A stretch of DNA of 64,000 nt from Terfezia claveryi (lineage: Eukaryota; Ascomycota; Pezizomycetes; Pezizales; Pezizaceae), in assembly GCA_015179025.1 (NCBI GenBank), contig WHUX01000153.1:62001-126000 (forward strand), in the 5' to 3' direction. Under the pieces are notes generated by a model that did no database searches, had not been told where the DNA came from, and saw nothing but the letters and a program-made list of their open reading frames with translations. The position numbers were made by a program, and so were the translations under genes. Each line of letters begins with the position of its first letter. Positions within the stretch are counted from its first letter, which is position 1. This document shows, piece by piece, positions 1-64,000 of the stretch.

Positions 1-299
1 GGATTTCTCCGAATTAGGGTCGAAGATTTCCTCATAGATGATAGGGAAGGGTTCCGTATCATCCCTGTTGTCGAAGGATACCGGTAGTTCCTCAGGGTCC
101 GCTGCAGTTAGGTAGAAGGCCTCTGATATGGAAGTCCTGCCGTCATGTAGGTTGCTGTTGCTGCCGTACCATGATTTGTCATTGTTGATGAAGGTCCTAA
201 TAGATGTGTCTCCCGTTCTAACTGCCCTTGCGGCCCACGATCTGGACATGTCGTCCGTCGAGCCTGTAGGCAGCCTCGCTCGGTGATGCTCAACCCAGA
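1..299 (-). mobile_element. LINE fragment (ORF2 region between reverse transcriptase and RNase H), cut by window edge
   Basis: Read on the minus strand, the stretch is open throughout. It aligns residue by residue with the LINE copy at 13735-14000: shared blocks include WAA(K/R)AVRTGD, ISEAF and a PFP(L/I)I segment. It lies between the reverse-transcriptase and RNase H domains of a Tad-like non-LTR element. The similarity is that of a related subfamily, not a recent copy, since many positions differ. There is no start codon; homology stops near 299, as expected of 5' truncation, and the rest lies beyond the left edge. The absence of stop codons suggests either youth or escape from mutation. 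Seen: the alignment. Inferred: the LINE assignment. Confidence 0.8.
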
Positions 300-318
300 T
301 TACTGCCTACATGTATAC

Positions 319-474
319 ATGCCACCTTACCTTCTGCGTGGGTCTGGCAGATTAACTTGCCTCTCCCTTGAATCCACCAGGTTTCCGTGTGGCTCCTCAT
401 AGCCCCCCTAACGGGGCTGCATAGGAGTACTAAGTATTTAAAAAAAAAAATTAAAAAAAAAATGCCACCTTACC
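319..474 (+). mobile_element. Short retroposed LINE tail (SINE-like) with 13-bp target duplication
   Basis: The body at 332-461 ends in an A-rich tail and is flanked by perfect 13-bp direct repeats ATGCCACCTTACC at 319-331 and 462-474. This is the hallmark of target-primed reverse transcription. The body matches the reverse complement of the LINE 3' end at 6268-6400, including the hairpin AGCCCCCCTAACGGGGCT and GGAGTACT before the tail. It is therefore either a severely 5'-truncated LINE copy or a SINE that borrowed the LINE tail. Other copies at 1698-1800, 4908-5016 and 5017-5076 begin near the same place (around GATTAACTTGCC), which favours a defined short element, but I cannot decide. Confidence 0.85.
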
Positions 475-2679
475 ATTGTTATCGCTAACCGTGTTCTATA
501 TGTCCTTCCAGTAGTCCATACTCATCTCTCCCATCCTGGCTACAGTACATCATCAGCCATCCACTTGCCATCGGCCTGACTGTAGACCTCTTCACCCTAT
601 ACCTTGACCTAGGAGTGGTACTACTAGATTTCCTTGAACTATGCATAATCTTCGACTGGGAAATTCAGATTGCGCATTGCCGTCCCCGATGGACTCGTGC
701 CCACGAGAGGCTAGCTGCTTCCGGAGTGTCTCTTATCCTTACCAGCGTAGGGTGCTCCCTCATCTCTCATCAGGACTGGTAGGTCTGCTCTGTGCATGCT
801 GTGGTTTCTTCATAATTGCTAAGTACCACTTCTTCCTAACCCAGGGAGTGTTCTCTAGCACTCCTTCCTCAGCCTTACAATCTTCGTTCAAAACTTGGCC
901 TCGACTCATACCGGTATGCTCCGGCAGACTGGATTCCAACCCTCGCCTTTCCCTGCCCCAATACTTTCTTTCTCCCGGTTCACTGAATTCCGCCGTTGGT
1001 TTGGTAACAGTCTACCGTTCTGCCAGAGATGGAAATCTTCCAGCCCCGTGGTAGATGTTCTCGAACACAGTCTCTATCTCCGCATGGCTGTGGCCTTTAG
1101 TAGGTTGCAATCTCGCCCCCCTCCTGGTCCACATATAGGTATGTGGCGCTTTTATACCGCAGTTTTTGCCTCCATGCCATTCATAAAAGTAATTCAGTGC
1201 CTCCGGCTGTGGGCCACCTCAACTTCGGCTGTACTCAGAGGGACATATCACACTGAGGTGGAACTAGTCGTTGCTTGGAATGTGAACTTGTTCTGGTCCT
1301 CCTGTTGTTTGTTTTCTTCCGGACGTCTCGTACTTCCACAGCTTTGGCAGTGGCATTTTACTTGATTGGAGCGGTCGTTGTGCGCCTGCACTTGTTGGGG
1401 ATGTGGAGGTGGATGGGGTATGAGATTCGGTGATTTCTGGCTCGCCTCTGTCCGAGGGCGAGCTTGACAGAGGAGAATAAACAAGTACATGTTGGTTGGG
1501 TTCTTGGGGGGCATACGCTTTTAACAACGACAGCCAAAGTCGATGGTTCACAGAGTGGCGCGATCCAGGAGGACCACGAAAGCCACCCTACCTACAGACA
1601 TTGTTCTTACAATCTATCTATTACGTGTATGTAGTTCCGCATTGGCTCCTCACATCAAGCACTATGAATACACCTTATACATGAGCTCCATGTATGATTT
1701 CTTTTATAAGAATAGATACTCGTTACTCCTATTCCGTCCCAGTAAGGGGACCATGAGGAGCCATCTGGAAATCCGGGTGGATTCAGGACAAGGAAAGCTC
1801 TATGTATAAGGATCACGGCGAGAAGTTGAACCTTCACAAACCCTCAGGCACACCTCCATCAACCTCCAAATACCCTCACTTGTGTGATACCATGTCGCCC
1901 TGAATATTTCTTTCTCCAGGCATTCGTTTCAAAAAACCCCGATGCTAGACTCCGGATCCCAAAGCAAATGCGTCCTACTGGTATGCAACCGAGGTTACCA
2001 AAGCTGTCTCCCGCTGATTCTGGGCCTGTCGATAAATTATCAACAAAGAAAATTATCGAACAAAGATATCCATCAGAGCAACAAAGCGAGTCTAATACTA
2101 CTGAGACCCTTTCCCAATGCGGATACACCATACCCAATCAAGACCACAAAGGGAGCCAATATTGCTATTTCGATTACTGGTACCGCAGCTCCTGTCGTCT
2201 GGCAAGAGGTTCCTTTCTATCCTCTTAGTTATACTATAAGCACTCGGTGGTGAAGACAAGTACAAGACAACCACTTTGCGAGTTCACGACGTCTACCAGT
2301 GCGCCGCATGCTCGTCCAGACTCAGCGTTCATCAGGTGGCGGTCAGTCTTTTGCCGGTCGGTCATTTATAATCAGAAATCAAACTCCCCAAAGTCAGGAT
2401 TAGTCGAGCAGTATAGAGAGTTGGACTACGGTGGTCAAAAAAATAATTTTAGGCAACTCGTTCCCACTCGAGAACAATAAACCAAACACCGTCTCCATCC
2501 CCTACCGGTATCTCCGTTGGTCTCTTGCCGGTCACTACTATCAGCTATCAAGTTCTCCAAAGCCAGGGGGGTATACAGAGCGGAGCTACAGCAAATTGAG
2601 AATACCCTCCCAGAGGACTAGCCAGCGATCCGAAAGAACTCACTCTTCAACAATTTATTTCGCTGCACATATCTCCACC
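475..2679. other. Gene-poor stretch
   Basis: I see no convincing gene. The open frames are short, overlap on both strands and show no domain. One old LINE-tail copy lies at 1698-1800. The last few hundred bases are upstream of the two-exon gene at 2680 and should hold its promoter, but no clear TATA or initiator stands out. Confidence 0.5.
1698..1800 (-). repeat. Old copy of the short LINE-tail repeat
   Basis: Diverged match, on the minus strand, to the tail element at 332-461. It keeps GTTACTCCTAT, ATGAGGAGCCA and GGGTGGATTCA in the right order (plus-strand reading) but has point changes throughout and no long poly-T. It is older than the 319-474 insertion. No target duplication is recognisable. 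Confidence 0.6.
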
Positions 2680-3385
2680 ATGAATCCCTGCATCAATGTT
2701 TTATTAATCATTCTCCTTGTCTTTGTCTCTATCATGACCTGGATCGCCTGGAAGTAAGCTCCCTCAACCCCCAGCAAAACAAGATATACACATCACTCCT
2801 CTTCTAACCAAGCCCACGTTAATCTACCCCCCCCACAGGGCCATTGCCGCCAACCCCTTCGAAGAAATAGACCCCAACTCCCCTAACGACGACATCTCCT
2901 GCATCTACAGAGCCTACATCCGTATACTCGCCGACGCCACCATCATTACCTACATATACATCACCGGGGTAACTGCCGTCCTGTGCCTAGCGTACTTCGA
3001 ATACCAGCGCTGGTGCAGATGGGAAGTTGCAATATATCAACGAACCTGGCTCCCTGCGCGACTCAGATTACCGACTTGGGTCCGCCGGAGAAGAACGATC
3101 GCCGTGGAGGTCAACTCCAAGACACCTCGACATGGTCCCGGTCTAGGAAAAAAATCTCAACAAAAACGTAAAAAACCCGCCCCAGAGGTACGGAGGGGGA
3201 GTACGGAATGGGAGACAACAACCTCACAGCCGCAGATGCAGGACACGGGGAAGAAGAGGAAGACAAAGCTTCCAAAGAGGAAAAAGGAGGGGTATAACCC
3301 GAAATATGAGGAGGTGCTAGCTGATGGGACGCCGGTGAATATGCAGAGAAATAGTGACCAGGCTATAGACAGCCAAGAGGCATAA
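2680..3385 (+). CDS. Small two-exon membrane protein of unknown function
   Basis: Exons 2680-2753 and 2839-3385 give 206 aa. The start codon has a CCACC-ATG context. The 85-bp intron begins GTAAGC, ends CACAG after a long C run, and contains CTAAC as a likely branch point; splicing joins TGG-AA|G-GCC in frame. The protein opens with a strongly hydrophobic segment (about residues 5-24), has a second hydrophobic stretch near residues 55-85, then a long lysine/arginine-rich tail with KKRK-type clusters that is probably cytosolic. I do not recognise the family. The match of splice signals, phase and an open second exon makes it a likely real gene. Its nearest neighbours are repeats. Confidence 0.65.
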
Positions 3386-4546
3386 GTTTAACATACTGCT
3401 TAGAAATTCAATGTATGTCTACTCCTACAGCTATACAACATTCTCCGATATGCAGCGCTTGGGCTACCTTATGCAGGGGGGTTGTGGGGACGAAACATTT
3501 TCCCACCTAGCGGTGCAAGGCGAACCAGGCATCTGGCTCCATTGCAAGATGGCACTGGGGGTGTCAGTAATGTAGAGAAACCTAAATACAAATGAAAAAC
3601 TACCTGTGTCACTCTCTCTAGTATAGACAAGCAGCTAAACGCATACTTGAGCTTGGTGCATAGAAAGTCCGGATCCACCATGGATAAAGAAACGTTTGGG
3701 TATATGAACGTTCCTTTGTTGTTATGTTATTTTTGTTTCATTTTGTTTGTCCTTGGACGTTATTCTATAGGTAGCGGGTTGAAATCGCGCTAACGATGCC
3801 AAGTGTGGGAAATAAAATTGTTGAAACTTGCAAGTATACTTTGAATAGTCACTACTTTGAACACAAGTACCTGCACCTGTTGATCCTCAGGAATTATCTT
3901 TGGGTCTAGGCTTCTTCTTAACCAAATCCCACGACCTGAAATCGTCCCCGAAGCCCAAAACCTCGACCTCAAGAGGAATCTGTGGTTTTCGATGAAGTCG
4001 CTCTCAACATGAGTAAAACAAGACTTTCACCGACGTCGGAATCCCTTCGCTTGTAGAGTTCTTGAAAGTGCTCGGTCTCAGAGTTGGTGTCGGTGTCTTG
4101 CAGACTCTCCCATCCGTCCATACTTTGAAACCTCGCTGTGAAGGGAAGGGCGGTGTACTCATTGCGAGATTCATAGGACAGTGATATCATGGCAGGTGTA
4201 ATGCCAAGGCCATTTGAGGGCGGGGCTGCAGATCTGTTAGCTGTGTGTTCCAATGTCTTGAAGGTATAGAATGCATGCATAGAGCCAGCGGCTTCTCAAA
4301 GGAGGTTTTGTCTCTCCATGTTGTTAAGAATTTCGAGCCCTCAACCGGGCCCGGATGGGTAGTACAAGACCTACGGGTCCTAAGTTCATCCGAATACAAC
4401 GTCCCTGTGTTATCGACATCGATATATATACACCACGCCAGCTACAATGATGTAGCTGTGGAGATTACTTTAGCAGTTGGTACACTGGTATCGAACGTCT
4501 ATACGATACTCGGGTGCTCTCGATCTACCGAATTTCTCACACCTAG
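3386..4546. other. Stretch without a supported gene
   Basis: A minus-strand frame at 4280-3969 (103 aa, rich in Ser, Thr and Glu) and a following one at 3972-3790 look mildly protein-like and could be the tail of a decayed gene, but no domain, start or splice model supports them. Nothing else is recognisable. Confidence 0.35.
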
Positions 4547-4581
4547 CACGTTTTGTCCTAGCGGTTACACTCTCCAACATA
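4547..4581 (+). repeat. About 35-bp dispersed repeat, copy 1
   Basis: CACGTTTTGTCCTAGCGGTT followed by ACACTCTCCAACATA. The same block, with one small indel and one change, occurs at 59586-59621. It directly precedes the TAGTCTCGTGC segment and the mini-element at 4591-4643. Too short to classify; it may be the end of a larger dead element. Confidence 0.6.
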
Positions 4582-4590
4582 GTCTCGTGC

Positions 4591-4643
4591 CCGCCCTACC
4601 CCGTTTGGCGGGGGTGTTGTGCCAACCAGACTACCGCCCTACC
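4591..4643 (+). mobile_element. Ultra-short hairpin element with 10-bp direct repeats
   Basis: A 33-bp body at 4601-4633 ends GTTGTGCCAACCAGACTA. It is bounded by perfect 10-bp repeats CCGCCCTACC at 4591-4600 and 4634-4643. The body can fold as two small hairpins (CCG/CGG and GTTG/CAAC). The left repeat is itself preceded by TAGTCTCGTGC at 4580-4590, which resembles the opposite end of the same family. Related copies: 14914-14951, 18000-18113, 20131-20179, 40873-40922, 41186-41228 and 59362-59409. Confidence 0.7.
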
Positions 4644-4907
4644 TCTACTACCAAGGCCCATTTGGGACTAGTCTCAGTATTAACTCCACTGACTAAACAT
4701 GGGAAACCTCCTTAGGACAATCACATCTCCTTGGCTGTTAGGAAATCCTTTTGAGGGAGGCGGGATTCGAATCTACGAACACAATTGCATTCCCCAGGAT
4801 GATTCAGCCGGAAATGTCGGGATCTGGTATGGCACTTGTCAGTTGCAAAATCATGTCTGACTACGGTCGGTCATGGTATCAAAAAATCCGCCCATCTCCA
4901 GGAGTGC

Positions 4908-5016
4908 CTTGTTTTCTTTTTTCTTTTATACCCATTCCTCATATACGATTCCGGAGAGAGGACCATAATGTGCAACCCGAAAATACGGCTGGATACAGGA
5001 GCAAGGCAAGTTAATC
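4908..5016 (-). repeat. Old LINE-tail copy
   Basis: Reads on the minus strand from AGATTAACTTGCC through a GGATACAGG (plus-strand) block to a T-rich end near 4908-4925. It is strongly diverged from the copy at 332-461. It abuts a second copy at 5017-5076, apparently inserted at the boundary. Confidence 0.5.
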
Positions 5017-5076
5017 TTTTTTTTTTTTTTTTAAATACTTATTACTCCTATGCAGCCCCGTAGGCAAGTTAATCTG
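5017..5076 (-). repeat. LINE-tail copy with internal deletion
   Basis: A 16-base T run (5017-5032) is followed by TTACTCCTATGCAGCCCCGT, then directly by AGGCAAGTTAATCTGC. It is the tail element with its middle missing. The poly-T on the plus strand shows minus orientation. Confidence 0.6.
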
Positions 5077-6252
5077 CTGCGTCCGGCACTGATACACGGA
5101 TCAGAAAGAAAGGATGAAAGATAAAAGTTAACCCCTTGATAAAGGTACGTAACATAGCAGGATTGCTCTAAATGGTAGGATGACCTGGGTTGTTCAAAAT
5201 CATATGAAGTGCAGGACAATCATCTTTGTTTTAAATATCTGCGCCCATGTCAAGCAGCACTAAAAGCTTTGATCTGGCCCTTCCAAGCTGCTCTATGAAG
5301 CGTGTTAGAATCGCCTGTGTGCTTGGAAGTGACCCCTGCACCCGCTCCAGTAGCAGATTTAGAACCTCTAAAACGGGTGTGGCTCGACTATCAGGTTCCA
5401 GAGGTGTGGCAAGCTTGAGGGTCTTGTATCCTGGACTGCATGCTGCCATGAAGGAACCACATGATGTTTCAGAGTTTGGCTTCAAACCGCCATCACCCTA
5501 ATGATCGATTGAGATGAGGACAGCAGGATTTATTTAGGTTGAGGGCAAGGTCTAGAACCACCTCATGCCGTTGGTTTTCGGTGCGCTGGCGCTATGCCAT
5601 AATTTGTAATTTTGAATATCTCTTCCTCGTTACCCTTGAGCATCTCCCGCCGTAACATTATTGCTATATAAAAGGCCCTACGTATCTCCCTCCATACTTC
5701 CTTGTGACCTATGCTAAGGGCGAAGGAGGCAATCGAGTACATTGATGCAACTGATGCTGTACGCCAGAGACTTCTGTTTGTAACTGGAAGTCGCTGGTCT
5801 ACCTACAGCTGGAGCCCGACAAGTCGTGCATTTTGTTGAACAATCTGTTTCATGGACCGAGCAATCTGCTTTTGGAAGTTGGTAGCTGAGTATTTGCGAC
5901 ACTCAAATCAATACCACCATTATCATCTGCTACTGACATTATGGTAAGAGTGGAAACGTCGCAGTATGCTGGTAATATCGTAGTGTTCTGGTAATGTCGC
6001 GTGTGCAGAGTATTACAAAAGATATGTGGAATATGTTGTTAGGCAGCGGAAAGGTACTAGCGACGGAACACGGGTGCAGGCGGATCTATAGCTATATGCC
6101 TACCCTAGCGGATGGTAATGCACGGAGTGGACAATAGAAGTTTCAGAGTGTACTTAGAGAGAAGTGAACGATACGGAGTGTAGATTTGCTGAATTCTTAG
6201 GAAAATACAGGTCCAGAGCGTTGTCTATCTACATGAGAAATTCAGGATAAGA

Positions 6253-7066
6253 AATGGCGCAGGGATGTTTTTTTTTTTTTTTTTTTCAAAAGACTCAGTA
6301 CTCCTATGCAGCCCCGTTAGGGGGGCTATGAGGAGCCACGCGGAAACCCGGTGGATTCAAGGGAGAGGCAAGTTAATCTGCCAACCCCACGCAAACTTAA
6401 ATACACGAACTTGCAGAAGGCCCTATGCTGTCATTAACGGACTTAGCCGATGACCCGGAGGCCTGACTGGTACACGACTACGAAATGAAGAACTTGAAGG
6501 ACTAGAAGCTGAGGTAAACTGGAAATAACCGCGTGAACTGACAGAACTGAGATAAATGGGACTAAAATGCAAGGAAACTCGTGAAAATTCGTAAATCTCT
6601 CTCTTCATCTCCAACCTCCCGACGGCAGCGGCATTCCCGACAGCTCCCTACATAAGCTCATGGTATAGGAGGCTGAAGAAGGCCTCCGTAGCTTCGTATC
6701 TCTCTTCTCCTTCCCCTTCTTTCCTCCAATCCAGTTCGTCGAGCTCCTCCCAGCTCCTCCTCCCCCCAATAGACCGCTGCGTATCCGGTTGAAGCGTGGG
6801 CAGTCGAAGAAGATATGTTCTCCGGTCTCAGTGGGGTGACCACATGTGCATGCTGCTGATTCCGCCTTGCCGATATGGTGAAGCCAGCTCCGTTGCGGGC
6901 CTCTGTTAGTTCTTAGCCAGGTGTAGGCTGACAGGGCTTGTCGATTCCACTCCACTCTTCTTACCCCGAAGCCCGCCTTTGTTCTTGCTTCCTTTCGTCT
7001 CGCTTTAGAGGCTGCGCGTAGCCCTCCTTCTGTTGTTGTCTGTTCCTGGCATGTGAATTCCCCCAG
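6253..7066 (-). mobile_element. 3' part of a Tad-like LINE (C-terminal ORF2 and tail)
   Basis: Target duplication AATGGCGCAGGGATG lies at 6253-6267 and recurs at 14569-14583 on the far side of the split element. The LINE tail is the poly-T at 6268-6286. The minus-strand frame ending at 6605 encodes the ORF2 carboxyl end, with the Cys/His cluster CTCGHPTETGEH...FFDC (around 6790-6860) that follows RNase H in fungal LINEs. The reading frame runs without a stop from 7066 to 6605 and joins, across the inserted gypsy element, with 13299-14568: the codons on either side of the GTGGG duplication read through in phase. The 3' untranslated part (6287-6600) carries the sequence that also moves as the short tail repeat. 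Confidence 0.85.
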
Positions 7067-7097
7067 GTGGGTGTAACAACCGTGTGTTCAGTTGTCA

Positions 7098-7167
7098 TCA
7101 CCTGCGATCGCAGGTGACGGGTCATTGCCATTGTTGTCTTTGTCATCACCTGCGATCGCAGGTGATG
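7098..7167. promoter_or_regulatory. Paired perfect palindromes in the LTR U3
   Basis: TCACCTGCGATCGCAGGTGA (7098-7117, 20 bp) and a 24-bp version with the same core (7144-7167) sit at the LTR start, 26 bp apart. Both are perfectly self-complementary and recur in the 3' LTR from 12764. Position upstream of the TATA box suggests a binding site for a dimeric factor or a structural role; the function is inferred only. Confidence 0.6.
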
Positions 7168-7490
7168 GGTTATTGTTATCGTTACCTTGCTTGGCTTCCG
7201 AGATAGGGAAGCTTATTTCCCCCATTGCCCTGGCCGGGTTATGTATATATAGAGCCTGTCCCTCGTACTGTCGTTGGATCCCCATCCAACGTCTTGTATA
7301 CCCAATACAGGACCTTGCTTCCCCCAGCGCTTGTGCACCTCCCTTGTGCACATCCTTGTCTCGAACAAACAACTCTGCAGTACAGCTGCCTCCCTTGACA
7401 CACGCGGCAACTGCCTCCGCGTGTCTCGTGTCCCTTGCCCTCTGCCTCTTGCCTCTTGCCCTTGCCCCCGTCTCAGTCTTCCCCTGGTCA

Positions 7491-7562
7491 CACACGTAGC
7501 GTTCCTACGTGTGTCTTACCCTAGCCTTTCCCCCGATCACACACGTAGCGCTCCTACGTGTG
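7491..7562. repeat. Two hairpins CACACGTAG/CTACGTGTG in the LTR
   Basis: 9-bp arms with 5-base loops at 7491-7513 and 7540-7562, near the LTR 3' end. A third imperfect hairpin (ACACGCGG/CCGCGTGT) lies just upstream around 7401-7424. The same set occurs in the 3' LTR. Such stems near the R/U5 part could affect RNA 3' ends or packaging; this is inference. Confidence 0.55.
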
Positions 7563-7663
7563 CGATTGCCCCTTGCCACTTCCCTGGCGTACCCCTTGGT
7601 CGCCTTGTCCCCAGAGCCCTTGTTACACTACGTTGGATCTTCTCGACCAACTGGTACGCTGTC

Positions 7664-8848
7664 ATGTCCGGAACCCCTCCACCCGCTGTCAGGTTTCAAA
7701 CCTGGAGGAACTCCCCTATACCCTCAGGACCGAACGAATTGAATGCCTATTGTCGAGAGATCATCGACATCTTCGAGGCCATGGATGCCATCGGGGCCGA
7801 ACTTGGCAATAGCTTGGCTGTGGCTGAACGAAAACTGAGATCCGCCGATGAAGAAATCACAGTACTCCAAAACGACCTTGACAATGCCACCATCACTCTG
7901 GCCAACGAGCGAACCACGATCCAGACCCTCAACCGCGCTATGGCCGCTATGTCGGCAACCCCACCCTCCGCACCAACCGCCAAAACCGAAAGTATTCCAA
8001 CCCCCTCCAAATTCAATAGGGATAGGGCTCGCCTCTGAGCTTGGAAGAACTCGGTAAACCTCAAACTCAATGGGGACTCAGCCAGATTCCCATCCGAGCA
8101 ACACCGATTGGCTTATGTCTTTGCCCTGCTGGAGGATAAGGCAGTAGATCAAATCCAGCCATATGTCCTCGAGACTGGGATTAAGCTAGATGGTATCCCG
8201 GCACTCTTCGCTATTCTAGACAGGGCTTTTGGGGACCCCGATGCCATGGGCATGGCTAGTCGAGCCCTCCGAGCCCTGAAACAACGTAATTCGGATCTGT
8301 CCACATATGTGGCAGAGTTCTCTAGGCTGGCAGCAGAAGTATTGTGGAATGACCAGTCAAAGCTCGAGCAGTTCCAGGAGGGACTGAATGACAAACTTCA
8401 ACAGGCCATGGTCACCCTCCCAGAGACCAAGAGTCTCGACGAATTAATCGACCAGGCATCCAGGGTGGAACAACGGATGGCTAGGTTGAGACACCGCCTT
8501 ACCTTCCGCCCTGCCACCCGCTCACCTCAGCAACTACAGCAACACCAACCATAGCAACACCAACAACAGCAACCGACCCCCAAGCCTGCCCAAGTCCCAG
8601 CCTCGGCCAACAAACCCGCGCACCCCTCTCTCGTAGCAGGTGGTGCCGCGCCTATGGACCTATCCGCAGGTAGGCCACGGTTAACCCAGGAGGAGAGAGA
8701 TTGCCGTCGGAATAATGGGCTATGCATAGCCTGTGGGAAGGCTGACCACTTCATTGCGGCTTGCCCCCTTCGAAAGAATCACTCCCTGGCCATACATGCG
8801 GTGTCCGAGACCCCAGAGGAGTCGGGAAAAGCGGAGTCCCTTGCCTAG
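7664..8848 (+). pseudogene. gag of the chromovirus, with internal stops
   Basis: The frame starts MSGTPPPAV at 7664 and includes a coiled-coil-like segment (ERKLRSADEEI...), the capsid region (YVFALLEDKAVDQ..., TYVAEFSRLA..., WNDQSKLEQFQEGL) and a CX2CX4HX4C zinc knuckle CIACGKADHFIAAC at 8723-8764. It is interrupted by TGA at 8036-8038 and TAG at 8552-8554, the latter in a glutamine-rich stretch where CAG or CAA is expected. TAG at 8846-8848 may be the natural end. Gag would form the virus-like particle and bind the RNA. All three parts share one frame, so only the stops break it. Confidence 0.85.
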
Positions 8849-9533
8849 TTGCTGACACTAGCAAGGGACCTATTATGGGTCATTTATCTTTGTCTGTGTT
8901 TTCCTTGCCTGCATCTATGTCTGTTGATGAATCTCGCTTGTTTGGCGAGCATTTTGTAGTACCAATAACTGTTAAATTCAATAGTAAAACAGTGTTAACA
9001 TCAGCTCTCATAGATTGTGGTGCTTCAGGGATAGCCTTCATTGATCAGACCTTCGTCAGTAAAAACTCCATACCAACCTCCAAGCTAAAGACCCCCGCCT
9101 TCTTGATGTCATTGACGGCTGCCCTATCTCTTCTGGGGCTATTACCCATCTTGCGTGTCTGCCCAGTGCCATTGGAGACCATTCGGAGGACCTCCCAATA
9201 TTCATGACCAAACTAAAATATCCAATTGTCCTTGGGATCCCCTGGCTCAGAATGCACGATGTGTCAGTCAGCTTCGGCTCTTACACCTTGCAATTCAACA
9301 GCCATTATTGCAGAACAAACTGTAGAGGTCCAAAAATCACCGTCACGGGGCTATGTGCATTACCACCCCCGATAATCCACCCAACCCAGGTGGTACACCA
9401 GCCCGCACACATCAATGCTGCTCACTGCCCTGCTCCCCCTGTTCCCCCGTTCCCCCGTTCCCCCGTTCCTCCCATTCCTCCCGTTCCCCCCGTTCCCTCT
9501 ACTCCCCCTGTTCAACCTCCCCCAAAGCCCTGA
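8761..9533 (+). pseudogene. Protease region of pol, frameshifted
   Basis: Overlaps the end of gag in another frame, as is usual for pol. The aspartic-protease signature is LIDCGASG near 9010-9033, with Cys where Asp-Ser/Thr-Gly is usual, so the active site is probably damaged. The frame continues to a second block IVLGIPWLRMHDVSV at 9220-9265 in a different phase, showing a frameshift between about 9100 and 9200. A proline-rich linker (PPVPP repeats, 9430-9530) follows and ends in a stop. Confidence 0.75.
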
Positions 9534-9534
9534 A

Positions 9535-12500
9535 TATTAGCTTTATTGGGGCAGGGGCTTTCGCTTACCTCACAAGGAGACACAAGCTGAAGGCGCATGC
9601 CCTTTCCATACATGAGGTGAACCTAGAAATCAACAAGATGCGACCTAAGGAGGAGTGGAAGGCTATGGTCCGGAGGAATACTACGAGTTTATTGATCTGT
9701 TCTCGGAAAAAGCCGCGGAGAAGCTGGCGCCCCACCGACCATATGACCACACAATTCCACTGGTAGAGGATAAGACCCCCCCCTATGGGCCCCTCTATGG
9801 AATGTCCCGGGTGGAGCTGGAGGCCCTGAAGAAATACTTGGAGGAAAACCTCAACAAGAGCTTCATTCACCATAGCTCTTCACCAGCGGGTGCCCCAGTG
9901 CTTTTCGTGAAGAAATCGGACGGCTCTCTCCGTTGTGTGTCGATTACTAGGGCCTAAACGAGATAACGGTCAAAAACAGGTACCCCCTACCCCTAATCCA
10001 GGAGACATTAGCCAGGCTCTCCAAGGCCAAATGGTTCACCAAACTGGATTTAAGAGGGGCTTACAACCTGGTACGGATCGCCGAAGGGGAGGAGTGGAAA
10101 ACTGCCTTCCGAACACGATATGGCTATTTTGAGTATAATGTGATGCCCTTTGGCCTAACCAATGCTCCTGCCTCCTTCCAGCACTTCATCAATGACACCT
10201 TGCGGGACTTCCTCGATGTGTTCTGCACAGCTTACCTGGACGATATCCTCATATACTCGGACTCCCTAGCGGAACACAAAATCCATGTGAAGCAGGTGTT
10301 AGAGAAGCTGGAGAAGGCCGGATTATACCTAAAACCGGAGAAATGCGAGTTTCATGTGCAGGAGGTCAAGTATCTGGGGTTAATCATCACCACCGAAGGT
10401 ATCAGGATGGACCCTGCCAAGATTACCGCTGTCTAGGAATGGCAAATCCCAGCGAATCTCAAGAATGTCCAGGCATTCCTAGGGTTCGCCAACTTTTACC
10501 GGTGCTTTATCCTGGGATATTCGAAGATCGTAGCCCCCCTCACCGCCCTGTCCAAAAAAGACCGGCGCTTCGACTGGAATCCAGAAGCCCAATCTGCCTT
10601 CCAGAACCTCAAGGAAGCCTTCTGCTCAGCACCGATCCTGGCCCATTTCGACCCAGACAGTGAATGTATCGTGGAAACTGATGACCCGACTATGTCTCCG
10701 CGAGGATATTGTCTCAGTATGTCGATGGAGTCCTTCACCCAGTAGCCTATTTCTCCAAAAAGCACTCCCCGGCAGAGTGTAATTACGAAATCTATGATAA
10801 AAAGTTAATGGCCATTGTACGAGCATTCGAGGAATGGAGACCACACCTGGAATCGGCAAAGGGGGTTATCGAGGTCCTCTCTGACCATAAGAACCTAGAG
10901 TACTTCACAACCACCAAATTGCTAAATTGCCGACAGGCTAGGTGGTCGGAATTCCTCTCTCGGTTTAACTTCAAGATAAGGTATCGGCCGGGGAAGGCTG
11001 GGGGTAAGCCGGATGCACTGACCAGGAGATCAGGAGATCTCCCTAAAGGAGGGGATGAAAGGCTGAAGTACCAGAATCAGGTGGTACTGAAACCTGAAAA
11101 CCTCGACCTGGCAGCTAATACCCTTGCAGAAGCTGAGGCTGACCTCCGACAACTAGTGAGACAGGCATATGAGGACGACCCCCTGGCCAAGGAAATTATC
11201 ACCGCAGTGGATTCTGGCCAGTGCCCCCACCCCAAGATCTCCCTAGCCGAGTGTACCATCCAGGAAGGCCTCCTCTACCACCTCGAACGGCTGTATGTGC
11301 CGGAAGGAGAGCTGCGCCTTCGATTGATCAAGGAACACCATGACAGCCTGGTTGCAGGTCACCCTGGAGTGGCCAAAACATTAGAGCTTCTGGCCAGGGA
11401 ATACACATGGATTGACCAACGGAAGGACGTGGAGTGGTATGTATGGAACTGCCACGTTTGCAAGCGTGCTAAGCCTGTCCGCCATGCCCCGTATGGGACC
11501 CTGAAACCTCTGGATATCCTGATCGGCCGTGGCTGCACCTGACTATGGACTTCGTGACAGGGTTGCCAGAAGATTCGGGGTTCAATGCCATCTTGATGGT
11601 GGTAGATCAGTTGACGAAAATGAGGCATATTATACCTTGCCGGGACACCTGCTCCGCCCCAGAGTTAGCCAATCTCTACCTCAATAATGTATTCCGATAC
11701 CATGGCCTTCCTGAGTCGATCGTATCTGACTGTGGCCCTTAGTTTACCTCAGAATTCTGGCAAGCCTTCTGCGAACTTCTGGGGATCAAAGTACGCCTGT
11801 CAATGGCATATCACCCCCAGACGGACGGCCAATCGGAGAGGATGAATGCCATTATGGAGTAATATCTGCGGGCCTTTGTCAATTACTAGCAGGATAACTG
11901 GGTTTCGTTGCTAGCCACCTGCGAATTCACTGCGAACAACCAGTTCTCGGAATCCTCCAAAACCTCCCCTTTCCTGGCTAATTATGGTTGGCACCCCCGG
12001 TTCGTGGATGCCCTAGCGCCCCTGCAAAAAGCCCACCCCCCAGCTAAGGAGTTCGCGGTTGGAATCGCTGAACTCCACTGTACCCTGAAAGCCGAGCTGG
12101 GATATGCGCAAGCCCGGCAAGCTGAGTATGCCAATGGATCACGGTAGCCAGCCCCCAGATATCAGCCAGGAGACAAAGTGTGGCTTTCCAGCCGGCACTT
12201 CCGAACAGAACGCCCCTCCCGCAAGCTGGATCATAAATTCCTGGGACCCTTTGAGGTGTTGGCTGTTGTGGGCACTCATGCCTATCGATTGAGGTTCCCC
12301 AAGGACATCAAACGCCACCCGGTTGTACACGTATCGGAAATTGAGCCAGCGGCTGACGATCCCCTCCCAGGGCAGAAACACCCCCCTCCCCCTCCTGTGG
12401 TGATCGAAGGTGAAGAGGAGTAGGAGGTCGAAGAGGTATTGGACTCAAGGAAGAGGTATGGTCATCTGCAATACAAGGTCAAGTGGTTAGGGGACGAGGA

Positions 12501-12597
12501 GACTACCTGGCAACCTGGGGAAGACTTGAAAAACGCACAGGACTTGGTCACCCTGTTCCACCAACGATACCCGAGGAAACCTCGCCCAGTTGAATGA
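9535..12597 (+). pseudogene. pol: reverse transcriptase, RNase H, integrase, chromodomain
   Basis: Reverse transcriptase: [12 protein letters not shown] (about 10031-10066), [11 protein letters not shown] (10149-10181) and the catalytic YLDD (10233-10244). RNase H follows (SQYVDGVLHPVAYFS..., YDKKLMAIV). Integrase has the HHCC zinc site (HHDSLVAGH...CHVCKRAK) and a D-D-E core (MDFVTG, VSDCGP, SERMN). A chromodomain with YKVKWLGDEETTW ends at TGA 12595-12597. Stops: TAG 9948, 10434, 11740, 11887, 12145 and 12421, TAA 11860. Several stand where chromovirus proteins have Gln (for example GPQFTSEFW and MEQYLR), so CAG-to-TAG change is likely. Frameshifts near 9655, 9940, 10690 and 11525 complete the damage. 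Chromodomains guide insertion toward modified histones in this group. Confidence 0.9.
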
Positions 12598-12737
12598 TGT
12601 CAGACCTTTTGCATTCTTGTTGTTGTTTGGAGTTGGGGTTCTTGTTTCTACCCTTGTTGTTGTTTTCTGTGTTGATTTTGCCGGTTATCGTGCCCAGGCC
12701 TCCTAGTCGCTGGAGCTCCAGCCTAAAGGGGGGATAG

Positions 12738-13293
12738 TGTAACAACCGTGTGTTCAGTTGTCATCACCTGCGATCGCAGGTGACGGGTCATTGCCATTGT
12801 TGTCTTTGTCATCACCTGCGATCGCAGGTGATGGGTTATTGTTATCGTTACCTTGCTTGGCTTCCGAGATAGGGAAGCTTATTTCCCCCATTGCCCTGGC
12901 CGGGTTATGTATATATAGAGCCTGTCCCTCGTACTGTCGTTGGATCCCCATCCAACGTCTTGTATACCCAATACAGGACCTTGCTTCCCCAGCGCTTGTG
13001 CACCTCCCTTGTGCACATCCTTGTCTCGAACAAACAACTCTGCAGTACAGCTGCCTCCCTTGACACACGCGGCAACTGCCTCCGCGTGTCTCGTGTCCCT
13101 TGCCCTCTGCCTCTTGCCTCTTGCCCTTGCCCCCGTCTCAGTCTTCCCCTGGTCACACACGTAGCGTTCCTACGTGTGTCTTACCCTAGCCTTTCCCCCG
13201 ATCACACACGTAGCGCTCCTACGTGTGCGATTGCCCCTTGCCACTTCCCCGGCGTACCCCTTGGTCGCCTTGTCCCCCAGAGCCCTCGTTACA
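12738..13293 (+). repeat. 3' LTR of the chromovirus
   Basis: 556 bp, nearly identical to 7072-7627: one C fewer in a C run near 12985, one C more near 13277, and two substitutions, one of which changes the terminal TGTTACA to CGTTACA. It carries the same TATA box, palindromes and hairpins. Followed by the GTGGG duplication. Confidence 0.95.
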
Positions 13294-13298
13294 GTGGG

Positions 13299-14583
13299 AC
13301 TGTAAGTTAGCGAGCCGGTCCGCCTTTTCGTTGCCTGGGATGCCTAAATGGCCTCTGACCCACGAGATCTGGAGGTCCCTATGCGGGTTCGTGGTGATAA
13401 GGGACTTGATGCCTATTTCGATCCCGGATCTGGGTGGAGAGCCTGAGCTCATATTGAGGACTGCTTGAATCGCGGCCTGGGAGTCCGAGAGGATCGATAT
13501 CATGGGTGAGTCTTCGTTGAGTAGTGCCAGTTGCATCGCGAATAATTCGCCATCTGCTACTGTGGCGTGGTCTCCCAGATAGCCCCCGTAGTCCTTAGGG
13601 GTGCCTCCTGTTTGATCCTCACTGTGGATTCCACTAGCTACCACCCCTTTTCGTCCCGTACCATCGGTGTAACAAACTCTCCATCCTTCTTCTCGTATCA
13701 AGCCTATACCTGCTGCCCAAGGGCCTAACTGCTTGGAGCGCTCCGACTTGGGGTTCATAATTACCTTATGAATTAGAGGGAAAGGTGTTGTGTCCTCTCT
13801 GTCACCCCATGAAAGCCCCTCTACGTCGGCTCCATTTAGAAAGAAAGCTTCCGAGATTGGGGTCCTTGTCCGGTGTAAATCGTTGCTGATTTGCCATGAT
13901 GTGTCCCCTTGGATGTAGTCCTTAACCTGTTGATCACCTGTCCTGACTGCTTTTGCTGCCCAGCAGCGCTTCATGTCGGCTATCTTGTCCTGTAGTGGTT
14001 CGATATTGGAAATCCAACCTAGGGTTTGGTGGCTTGAGCCATGGTAACCTCCTGTGATTTTCCGTAGGGCTTTGTACTCGAGACGTTGCATGGGTTGTAG
14101 GAGTTGTTGGTGTTGTGGTTTCCAGAGCTCTGCACCCCATGTGAAAATACTTCGTATGCATCCTGTGTATAGGGATCTGAGAGCCGTTGGACTCATACCC
14201 CCGTTCTGGTTGCCTAGGCTGGTTAGTACCTTTAACACGCTGGTGGCTTTCAAAGTCCTTTGTTTGATATGGCTTTTCCATGAGAAGTCACTCGCGATTG
14301 TGATTCCTAGTGTCTTGCAGTATTTGATCTTGCCTCTGTCGTGGAAATCGAGTCTAGATTCCTTGCTCGGATCCCATTGGAGTTTGTCCTCTTCTGCTAC
14401 CGACTCGAGAATATTGGTAACTCGTTCGACCAACTTGTCATGTGCCCTAGTGTGGAGGTTGCTAATTATTAGGGGGTTAATGTCATCGACATATGAGAAG
14501 AGCTGGATGGACGTTGACTTTGGGATTCTGGCTGACATTGTTTTTGCTCTTGCGGGTCTGACAGCGAGAATGGCGCAGGGATG
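13299..14583 (-). mobile_element. 5' part of the split LINE (reverse transcriptase end and RNase H)
   Basis: LINE sequence runs 14568-13299 on the minus strand in one open frame of more than 400 codons. It contains the reverse-transcriptase catalytic block FSYVDDINPL (about 14466-14495), a long connecting region, then RNase H with VCYTDGTGRKG, ILSDSQAAIQ and WVRGHLGIPGNEKADRLA, which ends exactly at the gypsy insertion. The LINE starts abruptly at 14568 inside the reverse transcriptase, before the YVDD block, and is followed by the 15-bp duplication AATGGCGCAGGGATG (14569-14583). So it was a 5'-truncated, dead-on-arrival copy before the gypsy element landed in it. No stops are seen in this part, unlike the gypsy element. 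Confidence 0.88.
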
Positions 14584-16173
14584 GTTTATTCGGCCAATCA
14601 GAAGCAAGAGAATACAAGGCTTGCGGATGCGGTTGGCTGGCAACACAACTGACTCAATCCGACATACTTGCCTTGCGTATGTAGATTCAGCTGATTATTG
14701 TGGTGGCGGCGATGGCCTCGCCAGGGGATAATCCGGGGTAGCGGCGACGCTGGATAGCGCAACCACAACGATAACCGGGTGTATTGGGTATGCGTTTTAA
14801 CAATGTTGCATTGAAGAGTATGTTGCGTTGAACAGTAGCTGGTTGTTGAACAGTATTGCTGTTGCAACGAAGAAATTTTTTAAGGACTACTTAAAACTTT
14901 CAATGCGGAATCCAGTCCATTTAGTCTCGTGGACCCGAGACTAAGTCTATTCCGCTATTGACTGGATTCCGCAACGGCTACCGTAGAACAAATATATCTT
15001 ATCTTTATCTCCGTCAACCTACGGGACAAATCGACAAAAGACCCCTTCCTTTCTAGCTATTCGTGTTTCATACGCAAATACGCAATTCGTTAAAGAGGTG
15101 GGACATTCCGGCATATAGTGGAGGTACTCTGGTGGGAATCAGGATGAAGGGTTCAGGTTTTGCTCGAGCAGGCCAAGTCAAACAACCTCCTGGTGAGAAG
15201 CTGTGCTCCGGTCTATCAAGTTTACAGGCGCCGCTGCCCAGTGGTGGGGCGACTATGATACGTCGGGGAAGCCAGCAACTGCTGGAAGAAAGCCTTCAAG
15301 TTGGATGCGCACTCCATTCCTGATGGTATTGTGGAGGTTTCACTTTATGAGCTCCTGGTCCAGCAGTTAGGTCCCTCTATTGATGCGCAGCAGGCGGAGC
15401 TGGAGCTTGAAGGTTACAAGTGGAATCCCATGGACAAGACCACCCGGCGAATACAAATGTGGAATTTCCAAATTCAGCAATAGTTATCGCCCAACTGGAC
15501 ATGTTCCCGAGAATAATGCAACTTCTGGCAATGCAGGCCAACGCCAACATGATCATTTACAGTCCCAACCTCCCCCCCGCCTGCGCCTCTCATCCTCTCA
15601 TGATCAACTATCGACCTACACCTACGCCCACCGTCAACTCACTACACATTAAGACATTAGAGACCCTTCCAGCAAACATCACCAGCAGCACCACTATTAT
15701 CTCCGATACCAACACTGTGACAGCCAAGGCAGGCATCACCCCCAGCCCAACGAGCAATATGACATCCCCCATTGTAATCGTTCCCCTCAAAGCCCGCAGG
15801 AGGAAGCCACGAACAGAGCCAGGTTTCGGTTTCAGAAGGTCAGAGTGGAACAGACACCCCTCTCGGCTCACACTAGGCTACGTACAGACCGGCCCTGAGG
15901 ACATTTGGAACAAGATTTTTAATCTCAAAGAAGTTCTTTATAAGGTATTGAAGCAGGTCATTTACTTCTATTTTATCTTAAATTCCATTGTGAGTTGAAC
16001 TTCATCAAGTTCTTTCGGGCTGCTGCTAAACGACATGCTCACGAGAACTGTGAGTACTCTTTACAAGGTTTACGAGATACCCATTCCTTTATCATTTGAA
16101 GTCTGTATCTGAACTGACAATCTGGCGCTTCTATAATAAATGTCAGTGAACTATGAGTGCATACCTATAGAGA
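14584..16173. other. Gene-poor stretch with small inverted repeats
   Basis: 14904-14973 is bounded by 14-bp inverted repeats TGCGGAATCCAGTC/GACTGGATTCCGCA and contains one mini-element. 15200-15480 has an open frame (ending near 15483) with a protein-like segment SIPDGIVEVSLYELLVQQLG of unknown origin; 15420-15998 has another long frame, Pro/Thr-rich. Neither shows a domain, and they probably descend from a dead element or gene. Confidence 0.4.
14914..14951. mobile_element. Ultra-short element, nearly palindromic, with 8-bp repeats
   Basis: The 22-bp body TAGTCTCGTGGACCCGAGACTA minus its last two bases fits in 20; the complete body spans 14922-14943 and is almost its own reverse complement. 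Flanks are AGTCCATT (14914-14921) and AGTCTATT (14944-14951), an 8-bp repeat with one C/T difference. It sits inside the loop of a larger inverted repeat. This is the shortest and most symmetric member of the family, showing the shared ends TAGTCT and AGACTA. Confidence 0.6.
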
Positions 16174-16824
16174 TACAGTGAACTCTCGATATAAGAATAT
16201 TTGATATAAGAATTTACTTGATATAAGAATATCCCCCCCCCGCCCCCATACAAAATAAGAATATATTTGATAGAAGAATATTCTTATTTTCTCGAGGTTG
16301 TTTACTAAGGTATTCTTGTAGCAAGAGTACCTGATTGGGTAATGTATAAACAGCCTAGCTGGAATAGGAATGCTTATCGATAAGAAATACCCCACAACCA
16401 ACAACACCGCCAAAGACAACGCTGCCGAATACAACGCCGCCAAACACAATACTGCGACACACGATACCGCGACACACAATACCGCGACACACAATATTGC
16501 TACACCTACAATACCACCTCCGAACCCCCGAACTAATTCGATATGCCTGCTAGTGGTGCATTGAAAAGTAAAGGTTGGACGGAAGAAAAACGCAAGGAGA
16601 TATATGACTATGCACATGCATACTGCCTTCTTCACGTCATCCGGGGCGGTTCCTGGTTCTCCTGTACCTAGTTCTTCCTCTACCTCACGTTAATTCTCTT
16701 TTTGGATGTATACCTTTAGTAGTTACCCTGACATTTGATATAAGAATATATTTGATATAAGAATATTACCCCCCCCCTCCCGCCGGACGATATTCTTATA
16801 TCGAGAGTTCGAACGTTCACTGTA
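16174..16824. mobile_element. TA-flanked DNA element, Tc1/mariner-pogo type, non-autonomous
   Basis: Starts TA|CAGTGAACTCTCGATATAAG (16174 on) and ends with the reverse complement, CTTATATCGAGAGTTCGAACGTTCACTG|TA read in parts, the right arm having an extra 8 bases (GTTCGAAC). TA duplications at both ends and a CAG terminus fit Tc1/mariner-pogo elements. Subterminal TTGATATAAGAATAT copies occur on both sides next to C runs. The 647-bp interior has Asn/Thr/Ala-rich repeats (16390-16510) and a 43-codon frame starting MPASGALKSKGWTEEKRKEI at 16543, but no transposase. A fragment of the same subterminal sequence recurs at 20184-20210. Confidence 0.7.
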
Positions 16825-17235
16825 GATGTCAATATGGAAAAGCAGATTTTAGCAGCATATATATAGAAGTCCTTCCTGTGATTATTTAGACACGAACCTG
16901 CAAAACAGAGTACACAATAGAATACACCGCTTACCGAGATCCAGGAATATCTCGGACAGCGGCTTGCAAGTACTTGCCTCTATCGCATAGGATTGGTTAC
17001 ATCCTTGTAGATACTCGATTGCCCGACCTGGGTGCAGCAAACCCCAAGAGGAATTCGAAGTACCGAAGGAGCTATTCAGAGAGAGCTGTTTTGCAATAGT
17101 GTCATGGAAGATGTGATCAAGGCTAAAACGAAAAAAATAAATTTCAATAGATACTCATTACTCATATGCGGTCCCAGTAAAATAAACTGGAGTGCCGATT
17201 AGCAAACGCAAAGTAAGTGAACGCGAAAGATGAAC
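16825..17235. other. Short gene-less stretch
   Basis: Contains a diverged partial LINE-tail copy around 17120-17190 (ATACTCATTACTCATATGCGGTCCCAGTAA, seen in parts). Nothing else is recognised. Confidence 0.4.
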
Positions 17236-17733
17236 TCAATGGCCAGACAAAAAATTCGTGAACCAAAGAAACGAAATCGGACTCGAAGGGATCGAGGCCG
17301 CCATGCTGTCATTAACCGGCAGTGCCGGATGACTCCGAGGGCCCCGCCCAAAAGTTAAAATCGAATACCATTCGAACAGACCTAGGTAAGTACCGATAAA
17401 ATTCAGCAAAGTGGGGCCATTATCCGACGCCCCTCCTAGCGAGTTGTCGATATACAAACCCGAAAAGGCCTCCACGGCATCCCACATGTCTCCGTCCTCC
17501 TCTTGAATCCAGATGGGACGGTCTATATCTTTCCAGTCCCTAATGCTGGCCAGAACCGCCCTCTGATCGTTGAAGTCAGGGCGAGAAAACCAGGTGGTGA
17601 CCGTCTTGTGTGTGGTATAGATGACGCTTGATACAAGCATATCGTCCGGACCGGGGGGAATATGCTTGTAACCAATATATAAGAAAATAAGGAAGTATAG
17701 AATAAACTCGGAAAAGTTGCGGAATAGCATCAT
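17236..17733 (-). CDS. Hypothetical membrane-anchored protein, N-terminus uncertain
   Basis: A 165-codon frame from ATG 17733 to the stop at 17236. The first 25 residues are hydrophobic (FSEFILYFLIFLYIGYK), likely one membrane segment, followed by a soluble part with an acidic, tryptophan-rich stretch (DWKDIDRPIWIQEEDGD) and a second hydrophobic run (TLLNFIGTYLGLFEWYSIL). The composition is protein-like and the frame clean. Upstream, on another frame at about 17860-17745, lies another plausible segment (TWRHIKRWFGAENP, then a hydrophobic run), so the true gene may have an earlier exon or be frameshifted. I do not recognise the family. Confidence 0.4.
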   Translation of the reverse strand: MMLFRNFSEFILYFLIFLYIGYKHIPPGPDDMLVSSVIYTTHKTVTTWFSRPDFNDQRAVLASIRDWKDIDRPIWIQEEDGDMWDAVEAFSGLYIDNSLGGASDNGPTLLNFIGTYLGLFEWYSILTFGRGPRSHPALPVNDSMAASIPSSPISFLWFTNFLSGH

Positions 17734-18629
17734 GAATATGACAGGAGCATATAAGAGACAAATAAACAGATATACGGAAGTACAGGGGCCGATTTTGCTG
17801 ATTTGTTATTGAGTTCTTTATTGGGGTTTTCCGCCCCAAACCAGCGCTTGATATGTCGCCAGGTAGCCTTGGGGGTTTGTTCGGGGTAGGTTCTCTGGCT
17901 TGACGTTCACTTTCTGACCATGCATGGCTGCCGATGCGGAGTATGAGAAGATCCCAACCAGCTAGAAGATGCTATAATCTGCAACGTTTGCGGAGCGGGG
18001 TTATTTCTGGACTGGTTGGCACAACCCCTGGTTATTTCCCTCTACGAGGGTCTGGGCACGAGACCAGTTATTTCCCTCTACCGAGGGGTTGTGCCAACCG
18101 GACTAGTTATTTCTTATCGATGAGCCTCTCTTTGTAGCTTAGTGCATCTCTAGATATGCATATCTATGGTGACTGAGCGAAAAAAATACGAATATTCTAG
18201 TATCTAAGATATGCTTATTTACTTGTCTGGCTTACTTATTTACTGGCGGAGGTATGCTGTATCCAATATATGCTTACATACATCTGGTATGCTTGTATCG
18301 AGCAACTAATATATCTGTGGGCTCCAGCTCGGTTGTAGGTGTAAATCGAGAGAGCATGACTGTTCCATTCTGATCTCCGGACTCCAAAACCTGGGGATGT
18401 CCGTGCTTCGGTCCTGTGTTGCTTAGATTCCCGCCTGATCCCGCTAAAAGGTAAGAGATCTCAAGCTATTTCGAGCTGCCCACGTATCGAGTTTCGGTGG
18501 AAATACTAACGACGATTACGCGGTTCAGGGGCCGGAGTCGAAAGGAGCAGGGACAGCCAGGCCAGGACAATGGATTGGGTGATATTGGGAAACACGATAA
18601 ACGAAGCCGGCCGGCGTAATCCCACAGTT
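17734..18629. other. Gene-less stretch apart from a mini-element array
   Basis: The array at 18000-18113 is the only clear structure. 18150-18620 is AT-rich at first, then mixed, with no convincing frame. Confidence 0.4.
18000..18113. mobile_element. Array of three ultra-short elements alternating with four copies of one 8-mer
   Basis: GTTATTTC occurs at 18000-18007, 18031-18038, 18067-18074 and 18106-18113. Between them lie three related bodies: 18008-18030 (23 bp, with GGTTGGCACAACCCC), 18039-18066 (28 bp, with CCTCTACGAGG) and 18075-18105 (31 bp, with CCTCTACCGAGGGG and TTGTGCCAACCGGACTA). The first is in the opposite orientation to the third. Each body thus has its own pair of identical flanks. 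This is what repeated insertion at the same target, or stepwise duplication, would leave. Confidence 0.75.
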
Positions 18630-19271
18630 TAGGCCTGGAGAAGAACCGGCTCGTCATTTTCTAAGGGGGCTCGAGCTTTTACCAAATATCTTGGGCTCGG
18701 GCTCCAGTCGGCTCTTGCCCAAGTCTAAGATTCACACTTTCGTTGCGGTTGCCAAGGGTCAAACTGACCTGGTGAAAGTTCAGGGAGCAAGCATTCATGC
18801 CAGAGCAAGGGAAAGAATCTCGACAGCACCTCAGCAGGTAGCTAAGGGAGACTACATATGCAGGGATTGTAGAAATTATGTTGGGAAAAAGGCGCAATTG
18901 GTGACGGTAATTGGACTGCACTTCACTGGGCAGCTTCCCAGGCCATGCCGAGGTCGCGCAATGGCTGCTGGACATGGGGGCAATGATTGCTGCCTTGGAT
19001 ATAAAAAAAAGACCGCCCTGGATTGGGCAGCTGACATGGGAAACAGAGATTCTGAAAATGTGCTGCACCGCAAGCGACAGAAATTGGACCGCATTTCATT
19101 GGGCAGCTCACAAGGGCCATATCGAGATAGTGAAAGTGGTGCTGGACAGAGGGCCAATGATTGATCCTGCAGAACTGGTGACGGCGACGATTCCTAAATA
19201 GGCCTGGGCACGATCCGAGCCGACTCGAGTCCGACCGGTGAAAAGCTCGTGCCAGCTCGTGCCCAGGCCTA
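18630..19271. mobile_element. Two related inverted-repeat elements enclosing an ankyrin-gene remnant
   Basis: 18630-18727 begins TAGGCCTGG and 19199-19271 is bounded by TAGGCCTGGGCACGA/TCGTGCCCAGGCCTA; the two align in opposite orientation (shared GAGCTTTT-ACC and GTCGGCTC blocks), so the outer ends form an inverted pair. Terminal TAG..CTA inverted repeats resemble hAT-type elements, but I find no matching 8-bp target duplication. The enclosed DNA holds a broken ankyrin sequence. It could be a captured gene fragment or two independent insertions beside a dead gene. Confidence 0.55.
18860..19175 (+). pseudogene. Decayed ankyrin-repeat fragment
   Basis: Ankyrin consensus pieces appear in alternating frames: NWTALH..., GHAEVAQWLLDMGAMIAALD, KTALDWAADMGN, then NWTAFHWAAHKGHIEIVKVV with a following LDRGPMID. 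Each is close to the 33-residue ankyrin unit (TALHWAA..GH..IV..LL..GA). Frame changes near 18945, 19010 and 19060 break it. There is no start, no complete repeat set and no effector domain. Ankyrin genes are common in fungal NLR-like and unknown proteins; which one this came from cannot be told. Confidence 0.6.
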
Positions 19272-20562
19272 AAATTTCTTAAGCCAGATACCATAGGCGT
19301 TGCTCCTTCAATGCGGGAATACCTAGTGCTGGCCGTGGGGAATAAGTTTGATTCACTTGTGTAGATATGCCTGCGGACCTGTCGGCTTTAGAGTTCCACT
19401 ATGTACCTACCAGAGCGTTCTTAGGTAGGTATTTGCGATTATGCTCCAAGTTGACTTCTTGATCAAACTTGTCAGACAATATCAGGAGCCCGCTCTCATC
19501 ATATTATCTTTTTTTTTTTACATTTTAAGTACACCAAATGCTGTGGAATAAAATTTTGTTAGCACCACATCCCAACCTGGTCGATATCAGGTACTTAATA
19601 TTGATTCTCGCTAGTAGGAAGTAGTGTTGATTCATGATAGTGTATTGTGCGTTGCAGTATTGGTTTCGTGGGCTCATGCTACCTGTTTCTTAAACCTAAT
19701 CGTACATAAATTCTGAACCCACAGCCGATACGATTATAATACACTCAAAGTATTATGTGGGCCCTGCTCGTGCCCGTGCCTCCTACGGTACATGCTACAG
19801 CTCAAGCAAGACACTTCATCTGTAAGTCATTTCAAAAAATTACCCTCAAAAGAACCAATTTCTACACCTACACTTGCTGGTAATCAGGAATATGAGGATT
19901 CAGAGAATTTATTAGACCATTACGTATCAACGCTTACCTTATACCGATTCCTATCAGGACTGCTCAATGATAATACAGTCCAGCTTTTCTATCGCAGGTG
20001 TTGATGTATTGAAGCTGCTTAACTTGATGTCTCTCCCACCTCCTCTGGAGTTGTTTCTGGTCCCCCTAGTCCACCTGTAATAGTTCCCCCCTCTGTTTCT
20101 TTCTGTTGCTCTTTCCATACGTACAAGACTAGCGCTTGCCTAGTCTGGTTGGCACAAGCCTCTCGTAGAGAGCGCTTGCTCATCTTGGATATAAGAATAT
20201 TCCCCCCCTCCTGCAAGACTACGATTGACCACATGCCACAGGTACCTGCAAAGTGCTAGCTGAGTTGCAATCGCCGGTTACCCTCAGCCACCCACCGCGG
20301 CTTGGCAACTCCTTCCCACCCCGATAAGGTGCCAGTGTGGCTGCAAGAGGGTCAAGACTTAGATAAGCAAGCTTATTGGGCACAGCTCGCTGGCCACCCG
20401 ATGATCCCCTCTCTCCTCTTCAACCTCACTCTTTCATTCCCCCACAGCCCTCCACACTCCTCCAAAGGAGGTTCGTGCCCCACACTACTGCCTCACCCTC
20501 CTTCAAGCAGTAAACTCTGTCGCCCCCTCCTCCCACGCTACAACGGTTTATATCCTTCACCC
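19272..20562. other. Gene-less stretch upstream of the 885-aa gene
   Basis: Holds the mini-element at 20131-20179 and a short fragment of the 16174-16824 element (GGATATAAGAATATTCCCCC at about 20186). 20240-20562 is probably the 5' leader of the following gene: C-rich, with an in-frame upstream ATG at 20401 that I do not choose because the following residues are low-complexity. Confidence 0.4.
20131..20179 (-). mobile_element. Ultra-short hairpin element with 9-bp direct repeats
   Basis: The 31-bp body at 20140-20170 starts CTAGTCTGGTTGGCACAAGC and ends CTCTCGTAGAG. It is flanked by perfect AGCGCTTGC at 20131-20139 and 20171-20179. Read in reverse it matches the 59371-59400 body (CCTCTTCGAGGGGCTTGTGC...) and the 18075-18105 body. 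The left repeat is preceded by AGACT, as if another element had ended there. Confidence 0.75.
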
Positions 20563-23376
20563 ATGTCTCTCTTTAAGGCTTTGCGTTCAGCAAGTCTGCA
20601 TGGCCAGTCTTCAATTTCGTCTTCTTCCAAGCCTGATCGCGAGTATAGTCCTGGCCTTTCCCAGCAAGCAATCGATATCCTCGAGAACCGCTGTCCATCG
20701 CCAGATTTACCAAACCCCTCCGCATTCCGATCCAAGGTCTCATCTCCAGCCATGAGGCTCTTTGCTCCCATTCCGTCTCCATTAGAACACTTGGTACCTT
20801 ACACTGCAAAGACCACACTGGTGTCCCCTGCGGTCGCAGGCCACCTCAATTCGAATCTCGCCTCTACCCCAACAGTACAAGGCAAATACAGACACGTGGT
20901 TGCCAGATCGTTCTTCTCCAAGTTGGTCGAAAGGCTTATTAACGCCATCCATCCACCACTCACGGGCAGACATTCCAGGCTTACCCCTTCGACACTGGAC
21001 GACATTGCGGACTATCTCTCTGAAAACAACAGTGAGCCTTGGGGGGATGAGGTTCACATTAATAGGGTTGGAGGTATGAGCCACGAGGAGAGGGTACGGA
21101 AAATCCTGGTGTTTGATGTGTTTACGTAAGTTGAATGTCTCTTCTAATTTCATTGTGATTGAGCTGCAATACAGACATCCCCATTATAGCTACCCGAAGA
21201 TACTAACTCGCTCACAGTACAGAAAACAAGGCCTTGAGGACATTTGCTATCGGCCCATCAGCACAGTCACCCCTCTACATCCTCTATCCTCTCAAGCATC
21301 CATATGATGAGGCCCTCCTGGAGACACTGGCAAACAGAGGAGACAGAATTTGTATCTATCCTCCATACATCTCCGATCCCAATGATGTCGAGGAACAAGA
21401 TAAAGCCGAAGAAGCAGGGAAAGTGGATAAGAAGACCCAGAAGAATAGCTTCTGGAATAAAGCGTTTAAGAAGCTCTATGAAGTAACAAAGCGAAAGCCG
21501 ATCGCGAGTCAGAAGCAGTCCACATCTATCCCTTTGAAAACACTTCGCCCCATTGCAGCAGGGCCAGTAGAACCACAGGTCACTTACGCACTGTCACAGT
21601 CCTTTCTCCAGTTCCGGGACCCATTAGAGGGATACAGATCAGAGACGATATCTGGGATACGTTGGAGTAGCCTTTGGATCAATCAACGGCTCCGTAACTG
21701 TCTGAATGACCCACCAGCGCCTGAGCCTACTGAGGAGGAGCTCACGGAACAGGCCCGTCAAACTATCAGAATTGCCTGTTACGAAGCTCGCCTCGCAAAA
21801 CTTACCGGCCTTCAGAAATGGTTCTATGAGTTGGTACATAAAAGGAAGGCCTCCAAAAGGGTTAAGATTAAAAGTAAACCCGTCGGAGCCAAACCGAGCC
21901 GAGCAGACCAATACACTCAGCATGAAGCACATAAGGACAGACAGGATGCTGGTGCAATATTTATTAAACCCGATATCACCACCCCACAGGATATCCGAGT
22001 GGCAGAGTACATCCTCCCTGTCCTTGATGCGGCGAAAAAGACAGACAAATGTACACAAGGCAGACTCAGTCACTGCTCTACCGATACAGGCTACTCAAGT
22101 GCAAAACACCTGTCGATGGTCACACTCATTAATAGTCAAGGGTCTGCCACGTCAGGACCGCAGGAGAAGCCGAAGATAACACTGCAGAGCAAGCACCCAA
22201 TTCTCCGCCGTGACCCACTACTCCATCTCTCCGAGCCTCTGACGCGGCGCCCACAGACTATACATGATCTCAGTACCTTGATCGGTCACCTAAAGCTAAC
22301 GCTGCCAACTCTCGTGCCAGACGAGTCCGCTTTTCATACCGAATATGTTACCCCTGATGAGTATCCAACTTTCCGTCCACACAAGTGTTCCAATGAGTTG
22401 GTAGGCGATGAAACTGGCATCCAAATCTTCTACGAACCGCCTTCTTTTCGCAATGAGGCCGAGAAGCGGCGAAGTGGTATAGAGTATATCAGCGGCAGGT
22501 ACTTGTGGGTCCATAAAATGACCAATTGGGTAGTTATCTATGAGCGGAGGAAACCCAGCAAGAGGGAGAGGCGTAAGGACATGAAGAAGGAGAAGAAGGA
22601 GCGGGAGGAACGTGAGGAGGCGCAAAGGACTTGGGGAAGTGCGGATTGGAAATCAAGGGAGGAGAAGTCACAGAAAAGACTAGCGAGGGGGCCACCAAAG
22701 AATTTTGGGAGAGTCAAGGTTAGTCAATCCCGGTCCCCTAAAATGTGTTGAAGCCCGTTTCAACCTAATAGGTTTCTTGTAGTTGTACACACCAGTAGCC
22801 TCCGGAGAAGAGCTTATTGGCTATCTCAACTTGGAGAAAGGGCAATTTTCCATCAGCAGAAATGTCACCATTGAGAACTTACACCTTGCAGTTCTAGCGA
22901 TGTTTTCGGTGGTGAATTTGGAAGAAGCGATCGAGAAGGAGCGGCAGTTGCTTAAGACATTTGAAGCAACTAAGAACCTCTCTGATTTGCAAGCGCTTCC
23001 TGTTCTTAACAAAAAGGAGAACCCCACGGCAATAAATGAAGAGATTCAAACTCCACCTAAGGCCCAATATCCAGAATCTGGGCTACAAGGTCCAGCAATC
23101 CAACTATTCGGAACGGGGGGAACTGCGGAAGAATTCGTCATCGTCGGCGATAACAATACCAAAACGTACTTTGGGTCCATCGGTGTTCAGGAACTTGTCA
23201 GGAGAGCAACGTCACCAACCACTGCCAAGTTTGACACTGGGGCTGAATCCGACTCTGACTCCGGATCCGATGGCCTTCGGGAAATTATCCGGAGAACTTC
23301 ACGTGGCTGGAGGCGATGTTCCGAAGACTCTGATCAAAGAAAGTTTCAACTTCCCAGATGCCCTCCTCCGGCTTGA
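20563..23376 (+). CDS. Three-exon gene, 885-aa protein of unknown function
   Basis: Exons 20563-21125, 21218-22718 and 22783-23376. The first intron has GTAAGT, a perfect TACTAAC branch point and CACAG; the second has GTTAGT, CCTAAT and TTGTAG; all phases fit. The start MSLFKALRSAS follows CTTCACCC-ATG. The N-terminal part is Ser/Pro-rich; a conserved-looking segment (HEERVRKILVFDVFTTENKALR, in parts, and FAIGPSAQSPLYILYPLKHPYD) spans the first splice. The middle is basic with many Lys/Arg; residues about 650-700 form a charged, probably helical run (KRERRKDMKKEKKEREEREE). The tail has an acidic Asp/Ser patch. No known domain is evident; nuclear localisation is possible. The next gene, 24435-25672, is convergent. 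Confidence 0.7.
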
Positions 23377-24434
23377 GTTGATTTGATTTGATTTGATTTG
23401 AAACCTTTGCGTGAATTGCTTTTTTTTTTTTAGTGTTATATCTGTTGCAGCTTTGGGAACCAGACCGCTCACAACTGATTGGAATTCTCCTCTAGGAATT
23501 TTCTTTTATGTAAAGACCAATTTACTCATATATCTTCTCACCATGATTCCTGTATCTCATGGAGGGGTTTGCGGATATGAACAATTATGTCCATTTTCAG
23601 AAGGAGCTTTGGGGACAGTGTGACTACATTGGCTCCGCGACCTGGGTCTTTCTCCTTTATGAACTTGCTAGATCGTTGCTCTGTACTTTTTGCTTCTCGA
23701 TATTGTGGCCTGTGGGGGGGTTTGGGTATACATACAACTATGCCGGTTTGGGCTCGGGGGTAGTACAACTTGTAGGCTTGTTAAGAAAATTGTCCGCTGG
23801 CTAGGGGTCAGAAGAGATGCCGTTGCGTTGGATAGATAACATGTCGGGGTTTCTAGAGAGGCATAGTCCTCTCGACAGGCCAGGGCGATATGTATCTTAT
23901 GGAAGCAAAAAATCTTCAACTATAATGTCAATAGCATGCAGGCTCCTAAGTAAACTTCAAGACTTAGCTCAACCCGATCACACAGAAAACCAGACAAGAT
24001 CAGCATCTTCTACTATGCCATAGCGCGGCGCCGATACTATATTGTCATTCACCTAGCACTTCCGTATAACTCCTGTGTCCTCAGTGTCCTCATACTTTTT
24101 TACAAGTAATTTGTTAATATATATATGAGTGGCTAAATAACGTATAGGGCCCTTTACGCTCCCAACATACCAAAAAAATACAAATTACGGAAACAGGAAG
24201 AAACCCGTGCCAGGTACATATAGGAGCATATAGTACACCTTATGAAATATAAACAAAACACACGAATTACAAATACAAAAATCCTACTTTGAAAAAATAT
24301 CAACTGATACCAGGTCATACATAGACAAGCAAGCACCACCCAAAGGAAAAATAGTAAAATAAACCAACGGACTGTCAAAAAAGCCCATCACTCATATATG
24401 TCACCCTCCATGTTAATCTCCGGTCTGGCAAACG
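23377..24434. other. Intergenic space between convergent genes
   Basis: Begins with a fourfold TTGAT microsatellite (23375-23400) and a T run. Short frames at 23411-24023 show no domain. 24090-24400 is AT-rich and probably the shared 3' region. I see no other structure. Confidence 0.5.
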
Positions 24435-25672
24435 CTAATTCGTTCGAATCAGTCTCCCATCCACTCCTCTGACCCAAGGCCTTTGCGCCTTTACCAGCTC
24501 AGCGTGAATTTCTGCCGCTCTCTCTTCACTCTTTGCCCGCACCGCAGTTTGGGTTTCTCCCACTCCATCTCCACCCTGGGTTTGTTCCTTCTCTCCGCCA
24601 GCGCCCTTTTCAAGTGGTTCATCCACCTCCACTTCGAACAGATTTTCACATTCCAGTCTATCAAGTTTACTAAACTCAAAGATCAGATTTTTCAGTTCAT
24701 CTAGGTGAGTGTCATCCCAGTTACCCGTTGTGTGGAACATGTCGTTATGAGATTTCCCGCAAGGACACACAACTTTCCTTCCAAGCACTCGTATCTCTTG
24801 GACAAACGAGTTTCCACTTTGTTGGCCCAGCTCCTGGAAATCGAGCTTCATCGCCATAAGGATAAGTTTCTCCAATCGGTTCGTGTGTTCTAAATGCATG
24901 CTCCACACAATTTCCATACCGCATTTTTTGTAGTCGTACACCCGGTGATTGGGATCCGCAGTTCGCCCAATTTTAATCCTTCGCTCCCCCTGCGGATTTT
25001 GGGGGGAACAGGCGATGTACAGTTCCTCCTTAACTTCTCTTGTTTTATTTAGGTATGCAATTAATGCCCTTTGAGTCTTGGGCGAAAATCCCATCCCTCG
25101 AATAATGTGTTCTAGATAGAAGGGTTTATTTCAGCACGAGTTCCTCTAATTATCTTCATATAGGGATATCAATTATGTTATGTATACTCACCAGGCTGCA
25201 GCTGATTACTCTGGATTGTCAGATTAGATCCCCGAGGGGTCGAGGAACCTGAAGGTCTAAGTGGTCGTGGCACCCAGCTTCTCCACGTCCTCGCCCGTCT
25301 AGGCCCATCTGCTCCGATTTCACGGATCTGATAGAGGGCTGGTCCTGCTAAGCCTTCAACCTTGGTGGTAATCACCACTGCTGGCGCAACATTCTCACTC
25401 ACGGAAATCCCATGATTAAAGCCGGATGATTTGCCCCTCACTGGAGATGTTTCGCGGGTATCCTCACTCGAAACTTGTGGCGTCGTTGTTTGAGCTTGGC
25501 TAATGTTTGCATGCACAGAGGGGTGGGGTGCTGGGGCAGCTGGCGTGGCGGATTGGTAGGAGGGAATAGGGCTAGGCTTCAGGACATGCCTCCAGCAGAA
25601 GTCCCCTTGCTTGGTGGTTAGCCGACATTGGTTACCCTTTTGGTTGTATGACTGGCACCGCTTAGCAGGCAT
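24435..25672 (-). CDS. T5orf172/GIY-YIG-like domain protein with N-terminal Cys/His motif
   Basis: Exons 25672-25192 and 25111-24435 (385 aa). The 80-bp intron has GTGAGT and ATCTAG; splicing joins CAG-CCT-G|AA-CAC in frame. The start MPAKRCQSYNQKGNQC carries a C-X8-C-X9-C-X2-H cluster typical of fungal proteins with a T5orf172 domain. That domain follows in exon 2: EELYIACSPQ, RRIKIGRTADPNHRVYDYKK and a later HLEHTNRLEKLI. T5orf172 is a GIY-YIG relative thought to bind or cut DNA; a catalytic set cannot be confirmed by eye. A further KVVCPCGKSH motif may bind zinc. Between the two parts is a Ser/Thr/Pro-rich linker; the tail is acidic. Such genes are often multicopy in fungi. Substrate unknown. 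Confidence 0.75.
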
Positions 25673-28020
25673 ATCCCTCAGAGCTTTATTAACTATAAGC
25701 GAGAAGAGCGTCGGGGGCGGCTAGGTACTGAGTATCAATCGACGGCGGTTGCAAGGTGTACTCAAACAAACAGCGAGCAGGCCAGTTCAAATGTCCTTAT
25801 ATACAAAAGATACTGCCCGGTCAGCCTCTCCATACACCCCCCCCCCCCCCCCTCTCCCTCTCACCTTCCGCGTTTCGCAAATAGACACTGCAATGCACTT
25901 GAAAGGTTCGCTCGGATATGGAGCAAGCATGCAGGATGGAGTCGAATGATCCACAACATTGCGTTCTCCATAATTACAACGCTGCGAGAAAGGTTTTGGT
26001 CTTGAGTCATTGCGGTCTATTTACTAACCTTACCTGCAGTCATTTTAACTAGCAGATGCAGCTGCGTGGCCAGTAAGTTACAGATGCAAAATCCCATTGG
26101 CGATATTATAGTGGATGTTTCACACGTTTCACAAGGATCCATCCAATCAATATTCCCAATTGCGAGCGCTTATGATTGTACAGTGTATATACAAGTGTAT
26201 CCGTCCCAGCGCCACACAGCTTTGAACTTCACACCCTGGAGATCAGAGCCGAAACTTATTTTGACATTCGTTTAGCGATTCACTTGATCCCGGAGGTAAG
26301 CCGCGCGTGTGGGTCACAATCCTTGTCGTAACTTATGCGGCCTCGTGATTTGAGTTACCAACATGCAAGTACCGGTACCTGTTGTGGGTGTGCACACGCA
26401 GGTAATCGAACCTCGTTCACGCCGGTCGCTGGTTTAGGTAGGTTACATCCGCGCGGAAAGTCATTTTTATTTGATAACCAATTTATTCCCTGTCAACATT
26501 ACCGCATCCTAATTCCGGATATCACGATGTTTGTGATGCAGAATTCTACGACTTCCTGAAATCTCAGCCGTGGCATATATGTATATATCTTTTATGTATA
26601 TACGATATAAACCCTCAATATGGTTCAAGTCAAGTCGTCCGCCGCGGAGACCTTAGGCCAGATTAGATTATTAACAGCATAAATCTCTCCCCCACGTCCC
26701 ACGGCGGATATGATTTGGGTCAGAGCTCCCGCCGGAAACGCCCCGCGAGTGATATCAACACAAATTACATTATCAATTTAAAATATGCGGCGGAGGTATC
26801 GGTCTTACTGCACCATTATACCCGATACCCAAATCACTGAATAGACCACAGCAGTGAAACAGATTTTATCCCTACACATTATCACAACTCATTATCATCA
26901 GTCCAGAAGCTGGCTGGCACGATGTTATACCCGAGTTTCCTTTAGCCCTTCCGAGTATACGGTATAAACTGCTGTATAAAATGTGACACAAGAGGCGACG
27001 CATGCGCCATTGTTACCCAAGCATCTCATTTCCGATGGATAAAAAAAAAACTCAGGCATCGTGCATGCTATTGTTCCCCCTTTTTTAAGGGTATTCTAGT
27101 TCTGAGACAGGCAACTACACATGGATATAGGCACCATGTATCCATTCCAAAGGAGTGAGCAAATGCCGTGATATGTTATCGGTAGTTGTGTTTTTAAATC
27201 TTAACCAATTACAAAGATGCTCTCTTGATCAACAACTTCGGCAATGATACCTTTAAAGGATACTGTACTTCTGAATCACCAGCCTGCTTGTGTAGGCCTT
27301 TCAGCTCAGAGTTACAAATACCTGAATCAATCAATGATCAACTATACATATTGCCATCTATACAGCTCTTCTGATGCCGGATAAGCGTAGGGTTTTCTTC
27401 ACCCACAAGAATCCATGACTAACTGCATATATATGCCAGATGATGGGCTGAACCAAAAGCCAGTGTTTATGCCCTATGCAAAAGGTCTACGTTTGGTATG
27501 TTTGGTATACAGAGTAGTAACTAGCTACCTCCCAAAATGTAAATCGTGAGCTTGGATATAGGTAGATAGCGGTCAATCTAAAGGATCCAACTGCAATTGC
27601 GAAACTGAGTAAAAGAGTGTAGGGAAGGAACCATGAAGTCATCAAAGCATCAAAACCTCGGGTCCGGACTCCGGCTGCCGCTCGTACATGTATGTATACT
27701 TGCCTCAAGCAAAATATATACAGTAGACACTTCACTTGCCCAATAGTCCGTTGAATCGGGTCTACTCTGGTTATCGGGCCCTGGAACAAGGAGAACAAAC
27801 GAGAAAGGTCGGTTTTTCGTTTTCAAATCGGTAGATAGTGGCTATCCTGTCTCATGCTCTGTGTATGCGCAGCTGCTACTGCGGCTATAGCTGAAATATG
27901 CATCTCGTAGGTACAGTAGGTAGTAGGGGCTGTAATTGATACAAAGATCACTGCTCAGCACAGCTGCGCGCGGACAAGCAAGGGTGTGTGTTTGAACGGT
28001 GGTTGGATTTGAAGAGCCCC

Positions 28021-28120
28021 AGGGTTATATATGTTCTGGGCCGCTCGCGGGCATCGGCCGCCCATGCCGCCCGCGGGCGGCATCCCACTATCCCCTTGTG
28101 GGCAATTAATATATTTACTG
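28021..28120 (-). repeat. Dispersed GC-rich repeat, copy 1
   Basis: On the minus strand this reads ATTAATTGCCCACAAGGGGA-TAGTGGGATGCCGCCCGC..., ending GCGAGCGGCCCAGAACATAT. The same string of blocks in the same order occurs on the plus strand at 29071-29142. Copy 1 holds an extra palindromic GCCCGCGGGC insertion of about 24 bp. A GC core inside AT-rich flanks suggests a remnant of a repeat family; class unknown. Confidence 0.6.
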
Positions 28121-29070
28121 AACTCGGCAAGTAAGATTGGTATACTACCATGTGATATCTAATTAGGTATGCCCGGTAGATCTGATGTGAGATAATAGGT
28201 TCGACATAAGATACGGTATTATAGTCACATGAGTACTGAGTATTTTTGCTTTTTTCTTAAAAAAAAAAAAAAGACATATTATGGATCTGGGGTGGGCAGT
28301 TTGTCGATGCCGAGCACCGTCTTCGTAGTTTAAAAGCCCAGCTGAGATCCGGTATTGTGAGATTTATTCATTCCTCAATATCATTATATTACAACACCTG
28401 CCCTTGGTTTTCTACCCGGTTTATTTACCCATCTACTTTACTACTCTACCTTACAAATCCACCATTCATCCCCATTATGTATGTCCGCAACTCAAGTATC
28501 AGACAATGCGCCATGCTCAGCTGTAGGCTGCTCCTGAGCGCCAGTTAGAGTTCCCGACCTCCAACCTATGGAACCTTTCACCGGTGGAACACAAGAAGCA
28601 TTTCATCAGTACCTACATGACACTCCACATTGCTTACGATTTGATGGTACTCGATATTAGATTAATATAAGGTATGGCTTTTACAGGCTTAAGATTTAGG
28701 CAAAGGTCCAAAACTGAGCATAAATGAAGAGAAAGCTCGCTTTCGATGTTGCAGAAGTTATATTTAAAACTTTGTTGTAGATTTTGTTGTACAGATGATA
28801 CTAGCAGATCATGACTGTGGCAACCTCTCAGCTCTAGCTGAATGAACACAAATCGGACTATTGAATAATAACCCAATTGACCCGGCGATTGACCCGGAGG
28901 AGATCCCAATCGATCCAGCGCTATGCAGATATTACACATTCCTCAGCTCCCAGGCCAGCTTCTGGCCGATACTGCCTGCGCCAGGATCAATGATAGCCTA
29001 GTTGTATATATTTGATATAGGTCTAGTTAGGTATATTGCTATTAATTCAAGTGCCTTATGTACCAAATCC

Positions 29071-29142
29071 AGTAATTAATACATTGCCTGCGAGGGGCAT
29101 AGTGGGTATGCTGCCCGCGAGCGGCCTAGAATATATATACCG
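29071..29142 (+). repeat. Dispersed GC-rich repeat, copy 2
   Basis: CAGTAATTAATACATTGCCT...GAGGGGCATAGTGGGTATGC...GCGAGCGGCCTAGAATATAT: about 80% match to the reverse complement of 28021-28120 without the extra palindrome. The two copies form an inverted pair 1 kb apart. Confidence 0.6.
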
Positions 29143-30174
29143 GAACGGAGGGAGATATAGTATCATTATTGATTTAACCTAGGCACCCCACAATTCGGGA
29201 AGGAAACATGAATGTTTTCTTTGACACAAAATGAAACTGCTGTCTGCACACAATGAAATTACCCTAGGTATCTAGTATACCACTATATTAACTACTCCGA
29301 GCCGTAACTACCCCGTTTCAGCACCAAGAGGTTTATAATTCATATATCGTCAGCTCATAAAGCACCTATAGCTGTATGCATCATGAGACGATCTGGTGAC
29401 TTAGCCGAATGGAATCCATGGCTTCAAACTAAAATATTCCAGTACCCGTTCTACGGGGGCGCAACGACGGAAGGGCGCCGCCGGATCCTGGCGAGCTTGG
29501 GGAGATATTGCTTCGGGTTAGTCCTTGGCTTCGGATAGAAGAGCGTCGGGATATGAAACCAACTTAATAGTAGAGTAGGAAGCTTAAATACATGCGCCGC
29601 CCACAGCTTATCTATATAGGTATTACATTCCCGGCATATTAAGCACAGCATCCCAGAATTCAAATGAGCTAGGAATCACTTTGTGCAACTGGAATTAGTT
29701 AGTGGAATTAATTCTACAGTTGCTGTGTAGCGTCTATGATAAATCTAGAGTATATTTTCATAGGACTTGATAACTTGCCGTTGTGATCATCTTTAATTAT
29801 ACTTGCTGTTTGGGCAAGGACTAAGGTCTCGACTATACATCTTAAAAACTGTAATCGATACGTGACTGGCAATCACAATATAATATCGGCATGCAAAGGT
29901 ATTCCCATCCAAACCCTGCCCAAAAAAAAAAAAAACCTTGAATCAAGGAATATATTTATTGCAGGTATGACTCTCAGCATATTTTCAATCAGAAGGATAG
30001 ATAGGTTAGAGATAGTGGGAGATTACTAAATGAGTGATCCCAAGCATTGCTAAGCAAAATCAGGTCGTTAAAATTCATTTCTACTGAACTCCTCTGGTTA
30101 ACTGCCCTCAAAACGCCGGATATATCAAACCTAATTGAAACAGAATTCCCCAAGACACTTACCCCGTACAGTTG

Positions 30175-32634
30175 TTATACCCTACCTTGCATTCCCCTTA
30201 CTTCCGAGTCGCCTTTAGCAATTAGCCTTTGATCTTTCAACCCTAGATCATTAGGCCGCAGCTTACCAAACTCTAATATCCATCGTCTGGTACCCTCCTC
30301 GTTCTTCAAGCTGAACCATGCTCGTACAGTAGAGTCTTCGGCTTTCCCAAAAGAACTTCTTGAGATCATACTGGTGAACGTTGAAGTGCGAGGTATTTCC
30401 AAGTGTCCAATATGCCCACTCAATGGCGAAACCTCATCCGGTATAAGAATTGATCCCCTACAATAGCAAATAGTTCCCAATGCCAGAATTATCTGGACAG
30501 TCGTCATGACTACCACAAGCATGACAACCCTGGTCCAATGAACAGACAGTGTACTACGAATCGTTCCCGAGCTTTCAACGATTTGTACTTTTGGTAGCAC
30601 CTCGTCCAGGTACAGGACCAACACGCCTGCGAATCTCCCGAGAACGGCAGCAACCCATATCTCCCCATTTTCATACCCTTCATCAATCCCAATAGCATTT
30701 GCGAAATTTGTAAAGCCTTGGAGGTCGGTCACATCCCGGGATCGAAAACCATCCGGCTTTGCTGAGGGTCTTTTAGCTGTTTCTTTCTCGGAATCCGCGG
30801 TGAAACGCAAGATATATTCTGCTAGTGCGGGTTGAATGTTGGCCTCTTGGTTATCCTGGGGGTTTAGTGGAAGTTGAATCTTGTTCTCGCATTGATATGT
30901 TGCCTCTCCTGGTGAATTGAGGAATTTATCCCATAACCCTATGAACCGGTGTTAGACAGACAACTGAGGCCAAAGAGGATGAGGTAATCGATATTTTCGT
31001 TGACACTTACATATACGAACGCAAAGTGAACCACCGCTGGAATTTGCACTCTTGGGAGGGATGAACATTCGTTCATCTGCGAATCCGTCGAGTGGATGTT
31101 TCTTTGGGTCGAATATATCACTTGTGAAACTGACACTTTCTCCTTCTCGGACTCCTCGTACGATCACTTTTTTTTATACATTAGCTGTCTGGTTAGGTAG
31201 AATCCCTAAGATGCTGCTTGAGAAATACCCACAATTTCCAGCAACTAAAGTCTCATTTCGTACCACATATGTGTGACACTCCGTTTTTACCACGACAGTC
31301 CTATTGGAAGGATATGTTGTGTTGCCTTTGAATTCACGCAATCTATATTCATAACTCGCTATAGGTTGGCCTGGAACCAGTGTTTGCGTAATATCTTTTG
31401 CTGAGAATGCTTTTTCTATGACGTGGCGAACTTTGTCGTTGGCATCCGCTGTGAGGTTGGTGTTCTTTGCTTCCGTATCCGATGTTTTGACGCGAACCGC
31501 CATAGTAGCGTAATCAAACAACGTATCTGGCAGCAGTGATTGAGTTAGGATATACCCGCTAGTAACCGTCCTTCTTTCTGAAATAAGCAAATTTGGTGTA
31601 GTACCTAAAGTCATATTATGGACCCTCGAGTGCACATCCGTGAACTGCTCATTGGGTAATGGCCACCTGGAAATCGAAACACTCTCCGTGGTGCGAATAC
31701 TCTCGTCCACATTGAATGTTAGTCCAAGGAGGGCAACACTAAGGCGTGCTGAAATACTGAAAGCTAAATATATTGCCGCTAGAAGAGTGACTCGGTTAAA
31801 TGTTCGAGGCCGTTGAAACACGTGGTGCCGCAGGAGATGTGCCACCGAAGTCATAGAACCCCGAATTATGTATTTAATCTAGCGCATACCATCGCCCAAG
31901 TAGGTATAACAGATCAGAATTAACAATAAGAATATGATAGGGAAGCCAAACATGTGGGACCCACGTACTGAAAGCTCTGTATGGGGATTAGATGCCAATA
32001 CTTGGCCTCTCGCAAGCAACCCCAATTGGTCCAGCAAATAACCTATCCCCAGACTGAGAATTGCCGATAACATAATGATAGCAAAATTGAATGCCCGCTT
32101 TTCCCATTGATTCATGCTTTCTTTCCGTGCAGTTCCATATAGACATATAATTATCAATACCAGTGAAAAGGTATTCCCAAGGATGATGGCGCCTATATGG
32201 AAGGCGGATTGTTTGACAGGGAATCGTAGGACCTCTGCGCAATGGCCTGGTTGAAAATTTTCATCATCGGTGTCCACAGCCATGTATTGCTGAACAAATG
32301 GGTTGCAGGAGAACCTCAAGCTAAGGTAGGTACAGTGGATGTGGGCGCGTTTTTAACAAATGGGTTGTCTTCCTGAAGGAAATCTGTGGGGTGATGGACC
32401 AATAAATAAACAAATATGTGAAATTAACAAGGTGCAGCCTATTGGCCCTACCTCGACCATGACGACACTTGAAAATATATACCATATCAGATGTGTATTG
32501 AATTTGAACCCTTCAACTAGACTACACCCTTCCAATAAATATTCCCTGTAGCCTGGGCTGATATCACCCGCCGCACTCACATGCTTTGGGGCTGTGAATT
32601 CCACGACTTGAGAATCTATTGGCTGCCCGGCCAC
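30175..32634 (-). pseudogene. Polytopic membrane protein gene with two in-frame stops
   Basis: Exons 32634-31969, 31878-31011 and 30938-30175. Intron 1 has GTACGT..CTAG and intron 2 GTAAGT..CATAG; phases agree. The protein has about five membrane segments in the first part (NTHLIWYIFSSVVMVEV, FHIGAIILGNTFSLVLIIIC, FAIIMLSAILSLGIG), then RVTLLAAIYLAFSISARLSV, a long Asn-rich outer domain with glycosylation-like sites, and a last segment VVMLVVVMTTVQIILALGTI before a basic cytosolic tail. I recall similar unnamed integral membrane proteins in Aspergillus relatives. Two TAA codons lie in frame, at 32353-32355 and 31174-31176, and no initiating ATG is found at the 5' end. Either it is recently dead or I have missed introns; no intron of normal length removes either stop. 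Confidence 0.6.
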
Positions 32635-34797
32635 AGACCCGCAGGGTGAACCCCAAATCCCACGTTAATAGGTTATCCATGCAGGTATATATTTTTTGGG
32701 AGAACAGGGTACCGTGCGTTTTTATTTATAGAGTACCTGCAAGTAACTTGTTTACGCCTGCACTCAGGTGGGGGGAATGTAATGTAAGGTGCGACGAATA
32801 ATTACGCAAACCAATGATCCCCGCTCTCAAAAAAGAGGGGCATGGCGCCGTGAACATATCAGGCTCTGAGGGGAGCCGCTCGCATAGCGTGAAGTAAGCA
32901 GAAAAAGCTTACGTCTTGAGATACTTAAGTAAGTAAAAACTCCTGCATATAATGCAACTTTCCTCCTGCATGCGTCTTCTTGCCGAAACCGCAGCTTGTT
33001 TCCGCCAATATAAGTATACTTAGAATGGTGGAGTTCTAATACATACTTGTATTGACGCATCGACAACAACATAAGGAAAAATCTATCTAACTTTGGCTGT
33101 CTGTTTCTTTCTTTCTGATTTTAAGAAAACAACTACATCCGGGGGCACGTTGTAGCAAGGAATCAATCATATGCAAAATGTGTGTTGTTTCTAAACATGA
33201 ATAAACTGCCTCCTAGCTACAACAGCACCTAGCCTTCTTATTCCCAAGCGAACGTTTCGACTTTGACTTTTAATCAAGGGCGGCATCCTAACATGGATTA
33301 CTTATGAAGAAATGACAATCTCAAATATACTTCTGAAAAGATTTCTTGAATATTTCCGGAAGACAAAGGGATTGTGCCAGTACGTTGTGAATAATTTATG
33401 TATACCTCCATGACTAGCAAATTCCCCTAGGAGCGGTCGGGTTCGAGGCTAGGTAATTGTTATAAATTGAATTCAAGTATTAATATAGAGTAGAGACCAG
33501 AAAATTACAGCATACCGGGCTCTCGCTGCGGATTCGCAGCAATCAAGCTGCGTTGGAAGGCGTTAAAGCAATATGGGCTGCGCAATGATGCACTCTAATG
33601 TAGTACTAGCAAAAACTCGTATGATGTATTTGCTCATATTCATGATGCCTTGCTACACGCAGGGAAGAACAAAACCTATGCTGCAATCAATGAGAAGTAT
33701 CATGGAACTAATCGGAATGAGTATGGAACTTAATCAACTTATTTTTACTTATGATGTCAGGTAAAGAAAATTTAGGAGCAAAATATTGGATCTTAGTACT
33801 TTGATAGTCCATTACTTAAAAATTCTAACATACCGAATTTTAAATACTAATGTAACAGGACAGTCATGCAAAGCAAACTCGCTAGTGTTTTTTGACCTGG
33901 TGGCCACTTAAGCTTCCTGACACACCTCCTCTATCTCTACCATCCCCTCTACATGCCCTTCCAGGCTCCTTCGCTTTCTAAACCAACCCATCTTCATCGT
34001 ACTTAGGCAAGCTTCCTGTTCTTACCAGCATGCGACTTAAGTACTTGCACTATTCGCGCGCAACCGTGCATCAGCCCCGCCCGCTGTTCACGGGGTTTTA
34101 GTCTGGTTACAAGGTTGAGGCAGAGCGATACTGGCTTCAGGCAGTTGAGACCTCAATACGTGACTGCACAAGGGCAGAACCTCCTGTGACAGGATGTCAG
34201 CATGCCTAGAATTTACTCGAGTGTTCATATTTCATCTCTAGGCAAAGAGCACCTCACGAACACATTGCCGTGGCCGGCGCCCTCTTGCTCATTTAACAGC
34301 CATGGAGTCGAATATCTAGGTTCTCTCGGTGAAGTTTCATGGTCTCATTCGGACCTTCTTTCAATTCTGAAGGTATAGCCAATGTTCAATTACCTAAGCC
34401 GGATCTTTTCTATATCCGCGATTCTGACATGTCAATTATCCTGCGTGGAGGAACTCCAGTTCATTCAGATGGAGAAGGGAATTATCAACTATTCATCACA
34501 GGAATATTTGGACGATGGTCAGTTGGAACACTGGGTCTGTTCAACTTAATATACTACATTGTGTTGCACCCCAATAAGATACGGAACCCCTTTACCTAAT
34601 CTACCATAGCAACAACAACATTAACACCAAACAAAAAGGCGGGTATATTGATCCTAGCTGAACAATTCGCACGCCATCCGTCTGTGTGCCTGGACATATA
34701 CACACATTTGTCTGTAGACAATTCTGCAAATATGAACAAAGAATCAAAATCAGTCTCGCCATGATGACGATTCGAGAAGTAACAAGATAATTGCCTA
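32635..34797. other. Gene-less stretch
   Basis: AT-rich. A clean 86-codon plus-strand frame at 34339-34599 (KPDLFYIRDSDMSIILRGG) may be an exon of something, but no partner exon or domain is visible. Otherwise nothing. Confidence 0.4.
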
Positions 34798-37700
34798 TCA
34801 ATGATGGCCGTGTTGTGTATGATAGGGGATGCCATGGTGGTACGCTCCCTGGCCCACTGGCACATGTTGGGGGTCGTGGGTTACCGCTGATACTGATCCG
34901 CCCACAGGATTCCCGTATGCGTCGGTGTTACTCCCAATCAAGAACGGATTTCCAAGCAGAACGCCTGAACCATCAAACACCCACTGATTATCGTATGCCA
35001 CGGGAGCCCCGGAGTGCGTATTGTGAAGGCGTGGCCTGCCCTGGTCGGACTCGGTCACCACAACATCAGCCGGTGGTCTGCCTTCACGTCGGATATTAAT
35101 ATTCTCGCTGTTTCTGAAGGCCACGGAACTTCGAAATCTCTGTCTCGCGGAAACAGCAGCAGCGGCAGCAGCAGCAGCTTGTAGGACACTTCGTCTATCA
35201 TCTTCTCCATGCAAACCATCCTCCTCGTCGTCGTCGAGGACTTCCTCAACCAGTCGGACCTCATGCTCCCCCTGCGTCACTTGGAAACGTGGGTTAACAG
35301 ACTCCTGCTTGCGTTGTGATGAGTCAGGGACCCCAGTGGCTACCGGTACACGGAGAAAATTTGTGCCGAGTAACTCATCGCCGGCCCACTTTTCCGAGAG
35401 CCGCTGCTTCACATGCTTTTGGACGCTATCGGGGCCATTTATCGGAATTTTGGGCATTGCAATAGCAGATGTAACCATAGGTGTTGGTACTGGACAGGGA
35501 TTCTCTGTAGGGCTGGGATCGGGATACCTGATGCCCATACAGCGAATACGATTACTATTGGCTTCTAATGAAGGCGCACCAAAAGGGTTGTAAGCAGGGG
35601 ACACAGGAGGTTGAATTGTCTCGCCCGGTAATCCTCCCTGACTCCCACTGACATGTGAATATCCATCCGAGCCATCCTGGAGCGATGGGGTTAGTTGGTA
35701 AAAGTTAATGTTGTGTTGAGTGTGACGAGGGTTGTATTGTGGATGGGGATTTTGGAATTTGCGGTAGGCACTTTCAGAGAGCGTGGGCACGCTCTCATAT
35801 GTTGTTTCAGTCAGATGGTGCAAATCGGTATCCAGTCCTTGTTGGGGGCACTGACTCGCAGAGCTCGGCATGTCGCGCTGGATCGATCGGAGATGACTCT
35901 CGTCTATTTTCTCCACCCTGCCCTGAGTACCTGAGCTACACGGGACCCTGCTCTTTCCGGTTACGTCCTGATGTTGGGCCACGCCCTCCGCTGCCTCCGT
36001 TTCGTTCAGTATCTTCACTAGGAGCTTTCTACACCATCCCGCAATCGGATACATCTCTGCAAGGTTTTCCAAGAAAAAGAGATTGAACTTCACATCGCCC
36101 CTCACCTTCCGCTTCTCCTCAATGTCAGTGCTTTTGAGCTCGACCATCTGCACTGACAAGGCAGCAAACAGGAAGCTGACGTAGTTGAGGGGCAAATAGC
36201 GAACGTCGCGGTTACAGATAGCATATACTTCCCGGCCATGTTCTGTAATCATTTTGGCAGCGCGTGACGCAATTGGAGCAGGCGGTTGTCGACTCGAAGG
36301 TGGTGCATTGGTAAATGGGCCTCTTTCAGATACCTTGCCAGATCCTAAGCTAGTGGTGGCAGAACTGGCGGTAGGTTGTTTATCAAATACTGGACGATGA
36401 AGTAAGAGTTCGTAAGACCTAACTAAATTCATTAGCAATGAGCAATGTTGAAGGTTGGAATAAAGCGAGAAATTACTAACTGGAAATAGATCTTAAAAAT
36501 CAATTGCATCAACCGTTTGTAGAACTGCTGATTACCAGCAGTAGTCTCAGGATTACCGGCTGTCACCAACGGATCACCTTCCAACTCAGGAGGCAATGCT
36601 CGGTGCCAGTCCTCCAGCATTCTCTGACATCTCTCTCTCCTCAATGCGCGATCACTCGGTAATACGGCACCCACATCAGCGGCTCTCTGTGCCAGCGTAA
36701 ATTCGCATTTAAGAATCTCATGCAACACCCTTGTCAGTTTGACATTTTCTATCATGAACAGTGCCGTCTCCTTCGGTTCGGCCGGGAAATCTTGAATGGA
36801 TAACCCTTCCACATCACAATCCTCATCTTGGATAAGCACTGGCTTGCCCATTGCAGCAGCAATCTGACGATCACGTATGTATAATGCCCACCACATCTTC
36901 CGCCACAACATCTGTTCTTGCTCCTCAAGGATTCCTTTGGCCCAGCTTTCCCTTGTTGAGCGATGAAGTCCCATGCTTTGGGAGATCCCGAGGGCCCCAG
37001 CCACCCAGTAAGACTGGTCCTTGTACTCGCCTGGCATTCCCCACCAGAATTGGAGAAGGAACATTGATTGTATGACACTCAGCCTGTCCTTTTCGTGGTC
37101 GATGCTGAATAGCATTCGAGCGCGGTGCACAAGGGTCTCAACGGCAGTTGAACGATTTGAGAACGGTTTCCAGTCTGTGTGGCTGGCAAGAGGGGAAGTC
37201 AGGAGAGAAAGAGGGCAGTGCATGGCGCCAATCATGAGCATGGATTGGAGAAGAAGCAGGGACGGTGACTTATTCGTCATAGAACTGTTCAAGTGCGACT
37301 CGAACCGCTCCATATTCAAAATAGGGAAAAAGGGGTGGAAATGTGAGAAGTAAGCCTTGATTAATGCTTCCCGAATGGGTTCTGGTGGAAGAACAAAGGC
37401 GTCAATGGAAGACTGTATAGTGGAAGCAGCTTGAGAGTTACCCCCCGCGATCTCAGATACCATCTGTGTGAAACGAGATTTCTTGGGATCTGGTTTTTCG
37501 AGCGGGAGGTCGGCCGAGTCAATCCGCCTGGCAGGTGAGGATTTGCGGCTACTGTCCACTACGGGACTTGCAAAGTGTAATGGCGCGATTCCTGTCTTCT
37601 GATGCAGTACCCAACCCAGATGCCACGCTTCCTCCACATACGTGATGCGTTGAGTTTGTGACACCCCAGGTTGTGACTCAGATAGCCTACGCCAAATATC

Positions 37701-38539
37701 ATTCTCAGTCATCGAACTCTCTCCCCTGCCACCACTCGATTGGAGCGGATCGCCCATGGGGGATCGAGTGTGTGAGTTGTTGAGGCCTGGACGGCTCTCT
37801 GTGATCGAAGCTCGTGATAACCTTGGGCTACGGGTAATTACAGTGCTGTCGGACCTATTTGGTTCCTCCTCTCCAGGCGTAATTAGTGGCTGTGCATCTG
37901 ATTGGCTTCTCACTTTATCGCGAGACTCAAATCGTCCACGCTTGCCTCTAACAGTTGAGCGCATGGTTAGCAACATATATAAATCCAGGATGAGGTGACA
38001 CAAGATCCACACAGTACAGTCTCAACTTCACAGAGTGATTTCCTCACACACCTTACCCTCTTACTATCGATGAATGCACAATCAGTCCGTCCCGCACTCT
38101 TGCACGTCGTGCACGGCAACCCGGTAATACTCCCATCACATCTCACCCGTCTCTCGTTGCAATTCCTACAGGCGATCATTGACCTCTTCCTCTTGACTTT
38201 CACTGCGGTTGCTGCTGTGGAGCTACTCGCTGTACTCCCAGGTGCCACCACACGCACGCATCGATTCGGTAATTTGGATGATGTAGTATCGACAGAAGAC
38301 AAGTATAGAGGGTGCTGTGCTATAGGAGAAGTGCTTGTGGCTGAAGTTGATCTCCTGCAATTCCCGTTGCTCTGAGGTTGCCGGTGATACCGCCCCATAC
38401 TTCCACTAAGTGTGCTATTACCCTGCACTTGTCTAGACGGCTGTTGTTGCGACGGTAATACATGAACATTATCATGTATTGGCGAACTATACGAGTATTC
38501 TGAGGATACGGCATCGGCCATATTATTCCCTGCCTGCAT
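34798..38539 (-). CDS. Zn(II)2Cys6 fungal transcription factor, 1186 aa
   Basis: Exons 38539-38065, 37945-36481 and 36418-34798. Intron 1 (119 bp) uses GTAAGA, GCTAAC and TTAGAG; intron 2 (62 bp) GTTAGT, GCTAAT and GTTAG; only these borders keep phase. A binuclear zinc cluster has Cys at 124, 127, 134, 143, 146 and 154 (CRNCNERRVRC...CTTC...DC) followed by basic DSKRGR. Exon 2 holds the fungal-specific regulatory domain (ALIKAYFSHFHPFFPILNM, WVAGALGISQSMGLHRS, RKMWWALYIRDRQIAAAMGK). Exon 3 is long and disordered, with an alanine run, an acidic stretch (LDDDEEDGLHGEDD) and His-rich end, likely activation and interaction regions. DNA-bound regulator in the nucleus; target genes are not evident from neighbours. 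The next start in frame is ATG 38521, also possible. Confidence 0.88.
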
Positions 38540-40672
38540 TATACCAAGCAATCTAAAATCCTAGTCAATCTTAGTCAACGTGGTCCCCCTATGAAGAGTA
38601 GCAAATATACACTTATGTGACTGGGTAACACCTTGTACCCCTCCCCCTTCTTCCGGAGAAGCCGTGGCCGTGGTCCGCCACGGGAATATATGCGGAGTGA
38701 GCGCGCGTCGCAGTCACCCCCGCAGTCCTCGATTAATTTGCTATAATCGCCCAAATCTCTATCTAACCGAAACCTATTATATTTGTGGGTTTATTACCGT
38801 TTACTTGGTGATTATTCGTTCACCAGGCACTGTGCTAGTGCCAGTCGATGAGCCGTTAGGTAGCAGGAACAATGCTGGTTCCGAAAAGTACTTCGGAGCG
38901 TACTTCAAATCCGGCGTTACTCTTTGCTTCCAGTCAAAAAAGTGCCAGCCAATCTCCGTGGGACGGTGTCGTTATTACTATGTTAGTTGGTTAGCAAAAA
39001 ACAGTCAGTATGCGCGTGTCAACCTGAATAAATCCTACGGAGGAGTCGCGTGGTTCGAAACACCACAGCTGCCGAGCTCGAGTTAACCGTCAACGTCGTG
39101 AAGGTGACCAGAGAAAATAGATCTAATGATAAGGTTTTAGTGCAGCAATCAGAATCAAAGTCTAAAGGCATCATGCACACGCATGAAGCAGCAAGCATTT
39201 GTCGATGCAAGCCAGACCAGCTCAGGGCAAGACTATCCAACGAAGCTCAAGTTCATCAGAGGTCTCAACCGATATTTGATCGCACTGACAGAATTTAGCG
39301 GCTGTGATTAAGCTTATCCACAGGGAATAGCTGGGAAGGCTAAGGCAGGTTTGGGATTAGGCCCTGCGGCGAAAGTTGCTTTTGTCTGACTGCGAATAGC
39401 TGTGATAGGTGTATGATGGATAATTGGCGGGGTGGGGTGCGAAAAAAGAATGAGACTGGAACCTGGCCGGTTGGTTGGTCTAAGCTCACATGCTGATGCG
39501 AGGATCTTTACCATGGAACCAGGTTTTCTGGAGAACGTTTTCTAGAATTCTTGGGCCCTCGAGAATACTACATTCTTGGTATATCTCAGTTTGTCGCAAT
39601 ACTCAATTTACCTACTACCCTGATGTATGTACCACTCCCACATGAGAAGCCCTAGGAAAACTAGCGAGTAAGAGTCGTGAAACTCACTGCGGAATATGCT
39701 ATACAAAGAGTCAAATTTAATATGTTTGACTCTTACCCATCGGTTTTTGCAATATTGACAATCCGGGTTGCCTTACCTTGCTGTATATGGGCGTTCGTAC
39801 AAGTACCTACCTAGTGAAACCCATCCTTTGCCGCTTGCTTTAGTCGCTGATCGATGATTTCTTTTTTTTTGGAGTGGCTAAAACGAACCTTGTTGGTATT
39901 AGGTAGTCTAGGTACCAGACCGATTCTAGCCTGCTGAATGTACTAGGTAGGTACCTTAGGAATGTAGCACTTTGAACGGTATGGCGGATCGCCAACCACA
40001 TGCCAAGGCTAATTCTCTTACTAGTCTAGCTCAACCTTTGGTATGTCTTAACCGAGGTATGCAGCCGACGAAAGCAGGTGGAGATCAAGATACCATCGCT
40101 CTAGATATTATTGCATCCTGTTAGATACTGTACACAACTACGGATACCTGCCTAATTATGGCGTGACCTGAACGTGACCCTGGAGCTCCAAGGGCAACGA
40201 ATTTTTACAAGAGCCTCATGGTCATTGAGATATCGGGGTAAGGATTGGACCAGGGTTCTATGGATGTAAACCTTGAAGCCGCATCTAAGTATATTCCAAC
40301 CTTATTTGGTTCAGGTGGCTTGCGAATTAAAAACCTTGCGAAATACCTAGTCCACATTGGGACCAAACAAAGGGGCCTGTTCTGTGCGTCCAACTTGGGA
40401 ACCTACCATACCGACGCACACATCTCCTTTTGTATATTGATGCAGCTCATGTTCGAACTGTCAATGTTTCATGAGCACATGCCTAACCACCATTGCAAGG
40501 GTACTGGTAGGTACAGTACATGGATACTATTCGTTGTCATTGGATAATATTAATGCAAACCAAAAGGAACTGAGCAAGACCTACTGTACTGTACATTTGG
40601 GAGGAGTTCAATCCGTTCGCGATGATTGGTCCGCGGTTCGAACGATCATGATTGGCCAATGGTTTTCAACAT

Positions 40673-40883
40673 TACAGCGTCCGACGGTACAACCGGTCAG
40701 CTAACCTGACAAAGTTAACCTGGCTATACACGGTACGTCCAATCCTATTTACATCGCCGTGCACTGACTTTTCTGAATTTTTGATATTTGACTACCAAAG
40801 CCTAGTCTCCCCACGCCGACCTTGGCCCCCTAGGTTAGCTGACCGGTTGTCCAGTCTGACCGGTTGTACCGTCGGACGCTGTA
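40673..40883. mobile_element. 207-bp MITE with long inverted repeats and TA duplication
   Basis: Body 40675-40881. Left arm starts CAGCGTCCGACGGTACAACC and continues to 40707; the right arm (40832-40881) is its complement except for a 17-bp duplication (GACCGGTTGT repeated at 40841 and 40858 around CCAGTCT). TA occurs at both ends (40673-40674, 40882-40883). CAG termini, 33-bp inverted repeats and TA target point to the Tc1/mariner superfamily. No coding capacity. Confidence 0.8.
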
Positions 40884-40922
40884 GTCTGCGAGGGTTAGTG
40901 CAACCAGACTACGGACGCTGTA
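40873..40922. mobile_element. Ultra-short element inserted at the edge of the MITE
   Basis: Body TAGTCTGCGAGGGTTAGTGC-AACCAGACTA (40882-40911, 30 bp) has perfect TAGTCT/AGACTA ends. Direct repeats CGGACGCTG (40873-40881, 40912-40920) extend to CGGACGCTGTA because the next two bases also match. The duplicated bases are the MITE terminus plus its TA, so this element arrived after the MITE. Confidence 0.75.
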
Positions 40923-41185
40923 TACCTAGCAACTACCTACCAGCTGTTGCATAAAACGCTTGAGCAATTGGTTTCTGCCCGCCGACCAGCCGTCTCATAG
41001 CCTCAACGACGAACAGACTCAAAAAAAAAAAAAAAAAAAAAAAGAGCAGTCGCCCATCAGTCTGGAAGCTAATATATCCCTCTATCGATAAAATATCTGA
41101 TGTGCACTGAACGTTGCATTCCTATATGTTTGTATTGGATACGCTTATATTGTAATAAATGTAGAATGCGATATGTACGTAGGTA

Positions 41186-41228
41186 GAAGCCATTAGTCTC
41201 GATCAGACCCTCGTAGAGGGGAAGCCAT
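41186..41228. mobile_element. Ultra-short element with 8-bp direct repeats
   Basis: 27-bp body 41194-41220 starts TAGTCTCGATCAGACC and ends CTCGTAGAGGG, like the 20140-20170 copy without its GGTTGGCAC core. GAAGCCAT flanks it at 41186-41193 and 41221-41228. Confidence 0.7.
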
Positions 41229-41886
41229 GTGAAAAAGCCTTGGTTGATGCAATAATTGATCCATCTGAATAAGTGCCAAGAGATTACCGTACCTCGGCTG
41301 ACTCTTTGGGCTGAACTAAACTTCAGGAACATTACCAATCCCTATATCAGGCTAGAACGATTTGATTTCCATGATTTGAATTTTCCTAATCAAAGGACGG
41401 GATTGTGGATCACCGTATGTTTCAGTGTGTATTATACTGTACTAGGTATAGCTGCGTACTCATCTATTCACTTCTCGCCTGGTTCAAACTAAAGACATAA
41501 AACTGATATTGCTATCACATATTAGAACTATTTGTTCACAACTTTAGGGGTCATTAGTTTGTGTTGTATCGTTCATGTAGAGGCTAGGAACAAAGAACCA
41601 TATTCGGAGCCTCGCGTTGCAGAATACATGCTTATAATTAATATATATTAGCTGCGTGGCAAAAGACACTCTCTCAAGAACTTTAAAGAGCCAATGTGTC
41701 TTACTTATGTCTTCGGTGGCACGTTTTTTAATGAGACATCAATACCTACCGGGCTGCAGCTTACCTTAAAGTTATGACAACTTCGCATTGTGTAGAGCAC
41801 AATCAGACAGAAGTACTCACTTTTGGATCAGGGCATGCGGAGGATCTCGACTGCGTCGTGGGTGTCAAGTCAGGTGCTGCGGAGGG

Positions 41887-43227
41887 GTTAATGTATTAGG
41901 AGGAATATATGTCACGGAGGAATAGATTGGAACACCGGCACCGTATTCGCTGACCGATACCTAGTTGGATACAATGACGCAGTATGATTTTGAGAAGAAG
42001 CAGTGGAAGACAGAGCCTCTTCCAAAAGAGATTGGGAAGGCAATTGATGGGAGTTTGATGGCACTGGATCGGGTGGGTGAGGATGAAGTATTGCCTTTTC
42101 TGGGGAGGGAGCAAAGGGATAGCACTGGGACACAGAGCCGGCGCTCTATGGAAACAATGTGGATCTACAATATTCAAAACTCGACATGGCATAAACAGAT
42201 TACTACTGGAGAAATCCCAGTAAGGAGGAGACAAAGCTACTTCTTTATAGTTCCTGCTCCAGATTTGTCAAACTATCGCATTTATATATTCTCTGGAACA
42301 GTTGAACAAGAGCCCGCTACATTATTGGATCTGTATGTTTTGACTGTCGCAGGGTTTATTTGGAAGGAAATCTCCTTGACAGATGCCGGATATCCAGATA
42401 CCTATCCTATCAACACACATCAATGTTCCCCGCACAAGGACGGAAGACAAACCTTTACAGTCCCGGAGCGAGTAGGAATACCACATTTTACGCCTTCCTC
42501 TGCAACAACGGCATCGGGATCAAAGTTCGACTGGAATGGAAATTCAAATCCTATTTTGACCTGGCTCTCACTGCCCCAGGTGTCCCCAAACCAATCGTGG
42601 TTCACTACATCAGGCGCGGAGCCGGTGTCAGGAGGCTGGCAAGATAGTGCCCTTAATGCCATCTTCGAAAAACGGAATGCGCCAGTAGACATATCCAGCT
42701 CGAGCTCCTCACTCGGCGGAATAAGTAAGGTGCCTGGGCTGGAGTAGGTACAAGTGCACTCATTGGCCTTATCTGCTTCACTGGCCTCTTTTTCTGGTGG
42801 AGATGTGAATTCTGTCGCGGCAAAGCCGAAGAAGACGTGCGCCCAATTCAGCTTTCCGCACAGCGGGATCCCGTAGAGACCCAGGGTTATAGAGTAATCT
42901 CGAGGCAGGAGCTCGGGGGGCTATCAGCCGCCAGAGCTTATGCCTATTGAGAAAGGAAAGTTTGTGAATCGACCAGAACCGGATGAGAATCAGCAGCATC
43001 TAGGTCAAAGGCATGGGGATGCTAGTGGCTTGTTGCCGCGAGCAGGCTTTGTAGGAGGAGCTGTGGGATTACAAATCCGGCAGGGGCAATGGAGTCGGAT
43101 GCTCAGATACGTGTACATCAACAGGGGGTATACGGATGTGAGCAGCCAATCTCTCCTGACAGTATGCGGGCGAGGTTTACCGTACCAGGGGGTGCAGGGT
43201 CCATATCAGGGCGGGTTGGAGGGGTAA
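41887..43227 (+). pseudogene. Fungal kelch-repeat membrane protein, decayed
   Basis: Kelch features: TMTQYDFEKKQW, METMWIYNIQNSTW, RIYIFSGTVEQ and a VLTVAGFIWKEI blade. The N-terminal blades are missing and TAG codons interrupt at 41923 and 41962. After residue SSSSLGGISK (about 42728) the expected single membrane helix is in another frame (GTSALIGLICFTGLFFWW, about 42747-42800), and the following cytosolic segment with QPPELMPIE returns to the first frame near 42925, next to a six-G run. Intact relatives have N-terminal kelch blades outside, one membrane helix and a short cytosolic tail ending in a PPEL-type segment. So two indels of opposite sign plus two stops have killed this copy. Role of the family is unclear. 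Confidence 0.7.
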
Positions 43228-43462
43228 GTGCAGCACCTTCAGCAACAGCAGCAGATGCCTAGATAGTTGAAAAATATTGTGATCGGAAGTTTGGGGTGCA
43301 GAGGATAGCCTGCTCCATAGGAAGGTTGTGAAGCAGGAGGGTTGGGATTGGAAGATGAGAAAGGGTAAATAAACAACTGCTATCATAGATGCTAGCTAAT
43401 GGTGTTGGCGTACGTTATCTATATACAGTACTATTTTCAAGTTTTGATTACTTTTTCATTGC

Positions 43463-43897
43463 ATGGCTTTTTCATCGCAGCTTTGGGGGCAATTGAGCAG
43501 CGTAAATAAAGGAATCCCATTAATGTTACTTGATTTTATTGAGGAGTTATCCTGGACTTATTCTATAGGTACTCTACCTGATATACTCTACCTGTTGAAA
43601 AAGGGATTCCCGGGAGAGGTTCTCAATCCGATACAAGACATCTGCTACTACTTTGCCTTTCTGCTACTTTACCTCCAGTACAATTACTTCTTCAAGGTAT
43701 TGCCCCAGCTGCAACTTGTGAAACCATTTACAGATGGGTTCCATCGAGATTACCGTGAACTCTGCATCGCTTTTGATTTGATGATGCTCATTATGCTCAG
43801 TATAGGAGATGGGTTTTGGAGGTTAGACACCGAGAAGACGGCTCTAAACTCAGCAGGAATGAGGAGAAAGCCAATAGTCGAGCTCTACAAATTTTGA
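43463..43897 (+). CDS. Doubtful 144-codon open frame
   Basis: MAFSSQLWGQLSS starts a clean frame with a hydrophobic middle (DICYYFAFLLLYLQYNYFF). It lies in AT-rich ground, has no recognisable domain and no splice partner. It could be an exon of a decayed gene or chance. Reported because no better feature explains the stretch. Confidence 0.2.
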   Translation: MAFSSQLWGQLSSVNKGIPLMLLDFIEELSWTYSIGTLPDILYLLKKGFPGEVLNPIQDICYYFAFLLLYLQYNYFFKVLPQLQLVKPFTDGFHRDYRELCIAFDLMMLIMLSIGDGFWRLDTEKTALNSAGMRRKPIVELYKF

Positions 43898-45488
43898 CGT
43901 AATTTCTAATACATATTCACGATGGTCAAAAAGAGTTAGTTAATATTATTAGGGACAATACTAAAGCATTACGAGAAATGTAAATTATGTACGTATTAGC
44001 TGATAAGGTACTAGGAAAACACACTTATGTGTACAGACTGAACTATCTAAATCCAGCAAGGCCACCCCTCTTTCAGCTAATTGTAGTGTACAGATTGTGT
44101 GCAAGTCCAAATTGATTTAATTGATATGTATGCTCAATGTAATTGGATCTGTCACATGAATTACGATTATAGAAAATGGTTGCTATCTTGCCTACTAATA
44201 ACCCTATAATTTACCGTAGCATTTGATATGACATGAATTCATCTCTATGGCTTACATAAAATTTTGCGGTCTAATCATGGTGAACCATGAGTTAAGTGTT
44301 TATTAGAAGCCTAGAAGCCTGAAGCATAAAATCAAGCATGAAAACCTTAAATACTTCAAATACAACTACCTGTAGAACAAGCGGGATGGTGTTCAATCTC
44401 ATCTAGCTAAATAAATAACTAATGGACCAATAGAGGCGGGATACTGCACTTCCGGATATGTATTGGGTATGAACCGAACAAGACTTTCAACAACATGTAA
44501 GCCTCCAATCAAATTGTCTTTAGAAAACCTTACCCATATTAGCAATACCTACCTTACTTTCGATAAGTGGAAGACTACAGAGATCAACAAGAGGATGATT
44601 CTGAAAAGTTTTGCAAGTTCCTGCTATTAATGAAGATATTGATGAGTATGATAACTCTTCAATTACCGAGTCTTTTAATGATAATCATAAGCATGAGGTG
44701 GATGCTGAGTTTATTACTACTTTCAATTTTAAACCAAATGGAAGGAGTCTCTAAATTTAGGCTTAGGCACTATAGGCAGATAGTTTGAGACAGAATAGCG
44801 CAATGCTATAACAACGTCATACAGCCTATAGTTTTTGTAGTTGGTGATGTAGTCAACATAAGAATCTCAATAATTATTAGCCAAGTATGGCGTACTTACC
44901 CTTCCGGCGATGTGTTGGTATAGAAACCGAGGACAGAGTACATGGGCCCTGGAGACTTTCTTCCTCATGGGTCCAAATCGGATGATCCAGGTCATTCCAA
45001 TCTTCAACATTTCCTACTAGTGCCCTGTGGGCATGGGGAAGGAATCAGAAGACTGAGGAGGCCTAATGATTATTAAACAATATTAAATCCTGCAATCAAA
45101 ATGCCAAAGAGGATCTGATTTCGCTGGCTTGGCATATTGTATACCCAAGCCTGGATGCTTCTTGCATTGAGATATTCCAGGACTAGCTGTATTACAAATC
45201 TGCCAATAATATAGCCATATGCTTATGAAGGAAATTATTGGTCAATAAAGATAAAGACACGTTTCCTTTCAAGTCAGACATATATGATGTGTAAAGCTGA
45301 CGAACCTCGACATCAACGCCAGTCAAGTGTAATATTAGGTAAACATTAATATTAAGAACAGGTAAAATTAGTAAACAAAAATATCCATAATTCCGGTTTC
45401 CTAACGGCTTCATATCCATCAACAGCTTCCGCTTAGCCGATTTCAAGCCTTAGAACAAATTCCACGTACGTGCTAAGAGGCCAGAGGC
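43898..45488. other. AT-rich gene-less stretch
   Basis: Strongly AT-rich with short frames only. The last few dozen bases are the 3' side of the secreted-protein gene. I see nothing else. Confidence 0.5.
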
Positions 45489-46320
45489 CTAGAGCATCTT
45501 GGGGATTACCCCAGCTGGGACCTTCTTGCGTGCTCCGTCGACATCGAGGGCGTATAGGACTTCGGTTTTGGGGGCCTTAACGTTGGGAAGCTTCTTGTCT
45601 CGGGTTTCGACATATGGAGCGTCGTGCGTGGTCGGAGCTTTGGGAATATCCGCACTTGGTGCTTCAGGGCCTGGGGTTTTAGGGTATTCTACCTCATTGG
45701 TACTTGCTTGCTTGAGGTCTGGGATGCCTGTGGAGCGTCCATTCAGGGACGGAAGGCGCTCGGCCCCGGGAAGGGTTGTGGCCTTGATGGGGCACACCTC
45801 CTTGACCTTAGCCTCGTAGCATTTTGCTAATTCCGTTTGTGTTTTGCTTTCAAGGGTGATCTGAAGCATAGTGAGGCAAGTGGGATCACCCTCATTAGAT
45901 CTACAAAAGGAGACCGTTAGTTATTCGCGACTTGAGGAACTAGGGGAGCTGAAGTAGAACTTACGGGCAATTAAACTTCACACATTCGGCAGCTGCTCTC
46001 TGCACCCATTCGGTGCACTCCTCTACAGCAGGGTTGGTAAGACAGGCTGGTAAGGTTGTTACGTTGGGGACTTCGCACTCAGGCACAGCACCAGCAGGCA
46101 ACTTCTCAGCTGTTAGCGGCGTGGTTCTTCATTTTCTGTTGTGGTCATGCATCATACGTACCTTTGGAGTAGGGTACTTTGGAGCAGATTGTTCTCCCGC
46201 TGGGATGTCGATTCCTCCACTGTTGAGGTCGTGGTATGGTAACGGAGCGGAAGCAACAAGTTTAGTCGAAACAAGGATGAAAAGGAAGAAGGTTGAAGAG
46301 TAGATAGCTGGGAACTGCAT
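45489..46320 (-). CDS. Secreted cysteine-containing protein, three exons
   Basis: Exons 46320-46162, 46104-45965 and 45900-45489 give 236 aa. Introns of 57 bp (GTACGT..GCTAAC..CTGAG) and 64 bp (GTAAGT..AACTAAC..TGTAG) are in phase. The N-terminus MQFPAIYSSTFFLFILVSTK with VASA|PLP is a signal peptide. The mature part has eight cysteines in its first 110 residues (ECEV, ACLT, ECTE, ECVKFNC, TCLT, KCYE, VCPIK), then a Pro/Lys-rich tail without Cys, reminiscent of a disordered wall-binding or linker region. Even cysteine number suggests disulphides. No named family; size, signal and Cys content fit a small secreted protein or effector candidate. No transmembrane segment or obvious GPI signal. 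Confidence 0.75.
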
Positions 46321-49300
46321 GATGGTTGATGATTTCTCAAGAGAGGTATGAAAATGAATGTAGTCTGAAGGGATGGGGCAGGTATCTATTGCTGAAAAGA
46401 CTGTGGATTGTGAGGCTAAAAAGAGTGATGGGAGCTGGAAAAATTGGGTATCAGGCTACTTAAATGTTCATCCCCCTTCCTCAAGAGATCTTGCCTCTTT
46501 TGGTACATATTCTCTGGGAGTGAAGACAGTTAACTCTGTTTCCCGAATATTAATTAGGTCTTGTCGATCGAGTGCGTATTGTCTCATTCTATAACGACTA
46601 GGTGCAATGACAACTTGAACATGTAAAATAACTAGAGTAATCGGCACAACTCAATTGTCAATCGATGTGCCAGTTTATTTCCGGTTGCTAGCCAGGTGTA
46701 TGATTTTGCTTACATCAACTACTCTGTTTATGAGACCCCTCTTGTGAAAAGCTATTTTCCTAGTCACTGGAAAGGAAAAGGGTATTGCGGTACATAGCTT
46801 GTATACGTAATTCCGTGTCGAAGTGAGCACATCGACAAAACGACCCTTGCGGCGGCTGCTCGGCTCAGGGGGTTTCTAACCAGACTACCTAGGACTTTTG
46901 ACAACGGTTTCGACTCTACGGTAGCGATGCCTAAGTCAACATACAGTTAGAGTACTCCGTATGCTAGACTGCACTGGGATTCAAGCTAAAACAAAAAATT
47001 ACCTGACAATGCGTATATACTAGATTGACAGCAAGCGGACATGAGACTGTTGAGCTCAGTGGGTTACAAGTTGTACGGCGACTTCCGGTAGGTATACCAA
47101 TATCCGTCAACCCCTTCATGGGAGTGTTCATAGCTAGGGTTTGATGAAGAAAAGATTTCTTCTCCTGTTACATCAGTTTTATGGTACTCTAAAAAGATGA
47201 GCGCCGATTTGCAGGGTACCGTAGGCTCATCTTCTTGGCACCAATTTTTATTGCAGCTTCAAATTAAATGCCCAGTGATCATCGCTGTGTATGGCATTTA
47301 CCCCAACCGTTAATATTGACCGACGTCATTTCCGAATGGGTCTTCAAGGAGCCATGAACCCTGATGACCGCTCTCTCCACACTTGACATTTTAGGTAAAG
47401 AACAAATATTGTGACACAGTGATACCCTTTGATACACACCCTTTCATCGTTGCTTGTTAAGAAAGTCTAAGAGGTAGAACCTGGCTGTCCCTTTATGATA
47501 TTGCGGGCGACGTGGACTGACCCTAAAGGGAGTCTTCCTTACCACCAGCTAGGTATTACTGGTAGCTTTCCCACTATAATCAAGTGTATGGGAATTAACA
47601 AGTAGCAGGAGTGAGTTGTGATCTGAAGCTGATAGAAACTAGGTACTATTATCCTGATTGTTTTTGATCCAGTGCTGTTGCAGAGTAGGTAGTTTGTGCT
47701 AATCAAATGTGGTTCAAGAAGTTGTGAAGCCTACGTTAGATTTTTGCTATGGCTGGGAAGTAACATGGGCCCAATGAGCCTTCACTACCTATAGTTTTCT
47801 AGGACTGTTTACATTTATTCACTCACTACCTAGGTAGGTAGGTGGTTGTTGGGGCAGCTGGCGTAACTAATTCATCTGGTAGGGAGTGGATTGGCTCTCT
47901 AGCTGGACCTGGTATTTCTATCTAACCAGACTACCTGTATGCTTTCTTCTCAACTTTTATTTTTTGCAGATCATGCTAGGAGGGAATATATTGACTGGGG
48001 AATATAGTAGAAAGCGCAGTCATTTAGTAATTATATGGGAAAATCAAGGTCAAGCTAGCCGCTTTGTTGACCTTGCCTCTAATCATTAAAATCAAACTCA
48101 TAACGACCCGCTGGATATCCATCCCACCACATGCTTAAATGCTCCCCTCTCCTATCCTAATTCTTCCGCACCAAACCTTGCATTACAAGAGACTTAAACA
48201 GGTACCACTGGCGCTTCGGTGCCAACCTCGCGCCTATTGGTTACCCAGGAGCCGAGGGCGAAAAACTGTAGAAGACCCGCAACCTGTATAAACAAAATGG
48301 AGTAAAACAAGCATGATAACAGCCATTACTAGGAAATCCATTACCGATCACTGCGCAAATCCACCCTCTTACTTCCTCTGTTGAAATCATAAGAGCCAGC
48401 GTCCCTCCATCTTGAGGTGAATCCCAACGGCTACTTTCCTGTCAAAAAACACAACAACGGAGCTGGTGGCTTCACCAATTCTCCGGTTACCCCCAAGAGC
48501 CAACGTGCTCAAATACCAAATTAGTAACCCAGAAAATAATATTGTCCGATCGAACAGAGTTCGTCAAAATTTGAATATACTTATCAGCAGTGTACGTGTG
48601 ACCATGGCCAGCCAGTTTATTTATATCTTTAAGGCATGACACATGTACAGCGATTCAAGCCCCAAACTTGATAATTGGAAAGGCCTGTCACACCTGGATT
48701 CTGGCAGAACTACACTGGGACCTGGATGTTTTCTACATGCAAGGTATTACATAAACTTATACGTTTCTTTAGGGAGAGTGAATGGTAAAGATGGGATTAC
48801 GGTCGACGTTGTTATAGATCACCAGAGTTCTCATGTCTATCAGCTTCTGGAAATGTCAGAGCTTCTTGGGATTGATGTTTGGCTTATCGATGCACTACTG
48901 AAGTGTTTATTGCTGAAAGTGATACCTCACGGCACAAGACTTGATCTGATTTGGATGATGGCGTATTTCTTAGTTCTGTTTCTCGTTAAAGGGGGATGGA
49001 ACTTGTAGACTTATGGCACAACAGGATCTGCAATTTCTCCGCCGACACCATACTCTGCTATCACAGAGTATAAGGTGCAAGGGAGAACGTTCAATAAGGT
49101 TACTATAGATTCGAAACTCAATCCGGAAGGTCCTTCGGGCGGCTGAGCGGACTGCGTATGCGATAAAACTTTTTTACACGACCCGATAATGCTCTAAGAG
49201 CAAACATGGCTAAGTTGGAGGGATTGGAGCTTCAAGGAAATGCAACCGATTTTGAAGTACTATTGCATTCTCATTAATTATTTTATTATTTTGTAACTAT

Positions 49301-50049
49301 AATCAGTATGACATGAGTATAATACTTTGTAAGTAATCAAATTCGACGAGTATAGTGTCAGAAACAGATTAGATACTGTGACATAAACTGTATAGAGTGC
49401 CAGTCGATGTTGACACAAAATCTTGTTCTATTTACTTATGTTTATCTTTTACCTAGGAAATGCTAAGGGCTTGGCACTCTTACCAATTTTGGCGCAGGCC
49501 CTCCCGCTAGAGCTCCATAGCTCGTGGGCATATTTTGTAGCGTACACTTTTTATATTTTATAGGAGTAGGTCTTAGTCTCACGAGATGCCAACCAGACTA
49601 AGTTAGATCTAGACTCATGCATTCCAGAGTGGGAGGTCTATCTTCAACCATATCGCAGCCTGCGATGACATACTAGTTCCCTTATAAAACGAATACCTTG
49701 CTCTTTATAACCATTCGCCTAGTCTGCCAATGAGCTTCCAAAAACTAGAGTGGGTTAACACTACAAGCCCATTTTTCAACAGCCTAATATGATTTCAACC
49801 TATGAGCACTCATATTAAATTGAATCGTTCTTGAAATTAAGGTGGACTGGATTTACTTTTAGCTAGCATGCTTACTCTGTACAGAATCGAGGTATAAATA
49901 AAATGGGTGACATATCCTTAAATAATAGAGGTTTACACTATCCACGAATCTCCATCATGTATTATCAAAAAGGACTCATAACATCGGATCTAATAAACGT
50001 CGTAATACACTCCACAGCCACCTCAACTTAAACCCCCGAAATCACTCCC
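46321..50049. other. Gene-poor stretch
   Basis: No supported gene in 3.7 kb. A plus-strand frame at 48643-49008 (VVIDHQSSHVYQLLEMSELL) looks protein-like but has no domain. Partial mini-element ends (TAACCAGACTACCT) occur at 46876 and 47922, and one with both ends at 49574-49600. Confidence 0.45.
49574..49600. mobile_element. Possible ultra-short element without clear direct repeats
   Basis: 27 bp, TAGTCTCACGAGATGCCAAC-CAGACTA, with the family's ends and GCCAACC core. Flanks TAGGTCT and, three bases away on the right, TAGATCT are only similar, so the insertion signature is not proven. Confidence 0.45.
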
Positions 50050-53000
50050 TCATACATGCATCCCTGAGAACCTTGCCTCCAAATCTTCTGCTCTCGTCAT
50101 TCCCGTTACCGCAACATGATCGTTCCCTCCGATTTGGGCATCACACTGTGGACACTTTGGTAGTTCCATCCGCATCCCGTAACGGTCAATAGTAAACTGT
50201 TTCCCGCCAGTTAGCCTCAACCTCACTATCATTATTTAAGGAAGTTACTTACCGGATGTCTATTCACACAATAGTACCAATCGGCTCTCATGGCATCATA
50301 TACCGCCTTAGTTTCATTATTCGTTACCGGCCTGGGAAAAGCCAAACCCTTCACCATCTTCCCTGCTTCCTCAACTTGGAGCATCAAGCCCTGCGTGCTT
50401 CCTATATGCTGCAAACAAATAGTGCTAGCTTCCCGGAGGGACTTAATTTCTTTTTCACGATTATCCCTGATGGCTGCTTCGTATTTCTGCAGTTGCTGTT
50501 GATATTTCTGTAGTTGCTGTTCATACTCTTGCCTCTTTCGCAGGCTGCGTTTTGAATTTGCTGCAATCTGAGATGCACCTTGTGGGTTCCGTGGTTTTGT
50601 AGGAGGCGCAGAAGAAAATTTCAATTCTAGACACACAAACCTTGTATGATACAACTTTGCCTCAACTTGCAGGCGAGGCTGATGAGCTGTCGCCGCATCC
50701 TTCTCTAGTTGTTTGCATCCCGCCTTCAACTTTCCAAGCGATTTCAGCATAGCTTCTGCCACCCGCTTCTTTTCTGCTGGTTGACCTTTGAGCGCCTTGA
50801 GCTGATGGATCTCTAGAAAATCGTATAGCCGAGCCCAAGCGGTTCTTAAAAAGAGAACCTGTCCAAGCAGCCGGTTACGCAGGACGACCGAAGTGTCATC
50901 CACAGTGTAGGTGCTGTCCGTGATTCGGTTTCGTCTGATGCAATCTGCAACTAGTGCATGTATACGAACATAAGGCTGTTCCTCTCTGGTTACTGAGGTA
51001 ATATAGCATGTTGTCGCCTTTGATAACTCCATCAGGCGCACGTGACGGACGTTGATGAAAAATAAGATAGGATTTTTTATCACAGCTGTAGCAGCAGGTT
51101 TTGGACCGTACAGTTTGCCAACCTCAGCCTCCAGTGACTTTTTGTTGCTCAACTCTTTCTCGATATCCGACAATCGTTTTTCTAGACTCAAGAACTCTCG
51201 GTGTGCTGTCAATAGGAACCTCTGTGTAATTACCTCATCCGTCACTCCTTTCGCCACACGGTTATAACGCAAGATATCTGTCAGTGGACCTCCGCAGGAC
51301 GGACAGCGTGTCTGACTGTGTTTGATACTTTTGATCCAACCTTTCTGTGGTTTCTGGAAGATGATATTGTTCTCCTTATCGTATTCGTAAACGTCTCTCA
51401 TTTGCATTAAGCCATCAACCGTGTTCATGCAGAAGAAGTGACCACATGAGAGGAATATAACTGGGTTTGTATCAAGCTCAATGTCGTTATACTTCTCCAT
51501 ACTAACCATATCCACCACATTTGCGAGGATCTCTGGTTTTGCGCATTTTTGGCAAAATCTGACATCTGGACACCGCTCACCACAAACCGACGGACACCTA
51601 TGACCACACCGTAGAATCCGTTCACAACGCTTGGAGCAGGGTAGCATATCGCATGGAGCAGAACAGGGCATGTTGCACTTCCCACGATGAATGCAGTTCC
51701 ATGCACATTGTACTGCGCAGGGCGTACAAGCTTCGAAACACTTCTTGGTGCACTTTGAGTGGGTGCAGCGTAGCTCACATGGATTGTAGCAGACACATTC
51801 GATTCCAGCATGGCACAGCTCTGTGCACGAATGCCCACAGGGTAGATTTTGTTCGCAAGCCGTTGGGCATTTGAACAGCGGGTCTGTGACGTTAAAAAAG
51901 CAACCAACATCGAGCTTGTGACCGCATCCAGGGACTGTTTTGATGACACTGCGTCTGCAAATGATCTTGTCCGGATTTTGAGCTTCGTGACACGGCACAT
52001 TGTAGGAAGTATGTCCGCATGGGAGGAAAACGTCTGAGATAATAACCTCACACAGTGGACACTTACTTCCGCAAGGTTCAGGACATCGATGTTCGCAGCC
52101 GGGAAGCTCCCTGGTACACTCCGCCGGGCACACTACCGCCTTATGGAGCATGTCCGAGTGGCATTTTGTGGAACAGGCGTGGCCGCACTCATGTATCAAT
52201 CCACAGTTCTCATTACATCCTCCTTCGGGCGAGAAATGTAGAAAATCCTCTGGGTTCTGGACAAATATCTGCTTATCTTTGTGTCGTGGACACCGAAGTT
52301 CAAGTGCGTCTCCAAAATTGCCTTGCCTGTTCAATAAGGTGAGAACGTTTGACCACATTTCGATAGGGCGTGAAGTGTCTGCATTTCCGATAATGTACAT
52401 TCCGTGTTTTGCACGACTGATTTCGGAGTCAACAGATTAGCTTCAGTTCAAGTGTTTTAAAATTGTGTATAACATATATAATATTATTTGTGATCCCAAC
52501 CTTACCTAAGCAGTACGTTAATCCGATTAGACGTCTTGAGAAAACCACAACGGCGGCCTGGATTGCACCTGACAAGTGATATTACTATCACTTTTGCCTC
52601 CTCGCCCTGTTTATGGTCAAGCAGCATATATTAGTATTATTCAGTAGTAATCCACTAGACAGACCAGTTTCACAGACCTGGAAATTATCAACCGTCGCTA
52701 GCCTCAACTCACTCAACAGTGTCCCCGTCCGTACCCCTATCTGAATATCCCCATCGCTACCCTCCGCACGATCTAACTCCTCCTGATCCTTTTCCCCAAC
52801 CAAAATTTCAAACATTTCACCCAACTTCTTCTTCATCCTCTGCATCTGGCCCAGATAAGGCGTAAGCACAGCAATATCACCTTTACCATATTCTCCTTGC
52901 TTAATCAGGTGCTTCGCCAGCGCAGCTGCCATATCAATCTCAAAGTCATTAGATTTACTGACCGACCCAGGGTCAGACATGTCGGCATTGGCTTCCATGT

Positions 53001-56000
53001 GGTCATGATTCATCCAGAAGAGCCTGCGCGCCATGCCTTGAACTTCTGGATGGTTGTGGGTATCCGGGTAGTCCTTTAGGCTTGGATAAAGGTTCTGTCG
53101 AATGAGATCTGAGATGGAGGGATGCATTCGCCGTTGGGTATCAAGGGTAGCAAACGGGAACTGCAGACTAGTGTAGGAGAGGTCATATTTCTCTCTCGTC
53201 AGTCTCTCAAACAAAGACTCATCGAGTGCGTAGTCCACCCCTTGCCTGCTCTCCATGGAAAGACTATAGTTTGAGATATGTGGACGCAGTTGCTGGTGGT
53301 CTCCAATCAGAATTGCATGCTCCACCGAGGGTAGAATCGCCGTCAGGGTATGCGCTTCGAGAACCTCGCCCGCCTCTTCACAAACCATAACCTTTGCTAC
53401 CAATTTTCGTAAAAGTGAAGCCTGACCAGCAAGTCCTGTAGTTGTTACTCCAATAACCTGTGCATTGTGTAAACAACGACGATCCCTCTCCTGGTACATT
53501 TTCTTCAAGTCTTCTTGTGCAATCTTCCATGCGGCGGTTGCCTGCTGTAGGTTAGCTAGTAGCTCTCCAGTGATGTTGCTCTCCCAATACGCCTTCAGCG
53601 ACACACGCTCAGCACTGCTCAGTAGGCTTATGTCTCTACACCCGAGAATCTGCTCCATCGTTCTTTGTCTACCCACGCGATCGAGAATCGCCTGTGCTTT
53701 TGGTTGTTGAAGGAACCTCGAATGAACCCAATCATCAACCACATGTTCTGGCTTTCGATGGGATACTACCTCGAAGCCCTCCTCATCGAACGCCGCGCCA
53801 AACAATTGATTGCATATTGCTGGATAATGCTGTTCTAGATAATCTCTTAGCGTTCTCCAATAGAGAACCATGCTCAATTGACTGCACAAATCTTGGATTT
53901 CCTGGATTGACAATTCCAGCAGCTGCTTCTTTCTCCTGATCCCGGATCGCTCCACGAAAGTTGACTCAACCTTTTGAGCCACGTTCCAGAGTGTGTAAGG
54001 CTCCAGCTTTTCCTCTTTTGAGCGAGAACCTAGCCGCACAATTCGTTCCACTCCGCTTTCCAGAAGATCGACAAGAAATTGATCCAAAGCATGATTTGTA
54101 TAGCACCTTTTATTGATTTAATTAGCTTATTTCTCCTTTGGGGTATTTCAACTTCCGCGAGATTTGTGGCATCACTTACACACAGACAATTGGTCCAAGC
54201 TTGAGTTTCCCATTATTGTGCAACAGAACCTTACAAAGCTGCACCCCCACATATGATTTTCCTGTCCCCGGTGGCCCCTGAATCAAAGCCAGCTCCCGAG
54301 TCAGGCCACCAATCAGTGCCTCACATTGACCACGGTCTAAAGTCGTATATTCTTGCAATTGAGCCATACTGCATGGATTTCTAATTGAATGCGTGAGTGA
54401 GACATGCTTATACTTATCCTCCAGAATGACCGACAAGTCCAAAGTAATATTCCCTTTCGTAAGGTAGAGCGGAGGAGGCACCTCAATATGCGTGGGATTT
54501 ACGGGATCCGCAGACGGCTGGCTATCTGCACTATTCCCCTCCGGAGCAAGTAGTTTGGAGAACGGAACTGTCCTCCTCAAGATCATATTTTGAAGAAACC
54601 TCAGAATCGGTTCAAATGAAGCGAGTAACATCCCTGGAAATTCAATGAGATAGGGTAGAACGTGATTCCTGCCCCAAGTCTGCTTCAACTGGCCATGGTA
54701 CTGTTTCACAAGTGTCATAAGATCGCTTGCAACGTCAACCAGCTTCACGGTGACAAGTGCTCTGGTTGGATGGTCCGCCAGATTTTGCGGTTTGAGAGGC
54801 ACCCGCTGTTGGTTCCCTCTGAACCTGTCATTCGCTTCGGGGGATCGTTCTGAAACTATCATGAAGGAGAATTCTTTCTTTTGCTGATCAATTAGACACA
54901 ACAGCGCCCCGCTCTGCAGATTCTTGTATTCCATCCAAAACCTCCTCCTCGCCATGGCATCCGGCTTCGACTTTGTTAATCTCTGTGGTTGATCAAATGA
55001 AACGTCAATCTGCAACCCATCCCTGTCCGCCGCCTTGAACCTCTCCAACTCCACACGCTTATAGATAACTACTTGAGTTCCATTCGGTTTCACTGGTCTG
55101 TCAGGGTTTTCTGTCAAAGCGTCCATCGTGTATCTAATTGCATCACGCAACTGTCCCGAGGTATCCTCTCGCAACAGACGAAATTGAGTATCCAATATCC
55201 TGACTATACCGGGGGGTAAATGATGGGCTTTCGGATGGTAATCCTTCTTTGGAAGATATTCGTTCCTCATTACGCACATAATTTCCCCTCGCGTAGGAAG
55301 AATTCTGATATCCCTGATAGAGGCTTTGTCGTTGTCGTGGCGAGCACCATTAAGAGACCAATCACCGGGAAAATCAACATCCCTTTGGTAATTCAAGCCT
55401 CCGGGTATCGTTGTTAAATCTGCAATCCCTAGCTTTTGTTCCACCTTGCTGACCTCTTTGTCTGCAAGTCTTGCCGCGTATTCAATACCGCCAGACTGGA
55501 GACACAGCCTGAGAGTCTTGCCAATATCCACAAACTCTTTCTGTACTTCTGCGCTTTGATTAAAGTTCAAAGTCATCGATATTGCACTTGCTGCCGCACC
55601 AATCGCAGTCCCAAACTCAGCCGACGTTCGACTGATTGCTGTTGTCTTTTTGAGATGGTCCGCAACGTGAGAGAAGAAGGGCACTCCACGAGTACCGGAG
55701 TGGCCATAGATAAAAGTATATATCGTCCCCACGGCGTTTTCGAGCACCAACGAGGAACGTAATTCCTCATCCGTGATTACCATGAGGAATGGCACACAGT
55801 GATTCCAAAAGGTCAATGTCCGCAATTCCGAAGTGTCGCCTAAATATTTTGCTTCCACAAAATACCTAACACGTGCCAGACCCCGTATGTCGGCTAACTC
55901 TTGGACTAATTGCTGCTTGATGGACGAGTTCTCGGATTCCAAGATTCCCTTTGCGAGTGTGAGAAAGTACTCGGCCTCGCTGGGAGTGAAAGTAGCAGAG

Positions 56001-56363
56001 CCGGACATTAATTTCGTAAGGTCCTGGAGTTTTTTTTCGATGGGGTTCCGTTCTGGTCGCTTCCCATGGTCTCGGAGAACTCCCCTATTAGAAGTAGCTG
56101 GAAATCCACCAGCTCGCGAGGGTGCTTGATGAGAAAATTTACATCGAGGACCGTATGTACATTTGCCTTTCTGAAACTGAAAGCAAATTTGGCTCTTTGT
56201 ATTGGGAGCTCCAGGGGTAAAATCTGGAGTATTTGGTCCCTTTCGTCTGCCAGGGCTTTAGCGGAACTGTGACTCAATCAATGCATATTTGGGTATGAGC
56301 AACAACCTACCCATCAATTCCCTTACCAGGAGTATGACCTCCTCGGCCCCGCTTTGAACTCAT
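50050..56363 (-). CDS. NFX1-type zinc-finger SF1 helicase (ZNFX1-like), 1989 aa
   Basis: Six exons: 56363-56311, 56255-54180, 54106-52678, 52606-52506, 52416-50253 and 50196-50050; all five introns (55, 73, 71, 89, 56 bp) keep phase. Order: Gly/Arg-rich start; a CX7CX5CX3H zinc finger (residues 42-60); a long N-terminal domain; SF1 helicase with Walker A GPPGTGKS (near 680), CEEAGE, LIGDHQQLRP, TQRRMHPSI, VDNFQ|GEEAK and the final SRAKHGMYI; NFX1 Cys/His repeats (CGHACSTKC, CGHSCTELC, CGHRCPSVC) from about 1255; a coiled coil; and a C-terminal RZ-type finger. The family acts on RNA and is tied to silencing or RNA surveillance in other eukaryotes. In the RZ finger one expected Cys (ECG) is Tyr (RYG), so it may be weakened. 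No RNA-silencing neighbour. Confidence 0.92.
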
Positions 56364-59361
56364 AATGTATAGATGTAGATGACAGTGGATGACAATGCTC
56401 TGTATGTTTAAGCAGCTCCTATGGGGTTTCTGATGATTGACAAAGTCCGCTTGAGAAGGGACTATTTATGGCAAAACGTAAGGGAGAGTCTATACAGTCG
56501 GTGACCCTGGAATATTAGAAACCGCCATTGGGTAAAACTGAGAGAACAAACAACGCACAATTAATATAAATTTATATGTGGATCCACATTCAACAGAAAA
56601 GCAATGTAGCAATGTCAGCACACATAACATAAAATCAGGATACGCAGTAATGGCCACAAACTCCGTTCGCTGGAAGGCCTTACAGGAGCTGCAGGTCGCT
56701 GGGGGCCTTGATGCAGGCAGCCCAGCCGCACGCACACGAGCACAAACAACAAATAATAGGTCAAAGGGATTCTGGTCTGTAGGGACATCACTTATATATC
56801 TTTATGTGCGAATACCCATTCGGGCCCAGCGGTGCCTGATTATGTCCTGCCAGTTGGTTGCAATTTTCCAAGTCTATTTGCTGAAGAGATATAAGACTTG
56901 CAGGTAAATGTACTGTCCCTACTGCCGGATTGCTGATCATGTCCATCACCGTTGCTTCTACGACGGGAGGGCCTGGAGATATGACAAGTTTGTCTGACGA
57001 ATGGATGTCGCCTAATGACTGGAATATTTCGCCGCATCCGCGGAGCGAAACGCCCCGCGAAGATATGAGCTCCCGGAATACCAAGGACAGTCTACTATCG
57101 AGAGTTCAAACGCTCTGAGTGCAAATAGTACTAGGGCATATGTAGTTAACATGGCACTATTGAAGTTTCCCCCTTAGACTGTACCAGAATACCGTATATA
57201 CGGATAACCAGGCAGTGGACGAGATCGTAGATTCCGGCATCTGGCAACCAATTAGAGTTTCCCCAGGCATCGGGGTTTGTAACACAAACCTGGATGTTGG
57301 TTACACATCCGACTCTAAATAGCTATCTAAGAGTATTTTGCCGGATTGGGCAGTCAGTTCTGGCTTGGGCAGGAGTAGGTGCCGTAGTTATACTAATGTT
57401 TATACTAAGACGCTGTTCCTAGACTGTTAAGACTGTTCACCTTTTGAGACAACAGGGAGAAACCAAGTAGATGTAGGACATTACCCTTCTCAGATACTAT
57501 TCTCAGGTCAATGTACCTCAGAAAATAAAACCAATCATTAACATTCTCGGCTTTGCGTAAATAACTTTGTTGGAGCGTCGGCTGGTGGAGTTAAGGCAGC
57601 ACCCAGGAGTCTTGACTCTAAAATGGTAATCTTGTTTTTTACTGATGCGTCATGTTTTAAGTAGATTCTAGATCGTCTGGGATGGCCTCTGCTACTGGAT
57701 ATCCTCAATCAAGATGCACAACAGGTCACTTTCAAAGACAATCGAATCCACACAAAGACATACCTACTCAACTCGCTGCCGACAGGGCACTCCGTGGGGA
57801 CACCAGACTCCCCTACTACCTACTCCCAACATTGTACTTGCTAGACCAGCCCCCCTAATTGGTAATGCCTTCATAAAGTCGGCGGCTGAGGCCAGCGCAG
57901 CGCTGCCCAATCAAATCGGTCAATGTCCTCGATCTTGTTACTATTACTGGTAACTGGTGGTTCATCGCTCGAGAGTATCATACTTAGGACCATCCAGCCT
58001 ACCCTCTTCTTTGACGTGGAAAATTGGGGCGCAAAAAACCGACATGCACATATGCACATCTCCAGAGGCTGACAGCAGTCCAACTGGAGGCGCATATTCC
58101 AATAACAGCCAAAGCTGTGGAAAGTTGGTAGTGACCTCGCTGACTCGTATATAGTCTGTAACGCTTGGTGCCGAGTTCCCAGGGCTCCCCAGCAGCAGTT
58201 GTCGAGGGCCTTGTATCCGTCCAGGCTGCAAATCCGGGAGTACGGCTTTCTCGCTCTGCATTACAGCATCAATATGTTTGTCCCCGTAGGTACTGAAGTT
58301 GTTGAAGATCCGATAACTAATATTGAAAACGCACTCCTGGCAACCCATCTTCCTGGTGAGGCCTATGAACCAGAAATCGAAGCTCCACCACCTCCTCCTC
58401 TGGTTACACCTTTATCATATATTGAAGGGTTGCTGCTCTTCTCACTTCAAGGTGACCCCTCGGCCAATACCACTGCCCTACAAGATTCTCAAGCCTGAGA
58501 AAACAGGATTGATATTCTTGAGATGGAATGCAGGCGGCAGCATGTCCAGCGCAGTATAACTGATTTTTTGGGGTCCGTCCGGATCCCCCTCCTCTTCCCG
58601 ATATCACTGATATTTGTATACATGTCTAGTATTCGTTGTGTCATTCCGCAGGCTTTCCTACCTAGTTATGAATTGGCTATAAGCACACCTTCCCCCGTCC
58701 CGAGGATATGCTGTAACGAGAGTCATCTGTATATACGACTTTCATTTATGTAAGCGACACCCCAAACAACTCAAGGGCTCAAATGGATGTCGACTTTGTG
58801 TGTAGTTCATGGAAACCTGCTTAAGTATCCGCACTGACTACTTACAAATTCCCGGTCATGCTACTTATGTATACATATATTCAAGCTAGCAAGGCTGCCC
58901 GCTCGGACTACATAGAAACATTATCCCGCAGACACCTATGTACAGAAGTACTCACCTGAATGGAAATGCAGCCTGATAAATTGAGTTAGCAAGAATAAAT
59001 GCTAACAGCCGCAGCTTTGAACAGGCGTCAGTCAAAGACACGTTGCCTTGCATCCCGTCTGCTTTTTCAAATTTTCTGCATGTGATCCACAGGCAGTTAT
59101 CTGTACACTAGTGTGCCTGCAGTCAATAGTTAGTGATTATACAATCGAACTCGATAAGATCAGATGCCCTTGGATTCCATATTCTAGCTTCATACTGGCT
59201 TCAAGTTACTGGTACTTACTAATGCCATTCTACCCAATGACAGAGGAGACAATCAAGACCTGATCAGTGGGGGTAGGCTAAATGATACGCTTTCACCAGT
59301 CTGCGGTGTGCATATTGATGGAAAGTTCCCTTGCGCTTGCTCCCGAGTGCCTGGTTGGCAC
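56364..59361. other. Gene-poor stretch upstream of the helicase gene
   Basis: The first part is the helicase promoter region. A plus-strand frame at 58272-58498 (VVEDPITNIENALLATHLPG, then a run of prolines) looks like a coding exon but lacks partners or domain. Minus frames at 58348-57962 are not convincing. I see no RNA gene. Confidence 0.4.
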
Positions 59362-59409
59362 GCAAAATTGCCTCTTCGAGGGGCTTGTGCCAACCAGACA
59401 GCAAAATTG
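59362..59409. mobile_element. Ultra-short hairpin element with 9-bp direct repeats
   Basis: 30-bp body 59371-59400 (CCTCTTCGAGGGGCTTGTGC, then CAACCAGACA) between perfect GCAAAATTG at 59362-59370 and 59401-59409. The left repeat is preceded by CTGGTTGGCAC (59351-59361), complementary to GTGCCAACCAG in the body, so a second element end abuts it. Confidence 0.75.
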
Positions 59410-60157
59410 AAGATGTTCGAATGCCACATCTAGTTAGGCGCAATCGCTGGTTACTAAGTAGACTTAAAAAGAAAATCATACACATTAACCACAGCGCCAA
59501 GATCAGCGATAGGTAGCTGACTTTGGCCAGTACTGTAACAACCTTCACATAGGTATACTATCGGGAAACCTAGCAACCCAGTAATCACGTTTTGTCCTAG
59601 CGGTTACACCTCCAACACATACTTATTATAGCTATAACTATGAACTCAACAATAATCCATAAAATCTCACAGGGTGGCTAATTCTGACACAGTGACAGCT
59701 TTTGCGGATAAATTTACGGGCTTGACCCAGAGATCACTCACTTGAGCTAGACCCCATGCTACCAAAAACTGGGTCCAGCCATGATAAATCCTTACTTATT
59801 TTCTTCCCCCATCTCCCCCTCCCCCTCCCCCCGCCCTTCGTTAAGAGAACTTTTTCACCTCATTGCGAAAAATTTCACCTACCCATCAAAAATTCAAAAG
59901 TGGCCGAAATATTTTCTCCCATCGTCCGGTCTAGCAGCCTCCACAATCTGTGTCAATAGCGGCGCATAAGGCATCGAACAGAGGCGGAGTTCAGCACACT
60001 GTAAGAGAGACACGAGTAATGCAGGATGGATTCTCTCTATCTACAAGTCTCAAGGTCTTTATAGTACAAGCTTCCTCCAGGGCCTCAGTCCTCACTTCCC
60101 AAAGAGGGAGCACCGTCCCTTCTCTCACGTGAGGTTTCCACCCATGTAGCAATCTCA
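59410..60157. other. Gene-less stretch before the LTR
   Basis: Contains copy 2 of the 35-bp repeat (59586-59621). TGTAACAACC at 59534 and GGTTACA at 59601-59607 could be the ends of a tiny LTR remnant, but no duplication supports it. Nothing else. Confidence 0.35.
59586..59621 (+). repeat. About 35-bp dispersed repeat, copy 2
   Basis: CACGTTTTGTCCTAGCGGTT followed by ACACCTCCAACACATA; matches 4547-4581 with a one-base deletion and a one-base change. Flanks are unrelated. Confidence 0.6.
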
Positions 60158-60616
60158 TGTAACTTCCACCTTACATCTACCCCCCCGACAAGGTAGGGGC
60201 GGCCTCGACCCGTCTATATATACATCCTTTCTCAATTATGTGTTTTCTATTGCTTTCCTGCTCGGTTTCTTTGTTCTCCTTGACCTCCTGACTGTCGATT
60301 GATCATCTCCCTTTGGTTCCATTTCCACTACGCTGCTCTCCATTGCCTCCGGTATGGTGTCTTGTTAAGCGGCAAAAGAAACCCTCACGAAAAACAGGGC
60401 TTTTGGCTTGTTGGTAGCTTGACGGCGTGTAGTATTGTATTCAGTTCGGTGTGACTCTTTCTTCTTCTCAGTGATCGTGTCAAGACTTGATGATGATTCT
60501 CCTAGCCAAGAGGGGCCTCTATAACCTCCTCTTAGGCCTGACTAAGACTACGACTACGCTAGCTTATCTATCTAACAACTCGGAAAAACAACCCGGGCAA
60601 ACATCGGCCCGTAACA
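60158..60616 (-). repeat. 3' LTR of the second gypsy element
   Basis: On the minus strand it begins TGTTACGGGCC at 60616 and ends AGTTACA at 60158, a TG..CA unit of 459 bp. It is preceded (minus strand) by GAACGGGGG, a polypurine tract, which matches the position expected after the pol region at 60890-64000. TATATATA lies at about 60213. The partner LTR would be beyond the right edge, so identity and target duplication cannot be tested. Confidence 0.65.
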
Positions 60617-60698
60617 CCCCCGTTCATCAGGGATGGTTAGGAATCATCCTAACCGTCCCGTAACCACAAAGCTCTAGCTAAATAAAAAAAAACCCAAA

Positions 60699-60794
60699 CG
60701 ACATATTGAAGAGCGGAGATGAACTAACGACATATTAAAGAGCGGAGATGAACTAACGACATATTAAAGAGCGGAGATGAACTAACGACATATT
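60699..60794. repeat. 29-bp tandem repeat, 3.3 copies
   Basis: Units at 60699-60727, 60728-60756 and 60757-60785 plus 9 bases; unit starts CGACATATT(G/A)AAGAGCGG. Only one G/A difference among units. It lies between the integrase end and the polypurine tract of the second gypsy element. Confidence 0.9.
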
Positions 60795-60835
60795 TTCTGC
60801 CTCATCCATCCACCCTATCCCCACATTGCTATGCT

Positions 60836-60903
60836 GCCAATTCCCTCAGCTAATCCTGTACCGCCAATTCCCTCAGCTAATCCTGTACCGCCAATTCCCT
60901 CAG
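60836..60903. repeat. 27-bp tandem repeat, 2.5 copies, at the integrase C-terminus
   Basis: Units at 60836-60862 and 60863-60889 with 14 further bases, identical. On the minus strand each unit codes LRELAVQD followed by a stop, so the repeat duplicates the last codons of pol together with its stop. Confidence 0.85.
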
Positions 60904-61776
60904 AATAAACGGCTTCACTCGGTCTGTATACCAACCTTTATGTATCGTCCCATTGGTTGTTTGGAAGTCGATCTTCCCCTTCGATGTGATATATGTGATT
61001 TGTGCCGGTCCCTTCCATCTATCTTCTCACGGACTTCCAGGCTTATGCCTCTTAGCATAGTTCTGGAACAGTACCAAATCGCCAACAAGGTAGTGGTGAT
61101 CCCTCAGTTTGGCCTGGTATTGTTCGACACGGTGTTCTCAGGTCTTCAGTTGTCTTTCGGTTGCCAAGTGTCTAATTTCGTCCAATTTCTCATTCCTAAG
61201 GAATACTATTTTGTCCTCATACTTCCCCATCTCCATTGGCAATACCAGGTTCTGGATAGCTGACCTTGGCTGATATCCGTATAGTAGCTGGAAAGGTGAA
61301 TAACCCAATTGACCAATTTTCGAGTTAAAGAAGAACTGCGTAGGTTGAAGAAGCTTTTTCCAAGCCTTCGAGTCTTAATTTGCAAGCTTAGCTATAGACC
61401 ATTTAACTGACTGAATTGCTCTCTCCACTTTTCCTTGTGTTTTTGCCGTTCCTGGGCCTGCAAATACCCATCGGACTCCATTCTCTTCTACCCATTCCAT
61501 GCATTCATGGTTATGGAAGTGAAGGCCTCTGTCTGTATATATGACTCTTGGAAACCCATGCCTAGCACAATATATATTCAGCATCTTCACCGTGGCTTCT
61601 CCTGTTGTAGAACTGCAAGAGGCCAAATCCAAGAAGCCGGTCATATTGTCAATCATCACCAGAGTATAAACGTGACCTCCCGCTGGTTCAAACAGTCCTA
61701 TGTAATTAATAGTAATCATCTCGAAAGGCTCAAGCATCACGATAGGCCTAAGTGGTTCAATTGGGAAATCTACCAA
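60890..61776 (-). pseudogene. Integrase core and C-terminus of the second gypsy element
   Basis: The core 61776-61375 shows TINYIGLFEP (with Asn where the first catalytic Asp is expected), IYTDRGLHFHNHEC with the second Asp, and KTQGKVERAIQSVKW with the Glu. A C-terminal part follows after frame changes: DHHYLVGDLVLFQNYA (about 61105) and RWKGPAQITYITSKGKIDF (about 61010-60955) ending VKPFILRELAVQD. Integrase would cut and join element DNA to the host. Asp-to-Asn at the first catalytic position (GAT to AAT, a G-to-A change) would abolish activity. Confidence 0.8.
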
Positions 61777-61857
61777 ATCCTAGCATTTTTGGCATCTCTC
61801 ACAAGATCTGCAGTACTGTCTACATTCTTTAATCATACATCAGGAAAGAAAATAGTT

Positions 61858-62059
61858 TGTCTCCAGTGTCTCTAGAGACAGTATTACCACTAGAGACAAG
61901 GTATGTCTCCCCGATTGGCAGAATGTCTCCCAGTGTCTTCAGGAGACACTGGGAGACACTGGAAGACATATGAGAGACACTCAGGAGACACTTAGGAGAT
62001 ATAAAAGATACAAAAGACACCAGAGACAACTCTGTCTCCTAGAGACACCACCTGGTGTC
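61858..62059. repeat. GAGACA/TGTCTC-rich fold-back block inside the integrase gene
   Basis: About 200 bp with more than a dozen GAGACA or TGTCTC words in both orientations, e.g. GTGTCTCTAGAGAC, GTCTCCCAGTGTCTTC and GGAGACACTGGGAGACAC. It lies between the integrase zinc-site helix (TYRKILEAGYTWPTT) and the downstream CRQYCRSCERCQK Cys pair (about 61815), which are normally about 20 residues apart. So it is an insertion or local expansion. It can fold into several hairpins. No flanking duplication identified. Confidence 0.7.
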
Positions 62060-62902
62060 CCGATACCACTTTTTTCTTGCTGATGTAGTTGGCCAAGTAT
62101 ACCCTGCCTCCAATATCTTCCTGTAAGTGATGTTGGCTGCATAATGGCCAGCACATGCAGAGTCATAGAAAGCCGTCAAGAGGGTAGATATCTGGTTCTG
62201 CATAGGCACTGCTCGCCAAGTTCTATCATATCCCTCTAGCATTAGCCTTCCCGTATTCTCTTCCATTCTATACTTTCTTGCCATCTTCCGAATTCTAGCC
62301 CTATCCGCACTCCCTCAATTACCTGCAAAATCACCAGACAAAAGAAATCTCTTAATTCCCAACCTCCAGCTATCCCATGATCCTTCCACTACTAACACCT
62401 CTCCTATTGCTACTTTCTCACTAGCTCGCTCGATCTTTTCCCATTCTGCTCTCTCTACCTCCTCTAGCAGTTCTTTCGGCACTCTGGACAATGCGTCTGG
62501 TACGATAAGGGTCCGACCCAGTACATGATGAATAGTGAAGTCAAACTTCTATAGAGCCAGTACCCACCGATTTATCTTATTATTGGTGGATCTCAGGTTA
62601 TAGATATAAGTCAAACACTCGCAATTTGTATAGAAGAAAATCCGTATTCCATATAGAAGATGCTGATTCTTACTAGTGAAGTAGTATACTGCATATGCTT
62701 CCTTCTCGGTTTGTGCCCATCTCTCCTGGGTTTTGTTGAGCGCCTTTGATAAGAAGGTAGAAGGGATAACCATTCGATACCAATCCATTGGAGTGACCTC
62801 ACTGTCCTTGCTATCCTTACGAGCCAGCTGCCCGATAACGCATGAGATTGCCCATGAGCTTGCATCAAACATCATTACCACTAGGCGTTCTGGGTCGAAC
62901 AC
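62039..62902 (-). pseudogene. RNase H and integrase zinc-site region of the second gypsy element
   Basis: RNase H: RLVVMMFDASSWAISCVIGQ with the first Asp, STFLSKALNKTQERWAQTEKEAYAV in parts, and FFYTNCECLTYIYN with Asn where the family has Asp (YTDH-type), then the frame breaks. Integrase zinc site: FYDSACAGHYAANITYRKIL (about 62175-62115), with the second His; the first is Tyr-Asp here. Frames between 62549 and 62284 carry stops. The element cannot make active enzymes. Confidence 0.75.
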
Positions 62903-63514
62903 CTACAGAGTAACATTCATTTGGATATCCACGACCAATTCCATCATTCTCAGCTAATCTTCTTCTGTCTACTCAAAAACATAGTCTTTCCCTGGCATCC
63001 TTTTGCCCTTTCTACCTTTCGAGCCTAGCTGTATACCTGCTCTAACTCCACTTTTCCACCCTCGTAGTTTCTCACTCATGAACTTGATTTTGTCGGATAG
63101 GCTCGGAATGAATTTCGCCAGCCACCGGATTGCTGCTAAACTCTATTCAATATCTTCTGGGCTGGTAACTAGTTTTCTGAACAAGGTAGAGAATTTATCT
63201 ACCAATTCCGGTGATTTGGAAATTCCTCTCTGAGATACCACATGCCCTAGCATCTTTTATGTCCGTATAAGTAGAGGTGATTTTCTTGGGTTGATAGAGG
63301 CATTTGCTTTCCTGTACCTTGGAAAAACCATAAATTCCAATAAGTCTAGCTGATCATCAATGGCTTTATCCAGCTGACCTCCTGGTTGTCCACTTGCCGT
63401 ATCGAGATTGTCTAAGTAAAACTATAGGTTAGGCCTGACTACATCTCCGAAAACCATACGCATGAAATCTAAATATGTGCCCGAGGCACCCTGCAATTCG
63501 AAAGGTATATAATT

Positions 63515-64000
63515 CTAAACGAATGCTACTTCTCTTAGTACTATAAATGCTGTCAAGTATATTGAGTCATGATCCATTGGTATACAGTAATACCCTGAAA
63601 ACCTATCAATGCCGCTATAGACAAGCCTCCCCGCCAGGGCTTGTAGCACCTCATCTAGGCCTCTTAATTGGCCAACTCCCTTCTCCGAAATCGAGTTCAA
63701 GAAGATATAGTTTATGTAGAGTCTAAACGGATCCACTGAGTTATGCTTGATGGCTAGTTTAATATCTGATGACATCTCTGTTTCTCGGATGCGTGATATC
63801 AAATTGGCTTCCTCTAGCTTGGCCAAATAGCCTACCAACCATTCCCGCTCTTTATGTGCTAACCAAACCTTTCGATTTTGAACCTTTGTCCTTGCGTCTT
63901 TTTTTAGCTGAATCTGGTGTTTGAGGATACGCGTGTGTCTCATCTCCAGCATGTTAGTAGCTACCCATAGCCTGATTTCTTCCAATATCCAGTATAGTCG
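63515..64000 (-). pseudogene. Reverse transcriptase start of the second gypsy element
   Basis: An open frame of about 156 codons ends in a stop at 63515. It includes KLEEANLISRIRETEMSSDI, FRLYINYIFLNS (for FR.CIDYR.LN), LVYSGIDRFSGYYCIPMDHD (for FSKLDLKSGYHQI.) and YLTAFIVLREVAF. So template-binding and first catalytic blocks are recognisable but altered. The YxDD block is expected near 63440-63380, where the frame is broken (a YLDNLDTA-like trace on the minus strand). Continues beyond the window. Confidence 0.8.

Follow-up and report, generated by a model that had tools for sequence, protein, structure and literature searches.

MITEs are non-coding elements with inverted terminal repeats that duplicate a target of fixed length and reach thousands of copies, and the usual ones measure tens to hundreds of bp and have both ends. 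For the Mutator/foldback element Tm1, an extract of its description gives a target duplication of 8-10 bp, mostly 9 bp, without a clear consensus (PMC3169594), and an extract of the work on the Mutator-like Muta1 gives one of 8-9 bp, also without a clear consensus (PMC5225508).

In the present work, we examine a family of far shorter elements with TAGTCT ends in a window of 64,000 nucleotides of Terfezia claveryi (the whole stretch analysed) and in the 72.6-Mb assembly of the same genome. We consider it about an even chance (0.5) that these are ultra-short, non-autonomous foldback-type DNA transposons ("micro-MITEs"), moved by a transposase that is supplied in trans and is most likely of the Mutator type. 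All the bodies that the first-pass annotation had listed in the window, and both repeats flanking each of them, were confirmed letter by letter. They are given here together with neighboring ends, a body without repeats and an unoccupied target:

4580-4590, plus strand: R-type end TAGTCTCGTGC, adjoining the left repeat of the next element; its own left-hand repeat is missing
4591-4643, minus strand: one-armed element, body 4601-4633, between CCGCCCTACC copies (4591-4600 and 4634-4643)
4660-4667, plus strand: empty target ATTTGGGA in that copy of a repeat which lies in the window, from the comparison with locus L112
14914-14951, no strand assigned: 22-bp two-ended palindrome TAGTCTCGTGGACCCGAGACTA, body 14922-14943, between AGTCCATT and AGTCTATT, which differ by one mismatch
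18000-18113, no strand assigned: chain of three bodies (18008-18030, 18039-18066, 18075-18105), with four identical GTTATTTC copies between and around them
20131-20179, plus strand: one-armed element, body 20140-20170, between AGCGCTTGC copies
40873-40920, no strand assigned: two-ended 30-bp element, body 40882-40911, between CGGACGCTG copies
41186-41228, plus strand: one-armed R-type element, body 41194-41220, between GAAGCCAT copies
49574-49600, no strand assigned: 27-bp body TAGTCTCACGAGATGCCAACCAGACTA, both ends kept, without a flanking repeat
59349-59361, plus strand: degenerate L end GCCTGGTTGGCAC, facing the next element across the GCAAAATTG repeat
59362-59409, minus strand: one-armed element, body 59371-59400, between GCAAAATTG copies

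The bodies of the chain stand in the order L, reversed R, reversed L.

The TAGTCTGGTTGGCACAA end, with at most two mismatches, has 4,334 matches in the 72.6-Mb assembly against 13 for the reversed control, while the R-type end has 228 against 0. The TAGTCT family is spread across many contigs, not placed in mitochondrial DNA, which fits the earlier proposal of a nuclear, ultra-short mobile family. A literature search with the 15-mer end or its complement returned no match, although papers may use other names. Names coined for such elements led to papers that are surgical, judging by their titles. Seven exact matches to the 16-mer lie in viral contigs. The best relatives of the 722-aa ORF are unnamed proteins (68-70%), and those with names, among the 120 listed, include proteins of Lasallia and Arthrobotrys (34%).

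Bodies range from about 7 to 54 bases in length. Those that are complete measure 22-54 bp and are palindromic, running from TAGTCT to AGACTA. Two facing exact 15-base ends occur at 25 places in the assembly and two facing exact 10-base ends at 51, with 0 for the control in both cases. These 76 places are few compared with the thousands of single ends, and at least one of the 25 (C223:931647) consists of two bodies around a target word instead of one palindrome. The first three of the 25 all have an exact 9-bp repeat. A set of 15 loci, hand-chosen for variety of length and hence not random, supplied 16 facing-end palindromes, of which 10 are flanked by an exact 9-bp repeat, one by an 8-bp repeat with one mismatch and five by none.

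The frequency of flanking repeats was determined in 308 kb of the same genome, including 60 loci chosen for an exact 17-mer and not for repeats, with 119 matches of TAGTCTGGTTGGCAC (at most two mismatches). A direct repeat of 7-12 bp (at most one mismatch; script score of at least 6) flanks 75 of the 119, a count in which three palindromes (L072, L076 and L082) are scored from both ends; 42 matches score below 5 and have no repeat or a weak one. When upstream flanks were paired with the downstream flanks of other matches, the rate was 2.4%. In 264 kb sampled without bias, an exact direct repeat no shorter than 8 bp was found within 110 bp at 25 of 173 TAGTCT starts, compared with 91 of 8,066 (1.1%) for 60 permuted hexamers (binomial p ca 4e-20); these represent 22 elements, since the 25 include two tandem-repeat artefacts (bodies 66 and 76) and count 40882-40911 from both ends. 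Flanking repeats are thus in excess over chance in both samples.

The earlier range of 8-11 bp for the duplication holds and narrows to a mode of 9 bp, the length found in 36 of the 75 copies. Such a constant length is as expected for MITEs, and the range is that of the Mutator superfamily; repeats of 8 bp occur in 10 of the 75, so that the mode is not the 8 bp of hAT elements. Among 51 repeats, no strong target consensus was found, and the base adjoining TAGTCT shows a mild preference for G/C (38 of 51).

It is important to point out that most repeat-flanked copies are one-armed, chiefly of 7-15 or 24-36 bp. While most of the 76 facing-end places have inverted ends at both sides, 70 of the 75 repeat-flanked copies were scored as one-ended, including five (46-58 bp) that were mis-scored at the trimmed end and are in fact palindromes or composites. 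Body lengths are 26-36 bp in 49 of the 70 and 14-15 bp in 11. One end of these copies is constant and flush and the other is variable, and a small hairpin lies at the end of 29 of the 55 longer bodies (shuffled sequences: mean 12, maximum 20). The suggestion of a TIR transposon that has collapsed to its two ends is partly right: the complete forms do keep both, but most of the sampled repeat-flanked copies keep one.

We now turn to sites without the insert, which are paralogous repeat copies within this one genome and not other strains. When the body and one target copy are removed from L093, the junction aligns without gaps to L101, L102, L104 and L105, of which L101 and L102 are one base apart. 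At the second locus, window positions 4660-4667 have a single ATTTGGGA, where L112 (C157) holds a 32-bp palindrome and the target is doubled (second copy ATTTGGAA). At the element at 4601-4633, the right flank is a repeat that starts there, while the left flank is not. Since these insert-free copies hold one target copy, the bodies are insertions. Nested insertions were also found, at L058, L110 and C1:174454. Together with the excess of repeats, these observations bear out the first-pass view that the duplication of a different sequence at each site marks insertion. Of the two outcomes that the first-pass annotation had named as refuting its view, a lack of excess repeats was contradicted by the controls, and empty sites that already carry both repeats were contradicted at the two loci compared here within one genome.

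In the micro-MITE mechanism that we favor, the complete form would be the 22-54-bp palindrome with TAGTCT...AGACTA ends, and a trans-acting transposase, most likely of the Mutator type, would insert it at a staggered cut of 9 bp and thereby double the target. During excision or insertion, one end would be cut cleanly and the other break would fall at or near the tip of the hairpin, so that one arm and the loop would remain directly next to the target repeat. Lacking a second end, these copies could not move again and would accumulate. It counts against this mechanism that an element of 23 bp is much smaller than is usually considered necessary for the pairing of two ends, and so do the scarcity of facing-end places beside the single ends, the 42 of 119 low-scoring matches and the five of 16 palindromes that have no repeat.

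A different origin, which we judge doubtful but still worth serious attention, is that an ordinary Mutator-type transposon of kilobase length with TAGTCT ends, by now lost or very rare, left the copies as scars of its excision, each of them holding 7-36 bp of one end, or of both ends joined, between two target copies. The two-ended forms do look like L(n) joined to a reversed L(m), with n and m varying. In the part of the Muta1 study available to us, excision in yeast occasionally left up to 13 bp of terminal repeat, from donors without target duplications, but donors with target duplications were mostly excised precisely, in 26-28 of 30 in the rows it contains (PMC5225508). MURA binds an end motif of ca 32 bp according to an excerpt of PMC3310237, which is near the upper one-armed length. 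The search for a parent, on the other hand, argues against scars. Scanning the 308-kb sample and later loci for two ends at most 12 kb apart that are bordered by matching 9-bp repeats gave no credible long element with TAGTCT ends, and the full-length transposon with the same ends that had been envisaged was thus not found in the 308-kb sample. Three pairs exceed 100 bp, namely a 158-bp element in L079, which holds nested copies, and two pairs with poorly matching ends (7,444 and 11,698 bp), taken as chance. Beyond position 36, the 119 matches share nothing but neighboring element arrays and local repeats, as filtered.

Reading three of 21 MULE matches and one of 150 listed hAT matches turned up no transposase gene that has TAGTCT ends, which also tells against the favored mechanism. 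An intact Mutator-like element (C89, L121) speaks for a Mutator-type transposase in that it makes a 9-bp duplication and carries hairpins at both ends, but its ends, CGGACTGACTCT, are unlike those of the TAGTCT family. This extant family also tells against scars, as its end has 24 matches in the genome (control 5) with no swarm of scars seen. Two other Mutator-like loci, C773 and C60, have other inverted repeats, with outer ends beyond the sequence read. Reading one hAT locus gave no partner: it is without TAGTCT, and the two ends of the only candidate that shows an 8-bp repeat agree at just 8 of 14 bases.

Another option considered, which we regard as improbable, is that a folded single hairpin of ca 25-50 nt is inserted directly, using its open end as one of the two ends and a nick at the loop or closed tip as the other. 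The one-armed 7-36-bp copies would then be the primary products, and full palindromes would arise when the hairpin is copied through. Several body lengths agree with this: the 15-bp bodies equal 10+5, the arm plus loop of a 25-bp palindrome, the 24-25 bp at C1:128476 fit the 34-bp palindrome at C1:88848, and bodies of 26-36 bp fit palindromes of 50-54 bp. The junctions on either side are flush and show little additional microhomology (of 51 exact repeats that reach 9 bp, 19 run past 9, with 25% expected if random), and 15-bp bodies are nested inside other copies at L058 and C1:174454. However, bodies of 7-13 bp are shorter than the arm plus loop of the common palindromes, and no such intermediate was seen; we know of none for a eukaryotic cut-and-paste transposase.

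Retroposition is very unlikely. A small RNA ending in GUGCCAACCAGACUA, reverse-transcribed at nicked targets, would give a constant 3' end, 5' truncation and target duplications, and the one constant flush end with one variable end is as it predicts. The duplication length is, however, tight around 9 with no tail, in contrast to the variable-length duplication and 3' tail of SINEs and LINEs, exact two-ended palindromes exist, and no source RNA was seen (the Rfam search covered the window and gave no match there). The idea that small size allows escape from RIP was dropped, as there is no clear sign of RIP: the substrate index is never below 1.03, while the product index rises above 0.89 in numerous stretches, with a maximum of 1.07. 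Tandem repeats account for two of the 25 cases in the 264 kb, but to explain the family by direct repeats that arose by chance, or by tandem repeats at a common motif, is hardly credible in view of the flank-swap null, the permuted-hexamer control and the empty sites.

The family represents mobile DNA of the nucleus in a size range in which insertions have hardly been sought. Repeat finders and transposon annotators with length cut-offs would miss such elements, and because these cut-offs hide them, such families may be common. Extrapolated from the 22 repeat-flanked elements in 264 kb, there would be ca 6,000 genome-wide, a measurable source of small insertions. The family also raises the testable question of the minimum length of a transposon, and of the fate of a palindrome whose ends a transposase cuts. 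Should the improbable direct insertion of hairpins be correct, it would be a new mode of integration, and no smaller mobile DNA of a nuclear genome would be known to us. The chains of alternating repeats and bodies at 18000-18113, L048 and L103 would then result from insertion into one target again and again.

Compared with known systems, the family resembles MITEs in being non-coding, with inverted terminal repeats, a fixed-length duplication and thousands of copies, but differs from the usual ones in that it consists mostly of single arms of 7-36 bp. It shares with Tm1 and Muta1, as far as the extracts describe them, a target duplication of ca 9 bp without a clear target consensus (PMC3169594, PMC5225508). 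The same extracts report composite foldback-type ends for Tm1 and, for Muta1, partial terminal repeats occasionally remaining after excision from duplication-free donors. One Tm1 element measures 1080 bp (PMC3169594, in part), whereas the complete elements here have 22-54 bp; unlike in Tm1 and Muta1, most copies are one-ended, and no transposase with the same ends was found. As in mariner/Stowaway scars, end sequence of the element stands between a doubled target, but the footprints described in the section of PMC4561436 at hand are short ends for mariner and flanking-DNA palindromes for Ac/Ds, compared with hairpin-ended pieces of 26-36 bp in thousands here. Yeast mitochondrial GC clusters (GC42) are likewise short, palindromic and apparently mobile, and also have merged or partial forms with one conserved end in common, according to a portion of PMC4478555. 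The likeness to the double-hairpin elements of fungal mitochondria such as those of Allomyces, drawn in the first-pass annotation, stands as a structural analogy and nothing beyond that: these too are short and apparently mobile in the excerpt of PMC10085805, but they and the GC clusters are mitochondrial, whereas the present family is nuclear and lies between 9-bp target copies.

Every body and flanking repeat that the first-pass annotation claimed in the window was confirmed at its position. Open reading frames and their homologues suggest, in our judgement, a filamentous fungus as the host. We searched the whole assembly (72.56 Mb in 794 contigs, with the window in contig C61) for the motif TAGTCTGGTTGGCACAA, and found 4,334 matches at up to two mismatches (2,170 + 2,164), compared to 13 for a reversed-pattern control. 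The second end type, R, with the motif TAGTCTCGTGCCNAGACCCTC, has 228 matches in the genome and 0 in the control.

A first line of evidence for insertion is the flanks. The sample combined an unselected 200-kb part of contig C1 with the window, two further loci and 60 short stretches around listed motif matches. A direct repeat of 7-12 bp surrounds a short body at 75 of its 119 motif matches (script score at least 6; three palindromes are scored from both ends), against 2.4% in a flank-swap null, while 42 of the 119 score below 5. The repeat length has its mode at 9 bp, seen in 36 of the 75. An exact direct repeat of 8 bp or more is found at 25 of 173 exact TAGTCT starts in the unbiased 264 kb vs 91 of 8,066 for hexamers with permuted letters. 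Of these 25, two reflect tandem-repeat artefacts and one element enters twice, once from each end, which leaves 22. Elements are also nested in other elements, at the fetched loci L058 (twice) and L110 and at C1:174454 (contig:position), and a reading of the table gives about 8 of the 75 flanking repeats as pieces of older copies (C1:174454, L051:106, three in L058, L063:361, L068:363 and L079:292). The element at window 40882 has its target copy within the right arm of a perfect 28-nt inverted repeat (40673-40700 and 40856-40883, 155 nt between arms).

Empty versions of occupied sites exist for two repeats, the comparisons being paralogous, not allelic. The repeat unit at locus L093 holds a body of 30 bp and two target copies, and its empty version, joined by script, matches 47 genome stretches, its own included. 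The four copies that were read (L101, L102, L104 and L105, the first two one base apart) are gapless at the junction, where each has a single target copy and lacks the body. At L112, a 32-bp palindrome lies within a repeat whose window copy (4644 onward) is unoccupied at 4660-4667, and, judged from alignment extents, further copies span the insertion site.

This interspersed repeat (window 4644-4793, ca 150 bp) has at least 42 matches with 40 of 189 candidates scored. Its 3' part carries GGATTCGAATC, which resembles a tRNA-type B box, so that the repeat is perhaps a tRNA-derived SINE. At window 7071-7612 and again at 12737-13277, ca 5.67 kb apart, the same two direct-repeat families (254 and 291 bp) stand side by side, and their 100% identity points to a recent duplication of ca 540 bp. 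Neighbouring tandem arrays with periods of 29 and 27 bp occupy 60697-60794 and 60829-60909.

Exact ends face each other at 25 places when 15-base ends are used and at 51 with 10-base ends, and at least one of these places (C223:931647) consists of two bodies with a target word between them, not a single palindrome. Among 16 palindromes in 15 fetched loci, ten have exact 9-bp repeats, one has an 8-bp repeat (one mismatch) and five have none. The repeat-flanked complete forms reach 54 bp at most; the shortest measure 22 bp for the R type (window 14922) and 23 bp for the main end type, L. By score, 70 of the 75 repeat-flanked copies are one-ended: 11 measure 14-15 bp, 5 measure 17-24 bp, 49 measure 26-36 bp, and the 5 longer ones are palindromes or composites. 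Bodies of 7, 10, 12 and 13 bp are also present in the unbiased set, which means that the shortest are under-represented in the 60 loci picked by 17-mer.

The one-armed bodies look like one palindrome arm plus the loop. A length of 15 bp is the stem plus loop of a 25-bp palindrome, and the 24-25-bp body at C1:128476 agrees likewise with the 34-bp palindrome at C1:88848. A small hairpin ends 29 of the 55 longer one-armed bodies (mean 12, maximum 20 in 300 shuffles). At L079 (224-381), a 158-bp element with ends TAGCCTCGTA and a 9-bp repeat ACCATACAC contains two nested one-armed copies, and may represent a longer element related to the family. Another copy lies within a 58-bp tandem repeat of 2.4 units (L057, 174-315), and elements can be amplified in minisatellite style.

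Target duplication of fixed length combined with inverted ends is the signature of cut-and-paste (DDE) insertion, and the 9-bp duplications and inverted ends here accordingly suggest this type, with 9 bp favouring the Mutator superfamily over hAT (8 bp). Transposase domain matches in the genome number 21 for Mutator-like elements (MULEs) and at least 150 for hAT. One MULE on contig C89 (L121, G000:C89:27600-31200, element 715-3332) is complete at both ends (CGGACTGACTCTGGACAGG...); it is flanked by the 9-bp duplication TGCTACCTA, and each of its ends contains a 23-bp hairpin. Its family has just 24 end matches in the genome (control 5). The host thus has 9-bp-duplicating elements with hairpin-bearing ends, although their end sequences differ from those of the TAGTCT family. 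No MULE with TAGTCT ends was found among the three MULE loci read, one of them through both ends. We therefore prefer, at a probability of roughly 0.5, foldback micro-elements that would be moved by a transposase acting in trans. Two serious rivals are kept: the bodies could be scars of a long transposon since lost, which we consider unlikely, and direct insertion of single hairpins is more doubtful still.

Several bodies separated by one target word were spotted by eye, with no systematic count, at three places, and chain-like arrangements at four.

Chains and chain-like places
Window 18000-18113: chain, four target copies, three bodies
L048: chain, four target copies, three bodies
L103: chain, three target copies, two bodies; third copy overlaps an element end
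Window 4580-4643: chain-like, one outer repeat missing
Window 59349-59409: chain-like, one outer repeat missing
L045: chain-like, one outer repeat missing
L064: chain-like, one outer repeat missing

The outermost ends are both TAGTCT in six of the seven, the exception being L064. L093 and L103 (G000:C223:931500-931800) are copies of one repeat. Different subtypes struck the same 9-bp word in each; L103 was struck twice and so has three target copies. No model considered accounts well for these patterns.

Known systems described in open-licence PMC papers, which the search covered, offer partial parallels. Tm1 of root-knot nematodes, a Mutator/foldback family, makes duplications of 8-10, mostly 9 bp, without a target consensus (PMC3169594). 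For the Mutator-type Muta1 in yeast, excision is mostly precise from donors with target duplications, while up to 13 bp of terminal repeat sometimes remains with donors lacking them (PMC5225508). Some of the GC clusters in yeast mitochondria are partial or merged palindromes with one conserved end in common (PMC4478555), and double-hairpin elements are reported in the mitochondria of several fungi (PMC10085805). As described there, none of the four unites a nuclear location, a length of 22-54 bp and 9-bp duplications.
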